64,000 bases of DNA. Origin: Planctomycetales bacterium. GTDB taxonomy: Bacteria > Planctomycetota > Planctomycetia > Pirellulales > Pirellulaceae. Location of the stretch: assembly GCA_020426845.1 (NCBI GenBank), contig JAGQPF010000255.1, forward strand, positions 1-64,000, written 5' to 3'. Both the position numbers and the translations under genes were made by a program. Shown here piece after piece: positions 1-64,000 of the stretch. Every line of letters begins with the position of its first letter. The stretch's first letter is position 1. Under the pieces are notes generated by a model that was not told the DNA's origin, did no database searches, and saw nothing but the letters and a program-made list of their open reading frames with translations.

Positions 1-244
1 ACTTGGGCTCCGGTGCCAGATGGCTGACGGCGACACCGATGTCCCGATAGAATTGTGGCGTTGCGACCACCGCCCACGAGGCTCGAAAAGCCCGTTGAAC
101 CACAGCCGGTTCGGCAATCGGAACAGGCGTTTTTCCGCACGCTGAAGGCTGTGCCGATCGCCGGTTGGGCATTTGCAGGTTGCCAAAGCCGATTGGAAGT
201 GCCGGATGGCCAGCGCGAGCTGAATCAACTTGCAGGCCGGTCAT
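1..244 (-). CDS. Possible 5' end of an unidentified gene, cut by the window edge
   Basis: A minus-strand frame is open from an ATG at 242-244 to the left edge, about 81 codons, and has no stop inside the window. The part nearest the edge (ending ..VATPQFYRDIGVAVSHLAPEPK) looks more protein-like than the first 45 residues, so the true start may lie further in, at a GTG or TTG. Third-position GC is lower than in the neighbouring genes. No family is recognised. It could equally be chance open frame in non-coding DNA. Confidence 0.25.
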   Translation of the reverse strand, partial: MTGLQVDSARAGHPALPIGFGNLQMPNRRSAQPSACGKTPVPIAEPAVVQRAFRASWAVVATPQFYRDIGVAVSHLAPEPK

Positions 245-300
245 GATCGCACGGATCAAACGCGAATGAAATGCGGACGATCCGCGCCAACCCCGTCAAC

Positions 301-394
301 ACTAGAAGTTGGGTTGGTCGCCGCCCCAACCTCGTGGCTCGCCACGACTTCGCGAGTTCTCCAACCCCAAAACCAAGGCTTGACGGTCCACTAG
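301..394 (-). repeat. Dispersed ~95-bp repeat, copy 1 (inverted)
   Basis: Read on the minus strand this copy begins CTAGTGGACCGTCAAGCC and closely matches 15377-15475. It contains the hairpin TCGTGGC-GA-GCCACGA (7-bp arms, 2-nt loop). It starts 5 nt after the stop codon of the UxaA-like gene, reading in the same direction as that gene. The position at a gene 3' end suggests a terminator or mRNA-end role, by inference. Confidence 0.7.
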
Positions 395-399
395 CTTAG

Positions 400-1935
400 C
401 TACAGCACGGGGCCGACATTCCAGGGCACGAACTCGTCGTCGCCGATGCCCAGCTGCTCGCTTTTGGTCGGACGGCCGCTGGCGACTTCGAGCACATGGT
501 CGAAGATTTCTCGCCCCATTTCGGCGACCGTCTTGCCGGAGAGGACTTGGCCGGCGTTGATGTCCATGTCCTCCTCGAGTCGCTCGAACATCGGCGTGTT
601 CGTGGCGATCTTCAGGCAGGGGGTCGGTTTGCAGCCGAAGCAGCTGCCGCGGCCGGTGGTGAATACCGCAACGTTGGCTCCGCCCGCCACCATGCCCGTG
701 ACGCTGGGCGGGTCGAAGCCGGGCGTGTCCATGAACACAAAGCCCTTGGCGACCACGGGCTCGGCGTAATGGTAGACGTCCACCAAGGCGGTTGAGCCTC
801 CTTTGGCGACGGCTCCGAGCGATTTCTCCACAATGGTGGTCAGCCCGCCAGCCTTGTTGCCGACCGATGGATTGTTGTCCAGCTCGCCGCCGTGCAGCGA
901 GGCGTACTCTTTCCACCATTCAATGCGTTCAATCAGCTTGTTGGCGACCTCCGCCGAGACAGCGCGACGAGTCAGCAGATGCTCGGCGCCGAACACTTCC
1001 GAAGTTTCCGCGAGAATGGCTGTGCCGCCGCAAGCGACCAGCAGGTCGGCGGCGACGCCCACCGCGGGGTTGGCGGTGATGCCGCTGTTGCCATCCGAGC
1101 CGCCGCACTCGGTTGCCAGGATCAACTCACTGGCTGGCGCCGTCTCGCGGCGCACGTCGTTGGCTCGCGGCAGCAGCCGGGCGACGTGTTCGATGCCCGC
1201 TTCCACCGTTTTCCTCGTGCCACCGACATCCTGCATGGACAGCATCACCGGGCCGTGCGACTGGCCGTTGTCCCCAATCTGCAACAGGCCCTGGCTTTGT
1301 ACGAGGTGTCCCATGGCGGCCTGCTCACATCCCAGCCCGACCAGCAGCACGCCGCCGATGTTGGGATGCTTGGCGATGCCGCCCGACACCCGATTCAAGA
1401 TGCGATGGTTCAATCCATCGAATTGCATCGCGCAGCCGCTCTGGTGTCGAAAGGCCACCACACCGTCGATGTTGGGGAACGCCTGCAACGCGTCTCCGTT
1501 GAATCGCTCGGCAATGTAACGGGCGACCGAGGCGGAGCAGTTCACGGTTGAGATGACGGCGAGGTAGTTTCGCGTTCCGTAGCGTCCGTCGGCGCGGCGA
1601 TACCCCTGGAATGTCTGGTCTGTCATCGGCTCCGGCGGCGCGGGAGTCTCGGAGGCCGGCGCGTAGTCGAGCCGCAGTTCGCCGAGCTCGACATTGTGCG
1701 TGTGCACCCATTGCCCGGGCTCGATGTCACGGGCGGCAAACCCCAGCGTTTGGCCGTACTTGAGTATCGCCCGGCCTCGCGCGATCGGCTGCAGAGCGAT
1801 TTTGTGTCCGAACGGCACGTCCTCAACCAGCTGCACTTGGTGCTCGCCGGCCTGAATGAGCTCGCCTGCCTGGAGCGCGGCCACGGCCACGCAGGTGTTG
1901 TCGGTTGGGTGGAGATGCAATGCGGCGGCGGTCAT
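400..1935 (-). CDS. uxaA: UxaA family altronate/galactarate-type dehydratase
   Basis: A 511-residue protein with the two-part architecture of altronate dehydratase UxaA, which removes water from D-altronate to give 2-keto-3-deoxygluconate in hexuronate breakdown. Residues ~10-85 form a SAF-like domain and ~110-511 the UxaA/GarD catalytic part. Family signatures are GYRRADGRYGTRNY, ECGGSDGNSGITANPAVG and GRGSCFGCKPTPCLKIATN, the last giving cysteines suited to a metal site. Length is close to that of E. coli UxaA. The ATG at 1933-1935 is used, with no strong ribosome site in front of it. No other hexuronate gene is in the window, so the exact substrate (altronate, galactarate or a related sugar acid) is open. 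Confidence 0.88.
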   Translation of the reverse strand: MTAAALHLHPTDNTCVAVAALQAGELIQAGEHQVQLVEDVPFGHKIALQPIARGRAILKYGQTLGFAARDIEPGQWVHTHNVELGELRLDYAPASETPAPPEPMTDQTFQGYRRADGRYGTRNYLAVISTVNCSASVARYIAERFNGDALQAFPNIDGVVAFRHQSGCAMQFDGLNHRILNRVSGGIAKHPNIGGVLLVGLGCEQAAMGHLVQSQGLLQIGDNGQSHGPVMLSMQDVGGTRKTVEAGIEHVARLLPRANDVRRETAPASELILATECGGSDGNSGITANPAVGVAADLLVACGGTAILAETSEVFGAEHLLTRRAVSAEVANKLIERIEWWKEYASLHGGELDNNPSVGNKAGGLTTIVEKSLGAVAKGGSTALVDVYHYAEPVVAKGFVFMDTPGFDPPSVTGMVAGGANVAVFTTGRGSCFGCKPTPCLKIATNTPMFERLEEDMDINAGQVLSGKTVAEMGREIFDHVLEVASGRPTKSEQLGIGDDEFVPWNVGPVL

Positions 1936-2135
1936 GGGCGGGCTGTTGCGGAAGCGAGGGATGGGAGGGCTGCGGCGATAATGCGGCCTACGGAGGCAAA
2001 ACGTAGGTGTTTGCCGGATTGGGTTTTATACTACATCCAGGGGCGTTCTCTCGGCGAGTGGCCTTGGGCCCGACCTGATTGTCCCGCAGACGTCGCTCGT
2101 CGTCTTCTCCAACTCTATTCCGCTGCGGATCTCGC

Positions 2136-5100
2136 ATGGCTTCGACGTTGCCCACAACGGCCGATTTCGACGGCTCGATTCAGAGCCAGCTCGTCGAGAC
2201 GAGTCGACGGCTCAAGGCCGTGGACGCTCTGGCGGGCGCCATCTCGTGGGCCGGCGGCGTGTTGTTCGTGCTGTTGTTGGCCACGATGGTGGACCACTGG
2301 CTGTTGGATCTTGGCGGCCCTGGCCGGTTGCTCGCGTTTTCGACGCTGTTGGTGTTGACCGGTTGGTTCATCGTTCGCAAAGGTGCGCCGCTCTTGCTGC
2401 GACGCATCAATCCGGTCTATGCGGCCAAGTCGATTGAAGGCGGGGCGCCGCAGATCAAGAACAGCTTGATTAACTATTTGCTGCTCAAGGGCCAACGCGA
2501 GTCGACCAGCGCCGCCGTGCTCGACGTGGCCGCTGCTCGAGCAGCCAGTGATCTGCGACATGCCAACCCGGAGACTTCGGTGGACCGGACGCACGTTGTG
2601 CACGCCACCTATTGGCTCGCCGCGATCGTCGTCGGCTGTGGCCTGCACGGATTGATCTCTCCCAAGAGCACGTTTGCCACCTTTCAACGCGTGCTCATGC
2701 CATGGGGAGCGTGGGAGCGTCCCACGCGAGTCAACATCGACGACGTGCAGCCGGGCGACGGCGAGGTGCTCCGTGGCCGTCGGCTCTCGATCGATTGCCG
2801 GGTCCGAGGGCTTCGCGATGGCGAGCGGCCTCGCGCTGTTTACAGCTCTGCCAGTGGACAGATCGTCGATCAGTCGACCTCGATGGAATTGAAGAACGGC
2901 CGCTGGATCGCGGCGATTCCACCCGAAGGCGCCAGCGTGGACTTGCGCTATCACATCGAAGCGGGCGATGGCCGCTCGCCGGTGCATGCGCTGAACGTGC
3001 TGCCCGTGCCAACAGTGTCGGTCGAACTGGTTCAATACGAGCCGCCAGCCTACACCGGCCTGGCTCGCAGCTCGTCGGCCGGCGGGGACGTGCGTGGCGT
3101 TGAGTTCTCACGCGTTACGATCCGGGCGATGGCGAGCGATGAAATTGCCCGCGCCAAGTTGCATCTGCACCGCTCGGACGGCAGCGGCGAATTCCTGGCC
3201 TCGCTGCACGCGGAAGGTCGTGAGGCGACGGGCCAGTTTCAGTTGGAATGCGTCGCAGGGCGGCCGAAATTCGATCGCTATCACATCTCATACGAGACGC
3301 CGAAAGGACACGCCAGCGAGGCGCCGGTGGTTCACTCGATCGAGATCTTGGCTGATGAGCCGCCTGTCGTTGCGGCGTACGTCCCTGCCGGCCGTCTTTC
3401 GACCGAACCGGCGACGAGACGGAGGGGGCCCGGGAACGCGATCTTGATTGCCGGAGTCGGTGCACTTCATCAACCCGCTCAAGCGATGATCGACGTTGCG
3501 GTCGATGGCGAGTTGGTGGTGGAAGTTCGAGCGTCGGATCCCGACTATGGCTTGTCAAGCATCACGCTGAAGGCAACTCGGAACAACGGGGCGCCGATTG
3601 AGTCTCGACGGTCGCAGCAAGGGCCACGCGGCTACGGCGTCCGCGGCGACGTGGTCGAGACGTATCGCATCGCGCCGGCACGGCTCGGCATGCAAGTTGG
3701 AGACGAGTTGATCTGCACTGCGTCCGCCGAGGACAATCGGCAACTGGCCGCAGGGTCCAACGCGTTTCAATCGACGTCGACCGAGCCGTTTCGGGTGCGG
3801 ATTGTTCCCGGTCAGACGTCAGGGGCTCCCCAGTCGGATGGGCCGTTGCCGTCAGACGGTCCGCGCGTCGAGCAAGGTGCGTCGCGGCCCGATCCGGCGC
3901 GCAACGAGCAACCATCGCCAGATGGCTCAACCGTGGCCGACCCGCCGTCGCCGTCGCCCGCCAAACCAATCGCCGGAGACGAAGCCCCTTCGGCCGAAGA
4001 TAGCAAGGGCAGCGAGTCCGGCTCGGAGACAAAGCAGACGGGCGACCAAGGCGATCAGGGCAATCAGGGCGACCAGGGCGATCGAGGTGAGGGCGATCCC
4101 GGTGACCAAGGCGCCGCGGGAGAACAGGGTCAGGATCCTTCACGCGACGGCCCAGCCAAGCAAGATGATCCGCAAGGCGCTGGTGATCCGCAGCAGAGCC
4201 AGCCGGGCAACGAAGGCCCACAGAACCAGACCGGCGCCGAAGGCGACAACGGCGACATGTCGGGAGCCGAGAGCGGAACCCGAAGCGGTGATGACTCGGC
4301 CGACCCCAACGGCGGATCGCAGGGTGGATCCCGGGGGCAGGGCTCCGATTCCGGTCAAGGGAACTCCGGTGAGGCCAGCTCGGGCCACGGGAACTCCAGT
4401 CAGGGCAGCGGCGAGTCATCCTCGGCTGGCCAAGGCACTTCGCAGGCGAACGGTTCGGCCGGCACCGACTCGGATGCCGGCGCGGGAGCGCCGAGCGATG
4501 CAACGTCACCAAGTCCCGGTGAGCCACTGCACGATGGCGAAGTGATTGAGATGCTTGCGGAGAAACTTGCTCAACAGCAAGGCTCGCAGCAGGCGGGTGC
4601 TGGCAATCAAAATGACGCCGGCTCCGAGGGAGTCGGTAGCCAATCGAATCGCGCGGACGACGGCCAGGGCAGCGCGGCGCCGTCCCAAACGCCGCCAAAG
4701 CCGGGTGACTCGCGGGATGGGAATCGGCCCGAGGGTGAGGGTCAACAGACGCCGGCCGGCAATGACCTCGCTTCGGGACAAGACGAGTCAAACACCAAAA
4801 TGGGGGCGGAACCAGGCACCGCGTCCGGAGGCAATCCTCAAGGTGGAGCGGAGTCGCCCCGGAAGTCGCCCGACCCCCGCCGCGAGCCTGCTGAGGGCGC
4901 CGAGCCGAGGAAGGGCGAACACGGCGACTCGAACGATGCCGGATCAAGCAATGCATCGCAGCCCGCTTCGCAGGGCAATTCGCCGACGCCGAAGGAAACC
5001 AATAGTTCGTCTGAAGCATCACAAGAGCAAAGCAACCGGCAGGGCGACAACACTGGCGCTGCGCCGGGCGACCGCTCGGGTGGCACCCAACCAGGCGCCG

Positions 5101-5987
5101 AGCCGGGCGAGGCCGAGCAGGAGGGCGCCCAGGGCGGTGGCGGCAAGCAGGGTGGCGGCAAGCAGGGTGGCGGAAAGCAGGGTGGCGGAAAGACAGAGAG
5201 CACTGTCAGTAATGAAGCCGGCAGTCATGGATCCGGCGATCAAGGCGCCGGGGCGGCGCCACAGTCCGCACCGGGTGAGTCCGAATCGAACACTGGCGAC
5301 AAACAGCAAGCCGACGGCGCCAAAGGGCAGAGTGGCAACGAGTCGGGCGCGGGCACGAGTGAGCGTTCCGAACCAGGACAGCAAGCTGGTGGCGAGGGAA
5401 AAGGAGCACAGCCGTCCTCGAATACCACAAATGGCTCCGTGGGTGAGTCCTCTGGGGAAAAAGCCAGCGCGGCAGTGGACGCGGGCGACGCGTTTGGCGG
5501 CGGTCAGGCGGCAAGCGAGCCAAGCAAGCCCGGCGATTCGACGGGAACGGCGAGTGCCGGCGAGCCGGGGCAGGGCAGCGGCGGTGGTTCGGTCGTGAAT
5601 CCCGGCGGCTCTCGCCCGCCTCGCGACCAGGCAAATCTCGAGTATGCCCGCAAGGCGACGGACCTGGTGCTGGAGTACCTCGAGGACCAGGAGCTTCGCC
5701 CCGATCCCAAGTTGCTGAAGGAGCTTGGTTGGACGGAGGACGACCTGCGTGCGTTTCTCGATCGCTGGCGAAAGATGAAGGCGGCCGCCGCCCGGGATGC
5801 TGACGCTGCTCGGCGACTTGACGATGCCCTGAGCGGTCTGGGCATTCGCTCGCCCGCGCCGGGGGGCCGCGACGAGACGGGCCGCGCGGACAGCACTCCG
5901 CAACTCGACGGCGCACTGCAGACGCTGCCGCCTGCCAGATATCGTGACAAGTTCCGGTCATTCCGTCAGCGGCGCTCAGCCCCCTGA
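2136..5987 (+). CDS. Membrane protein with very long Gln/Gly/Ser-rich low-complexity region
   Basis: A 1283-residue protein of unassigned family. Two membrane segments (~32-52, ~58-78) and a third (~160-182) are followed by a large extracytoplasmic-looking region to ~570, rich in beta-type sequence. Residues ~570-1165 are low complexity, dominated by Gly, Gln, Ser, Asp and Glu, with a short Gly-X-Y-like run (GDQGNQGDQGDRG) and four copies of GGGKQ-type units near 5140-5190. A charged helical tail (~1170-1283) contains LEYLEDQELRPDPKLLKELG. The layout resembles large DUF4175-like membrane proteins found near MoxR/BatA genes, but no such neighbours are here. The ATG at 2136 is preferred over an upstream non-ATG start because the 19 extra residues are Arg/Ser-rich. 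A -10-like TATACT lies at 2027-2032. Confidence 0.8.
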   Translation: MASTLPTTADFDGSIQSQLVETSRRLKAVDALAGAISWAGGVLFVLLLATMVDHWLLDLGGPGRLLAFSTLLVLTGWFIVRKGAPLLLRRINPVYAAKSIEGGAPQIKNSLINYLLLKGQRESTSAAVLDVAAARAASDLRHANPETSVDRTHVVHATYWLAAIVVGCGLHGLISPKSTFATFQRVLMPWGAWERPTRVNIDDVQPGDGEVLRGRRLSIDCRVRGLRDGERPRAVYSSASGQIVDQSTSMELKNGRWIAAIPPEGASVDLRYHIEAGDGRSPVHALNVLPVPTVSVELVQYEPPAYTGLARSSSAGGDVRGVEFSRVTIRAMASDEIARAKLHLHRSDGSGEFLASLHAEGREATGQFQLECVAGRPKFDRYHISYETPKGHASEAPVVHSIEILADEPPVVAAYVPAGRLSTEPATRRRGPGNAILIAGVGALHQPAQAMIDVAVDGELVVEVRASDPDYGLSSITLKATRNNGAPIESRRSQQGPRGYGVRGDVVETYRIAPARLGMQVGDELICTASAEDNRQLAAGSNAFQSTSTEPFRVRIVPGQTSGAPQSDGPLPSDGPRVEQGASRPDPARNEQPSPDGSTVADPPSPSPAKPIAGDEAPSAEDSKGSESGSETKQTGDQGDQGNQGDQGDRGEGDPGDQGAAGEQGQDPSRDGPAKQDDPQGAGDPQQSQPGNEGPQNQTGAEGDNGDMSGAESGTRSGDDSADPNGGSQGGSRGQGSDSGQGNSGEASSGHGNSSQGSGESSSAGQGTSQANGSAGTDSDAGAGAPSDATSPSPGEPLHDGEVIEMLAEKLAQQQGSQQAGAGNQNDAGSEGVGSQSNRADDGQGSAAPSQTPPKPGDSRDGNRPEGEGQQTPAGNDLASGQDESNTKMGAEPGTASGGNPQGGAESPRKSPDPRREPAEGAEPRKGEHGDSNDAGSSNASQPASQGNSPTPKETNSSSEASQEQSNRQGDNTGAAPGDRSGGTQPGAEPGEAEQEGAQGGGGKQGGGKQGGGKQGGGKTESTVSNEAGSHGSGDQGAGAAPQSAPGESESNTGDKQQADGAKGQSGNESGAGTSERSEPGQQAGGEGKGAQPSSNTTNGSVGESSGEKASAAVDAGDAFGGGQAASEPSKPGDSTGTASAGEPGQGSGGGSVVNPGGSRPPRDQANLEYARKATDLVLEYLEDQELRPDPKLLKELGWTEDDLRAFLDRWRKMKAAAARDADAARRLDDALSGLGIRSPAPGGRDETGRADSTPQLDGALQTLPPARYRDKFRSFRQRRSAP

Positions 5988-6020
5988 CGTTTGGGCCTTA
6001 TCAACACGCGGCGTGCGCCG

Positions 6021-6060
6021 GAAACAAACACGGGCCGAAGTCAAACTTCGGCCCGTTGTT
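6021..6060. terminator. Bidirectional intrinsic terminator
   Basis: A perfect 10-bp stem, CGGGCCGAAG at 6031-6040 paired with CTTCGGCCCG at 6046-6055, with loop TCAAA. It is followed by TTGTT on the plus strand, and on the minus strand the stem is followed by TGTTTGTTTC. It sits in the 104-bp gap between the convergent 2136-5987 gene and the thioredoxin gene, so it can end transcripts from both sides. Confidence 0.85.
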
Positions 6061-6091
6061 CGTGGCATCATCAACGGCAATGGGCCGACAA

Positions 6092-6415
6092 TCAGTTGGC
6101 CAGCGCCTCGAGCCTGCCGGCGAGGTCGGCCTTGGGCCGCATGCCGGTGAGTTGCAGCGTGCGCTTGCCGTCCTGCAGTACGACGAAGTACGGGATCGAC
6201 ACCACGCCGAAGGCGGCGGCCGCTCGGGGAGCGTTGTGAACGTTGGCCTTGACCACCTTCACGCGGCCCTGGAACTCGTCGGCCAACTCGTCGATTACGG
6301 GCCCCATGCTGCGGCACGGACCGCACTCGGGCGCCCAGAAGTCGACCAACACGGGCAACGGGCTCTCCATGACTTCGGCGACAAAATTGGCATCACTGAC
6401 GGGAATGGCGGACAT
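6092..6415 (-). CDS. trxA: Thioredoxin
   Basis: A 107-residue single-domain thioredoxin, the usual length for a cytoplasmic TrxA, which reduces protein disulfides using electrons from thioredoxin reductase. The active site is CGPC (C31, C34) within [10 protein letters not shown]. The residue before the first Cys is Glu instead of the usual Trp, which may shift the redox potential. The conserved cis-proline loop appears as VSIPYF, and a Gly-rich C-terminal strand follows. There is no signal peptide. No reductase gene is adjacent. It is convergent with the long membrane protein and separated from it by a strong hairpin. Confidence 0.92.
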
Positions 6416-6701
6416 CGAATCTGCTCCTCTGCAAATGTCTTCCCTGTTCCGGCGGGATCGGGCCGCTGCGAACTGCAGACGGCGAGTGGCTGAAAGCCAG
6501 GACGCTCAACCGGGAACGACCAGCGTCCGAATTCCAACGCACTGATAGAACGACGTGCTCGGGGACGCAGCCTTACAGGGGTGGCGAAAAAGTTTTTTCT
6601 GGGGGCCTGCCCGTTGGAACGTTAAAAACGAGGAGGGCCGCCGCGTTTCCGCCTGAGGTTTGAACCCCTCCCTGTTTCATCGATTTCGGGAGCTGTCGGT
6701 A

Positions 6702-8696
6702 ATGATTATTCGCTTTGGTTTGACGTCCGCGATGACATGCGTCTTAGCGGCATGGGCCGTCGTCGCGTTGACAGCGCAGGATGACTCCAAGCCCGTTCCG
6801 TCGTCGCGACCTCATGTTGTCGCCAAGTTGAAATCGGGGCAACAGGTGGAGGGAGTGCTGCACCGGTTCGAGAACGGGCGGTATAGCTTGGTGGCCGGCG
6901 ACCGCGCTCGGCTCTTCCACGAGTCGGAGCTCGAGTCGATTTCGTTTCAACGCCGTCGGTTGGCGGTGGCGGCGCCCCCGGACTACGACCGTTGGACGAC
7001 GGAAGAGCTCGTCGAGGCGTTTGCACACCCCGGCGAGCGATTGTCGGCGGATCGGCGCCAGCAGGGTGACCCGGCGCTGGTTCGCCCCTTGGCTCGGCGC
7101 GGCGGCGAGGCGGTGCGGCCGTTGTTGGACGCGGTCGCCGAGAATTCGCATCTGACTCGCTATGCGTCCGAGGTGCTCCAAGAGCTGGGGCCCGAGCACT
7201 TTCCGGCGGCGATGGAGCTGCTGCGAAACGGGCATCGCGGCGCCTTTGAGCCGTTGCTCACCGCGATGTACAACACGGGGGTGCAAGCGGCGCCGCTGCT
7301 CGGCAAGTTGCTCGAGTTCGATGACGTCAAGGTGCGCAGCCGCGCGCTCCACGTGCTGTACAACATCGGCATTCAATCCGGCACCGTGCTGCCGGAATCG
7401 TTGACGCCGCAGCTGTTGCAGGCGATGAACGATCCACAGTTCGAAGTGCGCAAACAGACACCGGCCCTCCTGGCGATGGTAGGGCGCCCAGTCGACGATA
7501 TGTTGCCGGCGCTGCTAGACACGCTCGCGCCGGACTCGCCGAGCGGGGACTTGGCTTATCCGACCATCTTGGCGCTAAGACCCTTGGCGTCGAAGTTGCC
7601 GGCCGAAGATGCCCGGCGCTCGCGGATCGAAACGGCAATCGTGGCTGCCATGCGGCACGCGGGCGCTAACATTCGCAGCCAAGCCGCAGGGTTTTACTAC
7701 TACGGCGACAGTTCGCTGTCAGTTGATGCTCGCGATGCGTTGTTGCGTTTGTCGGACGACGTCGACGATTACACGCGCGATTTGGCGCGCCAAGCGCTGA
7801 GAAAGCATGGTGTGTCTCCGAGCCGCGCGTCGGACATCGCCGTGCTCAAAGGCAAGTCCGACACGGAGGTCGTGGCGATGCTCGCCTCCGAGGACCAGGT
7901 GGCGGTGGCTAACGCGGTTCGAGTGCTGTCGGCTCGTGAGCCATCGGCCGAACTGCTGCAGAGCTTGATGACTTTGGTTGCCAAGGACACCGAGTCAGGC
8001 CACTGGAACCACGCCGCCAACGTAATCTCCGGCTGGGGTGACGAAGCGGCGCCCTGGCTGACTGCCTACGCCGACTCGTCAAACGCCTTGGTGCGCCGCG
8101 TGGTTGCCCTCGGGCTGGGCCGGATCCGGATTCGCCAGTTTCCCGTCGCTCTGGAGGCACTGTCGGCCGATCCGGATCTGTTTGTCCGCGCCGCTGCCGT
8201 GGAAAGCGTCGGGGCGATTGCCGAAAACGCCAGTGGTCCCACTTTCGACACGGCCGTCAGTTTGTTGGTCAAGCGTTTGGAAGAGCAGTCAATCCCGCAA
8301 TACAACCTGCGGCATTCGTCCGTTCGCTCATTGGAGTCCATTGCCGCTTCGCATCCCGAGCAGATCTCCATCATCATTCGCTGGGCGAGCGAGGCGGCTC
8401 ACAAGGAGTTTCGCCGGGAGATGCTGAGCTCGCTCGGAAATGTCGCAAAGAGAATGCGAGCCGACTCGGCAGAAGCGAAGCTGATTCTCGATGCGTTGAT
8501 CGAGCGGCTTGGAGTCGAACGCCAATTGGAGATTCGCGTGGCTATTGTGCATGCCTTGGGGGTGATTCCGGGCAAGCCGGCCAGCGCCGAGCGAGCCTTG
8601 CAGAGCGTGCTCGACGAGCCGCAAGAAGAGATCGTTAGGGCAGCTCGCTCTCTGCTCAAGAACTGGCGGCGCCCGACGGTTGAGCCCGACCGATGA
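6702..8696 (+). CDS. Secreted HEAT-repeat protein
   Basis: A 664-residue protein. The ATG at 6702 is chosen because it starts a signal peptide (basic start, hydrophobic core, cleavage near VALTAQ) and GGGAG lies at 6688-6692; an upstream TTG would add 14 residues in front of the signal. After a short beta-type region (~30-85), residues ~120-655 are alpha-helical repeats of HEAT type, with recurring patterns such as VRRVVALGLGRI, VRAAAVESVGAI and IVRAARSLL. Such repeats scaffold protein binding; no catalytic motif is seen. The stop codon lies inside a 13-bp tandem repeat, so the last ~4 residues (VEPDR) are repeat-encoded. The partner and function are unknown. Confidence 0.82.
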   Translation: MIIRFGLTSAMTCVLAAWAVVALTAQDDSKPVPSSRPHVVAKLKSGQQVEGVLHRFENGRYSLVAGDRARLFHESELESISFQRRRLAVAAPPDYDRWTTEELVEAFAHPGERLSADRRQQGDPALVRPLARRGGEAVRPLLDAVAENSHLTRYASEVLQELGPEHFPAAMELLRNGHRGAFEPLLTAMYNTGVQAAPLLGKLLEFDDVKVRSRALHVLYNIGIQSGTVLPESLTPQLLQAMNDPQFEVRKQTPALLAMVGRPVDDMLPALLDTLAPDSPSGDLAYPTILALRPLASKLPAEDARRSRIETAIVAAMRHAGANIRSQAAGFYYYGDSSLSVDARDALLRLSDDVDDYTRDLARQALRKHGVSPSRASDIAVLKGKSDTEVVAMLASEDQVAVANAVRVLSAREPSAELLQSLMTLVAKDTESGHWNHAANVISGWGDEAAPWLTAYADSSNALVRRVVALGLGRIRIRQFPVALEALSADPDLFVRAAAVESVGAIAENASGPTFDTAVSLLVKRLEEQSIPQYNLRHSSVRSLESIAASHPEQISIIIRWASEAAHKEFRREMLSSLGNVAKRMRADSAEAKLILDALIERLGVERQLEIRVAIVHALGVIPGKPASAERALQSVLDEPQEEIVRAARSLLKNWRRPTVEPDR

Positions 8697-8813
8697 GCCC
8701 GACCGATGAGCCCGACGGTTGAGCCCGACGGTTGAGCCCGACGGTTGAGCCCGACGGTTGAGCCCGACCGTTGAGCCCGACCGTTGAGCCCGACTGATGA
8801 GCCCGACCGATGA
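8682..8813 (+). repeat. 13-bp tandem repeat, ten copies
   Basis: Ten head-to-tail units of GAGCCCGACSGWT type start at 8682, 8695, 8708, 8721, 8734, 8747, 8760, 8773, 8786 and 8799. Units differ at two positions (CGAT, GGTT or CGTT endings). The array begins in the last codons of the HEAT-repeat gene and supplies its stop codon (8694-8696). A 13-nt unit shifts frame by one per copy, and each unit carries TGA, so any frame entering it stops within about three units. Confidence 0.93.
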
Positions 8814-8841
8814 TGCTGCGGGCATTTCAGGTTGATTGAGG

Positions 8842-9183
8842 TTAGGGCTTCCGTGCTGGCGAGCCGCCAACCGTGGCGTTGCCCGGCGCCGATCGCCTTT
8901 CGAGCAGCAGCCGGATATGAAAGTAGCAGGCCAGCGCGAGCACGATCGCCATGGCGATGCCCGCCGTATTCCATAACTGTTGGTGCTGGCGAAGGTAGAT
9001 TGCCAGCTTCTCTCGAGTGTGGAAGGCTGCTTCGCTCTGCACCTCGAGCCAGCTGCCGAAGCTCAGCAGGACGACTGCGCCGGCGACGGTCGCCAGCAAC
9101 AAGCACCATCCGCGTCCGGCACGCCAAAACGCTTGGGACTGACGGCTCGCCGCGTCCGCCGGCGGCTGGTAGGGATTGTCCAT
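8842..9183 (-). CDS. Small two-pass membrane protein with NPYQPP N-terminus
   Basis: A 113-residue protein of unknown function. It starts MDNPYQPP, a short N-terminal signature common in small planctomycete membrane proteins. Two hydrophobic segments follow (~26-46 and ~76-96), separated by a charged stretch, then a basic tail. The ATG at 9181-9183 is preferred to one four codons upstream because it puts the signature at the N-terminus. It is divergent from nadB and convergent with the HEAT-repeat gene, and the 13-bp array fills the convergent gap. A role in the membrane is all that can be inferred. Confidence 0.65.
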   Translation of the reverse strand: MDNPYQPPADAASRQSQAFWRAGRGWCLLLATVAGAVVLLSFGSWLEVQSEAAFHTREKLAIYLRQHQQLWNTAGIAMAIVLALACYFHIRLLLERRSAPGNATVGGSPARKP

Positions 9184-9216
9184 GGCGTGGCCCATGGGAG
9201 GAGTGTGGCGAATGTG

Positions 9217-9244
9217 TTCGCCGAACAGGAATAAATCTTATACT
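9217..9244 (+). promoter_or_regulatory. Candidate promoter for nadB
   Basis: TATACT at 9239-9244 is a good -10 match. A weak -35 (TTCGCC, 9217-9222) sits 16 nt upstream. It lies in the divergent gap and points toward nadB, about 120 nt before the start codon. Confidence 0.28.
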
Positions 9245-9368
9245 GTTCGTGGGAACGCCGTCCAATCTGTTTAGGAATGCCGACGACGGAAATGGATGAC
9301 GATCTCTTCACGTTGGAGCGAATGCGGCTCCAGCGGCGTTTTGCCTCGACTTGGCCCGGGCGGTGATC

Positions 9369-10964
9369 ATGCGGTATCTCGTCTCTTTCCACCCCAAGCG
9401 GGTGCCACACTACTTCACGGACGTGCTGATCATCGGCGGAGGATTGGCGGGGCTGCGAGCGGCCAATGCGGTTGATCCTCGCTGCGAAGTGCTCATCGTC
9501 ACCAAGGATGTGCTCAAGCAGTCCAACAGCAACTACGCTCAAGGCGGAATCGCCGGAGTGTTGGACCCGGAGGACCGCTTCGAAGAGCACGTTGAGGACA
9601 CGCTCCGCGCCGGAGGTGGATTGTGCGATCGCGAGATCGTCGAGCTGGTGGTGCGCGAGGGGCCGCAGCGAATTCACGAGCTGATTGAGTGGGGAACGCA
9701 GTTTGACGAGGACGAGCAAGGGGAGCTGGTGCTGGGCCGCGAGGGAGGACATAGCCGACGCCGCATCGTTCACGCCAACGGAGACGCGACGGGCCGCGAG
9801 GTGATTCGGGCGATGATCGCCTGGACGCGCAAACAGAGGAATATCGGCATTTGGGAGAATGCTTTCACGTTGGATTTGCTGACGGATGAAAGCGGCTGTC
9901 GCGGCGCCGTCATCGCCGAAGGCAATCGCCGGACCCTCGTCTGGGCCAAGCAGGTGATTTTGTGCACCGGCGGGGCGGGCCAAATCTATCGCGAGACCAC
10001 CAATCCCAACGTCGCCACCGGGGATGGCCATGCAATGGCGGCTCGCGCCGGCGCCCAGCTGCGGGACATGGAGTTCATGCAGTTTCATCCGACCGTGCTC
10101 TATATCGCCGGCTCCAGCCGCAGCCTGATCACCGAGGCGGTGCGGGGCGAGGGCGCCTACCTTCGCGACCGCTACAACCACCGGTTCATGCCCGAATACC
10201 ACGAGTTGGCCGAGTTGGCGCCGCGCGATGTCGTGTCACAGGCGATCGTCACGCAAATGGAAAAGACGCGGCACCCGTGCGTGTATCTCGATATGAGCCA
10301 CCTGGATGCCGAGCAGGTGCACCGGCGCTTTCCCGGCATTGCCAAAGCCTGTGCAAATTTCGACATCGACATCGCCACCGATCTGATTCCGGTTCGCCCC
10401 GGCGCCCACTACATGATCGGCGGGGTCACGGTGGATCAGCAGGGCCGCACGACGTTGCCCAATCTATGGGCGGCGGGCGAGGTGACCTCCAGCGGTTTGC
10501 ATGGGGCCAACCGACTGGCCTCCAACAGTCTGTTGGAGGGGCTGGTCTTTGGCGCCCGCGCGGGGGTGGGCGCCAGCAATGCCGCGTTGACGCGGATGGA
10601 CACTTACTATGCCTCCCCCCTGACGAGCGAGCTGGACGGGGTGTCGGTCGAGCCGCTCGATGTGGCCGACATTCGCAATTCGCTGCAGAGCCTGATGTGG
10701 CGTGCGGCGGGCGTGCGACGCGTCGAGGAGGGTCTTGAGGAGGCGTCGGAAATGATCGACGGTTGGCGCAAGTACGTGTTAAACCACGAGTTCGACAATC
10801 AGGCGGGCTGGGAGCTGCAAAATCTGCTGACAGTCTCCCAGATCGTGATTCGAGCCGCTTCGGCACGCCACGAGTCGCGCGGCACACATCTCCGCGAGGA
10901 CTTTCCCGAGCCGGTGGAGCAGTGGCGGCGGCACCTGACGACGGACGAGCTATCGCTGAGCTGA
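9369..10964 (+). CDS. nadB: L-aspartate oxidase (NAD biosynthesis)
   Basis: A 531-residue flavoenzyme of the succinate dehydrogenase/fumarate reductase flavoprotein family. L-aspartate oxidase converts L-aspartate to iminoaspartate, which quinolinate synthase NadA uses in de novo NAD synthesis. The FAD dinucleotide motif GGGLAG is at 23-28. Other family signatures are SNSNYAQGGIAGV, GGHSRRRIVHANGDATG, MEFMQFHPT, GAHYMIGGV and GLHGANRLASNSLLEGL, the last typical of NadB. The C-terminal helical domain (~430-531) fits NadB length. The ATG at 9369 is used; GTG 9363 and TTG 9351 are in-frame alternatives. nadA and nadC are not in the window. A fumarate reductase flavoprotein is the alternative, but the GANRLASNSLLE block argues for NadB. 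Confidence 0.88.
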   Translation: MRYLVSFHPKRVPHYFTDVLIIGGGLAGLRAANAVDPRCEVLIVTKDVLKQSNSNYAQGGIAGVLDPEDRFEEHVEDTLRAGGGLCDREIVELVVREGPQRIHELIEWGTQFDEDEQGELVLGREGGHSRRRIVHANGDATGREVIRAMIAWTRKQRNIGIWENAFTLDLLTDESGCRGAVIAEGNRRTLVWAKQVILCTGGAGQIYRETTNPNVATGDGHAMAARAGAQLRDMEFMQFHPTVLYIAGSSRSLITEAVRGEGAYLRDRYNHRFMPEYHELAELAPRDVVSQAIVTQMEKTRHPCVYLDMSHLDAEQVHRRFPGIAKACANFDIDIATDLIPVRPGAHYMIGGVTVDQQGRTTLPNLWAAGEVTSSGLHGANRLASNSLLEGLVFGARAGVGASNAALTRMDTYYASPLTSELDGVSVEPLDVADIRNSLQSLMWRAAGVRRVEEGLEEASEMIDGWRKYVLNHEFDNQAGWELQNLLTVSQIVIRAASARHESRGTHLREDFPEPVEQWRRHLTTDELSLS

Positions 10965-11508
10965 TCGTCCGCTCGTCTGATCGTCCGCTCGGAAACGGCT
11001 TTTGCCCTGTGGGAAAACGCTGCGCCGCACAGGCGTTGGGGACCCACCGGGGGAGGCCGTCGAAAACACCTGTCCGGCAATCGGGAAGGTTGATCGGCGG
11101 AACCGCGTTTTGGTAGACGGAAATCGGATCAGCGGCGAACTTTGGCGAAGCACGGCTCGTATCCAAAGGATGCCGCGAGGACTGAACGAATCGGCTTGCC
11201 GGGCCAATGCCCATGGTGCCCTGGTTGAGAGCCGGGAGATGCCAAGTATATTAACGCGTTTGGCGTCCGGTCAGCGAAAGCCTCCCCCGCGCCGCCTCCC
11301 ACCAATGCCGACTCCAGATATTCGCTTGCGGCTGCTTGACCGGAGCACCGTGAATCCCCCCGGGGATCGATGAGCCCGGCGTCACGTCGAAGTGTGACGA
11401 GACTCAACACGGCAGGCCTTGAGGTTGGCGAGATCCGTTTGATTTCGTCACCCCCGAGCCTCATTGACCACCCACCATCTTGCTTGAATCACCGGAACGG
11501 ATGTTTGC
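10965..11508. other. 544-bp intergenic region between nadB and the ABC operon
   Basis: No convincing gene is seen. The left end has a direct repeat GATCGTCCGCTCG at 10964 and 10979, starting in the last codon of nadB. The right half holds a promoter-like pair (11225-11252). The rest looks unstructured, and a 5' leader of about 250 nt for the ABC operon is possible. Confidence 0.5.
11225..11252 (+). promoter_or_regulatory. Candidate sigma70-type promoter for the ABC operon
   Basis: TTGAGA (11225-11230) and TATATT (11247-11252) with a 16-nt spacer. It faces the ABC operon, whose first start codon is about 255 nt downstream, so a long leader would result. Confidence 0.35.
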
Positions 11509-12294
11509 ATGAGTACTTCCACCATGAACAAAAGCAAGGAAGGCAAAGGCGCCGCCTCGGCCACTCCGATGATCGAGGCGATTGGCCTGAGCAAGTTTTA
11601 CGGCATCTTTGCGGCGACTCGAGATGTGACCTTCACGGTGAATCGCGGCGAGATTGTCGCCTTCCTGGGCCCCAACGGCGCCGGGAAGAGCACGACCATG
11701 AAGCTGCTCACCGGCTACTTGGCGCCCTCGGAGGGCACGGCCAAGATCGCCGGACACAACATGTCGACCGATCGCATCGAGGGCTCGCGAACGCTGGGCT
11801 ACCTTCCCGAGAACGGCCCGCTCTACACGGAGATGACGCCGGCCAGCGCCCTGAAGTTCTTCGCCGAGGCGCGGGGCATGTCGCCAGCGGAGCGGGACCA
11901 GCGGATCGACGCTGTCGTGGATCTCTGCAATCTGCACACCGTGTTCAACAAGCCGATCGGCAAGCTGTCCAAGGGTTACCGGCAACGCGTCGGCATGGCT
12001 CAGGCGATGCTGCACGAGCCCGAGGTGCTGATCATGGACGAGCCGACAGCCGGACTCGACCCCAATCAGATTAGCGGCGTTCGGGACACGCTGGCCCGCA
12101 TCGGAGCGGAGCGCACCATCCTGCTGTCGACGCACATTCTGCAGGAAGTGGAGGCGATGGCCAGCCGCGTCATCATGATCAATCAGGGCCGAGTCGTGTT
12201 TGACGGCGCGGTCGATGAGCTGCGTTCACACGGCGAGGGGGCGCATCCCTTGGAGAGCGCGTTCCACAGCCTGACAGGACGAGCGATGGAATAG
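11509..12294 (+). CDS. ABC transporter ATPase, Gld-like operon
   Basis: A 261-residue ABC ATPase that would power the membrane partner encoded next. Walker A is GPNGAGKST (54-62), the signature is LSKGYRQR (~153-160) with a Tyr variant of LSGGQ as in drug/GldA-type ABC-2 ATPases, Walker B is VLIMDEPTAGLD (~173-184), and the switch His is in STH (~207). The N-terminus carries ~18 extra Ser/Lys-rich residues. It is followed after 95 nt by a permease-GldG fusion and then a DUF4340 protein, the same gene types as the gliding-linked gldA-gldF-gldG set. The cargo is unknown; gliding is not implied in this lineage. Confidence 0.9.
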   Translation: MSTSTMNKSKEGKGAASATPMIEAIGLSKFYGIFAATRDVTFTVNRGEIVAFLGPNGAGKSTTMKLLTGYLAPSEGTAKIAGHNMSTDRIEGSRTLGYLPENGPLYTEMTPASALKFFAEARGMSPAERDQRIDAVVDLCNLHTVFNKPIGKLSKGYRQRVGMAQAMLHEPEVLIMDEPTAGLDPNQISGVRDTLARIGAERTILLSTHILQEVEAMASRVIMINQGRVVFDGAVDELRSHGEGAHPLESAFHSLTGRAME

Positions 12295-12389
12295 CCATCC
12301 TCTCCGCCAACAGCCCGGGCAATACATACACGCAACACGCGATTTGCGATTTCAGGATCTCCTGAATCACAGCGAGGAGTGACAAGACG

Positions 12390-15380
12390 ATGCCATTGGT
12401 ATTTGAAATGGTGAAGCTGCTGGTCGTGGACGCCATCTTTTTGGGGCTCTGCGCCGGCGCCTTGATGTTGTTGTCCAATGTCATGAAGACCAACGCCGCG
12501 TTCGCCGTGATGCGGCGAAACTTCGTGGGCTACTTCAGCAATCCCACGGGCTACGTGTTTCTCTGCTTGTTTGTGCTGCTGACCTCCGTTGCCGCCTTCT
12601 GCCCCCATGAGTTCTTTGCGGCGAACCTGGCCAACCTCGATCAGCTGAACAAGTACTTGCCGTACATCATGCTGGTGTTTATCCCGGCGATCACGATGAG
12701 CATATGGGCCGAGGAGCGACGCCAGGGCACGGACGAGCTGCTGCTGACGTTGCCGGCCACGGACTTCGACATCGTGATCGGCAAATTCCTCTCCGCGGCG
12801 GCGATCTTTACCTGCTCGCTGCTGTTCTCGCAGGTCTCCAACTATGTCGTGCTGATCGCGCTGTCGTTGGGAGATCTCGACTCCGGCCTGCTGTTGTCGA
12901 CCTACTTCGGCTACTGGCTGGTTGGGTTGGCGATGATCTCGCTGGGCATGGTGGCCTCGTTTCTGACCAGCAACCTAACGGTCGGCTTTATTCTCGGCGC
13001 CCTGATCAACGCTCCGCTGGCGTTCGCCTCGCACGCCGACACGCTGGCCGCCAGCAATGTGCTTTCGCGTTCCATCGCACGTTGGGGCCTGCTCGATCGC
13101 ATGGACGACTTCGGCCGCGGGGTGCTCAGCCTGTCGTCATTCACCTACTTCGCGCTGATCATTGTCGTGGGGCTCTATTTCAGCATGGTGCTGATCGGTC
13201 GGCGGCACTGGTCGGGAGGCTCGGACGGCACCTCGATGCTCGGCCACTACTTGGTCCGAGCGATCTCGATTGCCATGGTTGGCGTCGGGTTGGTGTTGAT
13301 TTTCACGTGGAAGGATTTCCGCGCCGACGTCACCGAGGGCAAGATCAGCTCGCTGTCCAAAGACACACAGCAACTGTTGCGGAGTTTGGACACCAATGGC
13401 CGCAAGATCTACATCGACGCGTACGTTGGCGCCGAGATGCCGGACAGCTATGTGAAGACAAAGTTCGAGCTGCTCTCGATGCTCAAGGAATTCGCGTCCC
13501 GAGCTCCGGACAAGATCTCGTTGACCTTGCACGAAGAGCTGGAGCGGTTTAGCGAGAAAGCCAAGGAGGCCGATGAGCACGGCATCCGGCCCGAGCCGAT
13601 TCGAACGTTGGAACGCGGGCAGATTCATGATCACGAGGTGATCATGGGCGCGGTGTTCCGCTGCGGACTCGATAAGGTCACCGTGCCGTTCTTCGACTAT
13701 GGCATCCCGGTCGAGTACGAGCTGATTCGTTCGATCAACACGGTGGCCCAGGACTCCCGCAAGCGAGTCGGCGTGGTGCGCACCGCGGCCAATATGTTCG
13801 GCGGCATCACCATGATGGGCGGTCAGCCTCAGAGCTTGCCGCAGCGAGAGATCATCGGCGAGCTCGGCAAGCAATACGATGTCCGCTCGGTCGACCCCTC
13901 TTCGCCGATTCCCACGGACGAATACGACGCGTTGATTGTGGTTCAGCCCTCGTCGTTGCCGCCCGCCGGAATGGAGAATCTGCTCGCGGCGATCCGGGCG
14001 GGTGTGCCCACCGCGGTCTTTGAGGACCCACGCCCCACGTTCATTGGCGGGGTTCCCGCGACCGCCGAGGACAATCAGCCGATGGGCGGCATGATGATGA
14101 TGGGCATTGGCGGCGGGCCCCAGCCGAAGGGCGACATCCGTCAACTCTGGGATCTGCTCGGCATCCAAGCGCCAGGCACCCCGGGCGGACCTTCGGGCTT
14201 CCAGCCTGACATTGTGTGGCAGTCGTTCAATCCTTATCCCAAGTTGGAGGAGGCGGCCAACGTCAACGACTCGTGGGTCTTTGCCTCGACTCAGTCGCCC
14301 AACGGCGAGAACAGCATCTCGATGGGCGACAAGATCACCTCCAACTTGACCGAGTTGTTTTTCCCAATGCCCGGCGCCATCGAAAAGAAGACCGGCAGCA
14401 ATTTGAAATTCACTCCGCTCGTCTCAACCAACAGCGTCTCGGGGCACATCAAGTTCGATGACTTGATGGACGTGATGCGGACCGGGGGGGACAAAATGGA
14501 GTTCCGCAAGCGCCAAGGCAAGAAGATTCGCGAACAGATCTTGGCGGCGCGGATTCGCGGCGAATTGGCGGATGATGACAAACTGATGCAAGGCCCCGAT
14601 CCCGACGCCGACGAGGCGAAGGCGGCCGCCAAGGAGGGCGGTGAGTCGAAGTCCGACGACAAAGCGGGCGAAAAAGCGGATGAAAAAGAGGCGAAGGACA
14701 CGGGGCCGAAACCGCTGAATGTTGTCTACGTGGCCGATATCGACTTAATGTCCGACACGTTTTTGCGATTGAGAGCTCGTCCGGACGATGTCGGCTTGAA
14801 TCTGAACTTCCGCTTCGAGAACGTCACCTTTTTGTTGAACATCGTCGACGAGCTGGTGGGGCAGACCGACTATGTCAGCATTCGCAAACGCAAGCCGCAT
14901 CTGACCACACTGAAGTTGGTCGAGTACCAAATTCGCGAGAGCCGCCAATTCGAGCTCGAGAAGGAGCGCGAGTATCGCGAAGAATTCGACCGAGAGGTCA
15001 AGCAGGAGCAGACAAAACGCGACAAGGCGGTCGAGGAGCGTCAGAAGGCGATCGAGGAGCTCGAACGCAAGCAGCAAAAGGGCGAGGCGATCGATTATGC
15101 CGAGGTCAACGCGGCACAGGTGAAGTACCAGACGCACGTTTACCGCGCCGACCAGGAGCTCGAAGTCACTCGCGCACGGCTCGAGCAAAAACGCAGCCGC
15201 GCCCTGAAGGATTTGCGAGACGAGACGGAGCGAAGTGTGCGGCAGGTGCAGAACACTTACAAGATGTGGTCCGTGTTCGTGCCGCCGATTCCGCCGCTGC
15301 TGGTGGGACTCATTGTGCTGGTCCAACGGCGTCTCCGCGAACGCGACACGGTCTCTCGCGACCCGGCACGCCGAGTCTAG
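12390..15380 (+). CDS. ABC-2 permease fused to GldG-like protein
   Basis: A 996-residue fusion. Residues ~5-260 are an ABC-2 permease with about seven hydrophobic segments and the typical MSIWAEERRQGTDELLLTLP block. A further membrane segment (~288-308) leads into a GldG/DUF7088-type region (~310-800) with WKDFRADVTEGKISSLS, found at the start of GldG-like proteins. The region then has a Lys/Asp/Glu-rich linker (~745-775), a long charged coiled coil (~850-950) and a last membrane helix (~957-977). In gliding bacteria GldF and GldG are separate; here one chain holds both. GAGGAGTGA precedes the ATG by ~8 nt. It couples to the ATPase upstream. The stop codon is part of a dispersed repeat (15377-15475). 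Confidence 0.85.
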   Translation: MPLVFEMVKLLVVDAIFLGLCAGALMLLSNVMKTNAAFAVMRRNFVGYFSNPTGYVFLCLFVLLTSVAAFCPHEFFAANLANLDQLNKYLPYIMLVFIPAITMSIWAEERRQGTDELLLTLPATDFDIVIGKFLSAAAIFTCSLLFSQVSNYVVLIALSLGDLDSGLLLSTYFGYWLVGLAMISLGMVASFLTSNLTVGFILGALINAPLAFASHADTLAASNVLSRSIARWGLLDRMDDFGRGVLSLSSFTYFALIIVVGLYFSMVLIGRRHWSGGSDGTSMLGHYLVRAISIAMVGVGLVLIFTWKDFRADVTEGKISSLSKDTQQLLRSLDTNGRKIYIDAYVGAEMPDSYVKTKFELLSMLKEFASRAPDKISLTLHEELERFSEKAKEADEHGIRPEPIRTLERGQIHDHEVIMGAVFRCGLDKVTVPFFDYGIPVEYELIRSINTVAQDSRKRVGVVRTAANMFGGITMMGGQPQSLPQREIIGELGKQYDVRSVDPSSPIPTDEYDALIVVQPSSLPPAGMENLLAAIRAGVPTAVFEDPRPTFIGGVPATAEDNQPMGGMMMMGIGGGPQPKGDIRQLWDLLGIQAPGTPGGPSGFQPDIVWQSFNPYPKLEEAANVNDSWVFASTQSPNGENSISMGDKITSNLTELFFPMPGAIEKKTGSNLKFTPLVSTNSVSGHIKFDDLMDVMRTGGDKMEFRKRQGKKIREQILAARIRGELADDDKLMQGPDPDADEAKAAAKEGGESKSDDKAGEKADEKEAKDTGPKPLNVVYVADIDLMSDTFLRLRARPDDVGLNLNFRFENVTFLLNIVDELVGQTDYVSIRKRKPHLTTLKLVEYQIRESRQFELEKEREYREEFDREVKQEQTKRDKAVEERQKAIEELERKQQKGEAIDYAEVNAAQVKYQTHVYRADQELEVTRARLEQKRSRALKDLRDETERSVRQVQNTYKMWSVFVPPIPPLLVGLIVLVQRRLRERDTVSRDPARRV

Positions 15381-15475
15381 TGGACCGTCAAGCCTTGGTT
15401 TTGGAGTTGCAAAACTCGCGAAGTCGTGGCGAGCCACGAGCTTGGGGCGGCGGCCAACCAACGTTTTAATGTTGA
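15377..15475 (+). repeat. Dispersed ~95-bp repeat, copy 2
   Basis: It begins CTAGTGGACCGTCAAGCC, with the TAG being the stop of the permease-GldG gene, and contains hairpin TCGTGGC-GA-GCCACGA at about 15423-15438. It closely matches the inverse of 301-394. As there, it sits at a gene 3' end in the transcript sense. Confidence 0.75.
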
Positions 15476-15567
15476 CGGGATTAGAAGGCCAAGCCCTTTG
15501 GCAAGCTGCCCGAGAACGACGGCTCAAGAATAGAAGATCAACTGTCCGGTGAATTCGGAGTGACACG

Positions 15568-17490
15568 GTGAATCAAGAAGCGAAGAAGACCTTGATCTTT
15601 GTCGGCGCGGCGTTGGTGATCGGCATCTTCGGCGTGGCGGTTCAGTCGCGACGGCCGACGACCCGCGCGGAAGTGATGAAACAGGTCGGCCAGCCGCTGT
15701 TCGAGGAATTCAAGAATGTCGACGATGTCGCCAGTCTCGAAATCACGGAGGTGAACGAGGAGCTCGCGAGCACCAAGTCCTTTAAGGTCGCCAAGCGGAC
15801 CGGGACGGATGTCTGGGTACTTCCCTCCGAGTCGAACTATCCAGCGGATGCGACCGAGCAGGTTCGCGACGCGGCCACCATGTTTATCGACCTGAAGATC
15901 AAGGACGTCGCCAGCGAGCGCTCGGATGAGCACTCGCTGCTGGGCGTCGTCGAGCCATCGGAGGAGAACTTCGGCAAAGAGGGCATCGGCAAGCTCGTCG
16001 TGCTGCAGGACCGCAAGAACGTCGACTTGGTCCGCGTCATCATCGGCAGCGAAGTGCCGAATAGCGAAGGCGCCCGCTTTGCGCGACGCCCCGGACAGGA
16101 TGTGACCTTTGTCGCCCAAATTGACGAAAGCAAGTTCAGCACCAAATTCTCCGACTGGATTAAGAAAGACCTGCTGGACGTCAACGCGCTGGACATCGAG
16201 GACATCGAGCTGAAGGATTATTCCGTGATCGACGTCCGCAACTCGCGGGGCGAGATTAGCAAATTCCTCTCGCCTCGCATGGAGGCCTCGCTGCACTGGG
16301 ATTCATCGAATTGGTCGCTTGAGCAGCTGCTGGTTTACAACGACGAACGCGAGAAGGTGCCGACCCCGTTGGGTGAGGACGAAGAGCTGAATTCGCAGAA
16401 GCTCAATGACCTCAAGTATGCGGTGGACGATCTGGAAATCGTCGCGGTCCACCCCAAGCCCGAGGGCCTGGGCGCGGACCTGACCGCCGGCGCCGAGTTC
16501 ATGCAAAACAAAGAGAACCTGACCTCACTTCAACAGCGCGGCTATTATGCCCAGGAACTTGCCGACGGGAAGTTCGACCTGAAGGCGGCCAACGGCGAGG
16601 CCCACGTCACGACGAACAAGGGCATTCGGTACGTGCTTCGATTTGGCGAGATCAATTTGAAGTCGGGCATTGAAGAGGGCACCGCCAACCGGTACCTGTT
16701 CGTGACCGCACAAGTCGACGAGAGCAAGTTTCCCAAGCCCGTGAAGGAGCAACTGCCGGGCGCCATTGGCCCCGCGCAACCTGCGCCAGGCGACGCGCCG
16801 AAGGACGAGCCCAAGGCCGACGCGCCGAAGGACGAGCCCAAGGCCGACGCGCCGAAGGACGAGCCCAAGGCCGATGCGCCGAAGGACGAGCCCAAGGCCG
16901 ACGCGCCGAAGGACGGGCCCAAGGCCGATGCGCCGAAGGACGAGCCCAAGGCCGACGCGCCGAAGGATGAGCCCAAGGCCGATGCGCCGAAGGATGAACC
17001 CAAGGCAACGGGTGATGAATGCCAGGCGCCGCCAGTGGAAGAGCCAGCCGCCGAGCCCAAGGCCGATGACGATCAACCGGCGCCCAAGGCCGAGGATCAA
17101 AAGCCGGCGCCCAAGGCCGAGCCGCCTGCCGGCGATGAACCGGGATCAACGCCGTCCGCGGATCTCGACAAGTTCCGCGACCTGCAGCAAGGTGGCTTGC
17201 CGAACCGGATGGACGATACGGTTCGCGAGGCCGAGCTGCAGCGGATCGAGAAAGAGTATCAGCGCAAAGTGGACGAGCGCGAGGAGAATCTCAAGGAGGC
17301 GCGGGCTCGCGTCGCCGAACTCAATGCCCGCTTCGCCGGCTGGTACTACGTCGTGTCGGAGGACACGTACAAGAAGATCCACCTGGGCCGAGAAGACATT
17401 ATCAAGAAGAAGGACGCGACTCCTCCTGCGGACGGCGCCGGCGCCTTGCCCGGTGGCGGGCCGTCGCTGGGGCTCCCCTTCGGCAATTAG
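15568..17490 (+). CDS. DUF4340 protein with nine-residue tandem repeats
   Basis: A 640-residue protein starting at GTG 15568. A single N-terminal membrane anchor (~7-25) is followed by a DUF4340-type periplasmic region (~35-390) with two related halves. Residues 410-481 are eight copies of APKDEPKAD (one DG variant), encoded by a 27-bp tandem repeat; a further Pro/Ala/Lys-rich stretch runs to ~530. The C-terminal part (~545-640) contains a coiled coil and a second strand region, [23 protein letters not shown]4340 proteins commonly follow GldG-like genes and are thought to act with them in the envelope. The linker may span a distance in the periplasm. Function is not established. Confidence 0.82.
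16795..17010 (+). repeat. 27-bp in-frame tandem repeat, eight copies
   Basis: Eight units encoding APKDEPKAD lie within the DUF4340 gene. Copies differ by synonymous GAC/GAT changes and one GAG to GGG change. The unit keeps frame, so copy-number change would lengthen or shorten the linker without truncation. Confidence 0.95.
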
Positions 17491-17497
17491 CAGGGTC

Positions 17498-17570
17498 GTG
17501 GTGCAGGCTGCCAGCCTGCAACCTGCGGTCAAGGAGCAAAACAATCACAGGCTGGCAGCCTGTGCTACGG
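17498..17570. repeat. Composite two-palindrome (BIME-like) element, likely bidirectional terminator
   Basis: Palindrome TGCAGGCTGCCAGCCTGCA (17502-17520) and palindrome CACAGGCTGGCAGCCTGTG (17546-17564) are separated by a 25-nt spacer. The inverse complement matches 63649-63720 outside the spacer core. It occupies the 84-bp gap between the convergent DUF4340 and FAD-oxidoreductase genes. Confidence 0.85.
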
Positions 17571-17574
17571 ACGA

Positions 17575-20500
17575 TCACGGCCACGCGGCGTCGGGCAGCA
17601 GCTGAACGGCGTCGGCGATCACGAGACCATGCGTCCCGGTATTGTCCAGCACGATGCGGGCCTCGCCGTCGAACAAGAATGTGCCCAGACTGACGTAGTT
17701 GCCCGTTGTGGTCTGATCGATGGACAGGGTTGTGGCGCCTCCTGCGTGGTGCACCGTGACGGGCACGTTGTTGGCATTCGCGGCTGAGGTTGGGAACAAC
17801 ACACGCACCTCGAACGCGCCGTGCACCTCGGTCGCAAACGTTGCGCTCCAATCCCCTTTCGCTGCCCGGCGGTCTGTGGTGTACATGCCGTTGACCCAGG
17901 GCCAGGCGCTGATGCCCCAGTCCACTTTGCCCTGGAAGGTGGCGTCGTGGTCGTCGATCACGATGCCGGGCAAGGTGTCGGCGGTGTAGTAGTCTCGCGT
18001 TTGTGTCGTTGACGGCAACTGGAAGGTCAAGCCATCAGCCGCCAGTTGGGCGCGCAGATTGGCGTAGTTGACGTCCTGCATCGCGACGTGGGAGTCGATG
18101 GCTTGCGCCGCCGCCGCTCCGGCGCTGTGGCCGATCATCATGTAAACCGGCTCCATGCGGATTGAGCCGTAAGCGACATGCGACGCGGAGACGGCGGATG
18201 TGACGGCCAGGTTCGTGACCTCGCCACGACGGGGGACGATCGAGCGGTAGCTCAGATAGAACGGCCCAGTCGTCGTGTAGTAGAACGAGCCCTCGCCGAT
18301 CACTTCTCCGTTCTCGCCGACGTGCAGCCCCGTGTAGTGCGAGTCGAGCGGATACGACGGGATCGCGATGGGATCGTCAATCGTGGTCAGATGTCGAGCG
18401 TCGTTCTCGGTGGTCACGTAGTCGCTGACCATCCGCCGCGCTTCGCGGACGTAGATCTGCGTGGGAAAGCCGTCGTTCTCGGGATATTCATCTGCGGCGA
18501 AGCCCCAGCCGGCCACCATGGTGTGGGCAAAGGCCGGTATCCGGGGATGGTTTTGCAGTGTCCATAGCAAGCCTTCCGTGTACTTGCGGTATTCGGCAAT
18601 GATTTCCTCACGCCGCTCATACGACGCCTCGGGATACTCCCAATTGGCGGTCTTCAGGTCGGTGGAGATCATCGCCGCGCCGTTGCTGTCCGTCTTGAGG
18701 TTCGGCATCAGGTGGAAGCTGAACGGCCCGATGCGGTTCCCCGCCTCGTAGTAGCGGAACAACAGCTCATAGTCCGCTTCGTCGTAGCCGTCCGGCCGGC
18801 GAAACGGGATCATATTGTCGGGGTCATTGGTCAGCGTGAGCCGGAAGTTGTAGGCCTGCAGGTGGTCGGAGGCGTCCCCTACATCACTCGTCAGCGCCGG
18901 TTGCACGCCGCGAATCAGTCCGCTCTCCGGATCGCCGGGAACGACATACGCGTCGATCGGATTGGGGGGAATGAAGGTGTACGGCGCCGTGTAGTTGATG
19001 CCGTTCAGCGATTCTCCGTACTGCGCGTTTGACTCTCGCTGCACCGTGTAGGTGACACCCGCCGCCGCCATCAGGTCGCCTTCGTAGCTGCTATCGACGA
19101 ACTGCAGGCCCTCGAACGTGCCGCCACTCTCGAGATCCAGCGACTGGATCGCGAGATCCGCCACATGGACGCCGCCCGGTGAGCGGTCGAGACGCTCGCG
19201 AGTGATGACGGCGACGAGCTCCTCGTCCAGCATGTCGCCAAAGACCTGCTCGGCGACGTGCGGCTCAAAGCGATACTGTTTGTCTGCGGAGGGATTGAAC
19301 CAGGTGTAATCGCCGGCATCCTGCTGCGTCCAGGCCTCGGGCTCGCTGTAAACGTCGTGCACGCGCTGGAAGAACTCTTCGGCGACGCCGCCGAGCGAGC
19401 CGATATGCCCGACGTCCGCCATGCCCAGGCCGCTGGCGCTGACTCCGCCGACTCGCACGCTGGGCTCGATCAATGCGACGCTTTTGCCCAGCCGAGCGGC
19501 TTCGACCGCTGCCGCAACGCCGCCCGGGGTGCCGCCGTAGACGATGACATCGTAATCCCAATGGTCGGCTTGGTCGGCGGCATCCGCCTCGTACACGCGG
19601 ACATTGCCGAACCAACTTTGTGAGATTGGATTGGCAACATCGTCGTCATTGCCGAACGTCAACTTGCTGATGGGGCCTTGATAGTAATGGCCCAGCGGAA
19701 TGCGATATCGCCGCGTTGCCGACACGTCGCCGCCCAAGTAATCGCGATTGCCGAAGAACGTCTGAGTTCCGGCCAGCACAAAGAAGCGGTCCGAGTCCAG
19801 AGACAGGTCCGTATCGAATCCAATTCCCTGCAACTCGCCAATCACCGGCGCCGCGAAGTCGAACTCGACCACCGTTTGAGGAGTGACTTGGTAGGAGAAG
19901 TCGATGGCTTTCCAGGTGTTTCCCGCCAGGGTCAGTCCGTCGCCATCGGCGCCGACGTTCGCCGTGCCCGCGACGTCTTGAGCGGCGCCGCCATAGCTGT
20001 GCACCGCGAGCGTCGCGTCGGGCTCATACAGCATGATGTTGGAGAAATCTCCCGAGACACCGTCGCTGTTCAAAAATGTCAGATAGCGCAGATCGCCGCT
20101 GGTGTACTGGCCAAGCGGAATTTCGAAGGTCTGCGTCCCGGCTGAGCCGCTCGTTGCGCCGCTGGTTGTGTTGTCGTATCGGTAGTCCAAAATGCCGCCG
20201 GCAGCGGGCCCGGTCAGCTGGAACCAGTTGGCGCCTGTCGCCAAATCGGTGTCCCAACCGATTCCTTGGGGAGCGTCGGTGCTCGAGCTGCGGAAGTCAA
20301 ACCGCAGCATCGTATGGGGCGACACCGGATAGCTGTATAGCATCGCCTTGCTGGCCGCGCCGCTCAGCTCCAGCGTGCCATCGGCGCGCACTTCCGCATC
20401 GCCCTGGTCCAGGCCGCCTCCATACGAGACGATTGGGTGATGGTCGAGCGGGATGGTGTCATAGAGCTGCAGGTCGCGAAAGACGCTGACCGCGTCAAAC

Positions 20501-21000
20501 GGCGCAACATCCTGGTCGGTGCCCAGCACCAAGTGACTGGCGTGGCCCGTGAAGTAGTTTCCGATGGGAATCCGAAACCGCTGTTCTCCGCCGGCGTAGG
20601 TCTGGAAGTCCCGAATGCCGTAGAAGGATTGGGTGCCCGCGAAGACCAATAACTTGTCACTGGCGATGAAACTTCGCGGGTCGCCGTCGATCAAGCCAAT
20701 TGCATGCAACTCCCCCAAGTGGCTCGTCGAGAAGGTCACCTCCAGAGTCGTGTATTGCGTGACCTCGTAGTCCAGTGGCACCGCTTTCCACAGATTGCCT
20801 CGGAGTTGGATCTCCGAGCGATCGGCCGAGACATCCACGTCGCCCACGAGGTCCTGCCCCACTCCGTGGGAGACGATCTGAGTCTCGTCAAACAGAAGGT
20901 TCGCGACCAGCAGTCGTCGATCTTCCAGTCGCTCGAATGTCAGCCGACGACCGCGATGCCCGATCGAACGGTTCTCCCCTCGTTTGTTGGCCGCTCGCAT
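17575..21000 (-). CDS. Secreted FAD-dependent oxidoreductase with three N-terminal repeat domains
   Basis: A 1141-residue protein starting at ATG 21000. The N-terminus carries LTFERLEDRRLL (20-31), like the LEPR-XLL motif of exported planctomycete proteins. Three ~140-residue repeats follow (~34-180, ~185-325, ~330-470). Repeats 1 and 3 share GNxWKA, VTxxT, GTQxF, RIPxGxY and a D-D-D-rich end, which suggests beta-sandwich binding modules. From ~480 there is an FAD-dependent oxidoreductase (YDVIVYGGTPGGVAAA; glycine-rich motif ~486-492) of the FAD_oxidored type. Residues ~1012-1140 resemble a golvesin/Xly-type binding domain. Enzymes of this class often sit in polysaccharide or sulfatase contexts, but the substrate cannot be told. 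It is divergent from the desulfurase-like gene. Confidence 0.85.
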   Translation of the reverse strand: MRAANKRGENRSIGHRGRRLTFERLEDRRLLVANLLFDETQIVSHGVGQDLVGDVDVSADRSEIQLRGNLWKAVPLDYEVTQYTTLEVTFSTSHLGELHAIGLIDGDPRSFIASDKLLVFAGTQSFYGIRDFQTYAGGEQRFRIPIGNYFTGHASHLVLGTDQDVAPFDAVSVFRDLQLYDTIPLDHHPIVSYGGGLDQGDAEVRADGTLELSGAASKAMLYSYPVSPHTMLRFDFRSSSTDAPQGIGWDTDLATGANWFQLTGPAAGGILDYRYDNTTSGATSGSAGTQTFEIPLGQYTSGDLRYLTFLNSDGVSGDFSNIMLYEPDATLAVHSYGGAAQDVAGTANVGADGDGLTLAGNTWKAIDFSYQVTPQTVVEFDFAAPVIGELQGIGFDTDLSLDSDRFFVLAGTQTFFGNRDYLGGDVSATRRYRIPLGHYYQGPISKLTFGNDDDVANPISQSWFGNVRVYEADAADQADHWDYDVIVYGGTPGGVAAAVEAARLGKSVALIEPSVRVGGVSASGLGMADVGHIGSLGGVAEEFFQRVHDVYSEPEAWTQQDAGDYTWFNPSADKQYRFEPHVAEQVFGDMLDEELVAVITRERLDRSPGGVHVADLAIQSLDLESGGTFEGLQFVDSSYEGDLMAAAGVTYTVQRESNAQYGESLNGINYTAPYTFIPPNPIDAYVVPGDPESGLIRGVQPALTSDVGDASDHLQAYNFRLTLTNDPDNMIPFRRPDGYDEADYELLFRYYEAGNRIGPFSFHLMPNLKTDSNGAAMISTDLKTANWEYPEASYERREEIIAEYRKYTEGLLWTLQNHPRIPAFAHTMVAGWGFAADEYPENDGFPTQIYVREARRMVSDYVTTENDARHLTTIDDPIAIPSYPLDSHYTGLHVGENGEVIGEGSFYYTTTGPFYLSYRSIVPRRGEVTNLAVTSAVSASHVAYGSIRMEPVYMMIGHSAGAAAAQAIDSHVAMQDVNYANLRAQLAADGLTFQLPSTTQTRDYYTADTLPGIVIDDHDATFQGKVDWGISAWPWVNGMYTTDRRAAKGDWSATFATEVHGAFEVRVLFPTSAANANNVPVTVHHAGGATTLSIDQTTTGNYVSLGTFLFDGEARIVLDNTGTHGLVIADAVQLLPDAAWP

Positions 21001-21485
21001 GACAGGCAATCCTTTGCTTGGTGCGTCTCCCGAACATCGGGGACGGACCTTCAATTGTTCGGGCCTCCATCGCAGGCGACCCTTGTGAGGCCGGTGGGCC
21101 GGTTGGGCCTCCATCGCAGGCGACCCTTGTGAGGCCCGGTGGACCGCTCCGTGCTCTCGTTAAAGAGACTGCTACTGCCGGAATTCGCCACGCGTCAAGC
21201 CCAGGAAGGAGGCGACGCCGATTTCCGAGAGGCAGCAGGCGATTCCGCACGGCACCTTGTCTCTCCGATCGGGCACCGGTTGGGGCAGACTTTAGCGATT
21301 GTGTGGACTTAGGGGGTTGGGGTGAGTTTAACGCCCCTCGCGCGGGTGTCGCGGCGCTGTGCTTGCCTAATTTACGTAGTCGCGGATCATCGCTACCGTG
21401 GTGGCTACCCGTTAGCGAACCAGCGTCCGGCGTTTTGCCAGCACGTTGGCACTGCGTTTGGACCCTGCCGGAGAGATCACGCTCT
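21001..21485. other. 485-bp divergent intergenic region
   Basis: It separates the FAD oxidoreductase (minus) from the desulfurase-like gene (plus). The left part carries two copies of a 32-bp element (21061-21136). GGAGAG at 21469-21474 is the ribosome site of the desulfurase-like gene. No gene is evident, although the frame of the downstream gene stays open leftward to 21018; the translated sequence there is not protein-like. Confidence 0.5.
21061..21136 (+). repeat. Two direct copies of a 32-bp interspersed element
   Basis: Copies at 21061-21092 and 21105-21136 begin GGGCCTCCATCGCAGGCG and end GTGAGGCC. The ends GGGCCTC and GAGGCCC are 7-bp inverted repeats where the last C is present. A third copy lies inverted at 36218-36249. 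Confidence 0.9.
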
Positions 21486-22733
21486 ATGACGCTTGCCACC
21501 GACCGACTGCGACCACTCTTTCCTGCGCTTGCTCGAGAACATGCCGGGCGAGAGGCCGTTTACTTTGACGGCCCCGCGGGCACACAGACGCCGATCGCCG
21601 TGATTGATGCGATCGGGAACTACTTGCGGCGGTGCAACGCGAATCATGGCGGATTGTTCGCCACGAGTCGGGAGAGCGACCAGTTGCTTCACGAGACGCA
21701 TGAGGCGGTGGCGGCGCTGCTGGGCGCCGACGACCCGGACACCGTGTCGTTTGGCGCCAATATGACGACACTGACGTTCGCCTTCTCCCGCGCGCTGTCC
21801 AGGACGTGGGCGCCGGGCGACGAAGTGATCGTGACTCGCTTGGATCATGACGCGAACGTGACCCCTTGGACCTTGGCGGCTCGCGATGCCGGCGCCACCG
21901 TGAAGACCGTCGAGCTCACGGAGTCGCTGACTTTGGACATCGAGGACTTCCGCTCGAAACTTTCCGAGCGAACCAAGCTCGTCGCCGTGGGAGCGGCGTC
22001 TAACTCCACGGGGGCGATCAACCCTGTGCGAGCGATCGCTGACGCCGCGCATGCGGCTGGCGCGCTGGTGTTTGTCGACGCTGTGCATTACGCCCCGCAC
22101 CAGTTGTTGGACGTCCGGCAGATGGATTGCGACTTCCTCGCGTGCTCCGCCTACAAGTTCTTTGGCCCGCACGTGGGCATTCTTTGGGGACGCCGGGAGT
22201 GGATGGAGTCGCTGGAGCCGTACAAGGTGCGTCCCGCCGCGAACCGCATCCCCGATCGTTGGATGACCGGCACGCAGAACCACGAGTGCCTGGCGGGAGT
22301 CAAAGCGGCGGTCGAATATTTGGCGGAGGTGGCGGCACTCGCCGGAGACTCCGTGGTCGCCGCCACGGCGCCGCTCCGCGAGCGGCTCGTCGAGTCCTAT
22401 CGACACATCCAGGAGCACGAACGAAGTCTTTGTGGCCGCCTGCTCGCGGGCATCGCCGAGCTGCCCGCGATTCGGGTTTGGGGCGAGGCCGATCCGCAGC
22501 GGCAGGAGGCCCGTGTGTCAACGCTCTCGATCACCCATCGCGAACGTTCGTCGACCGACGTCGCGACGCACTTGGCCGAGCGCGGGGTGTTTGCCTGGAA
22601 CGGCAACTATTATGCCCTGAACCTCACCGAATCCTTGGGCTTGGAGCCCGACGGCATGGTGCGATTGGGCATTGTCCATTACAACACGGAAGAAGAAGTG
22701 GACTACGTCTTGAGCTGTTTGCGCGAGCTGTGA
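21486..22733 (+). CDS. Cysteine desulfurase-like class V aminotransferase
   Basis: A 415-residue PLP enzyme of the cysteine-desulfurase-like family (SufS/CsdA relatives). The PLP lysine is K224 in SAYKFFGPHVG. Other signatures are FDGPAGTQTP at the N-terminus, RLDHDANVTPW, VGAASNSTGA and FVDAVHYAPH, where the Asp-x-x-His pair binds the cofactor. Class members take sulfur from cysteine or lyse related substrates; the actual substrate is not shown. The ATG at 21486 is chosen because GGAGAG lies 11-16 nt upstream and the family N-terminus starts here. A DUF971 gene follows after 5 nt, a clear two-gene operon. PatB-like or kynureninase-like activity are alternatives. Confidence 0.85.
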   Translation: MTLATDRLRPLFPALAREHAGREAVYFDGPAGTQTPIAVIDAIGNYLRRCNANHGGLFATSRESDQLLHETHEAVAALLGADDPDTVSFGANMTTLTFAFSRALSRTWAPGDEVIVTRLDHDANVTPWTLAARDAGATVKTVELTESLTLDIEDFRSKLSERTKLVAVGAASNSTGAINPVRAIADAAHAAGALVFVDAVHYAPHQLLDVRQMDCDFLACSAYKFFGPHVGILWGRREWMESLEPYKVRPAANRIPDRWMTGTQNHECLAGVKAAVEYLAEVAALAGDSVVAATAPLRERLVESYRHIQEHERSLCGRLLAGIAELPAIRVWGEADPQRQEARVSTLSITHRERSSTDVATHLAERGVFAWNGNYYALNLTESLGLEPDGMVRLGIVHYNTEEEVDYVLSCLREL

Positions 22734-22738
22734 CCGGA

Positions 22739-23068
22739 ATGGATGTTTACCCGACCCAATTGAATTTGGACGAGCAAGGTCGCGAGCTCGTCATCCAATG
22801 GAGCGATGACCAAACACGACGGTATGGCTTCAAGGAATTGCGGGACAATTGCCCCTGCGCGACGTGCCGCGAAAAGCGGAAAGAGGCCCCGGCTGCGCCG
22901 AATCCGCTGCAGGTGCTCACGCCCGAGCAGCTTGTGCCGCTGGCAGTGGTCGGCATGCGTCCGGTGGGGAACTATGCCTATGCGATCGCGTTTAGCGACG
23001 GGCACGACACCGGCATTTACACACTCGAGCGGCTCCGCGAACTCGGACGGCTGAGCAACGACGCGTGA
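22739..23068 (+). CDS. DUF971 (GBBH-like N-terminal domain) protein
   Basis: A 109-residue stand-alone DUF971 protein, the domain also found at the N-terminus of gamma-butyrobetaine hydroxylases, where it binds zinc. The metal-type cluster is DNCPCATCREK (C38, C40, C43), and the C-terminal part GNYAYAIAFSDGHDTGIYT is the conserved strand region with a possible His ligand. It starts 5 nt after the stop of the desulfurase-like gene and shares its transcript. Stand-alone DUF971 genes often occur near iron-sulfur genes, so an accessory role in sulfur transfer or cluster handling is plausible but unproven. Confidence 0.85.
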   Translation: MDVYPTQLNLDEQGRELVIQWSDDQTRRYGFKELRDNCPCATCREKRKEAPAAPNPLQVLTPEQLVPLAVVGMRPVGNYAYAIAFSDGHDTGIYTLERLRELGRLSNDA

Positions 23069-23103
23069 CCGGCGGCCGCCTCGGATGGAACTTCGTGCTC
23101 TTC

Positions 23104-23332
23104 GCGTAGCATGGGCGCCCTCGCCCGTGACTTCGTGTCCGTGAGCATCGTGCGCGCAGCACTAACGCGCCCGCAGAATCAGCACGCTAACTTGGGGCCC
23201 TTGTCTGCGAGTCGTAGTTGGTCCTCCTTCTGAAGGACACGAAGTCACGGGCGAGGGCGCCCATTCTACTGAAGGACGCGAAGTCACGGGCGAGGGCGCC
23301 CATGCTACTGAAGGACGCGAAGTCACGGCCCG
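23104..23332. repeat. 39-bp repeat cluster with one inverted copy
   Basis: Two direct copies of a 39-bp unit (23232-23270, 23271-23309), containing GAAGTCACGGGCGAGGGCG, and a partial third (23310-23332) face an inverted copy at 23104-23140. The inverted arms can fold into a long hairpin around the intervening ~90 nt. It fills the gap between the convergent DUF971 and CoA-ligase genes. Confidence 0.88.
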
Positions 23333-23363
23333 ATATCAACTGCTTGCAAACCAGCGAGCGCCG

Positions 23364-24644
23364 TCAGCGTCGCTGATCGATAAAACGCTTCCCCTTGGCT
23401 TCAAAGCGAGGCAGCGTGCCGATCGGAACGCACTCGACATCGACGCGCAGACCGAGCCGGAGGCGGAGCTCCTTCGCGACTCGCTCGGGCGATTCCAGCC
23501 GGTCTTCAATCTCCACCTTGAGCGCATCCATGTGGCCGTCGCGGTGCGCCGTCATGCGGTACTCGACCACCTCGGGGAAGCTGCGGAGAATCTGCTCGAC
23601 GGAGCTGGGGTAAATGTTGACGCCGCGGATCACCATCATGTCGTCCACTCGGCCCAGCACTCCGCCCTCGAGGAGCACGAAATTGTTGTCGCCCTCCACG
23701 TTCCAGGAGGGCTTGACCAAGTCGCCCGTGCGGTAGCGAAACACCGGACAGCCGGCGCGGCCAAGCGTGGTCAGGACCAATTCCGACAGCTCGCCTTCTC
23801 CCGCGGGCTTGCCGGATTCGATCGAGAGAAACTCGGCGAGGAACTCCGCCTCGTTGATATGCAACCCGAGCCGATGCTCGTCCGCATAGCCCCAAGGCCC
23901 GACTTCGCTGGCGCCGCTGTGGTCCACCACGCTGGCGTTCCAGGCCTCTTCAATCCGCCGCCGAATGTTCGGCACAGATCCCCCGGGTTCGCCGGCGACG
24001 ATAATTCGCCGCACATCGAGCGACGCGGTGTCGATCTGGTTCTCGGCCGCCACGTCCGCCAGATGCAGCGCGTAGCTGGGCGTGCACATCAACACGGTGG
24101 CTCGCTGTCCGCGCGTCAGCTCCAAGCGAGCCAGCGTGCTCATGCCGCCGGCGGGGATCACCAGCGCTCCACGGTGACATGCGGCGTCGAACGCGGACCA
24201 AAAGCCGATGAACGGGCCGAATGAGAACGCCATCATCACTCGGTCTTCGGGGCCGAGCTCGGCGGCGTCGAGCACATACTGCCAGGTGCTGATCCACCAC
24301 TGCCAGTCCTCCGCCGTGTCCAGCACCACCATCGGACGGCCCTGTGTCCCCGAGGTGCGATGGAAGCGAACGTAGCGCTCGAGGGGGTAGGTGAGATTCG
24401 CGGCGTGATTGCTCCGCCGATTGCTCACCAGTTCGTCCTTGAAAGTGAACGGCAATTGGGCGAATTGCTCCAACGACTCGACGCCCTCGGGGCCAACCAA
24501 GCTGCCCAGCTTCTCTGCGTAGAAGCGATTGTGAGGCAGCACTTTCTCGAGCAACTGATTGAGCCGGCCTAGCTGGTGTCGCGTCAGCTCCTCCGGCGAC
24601 AGCGATTCCAATCGGCGGCGTGATTCGTAGTTGTCGGCAGTCAT
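23364..24644 (-). CDS. Phenylacetate-CoA ligase-type (PaaK-like) adenylating enzyme
   Basis: A 426-residue member of the ANL superfamily, PaaK branch. Such enzymes make an acyl-adenylate from a carboxylic acid and ATP and pass it to CoA. The phosphate-binding loop is HRTSGTQGRP, the adenylate motif region is IVAGEPGGSVPNIR, then YRTGDLVKPSW and the hinge GRVDDMMVIRGVNIYP. A shorter length (~430) than acetyl-CoA synthetases fits PaaK. The ATG at 24644 is used since 15 upstream codons are not family-like. No phenylacetate pathway genes are near, so the acid is unknown. It is divergent from the MFS transporter. Confidence 0.85.
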   Translation of the reverse strand: MTADNYESRRRLESLSPEELTRHQLGRLNQLLEKVLPHNRFYAEKLGSLVGPEGVESLEQFAQLPFTFKDELVSNRRSNHAANLTYPLERYVRFHRTSGTQGRPMVVLDTAEDWQWWISTWQYVLDAAELGPEDRVMMAFSFGPFIGFWSAFDAACHRGALVIPAGGMSTLARLELTRGQRATVLMCTPSYALHLADVAAENQIDTASLDVRRIIVAGEPGGSVPNIRRRIEEAWNASVVDHSGASEVGPWGYADEHRLGLHINEAEFLAEFLSIESGKPAGEGELSELVLTTLGRAGCPVFRYRTGDLVKPSWNVEGDNNFVLLEGGVLGRVDDMMVIRGVNIYPSSVEQILRSFPEVVEYRMTAHRDGHMDALKVEIEDRLESPERVAKELRLRLGLRVDVECVPIGTLPRFEAKGKRFIDQRR

Positions 24645-24738
24645 CGGCACATCCCGGCGTCGGCACATTGTGTCCCAAGCAGATTTCAAGCATTATAGAA
24701 ACCTTTGGTTCTTCCCGCCTGCCGTCCCCTAGGCCTCC

Positions 24739-26070
24739 ATGTCCGATTCACCTGCAACTTCTGCCGAAGGCAGTCATACTCCGCCGCCGGCGTCGGGCGA
24801 CTCTGCGATGCAGGCGCCGTCGCGCGGGTCCTTGCTGATTATTTTTCTGACCGTCTTCATCGACCTGCTCGGCTTTGGCATGGTCCTGCCGTTGCTGCCG
24901 TTGTACGCGGATCAGTTTGCCGTCGCAGGGTCGCTGAACGTTGGGATGCAGCTGGGGTTGTTGATGGCCAGCTTTTCCGCGATGCAGTTCGTCTTTGCGC
25001 CGTTTTGGGGCATGCTGTCCGACCGTATCGGGCGGCGGCCGGTGTTGATCATCGGCTTGGGAGGATCGGTGGCGTTCTACCTGCTGTTCGCGTTCGCGAC
25101 GGTACAGGGCAGTATGTTCTGGCTGTTCATATCGCGGATCGGCGCCGGGATCGCTGGCGCCACGATTCCCACGGCCCAGGCCTATATCGCGGACAGCACC
25201 GCGAAGGAGAGTCGCGCCAAGGGCATGGCGTTGATTGGCATGGCGTTTGGGCTAGGCTTCACGTTTGGGCCGCTGCTGGGTTTGTTGGCCGTGCCCACCG
25301 CAGGAGGCGCTCCCGGGCCGGGTCCCGGCTACGCCGCGGCCGGATTGTCGTTGGTGGCATTGTTGATGGCGATCTTTCGGCTGCCCGAATCGCTCAAGCC
25401 CGGCGATGGCGTGCACGCGTCGCATCATGGGTTCGTCAACCTGGGCTCATTTCGGCTCGCGGTGATGGTGCCTTCCATCGCGTTGATTCTGCTGGCCTTG
25501 CTGGTGTGCGTATTCTCGTTCGCCAATTTCGAGACGACGCTGTCCTTGTTGATCAAGGACAATGGAAAAATTGTCGAAAGTCCGTTTCAGATGTCCTTTC
25601 GTCAAGTCTGTTTGACGTTCGCGTTCATCGGCTTCACGTTGGCCATGGTGCAGGGCGGTTTGGTGAGAAGAATGGCGGGCCGTGTGTCCGAGGCGCGGCT
25701 GGCCGCGATGGGCGCCGCCACGGAGATGGTGGGTTTTGCCCTGATGCTCCAGGCGATTCGCGCCGAGTCCGTCGGACTGCTTTACGTGGTGCTGGCGATC
25801 GTCGTCACCGGCTTTGCCTTCATGCAGCCTTCCTTGAACGGCTTGCTCTCGCGTCGCAGCGACCCGGCCAAGCAGGGCGCCATCTTGGGCGTCGGTCAGA
25901 GCGTCAGTGCGCTGGCTCGCATTCTCGGGTCCGGACTTGGCATTCCGTTGCTCGCGGTTCAGCTGCAGCTGCCTTTTTATGTGGCGATCGGCCTGATGGC
26001 GGTGGGGCTGATGCTGGTGCTGGCGGCCGGCTCGCGAGGCGGTGATTTCTCGGCCAAGAATGCCGGCTGA
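24739..26070 (+). CDS. MFS transporter, drug:H+ antiporter type
   Basis: A 443-residue Major Facilitator with about 12 membrane segments (first ~31-52). The N-terminal cytoplasmic tail (~30 residues) is Ser/Pro-rich. The loop 2-3 motif appears as GMLSDRIGRRPVLI (~98-111) and the antiporter-type TM5 region as FGLGFTFGPLLG. These features match TetA-like DHA1 efflux proteins, which exchange small molecules for protons at the cytoplasmic membrane. The substrate is unknown. It shares a 94-bp divergent gap with the CoA ligase and has 36 bp to the convergent hydantoinase gene. Confidence 0.88.
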   Translation: MSDSPATSAEGSHTPPPASGDSAMQAPSRGSLLIIFLTVFIDLLGFGMVLPLLPLYADQFAVAGSLNVGMQLGLLMASFSAMQFVFAPFWGMLSDRIGRRPVLIIGLGGSVAFYLLFAFATVQGSMFWLFISRIGAGIAGATIPTAQAYIADSTAKESRAKGMALIGMAFGLGFTFGPLLGLLAVPTAGGAPGPGPGYAAAGLSLVALLMAIFRLPESLKPGDGVHASHHGFVNLGSFRLAVMVPSIALILLALLVCVFSFANFETTLSLLIKDNGKIVESPFQMSFRQVCLTFAFIGFTLAMVQGGLVRRMAGRVSEARLAAMGAATEMVGFALMLQAIRAESVGLLYVVLAIVVTGFAFMQPSLNGLLSRRSDPAKQGAILGVGQSVSALARILGSGLGIPLLAVQLQLPFYVAIGLMAVGLMLVLAAGSRGGDFSAKNAG

Positions 26071-26106
26071 CACATCGCCAAGTCTGTTGTTTTCTCGCGA
26101 CGATGT

Positions 26107-29100
26107 CTACGTGACGGGGCCCCACCCTCCGCCTCCCGGTGTCTCGATGATCAGCGTGTCGTTAGGCTGCACCGAGAACTGACAACAACCTGGCAGCTGA
26201 GTTTCGGCGGGCTCGCCCGCGGGCGGGTGTGCTCGATCAAGTCGATTCACGCCGGGCGCCGCGTTCTCTCCACCGGCCAGGCCGAATGGCGAGGTTAGTC
26301 GACGCTGAGTGAGCAAGGAGACGGTTAGCGGCGCGAGGAACTGAAGCCGGCGGATGATGCCATCGCCTCCTCGATGTCGGCCGCGACCATGTGAGCCGCG
26401 GCGGATCGAGAACTCCAGCAGCCGCACGGGGTGCCGAGTCTCGAGCACTTCGGGGTCGGTCAGGCGGGTGTTGGTCATGTGCGTGTGCACGGCGTCGGCG
26501 CCGGCCGCGTCGGGCGTCGCGCCTGCTCCGCCGCAGATGGTCTCGTAGTAGCCGAAGGTGTCGTCGCCGAAGGTCAGATTGTTCATCGTGCCCTGGCTCG
26601 CCGCCGCGGCCTCGAACGCGCCGAGCAGCACATCGACGACGCGCTGGGAGGTCTCCACGTTGCCTCCGACCACTGCCGCACAATCGGCCGGATCGGGAAA
26701 GGCGGGAGGGTTCAAAAGGCACTCGGGCAGCTTGATCCGCACGGGCGCGAGCACACCTTCATTGAGCGGAATGTCCTCATCCAGCAGGCAGCGCAGGCAG
26801 TACATGACAGCGGCGGAGACAATCGCTCGATTGGCGTTCAGATTGTTCGGCTGCACGGGCGCGGTGCCGCTGAAGTCGATATCTGCGTCGCCCGCGGACA
26901 CCGCCACGCGCGCGACGATCTTGGCGCCGTTGTCCAATTGATCTTCGCGCTGTCGGGTGAAGTTGCCCATTCGCCGCAGCGCGGCGCGGACCTTTCGCTC
27001 CGCCGCCGTCTGCATGTGACGCATGTAGGTCAGCACCAGCTCGCGTCCGCGGCGCTCGCAGAGCCGCAGCAGCTCGTCGGCGCCTTGGCGGCAGGCGGCC
27101 AACTGCGCGGTCAAGTCGGCGAGGTTCTCGTCGGGCTTGCGCGAGGGCAGGGGGCCGGCGGTGAGCAGCTCGCGGAGCTCGTCGAAACGCGATGCGCCGC
27201 GGTCGATCAGCTTGAAGTTGCGAATCAGCACGCCCTCCTCGCTGAGCCGTCGCGAGAATGGCGGGACCGATCCGGGGGTCAGGCCGCCGAGCTCGGCGTG
27301 GTGAGCTCGGCTGGCCGTGAAGAACAACAGCCTTGGCTCGGCGGACTCGCTGTCGCTGGATCCGGGACGCTCGAACACGGGCAGCACGACGGTGATGTCG
27401 GGCAAATGCGAGCCGCCTCGGAACGGGTCGTTGGTGACCACCACATCGCCCGGCGCCAAGTCGGGCGTGTCCTCGATCACGCAGCGCACCGTCTCGCTCA
27501 TGGCGCCCAGATGGACCGGAATGTGAGGCGCGTTGACGACCAGATCGCCGTCGGGCGTAAAGATGGCGCAGCTGAAGTCGAGCCGCTCCTTCACATTCAC
27601 GCTGCTTGCTGTGCGCCGCAACGTGATTCCCATCTGCTCGGCGATGCTGGAGAACTGGTTGTTGAACAGCTCCAGCCGAGCGGGGTCGAACTCGGCTTCC
27701 TCAAGGCTGTTGGCCTGCGGCATGGCGCCTGTCTGCCGTCGCTCGCAGCTGCGGGTCAGCAACAGCTCGCCGCCTGCCAATTTCGTCGCTTCCCAGCCCG
27801 GAGTAACGACGGTGGTCGTGCCGTCGTCCAAAATGATGGCGGGCCCGGGCGTGACGACGCCGGCCGCGATCTCCGCGCGGCGATAGAGTCCGGTGGCCAG
27901 TGGCCGGCCACGCTGACGGAGGGAGGTCATCGGCGTCGCTTTCGCTCCGCTGCCGAGTGGCGGCTCCAGAGGCGCCGGATCGGGCTGCTTGGTGCGCGCC
28001 TCCACGCGAATCTCGATCACGTCGACGGGGCGCCGCTGGCGGAATCCGTAGAGTCGCTCATGGGCTTCTTCGTAGACTGTGCCGAGCTCGGCGGCCGACT
28101 CGGGCGGCGCGGGAAGTGTCATAGCCGCGTCCAAGTCGCGATAACAGATATCGGCTCGCCAGACGATTTCGATTTGATCGGCTGAGGCGCCTTGGCGGAG
28201 CAAGGTGTCGATCGCCTCTTGCTCCAGCGCCCGCCAGTCGTTGTGCAGCGCCTTAGCCTCGGCGACCGGCAGCCGCACGGCGCGCGATTGATGACATACC
28301 AGTGGCGCCTGTCCGATGCCAAAGGCGCTGAGCAGGCCTGCGGCGGGATGAATCAGGATCCTGCTCATGCCGAGCGACTCGGCCACGTCGCAGGCGTGCT
28401 GTGGCGCGGCGCCGCCGAAGGCCACCAGCACGTGCTCCTCGGGCGCGAAGCCCCGGTCGATGGAGATCGATTTGGCCGCCTGGGCCATGCTTTCGTTGGC
28501 AATCTGCAGGAACGCTTCGCAAAGCTGGTCGCGCGAATACTCGGCTCGTGTCGCCTCGCGAATCCGGCCAATCAACTCATCCAGCCGGCGCTCGATCGGC
28601 TCCGCGCACAACGGGATGGGGAACGACAGCTGCGGGAAGTGGCGCCGAGTCAGCGCGGGATCCGGAATGCGTCCGAGATAGACGTTGAGATCCGTGACGG
28701 TCAGCGGGCCGCCGCGACCATAGCACGCCGGGCCGGGCTCGGCCCCGGCGCTGGCTGGCCCAACGGTGAGGCGCACGCCGTCGAATCCGCAGATCGATCC
28801 GCCGCCGGCCGCCACCGTTTCGATCGCCAGCGACGGTGTGACGACTCGCACGCCCGCCTTGATCGACTCGTACTGGCGATCGAATTCGCCGCCGTAACGA
28901 CACACGTCCGTGCTGGTGCCGCCCATGTCGAAGCCAATCGCCTGCGAGTGGCCGGTGGCCGTCGCCACGGCCGCGCAGCCGACCACGCCGCCCGCCGGAC
29001 CTGACAGGATGCTGTCCTTTCCCGTGAAGTACTCCGGGGAGACCAGGCCGCCGCTGGAGGTCATCAGCAGCAGCTCGGAATCTCCGAGAGCCCGCTGCAG

Positions 29101-29988
29101 ACCCGCCAGGTAGCTGCGCAACACCGGGTCGAGGTACGCGTCCAACACCGTGGTTTCGGCGCGAGGCACGATTCTTGGCGCCGGCGCGACTTGGTGCGAC
29201 AGACAGATGTTGTCGAACCCCGCATCTCGCGCCGCCTCGGCCGCTCGCAATTCGTGCGCCGGGTTGCGCGTCGCATGCAACAGGCAGATGGCCAGCGACT
29301 CGATTCCCAAGTCACGGAGCCGCTGCAACTCGCGCCGCAGCTGCGGTTCATCCAATGGCTCCAACGGCTCGCCATTGGCCGAGATCCGACCGCGTACCTC
29401 CGCCGTTGCCTCGTATAGCGGCTCGGGTTTGACGATGTTCAGGTCGAACAGACGGGGACGGTCCTGATTGCCGATTCGCAACAGGTCGCCGAAACCCTGG
29501 TTGGTGAGCAGCCCGCACCGCGCGCCACGGCGAGTGAGCAGCGCATTGGTGCCACGCGTCGTGCCGAGCCGTACGCGGACACGCGGCAACGGCTCGCCGA
29601 GTTTCAATTGCAACAGTTTGCGAATCGCCAGCAGCGGCGCCTCTTCGCCACTGCGCAACGTGTAACTAAACGCCTCGGCCGGGATGTTGTCATCTACCGT
29701 GAGCTCCCCGTCACGAGAGCTTTCCACGCGTGCGTGACCGCAGGGCTTTCCGTCAGCGGCGTACCAGCGGATTTCGTAGCCGTTCCAGAGTCCGACGGGC
29801 TCGCCGCCGCGGAACGGGTCTCGAAAGGCGCGCGAGGAGGGCTCTTTGACGCCGATGGATCCAGGCACTTCGCCCGAGCTCAGCACCTTGCAGCGCTCCA
29901 GCGGCATGCCGACGCCCTCGGCGACTTCACGCCGCATCAGGCAATCGGTGAAGGTGCCGCCCACATCGACCCAGAAGCTCGCCAACAC
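26107..29988 (-). CDS. Fused hydantoinase A/B (5-oxoprolinase-type ATP-dependent amidohydrolase)
   Basis: About 1293 residues carrying both halves of the HyuA/HyuB family in one chain, as in eukaryotic and some bacterial 5-oxoprolinases. The HyuA half (~1-735) starts [12 protein letters not shown], an ASKHA-like ATP motif, and contains [13 protein letters not shown]. The HyuB half (~760-1285) starts at [16 protein letters not shown] and ends with [11 protein letters not shown], the glycine-rich tail of this family. Such enzymes open 5-oxoproline or hydantoin rings using ATP. GTG at 29988 is preferred since family members begin a few residues before the VDVGGTFTD block. GTG at 30021 is the alternative and would overlap the upstream PQQ gene by 17 nt. 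Confidence 0.88.
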
Positions 29989-30004
29989 GTTGTCTCGTTC
30001 CGCG

Positions 30005-31273
30005 TTAGCTCGACGGGCCACCCAAGCTGTACAGCTGCGACTCGGTGCGAGCGTACATGCGCCCGCCGGCGATGGCCGGGGTCGATCGAGTTGGCTCTTT
30101 GAGGTCGGTTTTGCCGAGCAGCTTATATTCCTTGGAGGCGGCCAGCGCGATCAATACGCCGTCCTCGTCCATGCAGTACACCTTGTCGCCGGCGATCACG
30201 GGCGATCCGGAAAACGCCGAAGAGACACGCTCTCGCCAATGCTCCTCACCGGTCTTCACATCGATGCAGGTGACGATGCCCTTGTCGAACCAAAGGTAAG
30301 CCAGGCCGGAGTTGTCGGCGACCAAGGTCGGGACGTATGGGGCGTTGCGCTTGATTTGATAAGCCACTTCGGGCTCCGGACCGGGCTTCAACGCCACGAC
30401 ATAATTGCCGCCGCCACCGGAGCCGGTGGAGCCGAAGATCAAGCCGCCCGCCTCGATCGGCGAGCCGACGGTTCGCATCGAGAACGCGTCCGCGTAGTTC
30501 CAGCGCGGCTTGCCGGTTTCGGCGTCCACGGCAAAGATTCCTTCGGCGGTGCTGCAGCTGATCAACTCGTCGCGGCCATCCTTGCCTTGATGCACAAACG
30601 GAACCGAGTAGCAGACGCGAATGCTCTTGCGAGGCGTCTGCCAACGGGTCTCGCCCGTCGCGGCGTCCAGAGCCAGCATGGAGCTCTCGCCGGCGACCTC
30701 GTCGGGCTTGAGCCGCTCGGCCTGTTGTGACACAAACATGATCAGCATGTCTTTGTAACGAATCGGCGACGTGCCGAAGCCGTGCTGGCTGGTCCACGTG
30801 CCGAGGTCGCGCTGCCAAGCCTCCGTGCCATCGTGACTCAACGCCACCAAGGTGGTCTGCTTGGGCGTCGACCACGCGACGTAGACTCGCGACTCGTCGA
30901 CCACCGGCGTGCAGGAGGCGAAGCTGCTGCGGACGTGAATCGGATGCGACTCGGAGGTGTACTCCTTGGTCCACTGAATCTTTCCCTTGGTGTCGACGCA
31001 CACGACGTAGCGGGTCGCTGTCTTGGGATCGGCGCTCAACAGGAACACCTTGTCGCCCCAAATGACGGGCGAGGAGTGACCGATTCCGGGCAGTTTGGTG
31101 ACCCAGTTGATCTGATTTCCTTCAAACGCGGCCGGCAACACTGTCTCGCTGCGGCCGGCGCCGTTGGGCCCGCGGAATCGAGTCCATTCCTGGGCTCCGG
31201 CAGAATCGATCAGGAGGAAGGCCAGGGCGAGAAAAACCACGGGCCGGAGGCGCTCGCGTGTGGTGCGTGGCAT
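30005..31273 (-). CDS. Secreted PQQ-like beta-propeller protein
   Basis: A 422-residue protein with a signal peptide (cleavage after ~27, SAGAQ) followed by WTRFRGPNGAGRSE, the standard opening of planctomycete 'outer membrane protein assembly BamB-like/PQQ repeat' proteins. Several propeller-blade motifs follow, such as VVCVDTKGKIQW, MLALDAATGETRW and FAVDAETGKPRWNY. There is no dehydrogenase catalytic signature, so it is probably a scaffold or binding propeller rather than a quinoprotein enzyme. It lies just upstream of the hydantoinase gene on the same strand, with at most 16 nt between them. Confidence 0.88.
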   Translation of the reverse strand: MPRTTRERLRPVVFLALAFLLIDSAGAQEWTRFRGPNGAGRSETVLPAAFEGNQINWVTKLPGIGHSSPVIWGDKVFLLSADPKTATRYVVCVDTKGKIQWTKEYTSESHPIHVRSSFASCTPVVDESRVYVAWSTPKQTTLVALSHDGTEAWQRDLGTWTSQHGFGTSPIRYKDMLIMFVSQQAERLKPDEVAGESSMLALDAATGETRWQTPRKSIRVCYSVPFVHQGKDGRDELISCSTAEGIFAVDAETGKPRWNYADAFSMRTVGSPIEAGGLIFGSTGSGGGGNYVVALKPGPEPEVAYQIKRNAPYVPTLVADNSGLAYLWFDKGIVTCIDVKTGEEHWRERVSSAFSGSPVIAGDKVYCMDEDGVLIALAASKEYKLLGKTDLKEPTRSTPAIAGGRMYARTESQLYSLGGPSS

Positions 31274-31358
31274 CGGTTACTCGGCGATAGAGAGGGTAGG
31301 ATTTGCGGAGTTGGCAGTATCTGGGCGATTGTACCGCGCAGCCCACTGCGGAGCGAAA

Positions 31359-32345
<987 letters not shown>

Positions 32346-32777
32346 ATCGCTTTGCCTATCGGTCGCTGCGCCTGCGGGTGAAAATGAGGAGAGGAACCGC
32401 CTGTTGTTTCATGTTTTCGCCGACGGCACAAGTGGCCCGGGCGTCGACGGCGCAAGGAAACCCGAAGCGCAAGCGAGGGGCCCACGGTGACACGATCTCG
32501 GCCCACTTGCCTGGGGTAAACAATCTCTCGCTGTCCTCGCGCTGTTCTCACGCTGCGGGTTCCCTTACGGTGCCGCGCCAATTCTCGCTTCCGATCCCTC
32601 GCTTACGCTTCGGGTTCCCTTCATGCGCCGCGGCGACGACTTACAATTCCGTGACGTCAAACCGGCGCGCGCAGCGTATCATTGGGCATGTCTCAAAAAG
32701 GAAACCCGAAGCGTGAGCGAGGGATCGGAATCGCGAATTGGCATGTTTCGGTCGGACATTCACTCGGGAGCGAATCA
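32346..32777. other. 432-bp intergenic region rich in short repeats
   Basis: The region lies between the divergent kinase and lipoprotein genes. It holds three copies of GAAACCCGAAGCG-type repeat (32457-32479 plus, 32596-32619 minus, 32701-32723 plus). The last two belong to a ~43-bp inverted repeat. No gene is supported; the open frame upstream of 32778 is made of repeat sequence. GGGAG at 32766-32770 serves the lipoprotein gene. Confidence 0.6.
32457..32742. repeat. GAAACCCGAAGCG repeat cluster with a 43-bp inverted pair
   Basis: Plus copies are at 32457-32479 and 32701-32723 and an inverted copy at 32596-32619. The match between 32578-32620 and the inverse of 32700-32742 extends over about 43 nt, giving a stem with an 80-nt loop. 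In one frame the plus copies read GNPKRKRG or GNPKRERG, a trace often seen as false N-terminal extensions in planctomycete annotations. Confidence 0.85.
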
Positions 32778-33518
32778 ATGCAACGAATGAACGCGTCGTG
32801 GAGAGTGTGGGTGGTGCTTGGGCTAGCCGCATGGACGGGATGCTCGGGTGGCGTCGGCTCCGATTCGAATGGAGCTGGTGACGGGCGACCCGACGAACCA
32901 GAGTCCAAGGAGGTCGCGCTGGACAGCCATGTGTCAGAGTTGCGGCAGATCGCGCGCGACTATGAAGCGTGGGGCCGAGTTGATGCGGATGCGCATTTGG
33001 CGACGCTCGACTGCCGAGCGCCTTCGTCGCATGAAGGCATGCCGCGACTCAGCCAAGCCGAGCCGAGCGGCGCTGAGTCCGCGACCGCCACGCCGGAGCA
33101 TGGACGCAAGCTCTACTATCTCTACGCGCGAGAAAAGGCAGCGTATTTGGCGCTGGGGAAGCAGTCGGCTGAGGGGCAAGAGCCTGCTCCGTCGACGGCA
33201 CGTCAGGCGATCGTCAAGCAGGCCTGGCATGCGGAGTCCGTCGACGTCGCGCCGGGAGACGCCGATCGCAGCACGGCGCTGGCCAAGCATGGCGAGCGGC
33301 TGGTCTGGGCCGCCTTCGAGGACGGTCAAGGCTATGTGCCGGGGGAACGTGCCTCGTTGTTCGTGATGTTCCAGCCGGAGAACTCCAGCGGCACGGATGA
33401 GGGCTGGGTCTACGGCACCGTCTCGCCGGCGGGCGAGGTCACGTCATGCGGTCTGTTGGACAACTGCATGCGTTGCCATCGGGAAGCGCCGCACGGCCGA
33501 CTGTTCGGGCTGCGCTGA
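32778..33518 (+). CDS. Lipoprotein-like exported protein with C-terminal CxxCH
   Basis: A 246-residue protein. The ATG at 32778 follows GGGAG by 7 nt. An upstream start would add 32 repeat-derived residues, so it is rejected. The N-terminus is a signal with a lipobox-like end (LAAWTGCSGG). The middle is charged and helical. The C-terminal ~100 residues end in CMRCHREAPHGRLFG, a single heme c motif (CxxCH) preceded by LLDNC. The C-terminal region with WVYGTVSP..CGLLDNCMRCH resembles the cytochrome P460-like fold end, but the match is loose. A heme-binding periplasmic or membrane-anchored role is likely. Partners are not visible. Confidence 0.7.
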   Translation: MQRMNASWRVWVVLGLAAWTGCSGGVGSDSNGAGDGRPDEPESKEVALDSHVSELRQIARDYEAWGRVDADAHLATLDCRAPSSHEGMPRLSQAEPSGAESATATPEHGRKLYYLYAREKAAYLALGKQSAEGQEPAPSTARQAIVKQAWHAESVDVAPGDADRSTALAKHGERLVWAAFEDGQGYVPGERASLFVMFQPENSSGTDEGWVYGTVSPAGEVTSCGLLDNCMRCHREAPHGRLFGLR

Positions 33519-33527
33519 GCGTCGATC

Positions 33528-33591
33528 GTAGTGCAGGCTGTCAGCCTGCAACCTGCGGCTTGACGTGTTGCAAGCTGCCAGCCTGCAACAC
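33528..33591. repeat. Composite two-palindrome (BIME-like) element
   Basis: Palindromes TGCAGGCTGTCAGCCTGCA (33532-33550) and TGCAAGCTGCCAGCCTGCA (33569-33587) are separated by an 18-nt spacer. They occupy the gap between the convergent lipoprotein and CehA-like genes. The first arm and its CAACCTGCGG neighbour match the elements at 17498 and 63649; the second palindrome is a variant. Confidence 0.82.
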
Positions 33592-33621
33592 GGCCAAACC
33601 ACGGTCATCGCTGCACATTCT

Positions 33622-36168
33622 TTACCGGCTGTTCTTGAGCCGCTCTTGGTAGAACGCCTTGGCGCGGCGAAACTCGTTCAGCGACGTCTCGTCGAGCAGG
33701 CCCTCGTTGCGTTGAAGCTCCTCGTCCATGCGGCGGATGAGGAACTCAATGCGCTCGCGGCGAGGGCGGATCGGCTTGTCCGCGACGTCGTAGAACACGG
33801 GGTTCGTGTGTGCGAAACGCACCTTTCCGTCGGGCGTGCGTTCAAAGCAGCGCAAGGCGAACCAGCTGGACTCGCTGACATCGACTTCCATTTGCAGCGG
33901 CGTGCGCTGTGGACCGCTGTGGTTGCCTGCGGGCGGGATCATTTGTTGCACAACTTCGCCGTTGCGCACGAGGTCGACGGTAATCAGCGGGAACTCGCTC
34001 TCGACCATGCCCGTGACTTGCAGAGGCGGCAACGAGCCCGCCGCTCCTTTGTCTCGAGCGGGCAGCGCCGACGTGACACCCGGCAACTGACCGTTGAATT
34101 TCACGTCCAACAGCGGACCTTGAGTGACAAAGCTGTGTCCTGCGTTGAGCCGCTGGATCCAAGTCTCGTAGTTGAAATGATCGCCGCAGTGCACATAGAC
34201 TCGGCCGTAGCCCAGCGGCACGGGATGCACGCCCGACGCAGTCCCGCCCGTGACTCGCATCCGCAGTCCGCAGTTGAGCAGCGTGTAGTAGGTCTCCAGG
34301 CCGAAATTCGTCCAGCCTCGCTCGGTGAAGCCGCGTCGGTCACGCTCGATCTCCGGCCAGTCGGGCGCGTTCTCGAGCGTCCATTGGGGAAAGCCGAACT
34401 GGGTGCGCCAATGGTGATTGTTGCTCAGCTCAAACAGGTCCACCCGCATCACCGGCGCGATCATCATCGACCAGTTCCAGGAGTGCTTGTCGAAATCCAG
34501 CAGCCCTCCCTGGCGTCGGGCTTCGGCGGCCAACTTGCTCACCGGCGGCGCCGATAGCTGGAGCGGCGATTGGTGATTGAGCACAAATACTGCGCCCTGC
34601 GTGTGTCGTTTGCCGTCGACCGTGAAAATCTCGTACTCGGTGTTCACCGGATAGATCACATGGGTGGCGTCGAGCGACAACGGCGCGGGCGACGCGGCCC
34701 AGGACCGGGAGCCCGGCGCGCCGGGCATTCGCGCCGGGATCTCGCGGCTGTCGCGCACCCAGTAGGTCAGCGGCAGCGTGACATTCAGGTCCTCGCTCAA
34801 CGCCACGAGCGGCAGCTCCTCCAGGGAGCGGTGGACATGCGTGTCGCCGGAGTACCAGCCGCGCGCCGCCATGTTGATGAAGCGACGAGGCGTCAGCCGC
34901 ACTGCGGACTTGCCGGTGGCGCCGATTTCGATCTCGGCTTCTCCGGGAAGGTGCTCCTTGCCGTGCTCGGCCCGAACGCGGTAGCGACCCGGGGGCAGCT
35001 GAGCTTGAAAGGTGTGTGGGGAAAGCGTTGTGTGCTTCTCGACGCTGCCCGTGCGCGAGACGCGATCGTAGATGATTGCCTTGCCTGCCGCGGAGACGGG
35101 CTGCGCGAAGTGCCAGCGCGGTTCCGCGTTGGCATCGAGCGACTCGATATACAGCCGGCAGGGCAGGGGGCGCTGCGTGTCGTGGTCCACGACATCAATG
35201 GTCAGATTGCCGGTGACGTGGTCCAGCGGCCGCTGCCGCCACTTCGTCTCCTCAATTCGCTTCAGCTCGCCGTCGATGTCGCGTCCCTCGAAGAACGATA
35301 GCCAGCCGCGCAGCCGCTTGGTCTCGCCCGGCTGGCAGTCGGGAAACTTGGGATCGGAGTGCAGGCAAGGGCAGGGCGGATTGCCCCAGGCGCGATGCAA
35401 TGGCGCCCAAGCGGTGACAATCCAGCGACTCTTGTCGGCCGACCCGGCGACGGCGTATCCGTCGCGGAACAGCTTGTTGTCGTTGGTCTGACCGGCGAAG
35501 CCCTCCGCTCCCTTGAGCATCACGCAGTTCTGCACGCGGAGGTCGCTGAGCGGCTGGTCGCTGCCGTTGTAAAGCCACATCTCCAGGTCCAGGTGCGCCG
35601 CGCGGGGCGTCGCTTTCGAGCCGAACACGATGCCGTTCGGCAGCCGCCGTTCCATCTCGTACGAGCCGTCCTCGTTGGCCCGCCACTCCTGACGAGGAAG
35701 TGTCACTCCTTGCTTGGACCAAACGGTGTCGATGTGGGTGTGGGCGAGGTAGGTCAGTCCGAGGTTTGACCAAATCGCCTCGGGCACGTCGAGCACGACA
35801 TAGCTGCGGTCGTCCCAGGGGCAGAAGATGCTCAGCTTCGTTTCTCGTTGCGGATCGACGGCGCCATCGAGAAAGCCGATGCGGGGGTGCCGGCCGCCGG
35901 GGTACGGCAGCACGGCGAGTCGGCCGGAAGTTCTGGCCGGCGCGGCGGCCGGCACGCCCAATCGGAGCAGAGCCGCCTCGAGGGTGGCCTGATCCAGCCC
36001 GGTGACTTGCCGGATCTCGGCGTCGGCAAAGCGATGCGCTCGCATGTTCAGCAGCCAGGACTTCAACGCGGCGTCATCGGCCGAGGGCCGCGTCTGCGAG
36101 TCCTCGCCATGGGAGATTGAGGCAACGAATAGCAACAAGGCGGTCAGGCAAGCAAGGCAGCGTGACAT
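33622..36168 (-). CDS. Secreted CehA/McbA-type metallohydrolase-domain protein
   Basis: An 848-residue exported protein. The ATG at 36168 follows GGAAGG by 7 nt and starts a clear signal peptide (cleavage near ISHGED); 19 upstream in-frame codons are rejected. After a helical region and a beta-rich region (~95-420), the PHP-like metallohydrolase part starts at RGWYSGDTHVHRSL (~438-451), the HxH metal motif of CehA/McbA proteins. Further likely ligands are in DFDKHSWNW and VYVHCGDHFNYETW. Family members hydrolyse phosphoester or carbamate bonds, but many planctomycete homologues have no known substrate. A 32-bp repeat lies 50 nt upstream. Confidence 0.82.
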   Translation of the reverse strand: MSRCLACLTALLLFVASISHGEDSQTRPSADDAALKSWLLNMRAHRFADAEIRQVTGLDQATLEAALLRLGVPAAAPARTSGRLAVLPYPGGRHPRIGFLDGAVDPQRETKLSIFCPWDDRSYVVLDVPEAIWSNLGLTYLAHTHIDTVWSKQGVTLPRQEWRANEDGSYEMERRLPNGIVFGSKATPRAAHLDLEMWLYNGSDQPLSDLRVQNCVMLKGAEGFAGQTNDNKLFRDGYAVAGSADKSRWIVTAWAPLHRAWGNPPCPCLHSDPKFPDCQPGETKRLRGWLSFFEGRDIDGELKRIEETKWRQRPLDHVTGNLTIDVVDHDTQRPLPCRLYIESLDANAEPRWHFAQPVSAAGKAIIYDRVSRTGSVEKHTTLSPHTFQAQLPPGRYRVRAEHGKEHLPGEAEIEIGATGKSAVRLTPRRFINMAARGWYSGDTHVHRSLEELPLVALSEDLNVTLPLTYWVRDSREIPARMPGAPGSRSWAASPAPLSLDATHVIYPVNTEYEIFTVDGKRHTQGAVFVLNHQSPLQLSAPPVSKLAAEARRQGGLLDFDKHSWNWSMMIAPVMRVDLFELSNNHHWRTQFGFPQWTLENAPDWPEIERDRRGFTERGWTNFGLETYYTLLNCGLRMRVTGGTASGVHPVPLGYGRVYVHCGDHFNYETWIQRLNAGHSFVTQGPLLDVKFNGQLPGVTSALPARDKGAAGSLPPLQVTGMVESEFPLITVDLVRNGEVVQQMIPPAGNHSGPQRTPLQMEVDVSESSWFALRCFERTPDGKVRFAHTNPVFYDVADKPIRPRRERIEFLIRRMDEELQRNEGLLDETSLNEFRRAKAFYQERLKNSR

Positions 36169-36533
36169 GGGGGCACCTTCCGGCGGAGCAGCAAGTTCGA
36201 GTCGCGTTGTTTTACCGGGCCTCACAAGGGTCGCCTGCGATGGAGGCCCGACCGCTGGATTGTCCCACAGTTGAGCCGCTCGTGCAGGTCAAACGTGAGT
36301 ACGCTGCGCCATCGATTTGACTCGGTTGAATCGAGGTGACTACACGCCGGGGGTGGCGCCGCCAAGGACCGGATTTGCCGGTTGCGACTCAAAACAGCGG
36401 AAAAAGCGGGGTAAGGCCAGGTCAGCGGAGTCGCGGCCAGGTTTTGGCACGCCAACTGCCTAAGAAACCATTGTTCAGCAACGATCGCTGAGCTCCCCCC
36501 CGGAAAACAAACCCCGTGCTAAGGAAATTCAAG
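36169..36533. other. 365-bp divergent intergenic region
   Basis: It separates the CehA-like gene (minus) from the His-rich gene (plus). It holds one 32-bp interspersed element (36218-36249). GGAAGG (36176-36181) is the ribosome site of the minus gene and AAGGAA (36519-36524) that of the plus gene. No gene is seen, and no clear promoter pair could be fixed. Confidence 0.5.
36218..36249 (-). repeat. 32-bp interspersed element, third copy
   Basis: The inverse of the copies at 21061-21136, reading GGGCCTCCATCGCAGGCG on the minus strand with 7-bp inverted ends GGGCCTC/GAGGCCC. It sits 50 bp upstream of the CehA-like start codon. Confidence 0.9.
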
Positions 36534-37133
36534 ATGAAGACTCGCAACGCCGCATTGACTCTGGTTGCTCTGGCTGGCCTGCTGGTTCCCTCGATCGCGC
36601 TAGCCGGTCATGGCCACGTCGATCCCCGTCTGGATGCCAGCTCGCATCGCCTCCACGCCGCCGCCATCGCCTTCGAGCGGGAGCTGGGGCACGTGCACGC
36701 CCCGAGCTTCATGACTCGCTATGCGGGGATGATGAGCAGCCACGTCTGCAAGCTGCACGACGCCGTTGAGGCGGGACAGTCGCTGCACCACGTGCGCGTG
36801 CACTTCAACGGTGTGAAGTCCTACTTGAACGTGTTCGAGAGCCGGATGCACCGCGATCACGGCTTGCACCACGACGCGCATGTCGTCGCCGCCTGGACCG
36901 AGTTGCAGCAGGCCTATCAGCAGCTCGATTGGATTCTCTCGGGACGCCATCTGCCCACGCCGGGCATGCACGGTCACGGGCACGGACAGGGACATGGTTC
37001 TGTCATCGTGACTCCTCCCGGCGTTCGTTACCCGAACACGGTCCGTCGCACGAGCGTGACGGTGGCTCCGGGCATCGGAATCGGCCTGCAGTTCAACACG
37101 CACCAAGTCGCCCGCCGCGGTCACGGCTTCTGA
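36534..37133 (+). CDS. Secreted histidine-rich protein of unknown function
   Basis: A 199-residue protein with a strong signal peptide (MKTRNAALTLVALAGLL..., cleavage after ALA-G). The ATG at 36534 follows AAGGAA. The mature part is helical and unusually His-rich: pairs and triplets such as GHGHVD, HRDHGLHHDAHV and GHGHGQGHG give many possible metal sites. The C-terminal ~40 residues are basic and beta-like. It is convergent with the TPR gene and only 13 nt separate the stops. Zinc, copper or nickel binding is inferred from composition only. Confidence 0.72.
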   Translation: MKTRNAALTLVALAGLLVPSIALAGHGHVDPRLDASSHRLHAAAIAFERELGHVHAPSFMTRYAGMMSSHVCKLHDAVEAGQSLHHVRVHFNGVKSYLNVFESRMHRDHGLHHDAHVVAAWTELQQAYQQLDWILSGRHLPTPGMHGHGHGQGHGSVIVTPPGVRYPNTVRRTSVTVAPGIGIGLQFNTHQVARRGHGF

Positions 37134-37146
37134 TCCCTGCAGTGGA

Positions 37147-38772
37147 CTATTCGTCCTTGGCGCCGCCCAGCGTGACGGAGATCTTGTACTTGTTCTGCAA
37201 GTGAGCGTGGGCGGTGCTGGCGTGTTGGTCGGTGGGAAAGCGTTTGCAGACCAACTGAAACGTTTTGATCGCTTGCTCCTTTTGATCCGCCTCCTCGCGA
37301 GTGTATCCGATCTGGAGCAGTGCCCACGGCGCGGATGGCTCGTGGGCCATCACCTGGTTGTAAAGCACAATCGCCTCGCCGGGCTTCTTCAAGCGACGCT
37401 GGCAGGCGGCCATTCGCTTGTAGTTCTCCGGAAAGTTGGTGCACTGCCGGTAGTGGCCGATCGCCTCCGGCAGCTTGCCCCAATCCTCATACGCCGTCGC
37501 GATCTGCCACCGCCACCGCTCGGCGTTCTCGATGTCCGCGGCCAACAGCGACTCGTATTGCTCGATGGCCTGTTGGTACTGGCGGCCTCCCCGGTAGCTG
37601 GCCGCGATCTCCGCCTGCCACTGGATGGCGTTCTCCGAGTCCTCGGCGACGAGCTGGTTGTAGGTGGACACCGCCGACTCGATGTTGGACTGTTGGCGGT
37701 AGCTGTAGGCGACTTCCGCAAGGCCGGCGAGCTTGTCCGCGAATCTCCGATAGACAGCGCGGGCCTTGTCGAACTCATCCTGCGACTTGTGCCATTGGGC
37801 GAGCCGCCGCAGAATTTCGTCGTTGGGACCCAGCCGCTTGAAAATCTGCTCGTAGACTTGCGGCACTTCGTCCTTGTGCGCCGCAGCCTCGTGCACTTGG
37901 GCGATCTGCAGCCAATACTGCAGGGCAGCGGCGCGTGACGCTTCGTCCTCGCCGGTCGGCGCCTCGCGGGAGAAGTGCGAGATTGCCTCGCCCGCCAGCT
38001 TGTCGCATTGGGCGCGGGTGTCGTCCTTGGCCAGTTCTCGCAACGCCGGCACAACGAGAGACGCGGCCCGCGCGTCGCGCTCAGCTGCATCGTCGTAGCT
38101 CGTCGCCAACGACTTGACGCCTTCACCGAACGCACCCTGGGTGAACAGCAGCGAGGCCAAGGTGTGCGAGGCGTTTTGGCAAATCCGCGCGTTGGCCTTG
38201 CCGCGTTTGACATCAAACGTCAGCTGCTTGAGGTGTTCGAGCAAAGCGGCCTGATCCTGCTCCTGCTGAGCGAGGTCAATCAGGTCGTTCAACGCGTAGG
38301 TGGAGGCGAGGTGCTCGGGATGGTCCTTGACGACGCTGCGAAGGGCCTTCTTCGCTTGAGGAACTCGTCCCATGCCTTTGTACGTCGCGCCGATTTCATA
38401 GGCGGCGACGATCGCCTCCGGCGATTCGGGCCAGTAGTCAATGACGGACTGAAACCCGTCGCTAATGGCGGTGTTGGACTGTCGTAGCGCCACTTGGCAC
38501 TCGCTCCAGCGCAGCTGCGCGTAGGCGGCCGCCTCGCTTTGATCATAGAGCGTCAGAAACTTCTCGTATTCCGACAGGGCGACCTTGTGGTTCTTCTCGC
38601 GGAGGTACTTTTCGGCGATCTGCAACTGGTACCGCTGAGTCTCGGTAAGCTTCGCCCAACGCTCGAGCGAAAACTCCCCCAGCTGCTGGGCGCCGGCCGA
38701 AGCGGCGGAGGCGTGCATGGTCAACACGCAAGCGAGCAGCGCGCCGAGCTGAATCAAGCGTCGAGATCCCAT
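37147..38772 (-). CDS. Secreted TPR protein, last gene of the Tol-like operon
   Basis: A 541-residue exported protein. The ATG at 38772 is preceded by AGAAGGAG inside the end of the DUF4159 gene, so translation is coupled (5-nt gap). The signal peptide ends near ASAGAQQ. The rest is tetratricopeptide helices, with units such as YEKFLTLYDQSEAAAYAQLRW, AIEQYESLLAADIENAERW and AIGHYRQCTNFPENYKRM, about ten repeats. TPR arrays bind partner proteins; CpoB/YbgF of the classical Tol-Pal system is a much smaller periplasmic TPR protein. It is the last gene of a run of eight on the minus strand. No catalytic domain is seen. Confidence 0.82.
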   Translation of the reverse strand: MGSRRLIQLGALLACVLTMHASAASAGAQQLGEFSLERWAKLTETQRYQLQIAEKYLREKNHKVALSEYEKFLTLYDQSEAAAYAQLRWSECQVALRQSNTAISDGFQSVIDYWPESPEAIVAAYEIGATYKGMGRVPQAKKALRSVVKDHPEHLASTYALNDLIDLAQQEQDQAALLEHLKQLTFDVKRGKANARICQNASHTLASLLFTQGAFGEGVKSLATSYDDAAERDARAASLVVPALRELAKDDTRAQCDKLAGEAISHFSREAPTGEDEASRAAALQYWLQIAQVHEAAAHKDEVPQVYEQIFKRLGPNDEILRRLAQWHKSQDEFDKARAVYRRFADKLAGLAEVAYSYRQQSNIESAVSTYNQLVAEDSENAIQWQAEIAASYRGGRQYQQAIEQYESLLAADIENAERWRWQIATAYEDWGKLPEAIGHYRQCTNFPENYKRMAACQRRLKKPGEAIVLYNQVMAHEPSAPWALLQIGYTREEADQKEQAIKTFQLVCKRFPTDQHASTAHAHLQNKYKISVTLGGAKDE

Positions 38773-38777
38773 CGTCG

Positions 38778-40277
38778 TTACTCCTTCTTCTCTTGGGCGA
38801 GCACCCATTTGCTGTATTCGGCGTTGGCGTAGAAGATCACGTTGGTGCCGAGTTGGTAGCACGCTTCCCAGACTTCGGGCTTCACGCCGGCGTGGCCGTC
38901 GGCCCAGGCATCGCCGATGTCGCCCGGGTGGTAGTAACACAGCCAGCGCCCGTCTTTGTACCACCCCAGCGCCTCCTTGCCTCCGTGAGGAGCGACATAA
39001 GGCAGGAATGGAATCGCGAACGGAACGCGGTGGATGCGGTCATCCAAGGGAACCGGCACGGGACGGACATCCGGCAACAGCCTGCCCATCAGCGCCAGGA
39101 ACTGGTTGTGGAAAGTGCGCGAGCCGCCATTGTCGCAAAAGATGATGCCGTGATTTTCCAGCAGATATTCGCGGAGGATGCGGTCCTCGGATTTGGAGGT
39201 CGAGATGTTGCGCTGGCCGGTGATGTAAACGACCGGCGGACTGCGAAACTTGCGGAAGTTGCCCAGTCCCGCGATCGTGCGCGACTCGGTTTGTTTCTCC
39301 ACGGGGTGTTGGGTGCGAATGCCGTACTCCATCAGCATGTTCATGTCGCCGCCGACGCCAAAATCCTGGTCCCAATCGCCGCCGTCGTACTCCAGGCGGA
39401 TGAACCGGACTTTGCCTCGGGGCTTGCCGCCGCCGAAACCGGCGCCCACGCCTTCGCCCTGGCCGATGGTGTAGGCGTGCTCGGTGATCTCCTGCAGCTG
39501 CAGCTGCACGTCGTCGATCACGCGATTGTTCATAATGATGTTGCTGTACGGATTGATCACGTACTTCTTGCGAATCACCTTCTTGACCTTGACGGTCTGC
39601 GCAACGGTCTTCTCCTCTCCCCCGCCGGCGGGCAAGTCGTACACCTCTTGGCAGCCCTGCAGGTTGGTCAGCGCCAGGAACGCCATCACGAACAGCAGCG
39701 TGTAAGTGGCCAGTGTGGCGATCGACTGATTGAGCTTGCGATTCTTCGAGCGGCCGTAGTACCAAGCGTCGGGATGAAACGGATGCCATTGCCTTGGCGG
39801 CAGCTCGGTTGCCGAGGGCGGCGATTGGAGATCGAACACGTCGCGCCGGGGCCGACGCTCTCGCAGCGCCTGCGCCTTGCCGTCGACATACCAGACCGCC
39901 CAGCCGAGGCCGATCAGGAAGATGACACCCGTGCCGATCTGCGCGATCGACACGCGCGCGGCGTCCAGCAGCAGCGCGTCGCTGAAAAACAGCAACGCTT
40001 GCCAGATTAGCAGCGTGCCTGCCGTGGCGGCCGCCGCCAGACGGGGCGTCTCCCGGTGGCGAGCGGACACGTCGGTGTCTCGATCTCGAAGTTGACGATG
40101 GCCGCGAATGGCCCAGGCCCAAAGCATTCCGCCGCCAATCATCGCTGCCACATGCAGGAGCCAGTAGCACGCGACCGGCAGCCAGTGCGAGCTCGCCTGC
40201 TCCAACACCATGACGAGCCACGCGAGCAGCAGTCCGCTGACTCGTCGCGGGATCGGTGGCTGAAGTGGTTCGCTCAT
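38778..40277 (-). CDS. DUF4159 membrane protein
   Basis: A 499-residue protein with about five hydrophobic segments in the first 210 residues (~14-31, 37-57, 83-103, 108-130, 188-206). The last ends in FLALTNLQGCQ, which looks like a lipobox although it is internal. A basic/Val-rich stretch (VKVKKVIRKKYVINPYS) leads to the C-terminal DUF4159 domain (~290-495), with RLEYDGGDWDQDFG, PPVVYITGQRNIS and LGWYKDGRWLCYYHPGDIGDAW. DUF4159 proteins are usually periplasmic and of unknown function; some groups show a glutamine-amidotransferase-like fold. The gene runs with ExbB/ExbD-type genes upstream. Confidence 0.83.
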   Translation of the reverse strand: MSEPLQPPIPRRVSGLLLAWLVMVLEQASSHWLPVACYWLLHVAAMIGGGMLWAWAIRGHRQLRDRDTDVSARHRETPRLAAAATAGTLLIWQALLFFSDALLLDAARVSIAQIGTGVIFLIGLGWAVWYVDGKAQALRERRPRRDVFDLQSPPSATELPPRQWHPFHPDAWYYGRSKNRKLNQSIATLATYTLLFVMAFLALTNLQGCQEVYDLPAGGGEEKTVAQTVKVKKVIRKKYVINPYSNIIMNNRVIDDVQLQLQEITEHAYTIGQGEGVGAGFGGGKPRGKVRFIRLEYDGGDWDQDFGVGGDMNMLMEYGIRTQHPVEKQTESRTIAGLGNFRKFRSPPVVYITGQRNISTSKSEDRILREYLLENHGIIFCDNGGSRTFHNQFLALMGRLLPDVRPVPVPLDDRIHRVPFAIPFLPYVAPHGGKEALGWYKDGRWLCYYHPGDIGDAWADGHAGVKPEVWEACYQLGTNVIFYANAEYSKWVLAQEKKE

Positions 40278-40287
40278 GATGACTAGT

Positions 40288-40303
40288 CTAGTGGACCGTC
40301 AAG
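40288..40303 (+). repeat. Fragment of the ~95-bp dispersed repeat
   Basis: CTAGTGGACCGTCAAG is identical to the first 16 nt of the copies at 301-394 and 15377-15475. The following sequence (TTGGCAGGGCCGCC...) has diverged and lacks the TCGTGGC hairpin. It lies in the gap between the small membrane gene and the DUF4159 gene. Confidence 0.7.
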
Positions 40304-40372
40304 TTCGTGTTTTTGGGTTGGCAGGGCCGCCTAGTCGCGGGGCGCCTGCCGGCCGCTATCGCCGTGACGTGA

Positions 40373-40891
40373 CTACTTGGTGTCATCCAAAAGATTGTCG
40401 AGTGTGCTTTCCAGCGGGTTCTTCTTGGGATCGGCGTCTTTGGTTTCACCGATGCCGAGGTTGTCGAGCGTGGGGTCGCCGCTGAGCTTCGTGGCAGGCT
40501 CGGCGGGAGTGGCCGGAGAAGCGGCGCCGCCGCTCGGAGTTGTGGCGGCCGACTCGTTGGCTGCAGTGTTGCCGGGTTGATCGTCGTCGGTCTTTTTCGA
40601 GGACGTCGCCGCCGTGGCGCCGGACGATTTGGGAAACGCTTGCTTCCAGTAGTGGGCGCCGACACTGAGCGACAGAATCACGACCAGAAAACCGATTGCG
40701 GCGACGGTGGTGCTTCGCACCAGCCCGCTGGTGGCGACCTCGCCCAGCACTTCCTGGGGGCTTTTGCCCTTCAGCCTGCCCATGAAGTCGCGCAGCTCCG
40801 CCAAACTATGCGAGCTGTCGGCGACAACGCGCCGCATGCCGCCGCCGGTGGGCTGCTGCTGCTCGCCGACTTTGTCCTGGATATTGGCCAT
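40373..40891 (-). CDS. Small one-pass membrane protein of the Tol-like operon
   Basis: A 172-residue protein starting at ATG 40891 (MANIQDKV); an ATG four codons upstream is less likely. The N-terminus (1-60) is polar and includes SLAELRDFMGRLKGKSPQEVLG. One membrane helix (~63-83, STTVAAIGFLVVILSLSVGA) follows. The C-terminal 85 residues are Ala/Ser/Thr/Pro-rich, ending in a repeated pattern LDNLGIG..LESTLDNLLDD. The architecture of a short cytoplasmic part, single helix and flexible periplasmic tail recalls TolA/TonB-type linkers, but no TonB-C or TolA domain is present. It follows ExbD by 93 nt. No family is recognised. Confidence 0.72.
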   Translation of the reverse strand: MANIQDKVGEQQQPTGGGMRRVVADSSHSLAELRDFMGRLKGKSPQEVLGEVATSGLVRSTTVAAIGFLVVILSLSVGAHYWKQAFPKSSGATAATSSKKTDDDQPGNTAANESAATTPSGGAASPATPAEPATKLSGDPTLDNLGIGETKDADPKKNPLESTLDNLLDDTK

Positions 40892-40984
40892 GATGGAACT
40901 CAAACCGTGAGTAATTGGTAGTGGATTGTGGGTGGATTGTGGGTGGATCGTCGGGTCAATTTCGTGGATCGTGCGTCGGACCGG

Positions 40985-41389
40985 CTACGGCTCTGCCTGC
41001 TCGACCACGTGGAACAAATCTCCGCCGGCCTCGCTGACCGCCTCAATGACCGGTTGGAAGATCATCGCCTTCGACTCGCGATGAATCTTCAGCATCACGA
41101 TGCGATCGCCGGCCGGGGCGTCGCCGAGTTGTTCGCCAATGGCCCCGGACAGCTGGGCAATGCCGATTTGCTGGCCGTTGAGGTAGACCTTTTCGTCGGC
41201 GTCGATCAGCACGCTGACCTGGGCCTGCTTGCCGCTGATGGTGTCCTTGGCTTGCGCCGGCTGCCATTGCAAATGGCTGTCGTCCTGTGCCCTCGCCAAA
41301 ATGACGAAGAAGATGAGGAGATTGAACGCAATGTCCCCCATCGCCATCGTCGGCACTTCAGCTCGGGATGTCTTGCGGCGGATCTTCAT
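40985..41389 (-). CDS. ExbD/TolR-like protein 1
   Basis: A 134-residue ExbD/TolR family member. The single membrane helix (~16-34) follows MKIRRKTSRAEVPTMAMGDIAFNLLIFFVI, whose Asp is the conserved proton-carrying residue in this family. The rest is a small periplasmic domain, with VLIDADEKVYLNGQ and RIVMLKIHRESKAMIFQPVIEAVSEAG. ExbD/TolR partners ExbB/TolQ in a proton-driven motor at the inner membrane. The ATG at 41389 is chosen over one seven codons upstream. It lies 38 nt after the second ExbD-like gene. Confidence 0.9.
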   Translation of the reverse strand: MKIRRKTSRAEVPTMAMGDIAFNLLIFFVILARAQDDSHLQWQPAQAKDTISGKQAQVSVLIDADEKVYLNGQQIGIAQLSGAIGEQLGDAPAGDRIVMLKIHRESKAMIFQPVIEAVSEAGGDLFHVVEQAEP

Positions 41390-41427
41390 CGTGGCATCTG
41401 ACGTTTTCAACGGCCTCCAAACCTAAC

Positions 41428-41853
41428 CTAAGGCACTTGAATCGTTCGCTCTTCCTCGGTTTGTATCGTAAGCAGTCCGCCGGCGTCCTCGATGGTTCCG
41501 GTGACGGACATCCAGCGTTGGTATTCGACATCGCCGTCGCTGTTGAGCACCACGACTTTGTCCTCGGGGCGAGGTTTGCTGTCCAACAGGCCCTTGAGTC
41601 GCGAGAGCAGTTGCTGGTCGGAGACGGGGTCGCCATTGAGCAGCACCGCGGCGCGCTTCAATTGGACGTTGATGTGCTCCTCCTCCGCTTGCTCTTTCTG
41701 AGTCTCCTCGCTACGAGGAATGGTCTGCGGCCGTCCGCTGTCGGGCTGGACCGCAGCGCAGACGAGGAAGAACACGATCAGGTTGAACGCAATGTCTCCG
41801 GTCGCGCTGGCCGGCGGCTCAACGAGCAGCTTGGTGTTGCGTCGGCGCCTCAT
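41428..41853 (-). CDS. ExbD/TolR-like protein 2
   Basis: A 141-residue ExbD/TolR family member. The membrane helix (~19-37, TGDIAFNLIVFFLVCAAV) holds the conserved Asp at its start, within SATGDIAFN. A periplasmic domain (~50-141) carries VQLKRAAVLLNGDPVSDQQ and VVVLNSDGDVEYQRWMSV. Its ATG overlaps the TGA of the ExbB-like gene (ATGA at 41850-41853), showing translational coupling. Two unequal ExbD-like subunits in one operon occur in other Tol/Ton-like systems and may build a mixed dimer. Confidence 0.9.
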   Translation of the reverse strand: MRRRRNTKLLVEPPASATGDIAFNLIVFFLVCAAVQPDSGRPQTIPRSEETQKEQAEEEHINVQLKRAAVLLNGDPVSDQQLLSRLKGLLDSKPRPEDKVVVLNSDGDVEYQRWMSVTGTIEDAGGLLTIQTEEERTIQVP

Positions 41854-43004
41854 GATTGCGACGCGCCTCCTCCCGGTTTCTTGGCAGCGGGCGCGGCGCC
41901 GGCGACGGCGAGCTGCAGCGTCACGCCCTCGATCAACTCGGTTGTCGACTCCTCGACTTCGAGCACAAAGCGATTGATCAAGCCGGTGAAGTAGTTGTAG
42001 GCCATGAAGGCCGGGATGCCGATGATCAGTCCGAAGCAAGTGGTGATCAAGGCGACGCTGATGCCGCCGGCGGCAGCCTGCACGATGTTCTGTCCGCCGC
42101 CGGCGCCCTCGAACATCGCCTCAATGTCCTTGAAGGACGTGATCATGCCGGCGACAGTGCCCAGAAAGCCGAGCATCGGCGCGACGCTGGAGATGGTGGC
42201 GAGAATCGGCAGATGCCGCTCGAGCGCGGCCACAATGTGAACGCTGTGGTCTTCCATCGCCTTGACGACTTGCTCTTCGGTGCGAGCCGCATCGTAGTTC
42301 AGGCTTTGCAGCACCAGGTATTTGCGCAATCCGCAGGCAAGCACGGCGGGCACGGGTCCGCTGCTCTGATCGCAGCGGTGAAACGCTTCCTCCACCTGGT
42401 CGCCATGCAGCAAGTCGTGAACTTCTCGGCGCAATTGGGCGGAATCGGAGTCGAGCAGTTGCAGGCTGCGGTAGCGTTCGATGATGACGCCTGCCGCCAG
42501 TACGCCGAGCAGCAAGATGGGCCACATGAACACGCCGCCCTCCCGAATCAATCCCAGCGGCCCCGAGCGGCTGACCTCGTCCAGCCAGCCGAGCACGCCG
42601 GCGCCGGAGCCGTCGTCGGCAGGCTCCTCGCCGTCACCTTGATCGCCCTCGTTGCCGCCCTGGTTGTCGGCCGGTTTTTCATTTGCCTTGCCGGCCTGCC
42701 CGTTCTCCGCGTCGCCATCTGCGGCCGGCGTCGGTGACGCCTTAGTGTCACTGGCGGCCGGCGTGGCGCCCGCGCCGCTGGGGACAGAGGGCTGCTTGCC
42801 AGCGTCAGCCTTGGCTCCCGCCTCGCTCTTGGCCTTGCTCTTTCCCTCGCTCTTGAGGTCGTTGAGGATATCTTCCTGGCCGCTGGCGGGCAGGACGAGC
42901 AAGGCGCCGAGCAGGCTCAGTGCCAACACGGCCGATATCCGTCGCCGCAGAGGGTGGTCGATGCGGAGGTCGGTTGGGCCGGGAATTTCCTTCAGTCGTC
43001 GCAT
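41850..43004 (-). CDS. ExbB/TolQ/MotA-type proton channel with long N-terminal extension
   Basis: A 384-residue protein. Residues 1-42 are a signal-type hydrophobic stretch ending ASGQE, and ~45-150 are an Ala/Gly/Asp/Glu-rich low-complexity region. The TolQ/ExbB/MotA domain (~155-375) has a first helix with GGVFMWPILLLGVLAAGVII, a cytoplasmic loop, and the two family-defining helices VAPMLGFLGTVAGMITSF and GGISVALITTCFGLIIGIPA. The extended N-terminus is known in ExbB variants and would sit outside the inner membrane. It forms the motor with the two ExbD-like proteins. The start is at 43004, 51 nt after the giant gene. Confidence 0.9.
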   Translation of the reverse strand: MRRLKEIPGPTDLRIDHPLRRRISAVLALSLLGALLVLPASGQEDILNDLKSEGKSKAKSEAGAKADAGKQPSVPSGAGATPAASDTKASPTPAADGDAENGQAGKANEKPADNQGGNEGDQGDGEEPADDGSGAGVLGWLDEVSRSGPLGLIREGGVFMWPILLLGVLAAGVIIERYRSLQLLDSDSAQLRREVHDLLHGDQVEEAFHRCDQSSGPVPAVLACGLRKYLVLQSLNYDAARTEEQVVKAMEDHSVHIVAALERHLPILATISSVAPMLGFLGTVAGMITSFKDIEAMFEGAGGGQNIVQAAAGGISVALITTCFGLIIGIPAFMAYNYFTGLINRFVLEVEESTTELIEGVTLQLAVAGAAPAAKKPGGGASQS

Positions 43005-43021
43005 GATGAGTCTGGGTGTCT

Positions 43022-43038
43022 TTCAACAGGCTGTTAAG
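43022..43038. repeat. AACAG-G-CTGTT palindrome repeat, copy 1
   Basis: TTCAACAGGCTGTTAAG contains the palindrome AACAG-G-CTGTT. The same core is at 54951-54967 and a partial match at 57262. It lies in the 51-nt gap between the giant gene and the ExbB-like gene, where it could modulate read-through. The short stem (5 bp) is weak as a terminator on its own. Confidence 0.6.
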
Positions 43039-43055
43039 CGCGCGTTGTAGGTTAT

Positions 43056-46000
43056 TTATTGGTCCAGGTTGGCCGCTTCGGCTTCGAATTGCTGCAGCAT
43101 CTCGGGCAGCGCGAGCCGGCCGCGCGCGTACTTGGCCGCCTCGCTCGCGGGGAAGTCCCAACGGCAGCGGTTGTAGCGCTGGAAAGCCAGCGGGTTCTGG
43201 CGCCCTTGCCGGTAGCTTTCGCCGGCCCAGAACAACGCGTCCGAGGCTAGCTTGTCGTCGGGGAAGAGTTTGGCGAAGTTGTCGAACGCCTCGCCCGCGT
43301 CCATATACTTCTCCGCCTTGTAGTGACACTGTCCCACGCGGAACGCCATCTTCGGCGCATGTTGATGGCCCGCGAACTTCTCCAAGAACTTGGAGCCGAC
43401 CTGGCTGGCGACGTCAAAATTCTCGGCTTTGTAGAAGTAATCCGAGATGCGGATCATCACATTGGCGATCAACGGATTCTTCGGATAGGTCGCCGCCAGC
43501 GTGACGTAGCCCTCCAGCGCCTCGTCGAAGTCGCCCGCCTCCTCATAGCACTGCGCCAGCTTGTACTGCGCGTCGGGGGCCAGCGAGTGATCCGGGTAAC
43601 GGCGAATGATCAAGTCGTAGGACTGAATCGCCTCTTGCCAATTGCCCAACTCCTGAGCGAACTGGCCCAACAGGTAGGCGACTCGCGGAGCATATTTGGG
43701 ATCCGGGTAGTCCTCCATCACTTCGTTGAGGATTCGCCGGCCGGCCTCGAGGTCCGCGAGCTCCTCGTCCTTGCGTTCCAGGTTGCGGTGGCTCTTAAAG
43801 AGCTCGAAGTAACTCTCCGCGACATGGAATTTGGTCTCGATCGCCAGCTGCTCGTCGTTGAACACCTTGGTGAAGGCCGACACCAAGCCGTTGGTGCCGA
43901 TCACGACCGGTAGCTCCACTTTCGACTCCAACTCGCCGCTTTCGGAGCTGGCGGCGGGGTCGAGGTAGCGGACGGTCAGAGCGTCGCCGAAGTAGGTCTC
44001 CAGCGCCGGGTCGCTTTCGTCGAGATTGTTGGGGGTCGGCTTCTCGGCGGCGATCAGCTGCAGCGAGCCGGTGAACACGCCACTGTGGGCGAGCGTTTCG
44101 GAGAGCACGATCGATTCCTGCTCGCCCGTCTTGGTTTCGATTTGCAAAGTCACCGTGTCGCGCTCGTCCGAGGTGTCCTGATCGGCGTCGACGACGCGCA
44201 GGAATAGCTTTTCGCCGACATGCAGCTGCTCGATCGGCTCGTCATAATCCTGATCGGTGCAGGCGAGTTGGCCGTTGACGATCAGCCGGCCGCGGCTGGC
44301 GAGCACTTGACCATCGCCGTTGGGGCGCATTTCATCATGATAGCCCGCGGCGATCAGGTCCTTGCCGGAGACGTTCAGCACCTGCACGGTGAGGTTGTCG
44401 AGCATCTCTTGCTCATCTTCCTGCTTGGCGCCTCCGATCAAGTTGCGAGGCATCTCGGAGGTCAGCGGCACGATGGAGGGGCTGTCCTTGCTTCCCAATT
44501 GCAGCACGACCTGACCGATGAAGCGGCCTTTTTCCAATGCCAGTTCGTTGTCGAAATTGCGGCGTCCGCGCGGGCCTCGTCGCTCGCTTGAGCTGTCAAA
44601 GGCGCTGGAGAGCTCGCACTCCACTTCGATCGCGGCGCCGTTGCTCGTCTTGAGCAGCACGGTGACAGTGCTGCGGCTGTCCTTCGCCGCGTCGGGATCG
44701 ATCACTTCGACGGTCAGCGGCGCCTCAAAGGCGACACTGCTTAGCTCCTGCTCCTCGCCGGGCAAAGTGTAAGTGATCCGCGGCGGCGCATCGTTGCCGG
44801 CCGGCGCCGGTGTGATGCGGCTATCGAGAATCCGCACCAGGCCCTCGGTCGGCACATTCACCTGCACAATCGACTCGCGCGGGACCGTGTGGCCCGGGAA
44901 GGTGTTTTGTTGATCCAGGTACCGGCAGAACACGCGGTCTCCCGGCTTCACGACGAGCTTTCCGTCGGCGGGAGTCGCCGAGGTGTCGACCTCTTTGGTG
45001 AAGATGCCGCTGTACTCCTCGGTTTCGGTCGCCGTGAGCCGCAGCGGTTCGCCGTTGTTGACCACCACTTCGAACTCGATCGTGTCGCGCTCGGCGGTCC
45101 GGTCCTCGTCGTAGTCGGTGATCTGGACGATGATGCGGTCGTTCGGCTCGATTCTCAAGAGTCGCTTGGGGATTGTCTGCACTGCGCCGTTGACGCGCAC
45201 GAAGTCATAGGCGATCGACTCCACCTCGGCATTGAAGTAGGTCGCTGTCAGCTTGGCGCTGAGCAGTCGGCTGGCAGCTTCGGATGCCTGCGTGAACTCG
45301 TCGGTGTAGGTGGCAGTGACGACGTCGCCGCCAGCGATTTCCAGCACGTTGTTCTGCGCGAGCTTCAGCACATCGCCTTCGGTCGGGATGTGCAGCTGCT
45401 GGTTGTCGGCGACTTCGACGTTGGCAATGGCGAGCGCTTCGCCCAGATATTCCTGAGCGCGGAACTGCACATACCGCAGCTCGCGAGCATCGAAATGGAA
45501 TTGCCATTCGCCGCTGGTGGCGGCGACGGTCGAGCTCGTCGGCGTGAGCACGACACGTGCGAGGTCCATCAAGCCGTCGCCTTCGATGGCCAGCGGGGTG
45601 ATCTTCAGCGGGTAGGCGCCGGGCTTGTCGGCGAACACGCCGCCGATCCGCACCCGCCGGAAGCGAGGCGCCCAGCCGCCCGTGTTTTCGACCTCAGCGT
45701 CAATCTGTTGGTCGCCGAAGGACAACCGATAGGTTGATCCGCCGACCGGGTGCGCTTGTTCGATCCAGACTTCGTAGACGCCTGCGCGAGTGATGTTGAC
45801 GTCCCATTGGAGCGAGTCCTTCACGTCTTTCCAGTACCAGACGTAGGGCGGCTTGAACTCGGGGCGGACGCCGAACATCTCCGTCGTGGCGCTGACCTTT
45901 GCGCTCTCGACGGATAGTTCGATTTCCTCGCTTGGCTGCGCCGCCTGCTCGGCGACGCCTTGCGCCGTGGCTTGTGCCAAGTCGAAGTCACTTGCCTGGA

Positions 46001-49000
46001 AGGGCCGCAGCGCAATTTGCGTGTCGGCAAAGTCGCTTCGCGCCCAGGTGGCCTCCACGCCGTCGGACGCAGCGCGAGCGGCGGCAAAGATGGTCAGCTC
46101 GTGCATTCCGCCGTCGAGCCAGACGTCAACGCTGCGATTGCCCGGCCCGACCGGAAGCTCGACGACGCCGTCGACGGCCACGGCCGTCAGGGCGCCGCGA
46201 ACATGCAGGCGAATCGCGCCCGCTCGCAATTGCGGCAACTTGCCGTGCCAGATGACTCCGTAAGGGCTGGTCGAATCTTCGTCGTCCTCGGGCTTGCTCC
46301 AGCGCAGTTCGGCGGCGTCGCCCGACTCGATCGGCTGGCCGCTCTGGCCCAAGTCGGCCACTTCCTTCCAGGTGGTGAATCGAGTGAAGTTGCCGGGGAA
46401 CACGCGCTGTTGCATCGCGGCGAACTTCGCGCTGGCGGGCTCGGCCGCGTCAGGGTGCGGGTGGCTGGCGATGCGGAACCAGAACTCTCCATCCTGGCTG
46501 CCGAGCAGGTCGCCGCGGACGGGGCGATTGTTCTCGGCGTCGGCCATCGTGACCTTGACTCGCGAAACCGGCTTCAAGTCCTTCATGTCGATCGACAGCG
46601 ACTTGGGCGCGGCGCCGTCCGGCTCGCTCATCCAAAACGACTGCGGATCCTTGTCGATCGCCATCAAGGGCGAGTGGTCGATCGCCATGTCGGTTGCCAA
46701 TGCGCCCGCGGGCAGCTCGGCCGTCTCCATCCGGCCTTCAAAGACGCCGGTGTGTGAGCCAGTCTCCTTCAACGCGAACTGCACTTGATCTCCGCTGTCG
46801 GCGGCCAGCTTGACGACGACGGTGTCCTCTTCGTTGCTAAGGTCGCGATCCGGGTCCTGCACTCGCAGATAGATCAGGTTGCCTGGCTTGACCTGGTTGG
46901 CGGGCCGGCCTTGCGAGACTCGTTGATCCGCTTGTTCCCGCTCGCGCGCTTCGCGCTCGAGCCGCTCGGCGAACGACTCCTTCTCCACGTCGATGATCTT
47001 GCTGCTGGCGATTTCGAACTTGGCGTCCGCCGCCACGCGAATCTCGACGTCCGACAACGGGACGCGCTGGAACTCCTGCTTGAACTCTTCGGGATAGTCG
47101 CAGCGAACCACGTCGTTGCCGGTGAGTTGCAGCACGCCGTCGCCGGGCTTGGCTTCGCCGAGCTGGGTGTCGACGTCGACGCGGAACAGGCCTTTGCTGG
47201 CGCCGCCGCTGGTCAAGTAGACCGTTTCGCGGTCGCCACCCGGCTGGCTGACGACGATCACCTCAATGCGGCTGTGGCCGCGGCTGATGCCGAGGTCCGT
47301 GTCGTGAACGACGATCGACAGCGGCAGGCCGGGGCGGTGCTGACGCTTGCTGCTGCGGCCCAGCCGGCCGACGGTCCGCAGCAAATTCAGCTGGTCCAAG
47401 TAACGCTCTTCGGCGCCGAACACTTCCGACAGATTGAACAGCGTCTGGTTGGCGAGGTCGATGTTGGGCGCCCGCTCGAGCACGTTGCGGAAGATCTCTC
47501 GCGCCTCATCGTGATCTCCACGGCGGAACGAGAGCACGCCTCGGAGGAACTCGGCGCGAACCACAATCTCCGGATCCTGGCTGTTCGCCAGTTTCTCGAA
47601 CACTTGCTCGGCCTGGTCGAACACCTTTTGGGCCATGAACGTCTCGCCGACGCCGAACTCCGCCTCGGTCGCCTCGGGCAGGCCGGGATAGCGATTGATC
47701 ACCGTGGTGAACTCGCTGCGAGCGACATCGAACCGCTGAGAGCTGAAGTAGTTCTTGGCCAACAGCAATTGGAACCGCGCCTTCTGCGAGTCCTCGATCT
47801 GCTTCGACTCGCTGTGCTTGATCAGCCAGCTGCGCACGATCTCCTCGACGCGGTCGTAGTTTTCCTGGCCTCCGGCCGCGATGTGTTGCTCGCAAACGAA
47901 CATCACCAAGTCGGACGGCATCTCGTCGCGGTGCATGTCGAACAGCGCTTTGTTGGCCGTGTAGGCATCGAAGGCCATTCGCTGGTCGCCCAGCCGCAAG
48001 TACAGCGCGGCTTGCAGCAGCGGCGCGGTGGGGCTCGTCTCGTCGATGGTCAGGCCAACCGAGCCGATGCGGGCGTAACAGCGGGCGACCATGTCGCGTC
48101 CGGATTGCATGCGCGTGTCGCCGGCGCCGGTCAGATGCGCCAACATGCCAGTCACCAGCGTCGCGGCCTCAGCGTACTCTTGTCGCGTGAACGCGGACTG
48201 CGCGAATGGCATCAACTGATCCCAACGCGTCGCATCGTGATAGACCTCACGGGTCGGCCGCTGATAGGCGAGCAGCCTCTCCATCGGCGCCATGTCCGTG
48301 CGCTCCTCGAGCAACATCAGCTTGGCTTGTGCCGAAGGCCAATCGACCTCAAGATCGCCAATGGCCTCATATACCTTGCGCTTGGCGTCCGCCTCCATTT
48401 GCTCGTGGTCTCGGCAGGCCTGCAGCAGATAATGCAGCGCCCAGACATCGGCGTTCCAGGGCGCCAACGGCCGCTCAGCCTGTCTGCGCTTGGCGCCGCG
48501 GAGCAGTCGCTCGGCCATCGTGGCGTCACCTTTGAGCACATACTGATGGGCGAGCCAGAAGGTGAACAGCCCGTGATGATTGGTGACGTTGCGCACCAGC
48601 GGCGTCACGAACTTGATCTTCTCGTCAACTTGCTCGGCATCGATCCGGCCGAACAGCCGGCTGGCGCAGGAGGCGGCCTCGTAGTGGTCCGGGTCGATCG
48701 TGATGCCGCTTTGCCACAGCGCGATCGCCTCGTTCTCGAGCTTGAACTTCATCAGCACGTCGCCGTTGGTCGACGCGTAGCCGGGGTCCTCGCCGAACTG
48801 CTTGCGGGAGGCCTCGGCATACGCGAGCGTCTGCTTCGCCAACTCGAGGTTCTCGTTGCGATCGGCCGCGATCAGCAGTCGTCGCCAGGCGTCGGGGTTG
48901 TTGCGGTCCGGCTTGAGCTTCAGGAAGTGGCGAGCGGCCGCGTCCATCAGCTCGGGCGGCCCGAAGTCAGTGGCGGCGTTCAGGAAGTCCAGTGCGTACT

Positions 49001-50825
49001 GCGAGTTGTCGGGCTCGGCCTGCGCGAGACGTTGGTAGAACTCGACGCACTCCTCTCGCTGTTTGGCGGGGGTGTAGTGGCGCAGGTAGTACGCGTGGCC
49101 GGACCAGACCAGCTTAAGCTGCTCGGGGGAAAGTCGCTTTTGCACATCCGGATTCAGCAGTCCGCGTCTCGCTTTGCCCTGGTTGGCGGCGCCCGACGCG
49201 TTGTAGAAGCGATTCCAGGCCGCGTAGACCGGGTCGTCTCCCGCGGATTTCAGGGCGCTGGCGGCATAGTCGACTCGCCCCTTCAGCGTCATTTTCTCAT
49301 CGTAATTCGGATCGTTCTTACGGACCTTGCCGAGCGCGGTGTTCTGTTGTTTCACCCAGTTGCCGAGATACTGCGCGTAGTTGTTCAAGTGCGCAGAGCG
49401 TTGCCGCGCGGCGAGCAGTCGGTCGAAGTCGGCGCGAAACTCCTCATCCGATGTCGCCGTGTCCAGCACGTAACTCACCGCGTTCCAGGCCCGGCTGTCA
49501 TTGGGCGGGTTCTGCTCGAGCATTTCACGCAGCACCACGCGCGCCTTGGCCGGGTCCTTCAGGCGGTCGCGATAGAGATTGAACCCCAGCGCGTATTGGA
49601 TGTGATCGGGCTGAGTTTGCGTGGCCGCGGTGAGGGCCGAGCGCAGCTCTTTTTCGACCGTGGCCAAGTCGGCGGGTTCGGCCCCCGAGTAAGCAATGAA
49701 GTTCGTGGCGGCGCTATGAGTGCCGGCTTGGTGCTGCATCAGCTGCTGGAACAGCTGCCGCGCGCGGGGCTGGTCGCCATCGCGGTTGTAGGAGTAGGCC
49801 AACAGGCCGAGCGTCTGGAATCGGTCGTCTCGTTCCGGGTATTTCTTGAAGTAGTCGTCCACCACGGGCTGCAACTCGGTGGCTTTGATCGCGGCGTTGT
49901 ACATCCGCTGAATCTGCTGGTAGTGGGGCTCCTGGTCGTCGCGAATCGCCCTGGTCTTTTTGAGGCTTTCTACGGCGTTCGCGAACTGGCTTTGTCGCGC
50001 GTAGTTCTCCGCCACCCGTCGCAACAACGCCCGCCGCTGCTCCGGGTCCTTCGGCAGGTCCTTTGCCACCAGTTTGTTGGCCAATGCGTTGGCGTTGGAC
50101 CATTGCCCGATCCGCTCCCACTGCTCGACTCCTTTCAAACCAATCGCCTCGATGTACTCGTTGGCGGGAAGCTTCTCGCACATCTGCTCCGCGATTTCGG
50201 CGGCCGCCGTGATGTCCTCACGGCGCGAGGAGGCGGAGAATCGCACAACCGCTTCCGTGCCGAAATCTCGGCCAGCGGCGTTGGGTTGCTCTTCCCAAAG
50301 CCGCTGCAACACTTTGGCGGCGTCCACGCGCTCGTTCAGTTTGTCGAGCGTTGCGGCGAGCCGTTGGGCGACGTCGCGCCGCAAGGGCGATTGCGGGTAC
50401 TTTTGCAGGAATTGTCGGCAGGCGACGGTCAGGTCCCGGCTTCTCGACATCGCCTCCAGACCGTCGATCAGTTTCAGCATCACGTCGTGGTGGCGTGGAT
50501 CGGCGGGGTGCGAGGAGCTGAACTTTTGTCCGGCGCGAATCAAGCCAAATGCGCGTGCGTGTTGGTGATAAAGCTCCACCAGTTTCACGAGCGCGTCGGC
50601 AGCCTCGGGGGAAGTGTCCTTGAACTTGCCGAGCTCCGCCTCCAGTTTGGCCGCCTCGCGGCCGACTTCGTCCACTTGCCCCGCGTCGGCGTCGCCGGCG
50701 GCCGGCTGAGCACAGGCGAGCGGCGGCAGTGCCAGACACGCCCAGCCGGCGGCGAAGAGGATCGCACAGGCTGGCAGGCGCCGAACGCGGTGAATGAGAC
50801 GTTGGTTTGCAGGGCTCGTCTTCAT
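43056..50825 (-). CDS. Giant secreted TPR/beta-domain protein of the Tol-like operon
   Basis: About 2589 residues. The ATG at 50825 follows GGTGAG; a GTG four codons upstream is possible. The signal peptide ends near PLACAQ. Residues ~50-1150 are mostly TPR-like helices. From ~1165 come Asp-rich repeat modules (see 47088-47330, 46713-46886, 44868-45146, 44331-44726, 43911-44225). Between them lie a discoidin-like segment (~1380-1455), a PA14-like segment (~1515-1610) and a malectin/CBM-like segment (~1635-1765). Residues ~2315-2570 are a CpoB/YbgF/BamD-type TPR block (QEAIQSYDLIIRRYPDHSL). The protein is predicted to be periplasmic or surface-exposed. It precedes the ExbB-like gene. The Asp-rich modules and the domain order are not a family known to me. 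Confidence 0.85.
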   Translation of the reverse strand: MKTSPANQRLIHRVRRLPACAILFAAGWACLALPPLACAQPAAGDADAGQVDEVGREAAKLEAELGKFKDTSPEAADALVKLVELYHQHARAFGLIRAGQKFSSSHPADPRHHDVMLKLIDGLEAMSRSRDLTVACRQFLQKYPQSPLRRDVAQRLAATLDKLNERVDAAKVLQRLWEEQPNAAGRDFGTEAVVRFSASSRREDITAAAEIAEQMCEKLPANEYIEAIGLKGVEQWERIGQWSNANALANKLVAKDLPKDPEQRRALLRRVAENYARQSQFANAVESLKKTRAIRDDQEPHYQQIQRMYNAAIKATELQPVVDDYFKKYPERDDRFQTLGLLAYSYNRDGDQPRARQLFQQLMQHQAGTHSAATNFIAYSGAEPADLATVEKELRSALTAATQTQPDHIQYALGFNLYRDRLKDPAKARVVLREMLEQNPPNDSRAWNAVSYVLDTATSDEEFRADFDRLLAARQRSAHLNNYAQYLGNWVKQQNTALGKVRKNDPNYDEKMTLKGRVDYAASALKSAGDDPVYAAWNRFYNASGAANQGKARRGLLNPDVQKRLSPEQLKLVWSGHAYYLRHYTPAKQREECVEFYQRLAQAEPDNSQYALDFLNAATDFGPPELMDAAARHFLKLKPDRNNPDAWRRLLIAADRNENLELAKQTLAYAEASRKQFGEDPGYASTNGDVLMKFKLENEAIALWQSGITIDPDHYEAASCASRLFGRIDAEQVDEKIKFVTPLVRNVTNHHGLFTFWLAHQYVLKGDATMAERLLRGAKRRQAERPLAPWNADVWALHYLLQACRDHEQMEADAKRKVYEAIGDLEVDWPSAQAKLMLLEERTDMAPMERLLAYQRPTREVYHDATRWDQLMPFAQSAFTRQEYAEAATLVTGMLAHLTGAGDTRMQSGRDMVARCYARIGSVGLTIDETSPTAPLLQAALYLRLGDQRMAFDAYTANKALFDMHRDEMPSDLVMFVCEQHIAAGGQENYDRVEEIVRSWLIKHSESKQIEDSQKARFQLLLAKNYFSSQRFDVARSEFTTVINRYPGLPEATEAEFGVGETFMAQKVFDQAEQVFEKLANSQDPEIVVRAEFLRGVLSFRRGDHDEAREIFRNVLERAPNIDLANQTLFNLSEVFGAEERYLDQLNLLRTVGRLGRSSKRQHRPGLPLSIVVHDTDLGISRGHSRIEVIVVSQPGGDRETVYLTSGGASKGLFRVDVDTQLGEAKPGDGVLQLTGNDVVRCDYPEEFKQEFQRVPLSDVEIRVAADAKFEIASSKIIDVEKESFAERLEREAREREQADQRVSQGRPANQVKPGNLIYLRVQDPDRDLSNEEDTVVVKLAADSGDQVQFALKETGSHTGVFEGRMETAELPAGALATDMAIDHSPLMAIDKDPQSFWMSEPDGAAPKSLSIDMKDLKPVSRVKVTMADAENNRPVRGDLLGSQDGEFWFRIASHPHPDAAEPASAKFAAMQQRVFPGNFTRFTTWKEVADLGQSGQPIESGDAAELRWSKPEDDEDSTSPYGVIWHGKLPQLRAGAIRLHVRGALTAVAVDGVVELPVGPGNRSVDVWLDGGMHELTIFAAARAASDGVEATWARSDFADTQIALRPFQASDFDLAQATAQGVAEQAAQPSEEIELSVESAKVSATTEMFGVRPEFKPPYVWYWKDVKDSLQWDVNITRAGVYEVWIEQAHPVGGSTYRLSFGDQQIDAEVENTGGWAPRFRRVRIGGVFADKPGAYPLKITPLAIEGDGLMDLARVVLTPTSSTVAATSGEWQFHFDARELRYVQFRAQEYLGEALAIANVEVADNQQLHIPTEGDVLKLAQNNVLEIAGGDVVTATYTDEFTQASEAASRLLSAKLTATYFNAEVESIAYDFVRVNGAVQTIPKRLLRIEPNDRIIVQITDYDEDRTAERDTIEFEVVVNNGEPLRLTATETEEYSGIFTKEVDTSATPADGKLVVKPGDRVFCRYLDQQNTFPGHTVPRESIVQVNVPTEGLVRILDSRITPAPAGNDAPPRITYTLPGEEQELSSVAFEAPLTVEVIDPDAAKDSRSTVTVLLKTSNGAAIEVECELSSAFDSSSERRGPRGRRNFDNELALEKGRFIGQVVLQLGSKDSPSIVPLTSEMPRNLIGGAKQEDEQEMLDNLTVQVLNVSGKDLIAAGYHDEMRPNGDGQVLASRGRLIVNGQLACTDQDYDEPIEQLHVGEKLFLRVVDADQDTSDERDTVTLQIETKTGEQESIVLSETLAHSGVFTGSLQLIAAEKPTPNNLDESDPALETYFGDALTVRYLDPAASSESGELESKVELPVVIGTNGLVSAFTKVFNDEQLAIETKFHVAESYFELFKSHRNLERKDEELADLEAGRRILNEVMEDYPDPKYAPRVAYLLGQFAQELGNWQEAIQSYDLIIRRYPDHSLAPDAQYKLAQCYEEAGDFDEALEGYVTLAATYPKNPLIANVMIRISDYFYKAENFDVASQVGSKFLEKFAGHQHAPKMAFRVGQCHYKAEKYMDAGEAFDNFAKLFPDDKLASDALFWAGESYRQGRQNPLAFQRYNRCRWDFPASEAAKYARGRLALPEMLQQFEAEAANLDQ
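43911..44225 (-). other. Asp-rich repeat module 5 of the giant protein
   Basis: Residues ~2205-2310 read LFLRVVDADQDTSDERDTV, then ETLAHSGVF and a Y-L-D end. This matches the shared pattern [VI]xDxDxD...RDTV...ET...SGVF...GDxxxxxYxD. Placement is by counting the translated sequence, accurate to a few residues. Confidence 0.75.
44331..44726 (-). other. Asp-rich module 4 of the giant protein (degenerate)
   Basis: Residues ~2038-2170 begin LTVEVIDPDAAKDSRSTVTV, replace the SGVF core with a RFIGQV-type segment and insert about 35 residues. They end DLIAAGYHDEM. It is the most divergent of the five. Confidence 0.55.
44868..45146 (-). other. Asp-rich repeat module 3 of the giant protein
   Basis: Residues ~1898-1990 read RIIVQITDYDEDRTAERDTI, then ATETEEYSGIF, GDRVFCRYLDQ. 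The five conserved elements are all present in order. Confidence 0.75.
46713..46886 (-). other. Asp-rich repeat module 2 of the giant protein
   Basis: Residues ~1318-1375 read LIYLRVQDPDRDLSNEEDTV, then KETGSHTGVFEGRME. The terminal GD..Y.D element is missing, and a discoidin-like segment follows directly. Confidence 0.7.
47088..47330 (-). other. Asp-rich repeat module 1 of the giant protein
   Basis: Residues ~1170-1250 read LPLSIVVHDTDLGISRGHS, then GGASKGLFRVDVDT and GDGVLQLTGNDVVRCDYPEE. The RDTV element is replaced but the order of the other elements is kept. Confidence 0.65.
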
Positions 50826-50893
50826 GAGACAGCTCACCGGAGTTGGCTTTGGAGAAGGGGGCGAGGCGGCGGCGCAAAGGCGCCGGCCCGGGG

Positions 50894-53272
50894 CTAGGGA
50901 GCGGCAGGCGGCGTTGCAGCCTGCTGCGAGGTCAAGGCGTCGGAGATCTTCTTGGCGTCGGGCGCCAGCGGGCTCTCGGGGAACTCGCCGATCAGCTGGT
51001 CGAAGCGGCGCTTGGCCTCGGTGCGGCGCCCCATGCGGAACAGGCAGCGCCCGTAGTTGAACAGGATCACGTCCAGGAACTTCGCGTCCGGGTGATTGCC
51101 CAGCACGTTCTCGAACGTGTCAATCGCCCGCGCGTAGTCCTTCTGCTGGTAGTAGTAGTTGGCCATCTTGGCGACGGCCTCGCCGACCCGGCCGCTCTCG
51201 GGAAACAGGTCGTACACCTTCTTGTACTCCTGAAATGCGCGGTCCATTTGCTGCGCGGCGTTGGCGCCAGCCGTCTCGGCCATTTGCTCATAGCACGAGG
51301 CGATGCCAAACTGCGCCTCGCCGCGAAGCATGCTCGTCTGCATCCGAACCAGCCGCGTGTAGATGCCGATGGCGCGGTTGAACTGCTGCTCCTTGCGAGC
51401 GACGTCGGCGAGCTGCAGCAACGCGTCGTCGACAAATCCGCTGTTGGGGAATTCTCGTTGCAGACGCTGACACATCGCGGCGGCCAGCTCGAGCCGGTCC
51501 ATTTCGAAGTAGATCTTCCACAACTGAACGTAGGTCTCTTCGAGCAGCCGCCCGCCCATCGAGCGGACCTCGTCCATGATCTCCTCGCAAACATCCAACG
51601 CCAGCTGGTACTTTTCCTGGGCATGGCGTTGGAGCCCGAACTCTTTGTAGCGGCTGGCGATGTTGGTCAACGCGCTGGCCGTCTTCAATTGCGTCTGCAC
51701 GCGCAGTTCGGCGTCGGTGATCACGGCTCGCGTCACCCGGACGCCGCCGATGTTTCCCTCCAGGCAGCGGGCCTCCGCGCTGACCTCGCGGACGCCTTCG
51801 AGCCGATGGCGTTCGTCGAGGTAGACGACGCGAATCTTGTCGCTGGGAAGCGCTTGGAGGATGGCGTCGTTGTCGACGACCGCGTCGGTCTTCTCCAAGG
51901 CGATCGTGGCTCGGAAAACGCCCGAGTGAATCGTGTTGTCGACCGCGGGAGCGGCCACTACGGACTCCGTGGGATCCGATGGTTGAGCCGGTTGAGAAGT
52001 GGCCCCGGTGGCCGCCTCTTCAGTGGCGGGCGAGCTCTCCGGCTGTTCCGGCACGTCTGCGTTTCCGGCGTTCCCGGCATTTGGCAACCGCACCTCGAGC
52101 TGCTGAACGACGGCCTCCGTCAGCTGCACGCGAACTTGGTCGACTCGCTTGTACGGCTCGACTTCGATCTCGCCCTCGCTCTCATCGCCTCCGGCGGCGT
52201 CTCGTTTGGCGGCCAACGCGGCCGACTCCGCCTCCAATTCCTCAACGCTTTTCAGGCGATGAACTTCGACGACCGCGGCGATGCCGTCGGCCTGATCCGT
52301 GGTGTCGCCGTCCGCGTCGCTGATTTGTAGGTTGACGTTTTTGCCGAGCACAACGCCGCGGAGCGACTCGCGAAAGGCGCCGTCGGTAATCTGCACATGG
52401 CCATTGCCGACGACGGCGATCTGCTTCAGCACGGCGCGATCCAGCTGCTTCTCGGCGGTGTGTTGGTCGGTGTACGTCACTTCCACCTGATCACCGCCAC
52501 GGACCTCGAGCACGCCGTTGCCGGGAACCGGACTGCCAAGCCGCGTCGAGAGCGAGCCGAGCACAAGTCGCACATTGCGGCCGATCGGGTGGCAACGCAG
52601 CTTCTCTTCGTCACCGCTCGCCGCTTTGCAGATCACGTCAACCGCCTCGTCCGGATCCAGCACGGCCAGGTCGGCATCTTCAATCTTGACGAACAGCCGC
52701 TTGCCTGCCTCGAGCCGCTCGCCGCCCGAGTCGTCGGCCTCCGCCAAGGTGGTGCCCACCTTCTCCAAAGCATCGATGGCGCGGCTGTAGTGGCCGAGTT
52801 GGAAGTGCCCGAGTCCGATGTAGTAATAGGCATGATTGACTTGCGGGCTGACAGGGAAGGTCTCGATGACATCCCGCATCACCTGAAAGCACTTGCCGTA
52901 GTTGCGATCGTGGTAGAAGCATTCGCCGAGTTTCAGCATCGCCTCGGCGCGCTGTTGTTGATCGCGATTCTCCTCCGACGCGACGACGTCGAAATGCGAG
53001 CGAGCCCGCTCGTAGGCGCGCTCGCGCTCGAGGTAATAGTTGCCGAGCCGCATGTGGGCGATCAGTCGCACCCGGCTGGCCGGATAGCGTTCGATCACCG
53101 ACTGCCAGAGCTCCACCGCCTTGGCGAACTCGTCGATGTCGAATCGCGAGTCGCCGGCTTCGATCAGTTTCCGCGCAGCGCGGTCCTCAATCAGCGAGCC
53201 GCGCGGGGCTGGCTGGGCGGCCAGCGTGGAGGGCAGAATCGCCAGAACAATCAGGACGTGATGAGCACGCAT
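50894..53272 (-). CDS. Secreted TPR protein with Asp-rich modules, first gene of the Tol-like operon
   Basis: A 792-residue protein. The ATG at 53272 starts a signal peptide (RAHHVLIVLAILPSTLAAQ), although no good ribosome site precedes it; an upstream ATG would add 19 residues before the signal and is rejected. Residues ~25-185 are TPR helices (FAKAVELWQSVIERYPASR). Residues ~190-270 and ~310-490 hold two modules of the kind seen in the giant protein (RLFVKIEDADLAVLDPDEAV; NLQISDADGDTTDQADGI, then HSGVF and VVYLDE). Residues ~545-780 are TPR again, ending with TEAKRRFDQLIGEFPESPLA. It leads the operon, 57 nt before the giant gene. Same family as the giant protein, shorter. Confidence 0.85.
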   Translation of the reverse strand: MRAHHVLIVLAILPSTLAAQPAPRGSLIEDRAARKLIEAGDSRFDIDEFAKAVELWQSVIERYPASRVRLIAHMRLGNYYLERERAYERARSHFDVVASEENRDQQQRAEAMLKLGECFYHDRNYGKCFQVMRDVIETFPVSPQVNHAYYYIGLGHFQLGHYSRAIDALEKVGTTLAEADDSGGERLEAGKRLFVKIEDADLAVLDPDEAVDVICKAASGDEEKLRCHPIGRNVRLVLGSLSTRLGSPVPGNGVLEVRGGDQVEVTYTDQHTAEKQLDRAVLKQIAVVGNGHVQITDGAFRESLRGVVLGKNVNLQISDADGDTTDQADGIAAVVEVHRLKSVEELEAESAALAAKRDAAGGDESEGEIEVEPYKRVDQVRVQLTEAVVQQLEVRLPNAGNAGNADVPEQPESSPATEEAATGATSQPAQPSDPTESVVAAPAVDNTIHSGVFRATIALEKTDAVVDNDAILQALPSDKIRVVYLDERHRLEGVREVSAEARCLEGNIGGVRVTRAVITDAELRVQTQLKTASALTNIASRYKEFGLQRHAQEKYQLALDVCEEIMDEVRSMGGRLLEETYVQLWKIYFEMDRLELAAAMCQRLQREFPNSGFVDDALLQLADVARKEQQFNRAIGIYTRLVRMQTSMLRGEAQFGIASCYEQMAETAGANAAQQMDRAFQEYKKVYDLFPESGRVGEAVAKMANYYYQQKDYARAIDTFENVLGNHPDAKFLDVILFNYGRCLFRMGRRTEAKRRFDQLIGEFPESPLAPDAKKISDALTSQQAATPPAAP

Positions 53273-53617
53273 GGGAGAGCGGGGGGGAAGGGGGAGGGCA
53301 GGGCCCGAAGTTTGGACGCCAGTGAGCATTTCAACGGGCGAAGTTGGCGGGAGCGCCGGAATAGTCCTCCGTTCCAGCGTATTTTCCGGGGCTCACGCCG
53401 TCCAACAAATCCGCGTTGGTACCAGGCAAGGAGGCAAGGTCCGAGCACGGGTCGGCCATGTTGGCGGAACGATCCTCACAATCGGTCTATCGTGGACCGT
53501 GCGCGGCTGTGACAGCGCGCAGAACGCTCGACGCGCGGCAGCCCGTTACGTTTGCGGGATGAAACGCGATGGAGCGCGATGGATTTGACACATTGCCACA
53601 AGAAGCCAGCGTTGACC
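53273..53617. other. 345-bp upstream region of the 16-kb operon
   Basis: It lies between the operon's first gene and a convergent-side DUF1501 gene that also reads minus. No gene is seen. A G-run (53281-53293) lies just upstream of the first start codon. No promoter pair could be fixed with confidence, though the operon promoter should be here. Confidence 0.4.
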
Positions 53618-54877
53618 TTAGCCAAACAGCTCCTTGACCGGCTCGCCGTTGTCGACCAGCTTCATGGGCCGCTGCAGCGGAGTCATGACTTCCTTGCTGT
53701 GGTCGATGCCCAGGGCGTGGCAGATGGAGGCATGCAGGTCCGCGACTTGCACCGGCCGTTGGTCGGGATAGGCGCCGTCCTTGTCCGAGGTGCCAATCAC
53801 TTGGCCGCCGCGGATGCCGCCGCCAGCCATCATGCAGCTAAACACGCCCGGCCAATGATCGCGTCCGGCGTTCTCGTTGACTTTGGGCGTGCGACCGAAC
53901 TCGCTGATCATCACGATCAACGTCTTCTCCAGCTTGCCCATGTCGGCGAGGTCTTCCACCAGGGAGGCTAGCGCCGGGTCCATCGCGGCGCCATGGTTTT
54001 CGAGCGCCGTGAAGTTGTTGCTGTGGGTGTCGAAACCGCCGCGATTCACCTGCACGAAGCGAACGTTCTTTTCAATCAGTCGCTTGGCGAGCAGGGCGCC
54101 GCGGCCGAACGGCGTGTCGCCGTACCGCTCCAGCGCCTTGGCGGGCGCCTTCGACAGGTCGAACGCCTCCAGCGCAGGACTGCGCATCAGTCGCACGGCG
54201 TCTTGGATTGAGGTCTCGGTCGCCTCCAAGCGTTGGTCGAGCTTGCGAGCCGCGAACTTTTGGTTGAACTCGCGCAGCGTCTCGAGCCGCTTGTCACCGC
54301 GGACCTGGGCGATGCCCTCCGGGAAGGCCAAGTAGGGATCCTTCACGCCCGGCTGCGGCACGTAATAGGCTTCGCATTGCTGACCCAGGTAGGAGGCGCT
54401 GCGAGCCATGCCGCTGATCGAGATGTAGGCGGGCAGGTCGCTGTGGTTCTCTTTTTCGCTCACGACGACCGAGCCGACACCGGGATGGTTCAAGTTGCCG
54501 GCCGGCAGGTAGCTGGTCTGCAAGTTGTAGGTCGCGCGAGCGTGGGCGCCTTGCGTGCCCGCGATCGAGCGAATCAAGGCGACGTGGTGCATCTGCTTGG
54601 CAAACTGCGGGAAGATCTCCGAGATCTGAATCCCCGGCACCGAGGTGTTGATCGGCTGGAACTCGCCCGCGGTCGGCCGGCCCGGCTTGGGATCCCACGT
54701 GTCGATGTGGGACATGCCGCCGCCGTTCCAGAACAGCACCACATGCTCTGCCTGCGAGGCGTGGCTGGTCCCCTCCAACGCAAGCAGGTCCGAAACGTGC
54801 ATGCCCAGGATCGTGGCGCCGCTGGCGGCGAGCAGTTGGCGGCGGGAAAGCCGATATTCAGCGCAGGAGGTTCTCAT
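53618..54877 (-). CDS. DUF1501 protein 1
   Basis: A 419-residue DUF1501 protein, a family related to the alkaline phosphatase/sulfatase superfamily. The N-terminus has a Tat-type export signal with SRRQLLAASGATILG. Family blocks are VVLFWNGGGMSHIDTWDPKP, NRGGFDTHSNNF, MISEFGRTPKVNE and AGRDHWPGVFS, the Asp/His residues being likely metal ligands. It follows the DUF1549/DUF1553 gene by 87 nt on the same strand, as in the usual planctomycete pairs. The role of these pairs is unknown, with polysaccharide or sulfated-glycan use often proposed. Confidence 0.88.
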   Translation of the reverse strand: MRTSCAEYRLSRRQLLAASGATILGMHVSDLLALEGTSHASQAEHVVLFWNGGGMSHIDTWDPKPGRPTAGEFQPINTSVPGIQISEIFPQFAKQMHHVALIRSIAGTQGAHARATYNLQTSYLPAGNLNHPGVGSVVVSEKENHSDLPAYISISGMARSASYLGQQCEAYYVPQPGVKDPYLAFPEGIAQVRGDKRLETLREFNQKFAARKLDQRLEATETSIQDAVRLMRSPALEAFDLSKAPAKALERYGDTPFGRGALLAKRLIEKNVRFVQVNRGGFDTHSNNFTALENHGAAMDPALASLVEDLADMGKLEKTLIVMISEFGRTPKVNENAGRDHWPGVFSCMMAGGGIRGGQVIGTSDKDGAYPDQRPVQVADLHASICHALGIDHSKEVMTPLQRPMKLVDNGEPVKELFG

Positions 54878-54950
54878 GGAAAATCCTTTTGACGTTGGGA
54901 AAGTTGTTTCGCGTCGGTCGATTTCGATTGATTAGATAGAGGGCCGCCTG

Positions 54951-54967
54951 TTTTCAACAGGCTGTTA
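54951..54967. repeat. AACAG-G-CTGTT palindrome repeat, copy 2
   Basis: TTTTCAACAGGCTGTTA carries the same palindromic core as 43022-43038. Here its last three bases, read on the minus strand, are the TAA stop of the DUF1549/DUF1553 gene. Confidence 0.65.
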
Positions 54968-57106
54968 GGGAATGAACCGAAACTCGTTGCAGTTCATCAG
55001 CACCCAGCGGAGATCCGCCATTCCCTCGACGGGGTCGGCGCCGAGAATCTGCTTGGCTCGCGCCACCTCGTCGCCCGTCGGCTTGCGCGTCAGCACCTCG
55101 AGGTAGGCGAGCTCGATCGCCTGATTCAGGTCCGCTTTCGCGCCGGTGAGCAGAGCGTAGATCGGCTCCAGGGCGCCGACTCGCGATGCCTCGTGCGTGA
55201 CCTGGCCGTTGAGCATCATCAATGCTTGACGCATGGAGGGGTCGTCCGTTCGCAAATCGCCGAGGTCCTGGCGGCCCGGTTGCCCGAACACACGGAGGAA
55301 GTGGCCCGCCGGCGCCGGCGAGGCGATGCGGTAGGAGGAATTGAATTGCGGGTTTTCGTCGACAACTCGCTTCACTTCCTTGGTGACGTATTTCATGCCC
55401 GGCTTCGTGCGCTTGCTTTGGGCGACCATTCGCATCGCCTCCAGCTCTTCCGCCGACATGACCTTCATCTGGTCGACTGTGAGATCCTCCTCTTTCTTCT
55501 TCAGCACCTTGGTGAAGTCGAGCTCGATGGCCGACTCCAACGCGTATCCGCCGCCCGACATCGGCCGGCCCGCCTTCATCTCCTCCATCGCAGGCGAATC
55601 GCCCTGGATCAGGCTCGCGACGTTGTCCGCGGCAGGTTTGCCGGCCGAGTCGTCCTCGACCGCCACGCGAACCGTCTCGTAGATCGTGCGATTGTTGACG
55701 CCGGCGGGATGCTTGAGCTCGAACAAGTGCCCCGCGGTCACGATGCTGTCATACAACGATTCGGCGTACATCCGCCGCATCGGAGTGGCCAGGAAGACGC
55801 TCTCGAGGTCCTCGCGAGCAAGGTAGTCGGCGTCGGCGGGGGCGGCCGCACGCGCGTAAACATCGCTGCGAACAATCATCCCGACCAAGTGCCGGATGTT
55901 GTAGCCGCTGGCGACAAACTCCTCGCCGATGAAGTCGAGTGTCTGCGGGCAGGAGATCGGGTTGTCGGAGCGGAAGTCGTCGATCGGCTCGACGAACCCG
56001 CGGCCAACAAGCTCCTTCCACATTCGGTTGACGATCGCTCGCGCGAAGTAGCGATTGCGGGGGTCGGTGACGAGCTCGCCCAATTGAGTCCGCAGGTCGC
56101 TCTGCCGATAAAGGCTGCCCTTGATGTCGATCTTGCGAATGTCGCTCTTGGCATCCGCTGCGACATCCAGGTTGGGCGTCAGGCCACCCTTGGTTTGTCG
56201 AGCTGCCTTGTCGGCTGTGAGATCCAACAAGTCGTCCACCGAGGCGACAGAGTTCGCTTGCTCGCGAGCGCGGCGGGCTTGCTCTTCGCGAGCTCGCAGC
56301 GCCAGGAACCGCGAGACGTACTCGGGCGTCTCTTGGGAATCGAACTTGATCGGGAAAGTGGGCGCCATCGGCTTGCGGGCCTCGCCCTCCTTCGCGTCAT
56401 CCTCGGGCGGCCAGAGGATGGACGTCTGAGCGTTTTCGGTGGTGTAAATCACCTTGGTCAGTCGGCTCTCGACGCGTAGTGTCTTGCCGTAGAAGGCCGC
56501 CAAACCATAAAAATCCTCGCGCTTCCAAACGTCGAAAGGATGGTCGTGGCATTGGGCGCAGCTCATGCGAATTCCCAGAAAGACCTGCGAAGTGACCGCG
56601 GCCAATTGCAGCGGGTCCGCATCGTCGGCCAGCACAAAGCCCGCCTCGGGCGTGTAGTCCGCTTTGCCGTTGGCGGCGATCAAGCGCCGACAGAGCTCGT
56701 CGTACGGCATGTCGTTGGCGATCGCTTCATGCACATAGGCGATCAGCGTCGTGCCACCGGTCGCGTTGGAGCGCAGCCGCAGCATGTCGGCAAAAAACGT
56801 GGTCCAGCGATCGGCGAACCGCTCGTGATGAAGCAGCTTTTCAATCAACCGTTCGCGGCGATCCGCGCGCGGCCAACCCTCGAATTCCCGAATCTCCTCC
56901 CCGGTCGGAATCCGCCCGATCAGGTCGAGGTAGATGCGGCGCAGGAACGTGTGGTCGTCCACGATCGGCGTCGCTGCCGTCTTGACGTTCAGCGAACGAT
57001 GTTCGGCGGCCAGCACGCGATCCACCTCGGTGGCGGATGCGGACAGCGGCAAGATCGTGACGATTGCCAACGCCGCGAGGAACATGGTCGAGGTGGTTTG
57101 CTTCAC
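54965..57106 (-). CDS. DUF1549/DUF1553 protein without cytochrome domain
   Basis: A 713-residue exported protein starting at GTG 57106, chosen because AGGAG lies at 57115-57119 and the signal peptide begins there (MKQTTSTMFLAALAIVTIL). A far upstream ATG at 57379 would add over 90 unlikely residues. DUF1549 (~40-250) has HTFLRRIYLDLIGRIPT, RWTTFFADMLRLRS and the CxxCH motif CAQCHDHPFD. DUF1553 (~390-650) has FARAIVNRMWKELVGRGFVEP and the C-terminal NGQVTHEASRVGAL. The N-terminal planctomycete cytochrome-C domain found in related proteins is missing. It is paired with the DUF1501 gene after it. Confidence 0.87.
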   Translation of the reverse strand: MKQTTSTMFLAALAIVTILPLSASATEVDRVLAAEHRSLNVKTAATPIVDDHTFLRRIYLDLIGRIPTGEEIREFEGWPRADRRERLIEKLLHHERFADRWTTFFADMLRLRSNATGGTTLIAYVHEAIANDMPYDELCRRLIAANGKADYTPEAGFVLADDADPLQLAAVTSQVFLGIRMSCAQCHDHPFDVWKREDFYGLAAFYGKTLRVESRLTKVIYTTENAQTSILWPPEDDAKEGEARKPMAPTFPIKFDSQETPEYVSRFLALRAREEQARRAREQANSVASVDDLLDLTADKAARQTKGGLTPNLDVAADAKSDIRKIDIKGSLYRQSDLRTQLGELVTDPRNRYFARAIVNRMWKELVGRGFVEPIDDFRSDNPISCPQTLDFIGEEFVASGYNIRHLVGMIVRSDVYARAAAPADADYLAREDLESVFLATPMRRMYAESLYDSIVTAGHLFELKHPAGVNNRTIYETVRVAVEDDSAGKPAADNVASLIQGDSPAMEEMKAGRPMSGGGYALESAIELDFTKVLKKKEEDLTVDQMKVMSAEELEAMRMVAQSKRTKPGMKYVTKEVKRVVDENPQFNSSYRIASPAPAGHFLRVFGQPGRQDLGDLRTDDPSMRQALMMLNGQVTHEASRVGALEPIYALLTGAKADLNQAIELAYLEVLTRKPTGDEVARAKQILGADPVEGMADLRWVLMNCNEFRFIP

Positions 57107-57114
57107 CACGGAGG

Positions 57115-57119
57115 CTCCT
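57115..57119 (-). promoter_or_regulatory. Ribosome binding site that fixes a GTG start
   Basis: AGGAG on the minus strand, 8 nt before GTG at 57106 (5 nt before the adjacent GTG at 57109). It decides between the GTG and a far upstream ATG for the DUF1549/DUF1553 gene. Confidence 0.6.
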
Positions 57120-57589
57120 GACTGAAGGGTAGAGATGAGGAAGGTGAGAGTTGAGGGGGGAAAAGTGTCAACAGCTGGGTGGGTTGCGAATTGGCAAGTA
57201 TAAGTGAAGGGCACGGAGGGCGTTCGTAGATTTGAAACGGGCGCTGACTGCCGAACAGGGAATTTCAACAGGCCCTTTCGGATGTAAGGGGCCCATCTAT
57301 TGCACAATTCGCCGCCCCCCCCTCCGGGAGATGCCCGTGCGAGAAACACATGGGCGGTGACCAGGCGATGTTTTTTCATGGCCTCCGTCGCGGCGAGTGT
57401 TACCGACGGAAAGTGTCTGTGTGCTGTAAGCGCATGCTTGGAAAGGGTTTACGAGTTGCCGGCAACCTGCGCCCCGTCACTGCGACGCGGCTGAGCGAGA
57501 GATTCTTGGCACATTGCTAGCTGAATAGCCCCCGAATTGCCACAATTCAGATGCAGACACATGATCCACTTGATGCCCATCGTGATTGT

Positions 57590-57755
57590 CGTGGCACAGG
57601 CTGCCAGCCTGTGTTGATGTCGTGGCACAGGCTACCAGCCTGTGATGGTGTCGTGGCACAGGCTGCCAGCCTGTGTTGGTGTCGTGGCACAGGCTGCCAG
57701 CCTGTGTTGGTGTCGTGGCACAGGCTGCCAGCCTGTGTTGATGTCGTGGCACCCC
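57590..57755 (+). repeat. 31-bp tandem array of palindromes, five copies
   Basis: Units start at 57590, 57621, 57652, 57683 and 57714, with a sixth broken unit at 57745. Each reads CGTGGCACAGGCTGCCAGCC then TGTGTTGRTGT (one copy has GCTACC). The core CACAGGCTGCCAGCCTGTG is the first palindrome of the composite element at 63649. The array lies upstream of the SDR gene. Confidence 0.95.
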
Positions 57756-57840
57756 ATCACAACGGCCTGCAATTCCAATCACGCTGCGGTGGCGAGCAAC
57801 ACGTTGCCGCCTACGGACTTCTTAACTCACGGACGAAACC

Positions 57841-58827
57841 ATGCGATTTACGGTTACCGGCGCTACGGGATTTGTCGGCAACAATTTGGTCCGCGCCTTG
57901 CTGGACGGAGGTCACGAAGTCCGAGTGACCACGCGCCCCTCGAGCGACCTGAGGGCTCTCGACGGGCTTGACGTCGAGCAGTTGCACGGCGACCTCACCG
58001 ATCCGGAGTTCGTGTCGACGCTGCCCCGCGATGTCGATGGCGTCTTCCACTGCGCCGCGATGATCTGGATTGGCCGGACCAAAGTCGACCTCTCGCGGCG
58101 GGTCAACGTCGAGCCGACCTGCAATTTGGCCGAGGCCTGTCGCGTGGAGGGCGTGCGGATGATTCACGTGTCCTCGGTCGACGCCTTGGCCTCGGCTCGC
58201 AACAAACGCGCCCAATGCGACGAGTCCAACTTGCTGCCTCGCAAGCCGGACTGCGCGTATACCGTTTCCAAACGAGAGTCGGAGGCGTGTGTAATGCGCG
58301 CGGTGGATCGGGGGTTGAACGCCACGGTGGTGAATCCCAGCTTCATGGTCGGACCGTACGACTGGGCCCCGTCGTCCGGCAAAATGATGTTGTCGCTTGC
58401 CGGTCGATTCGTGCCATTTACACCCGGTGGCGGCGTGAGCGTGGCGGACGTGCGCGATGTCGCCAGCGGGATTATCGCCGCGTACGAGCGGGGCCGAGTC
58501 GGCGAACGCTATATCTTGGCGGGCCACAATGTGACGTACTTGCACCTCTGGCGGCTGATGGCCAAGGTGACCGGCAGTCCTCGGCCATGGCTGGCGATGG
58601 GCAGCCGAGTGGCTCGGCTGGTTGGCATCGGCGGCGATGCCTGGCGTTGGCTGAGCTCGCGAGAGTCGCTGATCAATTCGGCCGCCCTGCGGATGGGACA
58701 GCTGTATCACTACTACGACTCGGGGAAGGCGATGGCCGAGCTCAACTACGCCACTCGGCCGCTGCTATCCGCATTGGAGGACAGTTGGCGCTGGTTGCGG
58801 CAGCAGCAGCCGGTCGCCGCCGTTTAG
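57841..58827 (+). CDS. SDR-type NAD-dependent epimerase/dehydratase
   Basis: A 328-residue extended short-chain dehydrogenase, similar to dihydroflavonol-4-reductase-like proteins. The nucleotide-binding motif TGATGFVG is at 6-13. The active site is YTVSK (catalytic Tyr and Lys ~140-144) after SSVDALAS (Ser ~118-122). The C-terminal region (~220-320) is typical of extended SDRs that act on sugar nucleotides, sterols or flavonoids. The start codon lacks a clear ribosome site. It sits alone between the divergent DUF1549/DUF1553 gene and the next DUF1549 gene. Substrate unknown. Confidence 0.85.
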   Translation: MRFTVTGATGFVGNNLVRALLDGGHEVRVTTRPSSDLRALDGLDVEQLHGDLTDPEFVSTLPRDVDGVFHCAAMIWIGRTKVDLSRRVNVEPTCNLAEACRVEGVRMIHVSSVDALASARNKRAQCDESNLLPRKPDCAYTVSKRESEACVMRAVDRGLNATVVNPSFMVGPYDWAPSSGKMMLSLAGRFVPFTPGGGVSVADVRDVASGIIAAYERGRVGERYILAGHNVTYLHLWRLMAKVTGSPRPWLAMGSRVARLVGIGGDAWRWLSSRESLINSAALRMGQLYHYYDSGKAMAELNYATRPLLSALEDSWRWLRQQQPVAAV

Positions 58828-58922
58828 GCTCTTTGCGGTTGGCCGGAGTTCGTGGGCAGGCACGCAATTGCTTGCGGCAGGCGGTGTGCGATCGACTATC
58901 ATGGAAGGCGGTTCTCCGGGTT

Positions 58923-58941
58923 TGCAGGCTGGCAGCCTGTA
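58923..58941. repeat. Single copy of the REP-type palindrome
   Basis: TGCAGGCTGGCAGCCTGTA, one palindrome without its partner. Unlike the composite copies it lies between co-directional genes (SDR and cytochrome/DUF1549). Confidence 0.85.
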
Positions 58942-59006
58942 CGTGACAGGTTCCCGAGAGCTTCCATCGGAGTACGAATCGCCCACCCCGATCCCGCCGG
59001 CTGACT

Positions 59007-62000
59007 ATGCCTTACTGCCCGCCCGCTAGCTGTCTCCCTGGTTTACTCCACCGTCTCCCCACGCACCCGGATACGCTTCGCCTCGCTTCGCGGCTGCCCG
59101 CTTGGCTCGGCGTCACGTTGCTGGCACTGACGTTCACGGGCGTGGCCCGCGCCGAGCCGGTTGATTTCGGCCGCGACGTGCAGCCGCTGCTGGCTGATCG
59201 CTGTTTTCATTGCCACGGCCCCGATGCCAAGCACCGCGAAGCGGAGCTGCGCCTGGATGTGCGGGAGGCGGCCTTGGCGGCACGAGCGGAGGGTCTGCCC
59301 GCCGTGACACCGGGCAAGCCGGAGGAGAGTGCGCTGTTGGCCCGTGTCTCCAGTGCCGATGCCGAGCTGCGCATGCCGCCCGAGGACTCGGGGCGCAAGC
59401 CGTTGACGTCCGCGGAGGTCGCGCTGTTGCGGCGTTGGATCGAGTCGGGCGCGGAGTGGGATCGGCATTGGTCGTTCGAGCCGCCTCGTCGACCGCCGCT
59501 GCCCGCCGATGTCACGGCGCGGCATCCAATCGACGCGTTCATTCGCAACCAATTGCGGACGCACGGCCTCGCGCCCGCCGAGCCAGCCGACAAACGAACG
59601 CTGATTCGCCGCGTCACGCTGGACTTGATCGGCCTGCCGCCGACGGTTGACGAAGTCGAAGCGTTCGTGGCCGACGACTCGCCCGATGCATACGAGAAAC
59701 TGGTGGACCGCTTGCTGGAGTCGCCTCACTACGGCGAGCGGATGGCTTGGCCCTGGTTGGATGCGGCTCGCTATGCCGACACCGGCGGTTACCAAGGAGA
59801 TCCCGATCGCACGATGTGGCCCTGGCGCGACTGGGTGGTGCGGGCGATGAACGACAACATGCCGTTCGACCAGTTCACGGTGGAGCAGCTGGCGGGCGAC
59901 TTGCTGCCCGACGCCACGCTCGAGCAGCGGCTGGCGACCGGCTTCAATCGCAATCACATGCACAACGCGGAGGGCGGGCGGATTGCCGAGGAGACGCGAG
60001 TCGAAAACGTGTTCGACCGAGTGGAGACGACCGGCACCGTGTGGCTCGGCCTGACCCTGCAATGTGCCCGTTGTCACGATCACAAGTTCGATCCTACTTC
60101 CAACGAGGACTACTTCGGCTTCTTCGATTTCTTCAATCAAACGTCGGAGGGAGGCGGAACGGATCGCAGCACCGCAGTGCCGCCGTCGTTGGGCTATGTG
60201 CCGCTCGAGCAGCGAAATCGCTTGGAGTCGCTCGATCGCCGGCTGGCCGAAGCGCGGCAGCGGTTGCTGGCGCCCGCCGCGGAGACCGACCAACGCCAAG
60301 CGAAATGGGAAGGCGACTGGCTGCAGCAGTGGCGTTCGCGCCCTCGTCGTTGGCAGCCGCTACGGTTCTCGGCGGCGCGCTCGTCCGGCGGCGCCAAGGT
60401 GGAGCAGCGCGACGACTTGGCGGTGCACGTGACCGGCAACCGGCCCGAGAAGGACAGCTATGAATTGACGGCCCGAACCTTCGGGACCATCTCTCAGCTG
60501 AGACTCGAGGCGCTGGTGGACCCGCAGTCGCCCGGCAAGAGCGTTGGTCGCGATGAGCTCGGCAACTTCGTGCTCAGCGAGTTGGAGCTTTCCTGGCGCC
60601 CGGCCAGCAACGATGGCGGCGCCGAGTCGGGCGAGTTTCAGCCGCTCGCCTTCGCGTCTGCCGAGGCGAGCATTTCGCAGGGCGGGTATGTGGCGGGGCA
60701 GGCAATTGACGGCAAGCTCGAGCCGAACAATGGCTGGGCGCCCAGTGGGCACACCCAGAAGGAGCCGAGTTGGGCTGTCTTTCGACTTCGTGAACCATTG
60801 CGGGCCGAGGGAGACATCGAGCTTTCGCTGCGGCTGCGTTTCGAGTCGCAACACACCCACCACGCCATGGCGCTGTTTCGCGTCAGCACCAGCGAGTCCA
60901 GCGAGGTCCGAGGCGACGAGTCCGCTGGCGAGGACGCCTCGCTGGCGACCCTGTTGGAGCTGCCGGCCGATCGGCGCTCCGAACAACAGCGGCTCCAGCT
61001 GCGTGAGCGATTTCGCCGCACTCAGCCGGAGTACGCTCCCGTGGTGGCCGAGCTGAGCGAGCTCCAGCGCGAGCGCGACGCGGCGGCCCGTGCCGCCGCC
61101 GAGGTGCGCGTGATGGTGATGGACACGATCGGCAAGCCGCGGCCCACCTACGTCCTGGTCAAAGGCTTGTACAACAATGTGACTGACAAACAAGTGTCAG
61201 CACGAGTGCCGGGCATGCTGCCGCCTTTGGCGCCTTTGCCGCCCCAACGCGCCGACTCGACGCCCAACCGGCTTGATCTGGCGCGCTGGCTGGTCTCGGC
61301 CGACAACCCGCTCACGGCGCGAGTGACCGTCAATCGCCTCTGGCAGGAGATCTTCGGGCGAGGCATTGTGACGACGCCGGGCGACTTCGGCCTACAAGGC
61401 GCGCGGCCGAGCCATCCCGAGCTGCTCGATTGGCTGGCGGTCGAGTTTGTCGAGTCGGGCTGGGACGTCAAACGCTTGCTGAAGCTGATCGTCACCAGCG
61501 AGACCTATTGTCAGTCGGCGCGGACGACGCCCGAGCTGCTCGAGAAGGATCCGGACAACGCATTGCTTGCTCGCTCTCCGCGGCGCCGGCTGCCGTCCTG
61601 GATGCTCCGCGACCAGGCGTTGTCCATCGGCGGCTTGCTCGAGCGAAAGCTGGGCGGACCGCCCGTCCGTCCGTACCAGCCCGCAGGCGTCTGGGCCGAG
61701 GCGACCTTCGGCAAAAAACAGTACGCGATGGACGCGGGCGAGAAGCTCTATCGTCGTTCGCTGTACACCTTCTGGCGCCGGATCATCGGCCCCACCATGT
61801 TCTTTGACGCCGCCAAACGGCAGACTTGCGAAGTGCAGCCAAGCCTGACGAACACTCCGTTGCACGCGCTGACGACGCTGAACGACGTCGGCTATGTCGA
61901 GGCCGCGCGGGCCTTGGCCGCCCGAGCATTGAAACGCCCCGGCACGGCGGAGGAACGCATTGCGTGGGCGTTCGCCAGCGCAACCTCCCGACCTCCCGAG

Positions 62001-62198
62001 TCGCGCGAATTGAGCCTGCTCAGCCGGCGGCTCGATGAATATGTGCGCCGCTTTCGCGAGCAACCCGCGGCCGCCGAGCAGCTGTTGGCCATCGGCGCCT
62101 CGCCACCCGACGCCGCGCTGGACGCGGCCGAGCATGCCGCCTTCACCACGCTTTGCAACACGCTGCTGAACCTTGACGAAACTCTGGTGAGACCATGA
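59007..62198 (+). CDS. Planctomycete cytochrome-C/DUF1549/DUF1553 protein
   Basis: A 1063-residue exported protein. A hydrophobic segment (~33-48, cleavage near ARAEP) is followed by the planctomycete cytochrome-C-like domain with [19 protein letters not shown] (heme c CxxCH, ~66-70). DUF1549 (~160-370) contains [34 protein letters not shown] and a second Cxx[13 protein letters not shown] (~353). An insertion (~400-720) includes an LamG/laminin-like beta-type part. DUF1553 (~750-1010) contains [20 protein letters not shown] and [20 protein letters not shown]. The last codons overlap the start of the DUF1501 gene by 4 nt (ATGA). Two heme motifs suggest an electron-transfer step, possibly in extracellular substrate oxidation. 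Confidence 0.9.
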
Positions 62199-63619
62199 AC
62201 CCTGTCGACGAGTTGCCTGCGGTCCTCACGCGCCGCCAACTGCTGGGACAAGCCGGGCTCGGACTGGGCGCAGCCGCGCTCGGCATGCTGCGCGGCGAGG
62301 CGCTTGCCGAGACCGTGCGACGCGTGGCGCCACGCGCCAATCGCGTCATCTATCTGTTTCAGAACGGCGGGCCCACACACGTCGATCTGTTCGACTACAA
62401 GCCGAAACTGACCGAGCTCGCCGGACAGCCGGTGCCGACTTCGCTCATCGATGGCAAGCGGTTCAGCACGATGACCGCTGGCTCGAACAAAAACTTCCTG
62501 CCGGAGATCACCCACTTTGCGCAGCGCGGCGAGTGTGGCCGCTGGATTGCCGAGGATTTTCTGCCGCACACGGCGGGCATCGTCGACGACCTCTGCTTTG
62601 TGCGCTCGATGCAGACCACGCAGGTCAATCACGCTCCCGCGATCACGTACTTTCTCACCGGCTCCGAGATGGCCGGCAAGCCGAGCATGGGCGCTTGGCT
62701 CACCTACGGCCTGGGCAGCGAGACCGAGGAGCTGCCGGGCTTCATCGTGATGACGAGCCGTGATCGCGAGGCCTCCTGCGGCCAGATCTTTTACGACTTC
62801 TATTGGGGCAGCGGCTTTCTGCCCAGCAAGTTTCAAGGCGTGAAGTTTCGCGGCGCGGGCGACCCCGTGCTGTATCTGTCCAATCCGGACGGTGTTAGTC
62901 GCGAGCTGCGCCGCAGCCAACTGGATGATCTGGCGGAGCTGAATCAGCTGAACATGCAGCGGCTTGGCGATCCCGAGATCGCCGCTCGGATTGCCCAGTA
63001 CGAGATGGCCTATCGCATGCAGGCCTCGGTGCCGGAGCTCACGGACTTCAGCGACGAATCGAAACAGACGCTGGAAATGTACGGCCCCGCCGTGCTCGAA
63101 AAGGGCAGCTTCGCGCACAACTGCCTGATGGCCCGGCGGCTCGCCGAGCGCGGCTGTCGCTTCATTCAGCTGATGCATGCAGGCTGGGATCAACACTCCA
63201 ATCTGAACACGCAGCTGAAGATTCAGTGCGAGGACACCGACGCGCCGAGCGCTGCGCTGGTCAAGGACCTGCGGCGGCGCGGCATGCTCGACGATACGCT
63301 GGTGATCTGGGGCGGCGAGTTCGGGCGAACTCCGTTTTTGCAGGAGAAGTCGGGCGACCGCAAGGGCCGCGACCACCATCCCTACGCCTTTACGATCTGG
63401 CTCGCCGGCGGCGGCATCAAGCCCGGCTTCGCGTTCGGCGAGTCGGATGACGTTGGCTTCAACGCTATTCAAGACGTGGTCAGCCCGCGCGATTTGCAGG
63501 CCACCATTCTTCACCTGCTCGGCATCGACCACCGCAAGTTTAGCTTCCGCTTTCAGGGGCTGGACCAACGCCTGACCGGCGTCGAAGAGTGCCGAGTGGT
63601 TTCGGAAATTCTTGCTTAG
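62195..63619 (+). CDS. DUF1501 protein 2
   Basis: A 474-residue DUF1501 protein starting at ATG 62195, overlapping the DUF1549/DUF1553 stop by 4 nt, so co-translated. A Tat-like export signal (LTRRQLLGQAGLGLGA) begins it. Family blocks are VIYLFQNGGPTHVDLFDYKP, MHAGWDQHSNL, VIWGGEFGRTP and GRDHHPYAFTIWLAGGG. The HDxHSN and DHHP residues are likely metal ligands as in the alkaline-phosphatase/sulfatase fold. It is longer than the first DUF1501 protein by ~55 residues. Convergent with the YheT-like gene. Confidence 0.9.
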   Translation: MNPVDELPAVLTRRQLLGQAGLGLGAAALGMLRGEALAETVRRVAPRANRVIYLFQNGGPTHVDLFDYKPKLTELAGQPVPTSLIDGKRFSTMTAGSNKNFLPEITHFAQRGECGRWIAEDFLPHTAGIVDDLCFVRSMQTTQVNHAPAITYFLTGSEMAGKPSMGAWLTYGLGSETEELPGFIVMTSRDREASCGQIFYDFYWGSGFLPSKFQGVKFRGAGDPVLYLSNPDGVSRELRRSQLDDLAELNQLNMQRLGDPEIAARIAQYEMAYRMQASVPELTDFSDESKQTLEMYGPAVLEKGSFAHNCLMARRLAERGCRFIQLMHAGWDQHSNLNTQLKIQCEDTDAPSAALVKDLRRRGMLDDTLVIWGGEFGRTPFLQEKSGDRKGRDHHPYAFTIWLAGGGIKPGFAFGESDDVGFNAIQDVVSPRDLQATILHLLGIDHRKFSFRFQGLDQRLTGVEECRVVSEILA

Positions 63620-63648
63620 AAGCGCCTGGCGCGTTGCCGGCCGATGTC

Positions 63649-63720
63649 CGTAGCACAGGCTGCCAGCCTGTGATTGTTGTGGACTTGAGCGCAGGTTGCA
63701 GGCTGGCAGCCTGCACTACG
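63649..63720. repeat. Composite two-palindrome (BIME-like) element, likely bidirectional terminator
   Basis: Palindromes CACAGGCTGCCAGCCTGTG (63654-63672) and TGCAGGCTGGCAGCCTGCA (63697-63715) with a 24-nt spacer. The inverse of 17498-17570 matches it across the first ~31 and last ~26 nt, differing mainly in the spacer core. It lies in the gap between the convergent DUF1501 and hydrolase genes. Confidence 0.87.
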
Positions 63721-63728
63721 ACAATTTC

Positions 63729-64000
63729 TCAGTTCGCCGTGTTGTGTGCGGCCCAGAAGTCGAGCAGCCGCCAGTCAAGCCAGCAGCGGTCCGGATCGTC
63801 ACCGGCACGCCGCGCGAAGAAGCCGACGTGGCCGCCGTGCGAGGTGACGTGCAGTTGGACGTTCTCGGCGCTGGCTTCGACATCGGCGTAGACGTCGACC
63901 GGGACGACCGGATCGTCCGCGGCGGCGAGGATCATGGTGGGGACGGCGACTCTCGGCAACAGCGGCTTGGCGCTGGCAATCCGGTAGTACTCGGCGGCGC
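63729..64000 (-). CDS. YheT-type alpha/beta hydrolase, C-terminal part (cut by window edge)
   Basis: The C-terminal ~90 residues of a protein that starts beyond the right edge. The visible part reads AAEYYRIASAKPLLPRVAVP, then MILAAADDPVVP with the acid Asp in DDP, and TSHGGHVGF with the catalytic His. This matches the end of YheT-like alpha/beta hydrolases, whose substrates are poorly known. Stop at 63729-63731. Convergent with the DUF1501 gene across a REP-type element. Confidence 0.85.
   Translation of the reverse strand, partial: AAEYYRIASAKPLLPRVAVPTMILAAADDPVVPVDVYADVEASAENVQLHVTSHGGHVGFFARRAGDDPDRCWLDWRLLDFWAAHNTAN

What the first reader, a model, noticed from the sequence alone, without database searches (positions are those of the whole stretch)
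37147..53272. Eight-gene Tol-like operon built around a giant TPR protein
Seen: eight minus-strand genes with short gaps or overlaps (ATGA at 41850-41853; 5 nt at 38772/38778; 57-68 nt between the first two; 93-95 nt elsewhere). They encode an ExbB/TolQ-like channel, two ExbD/TolR-like proteins, three secreted TPR proteins, a one-pass tail protein and a DUF4159 membrane protein. Known: ExbB/ExbD families are proton-driven motors, and Tol systems include a TPR protein (CpoB). Inference: this is an ion-driven envelope machine in which TonB/TolA/Pal are replaced by giant TPR proteins and perhaps the one-pass tail protein. I recognise no described system with this composition.
Basis: partly seen in the sequence, partly recalled or inferred. 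Interest (0 to 1): 0.78.

Follow-up and report, generated by a model that had tools for sequence, protein, structure and literature searches.

The report
Ten-gene proton-driven cell-envelope machine
This is a strictly conserved cluster of ten genes, shared by two bacterial phyla, that looks like an ion-driven motor (ExbB plus two ExbD) coupled through two TonB/TolA-like membrane proteins to giant exported repeat proteins; it has no name that I could find and its biological job is unknown.

Summary
Gene order is the same in all 80 best related loci as far as the contigs reach, including 15 from Verrucomicrobiota. Among 397 genomes of the class, 49 carry the DUF4159 gene, and all 49 also carry the giant TPR gene (52 genomes carry the giant; Fisher p = 1e-59). 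The cluster is larger than reported: two upstream genes, PSCyt2/PSD1 and DUF1501 (53618-57379), belong to it. A diverged sister system elsewhere in Planctomycetota shows the logic. There, both the one-pass 'tail' protein (15/15) and the last membrane helix of the DUF4159 protein (16/17) carry a His at the TonB/TolA motor-docking position; the His is gone in the window's clade. I read it as an ExbB/ExbD1/ExbD2 motor with two TonB/TolA-type clients working on exported TPR/Ig scaffolds. The closest described systems are Myxococcus Agl-Glt and the PVC TPR-TolQ-TolR-TolR-vWA clusters (PMC12204202); it is neither by the features tested. TolB is absent from 60/60 genomes of the order, but the patchy distribution argues against a general Tol substitute. 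The output (surface transport, envelope work or uptake) is not resolved.

The parts
54965..57379 (-). PSCyt2/PSD1 (DUF1549+DUF1553) exported protein; true start probably about 95-110 codons into the ORF
   Evidence: Pfam; a single strong match (44-61% identity) in 23 of 24 module-positive genomes apart from this one counted with it, none in 7 negatives or 5 sister genomes
53618..54877 (-). DUF1501 protein with twin-arginine-like N-terminus (SRRQLL)
   Evidence: Pfam; orthologue at 57-76% identity next to PSCyt2/PSD1 in the positive genomes, paralogues at most 43%
50894..53272 (-). exported TPR protein 'TPR811' (792 aa): TPR 27-170, two beta-sandwich domains 186-504, TPR 521-786
   Evidence: Pfam/NCBIfam YbgF; model; 2xev YbgF Z 16.0 and 8c8m S-layer Z 15.2
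43056..50837 (-). giant exported protein (2593 aa): TPR arrays at both ends, Ig-like, discoidin-like and DUF5077-like domains between
41850..43004 (-). ExbB/TolQ-like motor subunit; T283 and T321 invariant; G167 where sister systems have Ser
41428..41853 (-). ExbD/TolR-like subunit 1; Asp20 invariant (66/66)
40985..41410 (-). ExbD/TolR-like subunit 2; Asp26 invariant (71/71)
40373..40903 (-). one-pass tail protein (TonB/TolA-like client 1): conserved cytosolic ELRxFL..GKSPQE..G segment, one TM helix, disordered linker, conserved C-terminal peptide (LGIGETK..NPLE..LD.LLDD)
   Evidence: TM His in 15/15 sister systems and 0/75 here; GYF_2 in a Verrucomicrobiota homologue
38778..40277 (-). DUF4159 membrane protein (client 2): five TM helices, then periplasmic glutamine-amidotransferase-like domain (about 290-490)
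   Evidence: model; 4i66 Z 23.2; TM5 [SA]-x3-[HY] in 17/17 sister systems
37147..38772 (-). exported TPR protein 'TPR541' (541 aa)
   Evidence: downstream of DUF4159 in 62 of 80 loci

Best explanation
It is a dedicated ion-motive-force-driven trans-envelope machine of planctomycetes and verrucomicrobia. ExbB forms the ring and the two ExbD-like proteins sit in its pore (inferred; the key Asp and Thr residues are shown to be kept). Two membrane-tethered clients dock on the ring through a single helix, as TonB and TolA do: the tail protein, which ends in a flexible linker with a conserved terminal peptide, and the DUF4159 protein, which carries a rigid glutamine-amidotransferase-like periplasmic domain. 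Motor strokes are passed to exported TPR proteins; TPR811 and the giant combine TPR arrays with Ig-like domains (S-layer-like in TPR811) and the giant is long enough to cross the periplasm. The exported DUF1501 and PSCyt2/PSD1 proteins act with the scaffold. Most likely the machine moves or remodels material of the outer envelope or cell surface, comparable in layout to Myxococcus Agl-Glt/Nfs. The motor, the clients and the unity of the module are supported; the direction of work and the cargo are inference.
For: Conserved order in 80/80 loci as far as contigs reach, including 15 Verrucomicrobiota. All-or-none co-occurrence, 49/49 versus 3/348, even where the genes are split over the genome. 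Motor residues invariant. His in the TM helix of the tail protein in 15/15 sister systems, and [SA]-x3-[HY] in TM5 of DUF4159 in 17/17. A Ser in ExbB TM1 is present where both His are present and absent where both are lost (13/13 versus 0/59). DUF4159 domain fold. TPR811 model: YbgF-like TPR and S-layer-like Ig domains. DUF1501 and PSCyt2/PSD1 orthologues present only in main-clade positive genomes and contiguous with TPR811 in the same order in all 6 Verrucomicrobiota tested.
Against: In the window's own clade the docking His is lost from both proteins, so docking is inferred from the sister clade; the ExbB change is one clade-level event, not many independent ones. No complex was modelled. 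No outer-membrane barrel or peptidoglycan-binding domain was found in the cluster, so how force leaves the periplasm is unknown. TPR and Ig domains are generic. PSCyt genes have been linked to carbohydrate metabolism (PMC5615132), which would fit uptake better than movement.
Confidence: 0.6

Rival explanations
1. An Agl-Glt-type surface transport or gliding machine: one ExbB, two ExbD, TPR proteins and a cytosolic-domain/TM/linker client move surface complexes along the cell.
For: Same subunit count and a client with a cytosolic domain (GYF_2 in a Verrucomicrobiota tail protein; GltG has FHA, TM, Pro-rich and TonB parts), giant and exported TPR proteins, AglR-GltG contact (PMC3169522). AglRQS also drives spore-coat assembly (PMC3858216).
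Against: No TonB C-terminal domain and no outer-membrane barrel or OmpA-like gene in the cluster; the giant TPR protein is exported here, whereas GltI is listed without a signal peptide; the DUF4159, DUF1501 and PSCyt2/PSD1 partners are not among the Glt proteins listed. Orthology with AglRQS was not tested.
Confidence: 0.25
2. A TonB-like energiser for uptake of glycans or other large substrates, with the giant protein as capture scaffold.
For: Discoidin-like and DUF5077-like domains in the giant (weak); PSCyt genes neighbour sulfatases and carry carbohydrate-binding modules in other genomes (PMC5615132).
Against: No TonB-dependent receptor, porin or transporter and no TonB C-terminal domain in the cluster.
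Confidence: 0.25
3. The lineage's substitute for Tol-Pal, holding the outer membrane to the wall during division.
For: TolB_N is absent in 60/60 genomes of the order, with the control positive in E. coli and others; TPR proteins resemble YbgF/CpoB.
Against: Only 49 of 397 class genomes carry it, while TolB is missing in module-negative relatives too; no Pal/OmpA domain in the cluster.
Confidence: 0.15
4. Merely a further copy of the published PVC TPR-TolQ-TolR-TolR-vWA transducer cluster.
For: Same layout and S-x3-H type helix in the sister systems (PMC12204202).
Against: The client domain matches glutamine-amidotransferase-like folds (4i66 Z 23.2) and Pfam DUF4159, not vWA. The same genome has a separate vWA-like client next to another ExbB (L039). 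The genes added to that layout are not mentioned there.
Confidence: 0.1
5. Neighbouring but functionally unrelated genes.
For: None found beyond the generic nature of TPR proteins.
Against: 80/80 order and all-or-none co-occurrence even when split.
Confidence: 0.02

Closest known systems
Myxococcus xanthus Agl-Glt / Agl-Nfs machinery (AglR, AglQ, AglS, GltA-K)
   Same: One ExbB-like and two ExbD-like subunits, several TPR proteins including a giant one, and a one-pass client with cytosolic part and flexible periplasmic part (PMC3169522).
   Different: No TonB_C domain, no outer-membrane barrel; the giant TPR protein is exported; DUF4159, DUF1501 and PSCyt2/PSD1 are additional; one gene cluster instead of several.
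PVC TPR-TolQ-TolR-TolR-vWA transducer clusters (Mol Biol Evol 2025, PMC12204202)
   Same: Same phyla, a TPR gene with one tolQ-like and a pair of tolR-like genes, and a tethered client with the TonB/TolA-type helix in the sister systems.
   Different: The globular client domain is DUF4159 (glutamine-amidotransferase-like), five TM helices, an extra one-pass client, three TPR proteins including a 2593-aa one, and two further exported genes.
Tol-Pal (TolQ, TolR, TolA, TolB, Pal, CpoB)
   Same: TolQ/TolR-type motor and YbgF/CpoB-like TPR domains.
   Different: No TolA C-terminal domain, TolB or Pal; two TolR-like subunits; patchy distribution.
TonB-ExbB-ExbD
   Same: Motor family, and a tethered client with a motor-facing His in the sister systems.
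   Different: No TonB C-terminal domain, no TonB-dependent receptor in the cluster.
Hoch_4089 of Haliangium ochraceum (PDB 4i66)
   Same: Fold of the DUF4159 domain (Z 23.2, rmsd 1.8 over 186 residues).
   Different: 19% identity; its function and gene neighbourhood were not examined.

Membership tests
MotA/TolQ/ExbB proton channel family | Pfam PF01618 match and pore Thr residues | tested here: met
   E 1.3e-27; T283 and T321 in 61/61
ExbD/TolR family | Pfam PF02472 match and TM Asp | tested here: met
   Both proteins; Asp in 66/66 and 71/71
Tol-Pal system | TolB present in the genome | tested here: not met
   0 of 60 genomes of the order including this one, controls positive
Tol-Pal system | Pal/OmpA or TolA C-terminal domain in the cluster | tested here: not met
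   No such Pfam match in the cluster
TonB system | TonB C-terminal domain in a cluster protein | tested here: not met
   No match
TonB/TolA-type motor-docking helix (S-x3-H) | His in the client TM helix, in the window's own clade | tested here: not met
   Tail protein 0/75 His; DUF4159 TM5 has Tyr192 in 81/83
TonB/TolA-type motor-docking helix (S-x3-H) | His in the client TM helix, in the sister systems | tested here: met
   Tail protein 15/15; DUF4159 TM5 16/17, the other Tyr
PVC vWA transducer cluster (PMC12204202) | Client C-terminal vWA domain | tested here: not met
   Pfam assigns DUF4159 and no vWA; best structural match 4i66, then glutamine-amidotransferase-like folds
Agl-Glt machinery | One ExbB with two ExbD subunits | tested here: met
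Agl-Glt machinery | Client with TonB-like C-terminus, and outer-membrane barrels | tested here: not met
   None in the cluster; other parts of the genome were not searched for them
Agl-Glt machinery | Orthology of motor genes with AglR/AglQ/AglS | not tested
DUF4159 (PF13709) | Pfam match and fold | tested here: met
   E 7.6e-28; 4i66 Z 23.2

The most novel reading that the evidence does not exclude
A new class of envelope machine in which a single ExbB ring with an ExbD heterodimer drives two different TonB/TolA-type clients at once, one flexible and one rigid, and works a scaffold of more than 2500 residues that reaches the surface; in the main clade docking has become His-independent through a compensating change in ExbB.
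Probability: 0.25. Interest if true: 0.85.

Novelty: new variant of a known kind. Interest (0 to 1): 0.66.

Why it matters
Planctomycetes of this order lack TolB, and little is known about how they power their outer envelope. A ten-gene module kept in order in Planctomycetota and Verrucomicrobiota, with a deep sister clade, offers concrete targets (Asp20/Asp26 of the ExbDs, TM helices of two clients) for testing an unstudied energised machine. It also places DUF4159, and one particular DUF1501 and PSCyt2/PSD1 lineage, in a functional context; I found no paper that mentions DUF4159 in the library.

Tried and rejected
Split cluster in G034 as assembly chimera: first suspected, then a second family (f23) showed the same split into [TPR811-giant-ExbB-ExbD1-ExbD2] and [tail-DUF4159-TPR541], so it may be real. 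DUF4159 protein as a lipoprotein cut after TM5 (GC conserved in 83/83 of the first set): family f23 lacks the Cys, so dropped. Whole giant as query class-wide failed; a 601-aa fragment worked. The search for Verrucomicrobiota prevalence failed because a locus id is not a valid centre. Sigma-70 promoter and terminator scans were no better than shuffles and say nothing. Paper searches for DUF4159 with ExbD, for DUF1501 with DUF1553 and for GltJ with GYF gave nothing. Kamneva et al. 2012 (doi 10.1093/gbe/evs113), which describes DUF1501-containing gene clusters in PVC bacteria (as cited in PMC4452313 and PMC4960237), is not held, so I cannot exclude that part of this module was listed there.
Full report
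All eight minus-strand genes are present at the stated places, and Pfam and NCBIfam confirm one ExbB/TolQ-like protein, two ExbD/TolR-like proteins, three TPR proteins and DUF4159. The tail protein matches no family. The first TPR protein most likely starts at 53272 (792 residues).

The grouping is not chance. In seven other genera of the same family and order the genes lie in the same order as far as contigs reach; in an eighth (G034) the cluster is split. A scan of named genomes found 195 relatives of the DUF4159 protein. In the best 80, 15 of them from Verrucomicrobiota, order and strand agree in 80 of 80 as far as the contigs reach: 60 hold the whole ExbB-to-DUF4159 core, 55 have the giant upstream and 62 have TPR541 downstream. 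Thirteen loci lack TPR541 although there is room, and five lack the giant nearby although there is room.

The module is all-or-none. Among 397 genomes of the class, 49 have the DUF4159 gene and 52 the giant; all 49 are among the 52 (Fisher p = 1e-59; relatedness of genomes is not corrected for). The three extra genomes are fragmented assemblies. Co-occurrence also holds where the cluster is broken up: family f23 has [TPR811-giant-ExbB-ExbD1-ExbD2] apart from [tail-DUF4159-TPR541], divergent neighbours in one genome.

The next two upstream genes on the same strand, DUF1501 (53618-54877) and PSCyt2/PSD1 (54965-57379), belong to families with many copies per genome. This particular pair, however, has one clear orthologue in nearly all module-positive genomes tested (DUF1501 57-76% identity, PSCyt2/PSD1 44-61%) and none in seven module-negative relatives, where DUF1501 paralogues reach only about 43%. 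The exceptions are G005, where a partial DUF1501 at 75% identity lies at the contig edge, and for DUF1501 also G023. In all six Verrucomicrobiota genomes tested, PSCyt2/PSD1, DUF1501 and TPR811 are contiguous in the same order as here. In G142 the pair sits next to the ExbD genes, and in G420 it lies about 0.7 Mb away but is still present. The unit is therefore about 20 kb, 57379-37147.

The motor looks functional. The pore Asp is invariant in both ExbDs (66/66, 71/71), and two ExbB Thr residues are invariant (61/61). Their equivalence to the essential residues of ExbB/TolQ and ExbD/TolR rests on established knowledge of those families.

The clients were identified through a sister system. A diverged homologous system, found mainly in other planctomycete families, has the same layout TPR-TPR811-giant-ExbB-ExbD1-ExbD2-tail-DUF4159 and forms the other side of the DUF4159 tree (support 98; some branches are long). 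In 15 of 15 sister systems the tail protein's TM helix carries a His in a setting like that of TonB and TolA, for example LLALSLVIHAGVIVGTS. In 17 of 17 sister DUF4159 proteins the last TM helix reads [SA]-x3-[HY], with His in 16. In the window's clade the tail helix has no His in 75 of 75, and the DUF4159 helix has Tyr192 in 81 of 83 (two of the 83 are sister sequences). ExbB TM1 changes in step: Ser in 13 of 13 sister ExbBs and in two other ExbBs of this genome that go with His-bearing clients, but Gly/Leu/Ala/Met at position 167 in all 59 of the main clade. This is one correlated change between two clades, so it is suggestive only. PMC12204202 reports the same helix motif in vWA clients of PVC bacteria.

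Topology and domains. The tail protein has a conserved cytosolic segment (in an Opitutia homologue a GYF_2 domain, E 1.1e-10), one helix, a disordered linker and a conserved C-terminal peptide. The DUF4159 protein is predicted with TM helices within residues 11-206 and a globular domain at about 290-490. The best structural match of that domain is Hoch_4089, 4i66 (Z 23.2, 1.8 A over 186 residues), then glutamine-amidotransferase-like folds at Z about 8-10. A periplasmic location of the domain is inferred from helix number and charges. TPR811 is predicted as TPR, two beta domains, TPR. Its first TPR part aligns with YbgF (2xev, Z 16.0, 1.6 A), its beta part with Ig domains of the Nitrosopumilus S-layer (8c8m, Z 15.2, rmsd 8.5 A over 211 residues). 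The giant shares segments with TPR811 and has a weak match to the anammox S-layer protein model (1.4e-6, far below the curated cut-off).

What it is not. TolB is missing from all 60 genomes of the order that were searched, module-positive or not, and the module is patchy, so it is unlikely to be the general Tol substitute. No TonB or TolA C-terminal domain, Pal or outer-membrane barrel is in the cluster. It resembles Agl-Glt in having one ExbB, two ExbDs, TPR proteins and a client with a cytosolic part (PMC3169522), but membership fails on the client domain and on the barrels. It resembles the PVC vWA clusters in layout, but the client fold differs and this genome has a separate vWA-like client elsewhere.

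Reading. I take it as a two-client, ion-driven envelope machine that works exported TPR/Ig scaffolds. That it is one functional unit is very likely; that it is ion-driven is likely; that both proteins dock as clients is probable; what it moves is open. In the DUF4159 tree the Verrucomicrobiota sequences form one group inside the planctomycete sequences, which fits one transfer between phyla.

Noticed in passing
G000:C719 (locus L043: 3815-7171, 7346-8299, 8809-13923): Another motor cluster in the same genome: 1119-aa TPR protein, ExbB, and a long protein with an S-x3-H helix (LSLMVHLIMII), a disordered linker of about 1000 residues and a C-terminal part that looks like an alpha/alpha-toroid (read by eye; only a sub-threshold Pec_lyase match).
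   Followed up: partly
G000:C160 (locus L039: 7732-11077): ExbB near a one-pass protein with an S-x3-H helix and a vWA-like C-terminus (DCSGSMKG), resembling the vWA transducers of PMC12204202.
   Followed up: partly
L139, L127, L162, L164 (Verrucomicrobiota tail proteins): The tail protein carries an extra N-terminal domain, GYF_2 in L139 by Pfam, similar by eye in the others.
   Followed up: partly
L195 (13397-14995 and 15037-16623): Tandem duplication of the DUF4159 gene in a sister system.
   Followed up: no
giant protein, residues about 1630-1775: This stretch (DUF5077-like) is missing or too diverged to match in the giants of family f23 and part of f22.
   Followed up: no
L197, L198 (sister systems in family f74): The tail protein is enlarged to 364-380 aa with several TM helices, the last one bearing the His; the same genomes also hold another sister system with the short form.
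   Followed up: no
window 57477-57970: Short direct repeats (translated as WHRLPAC / GTGCQPVL) between the module and the next gene.
   Followed up: no
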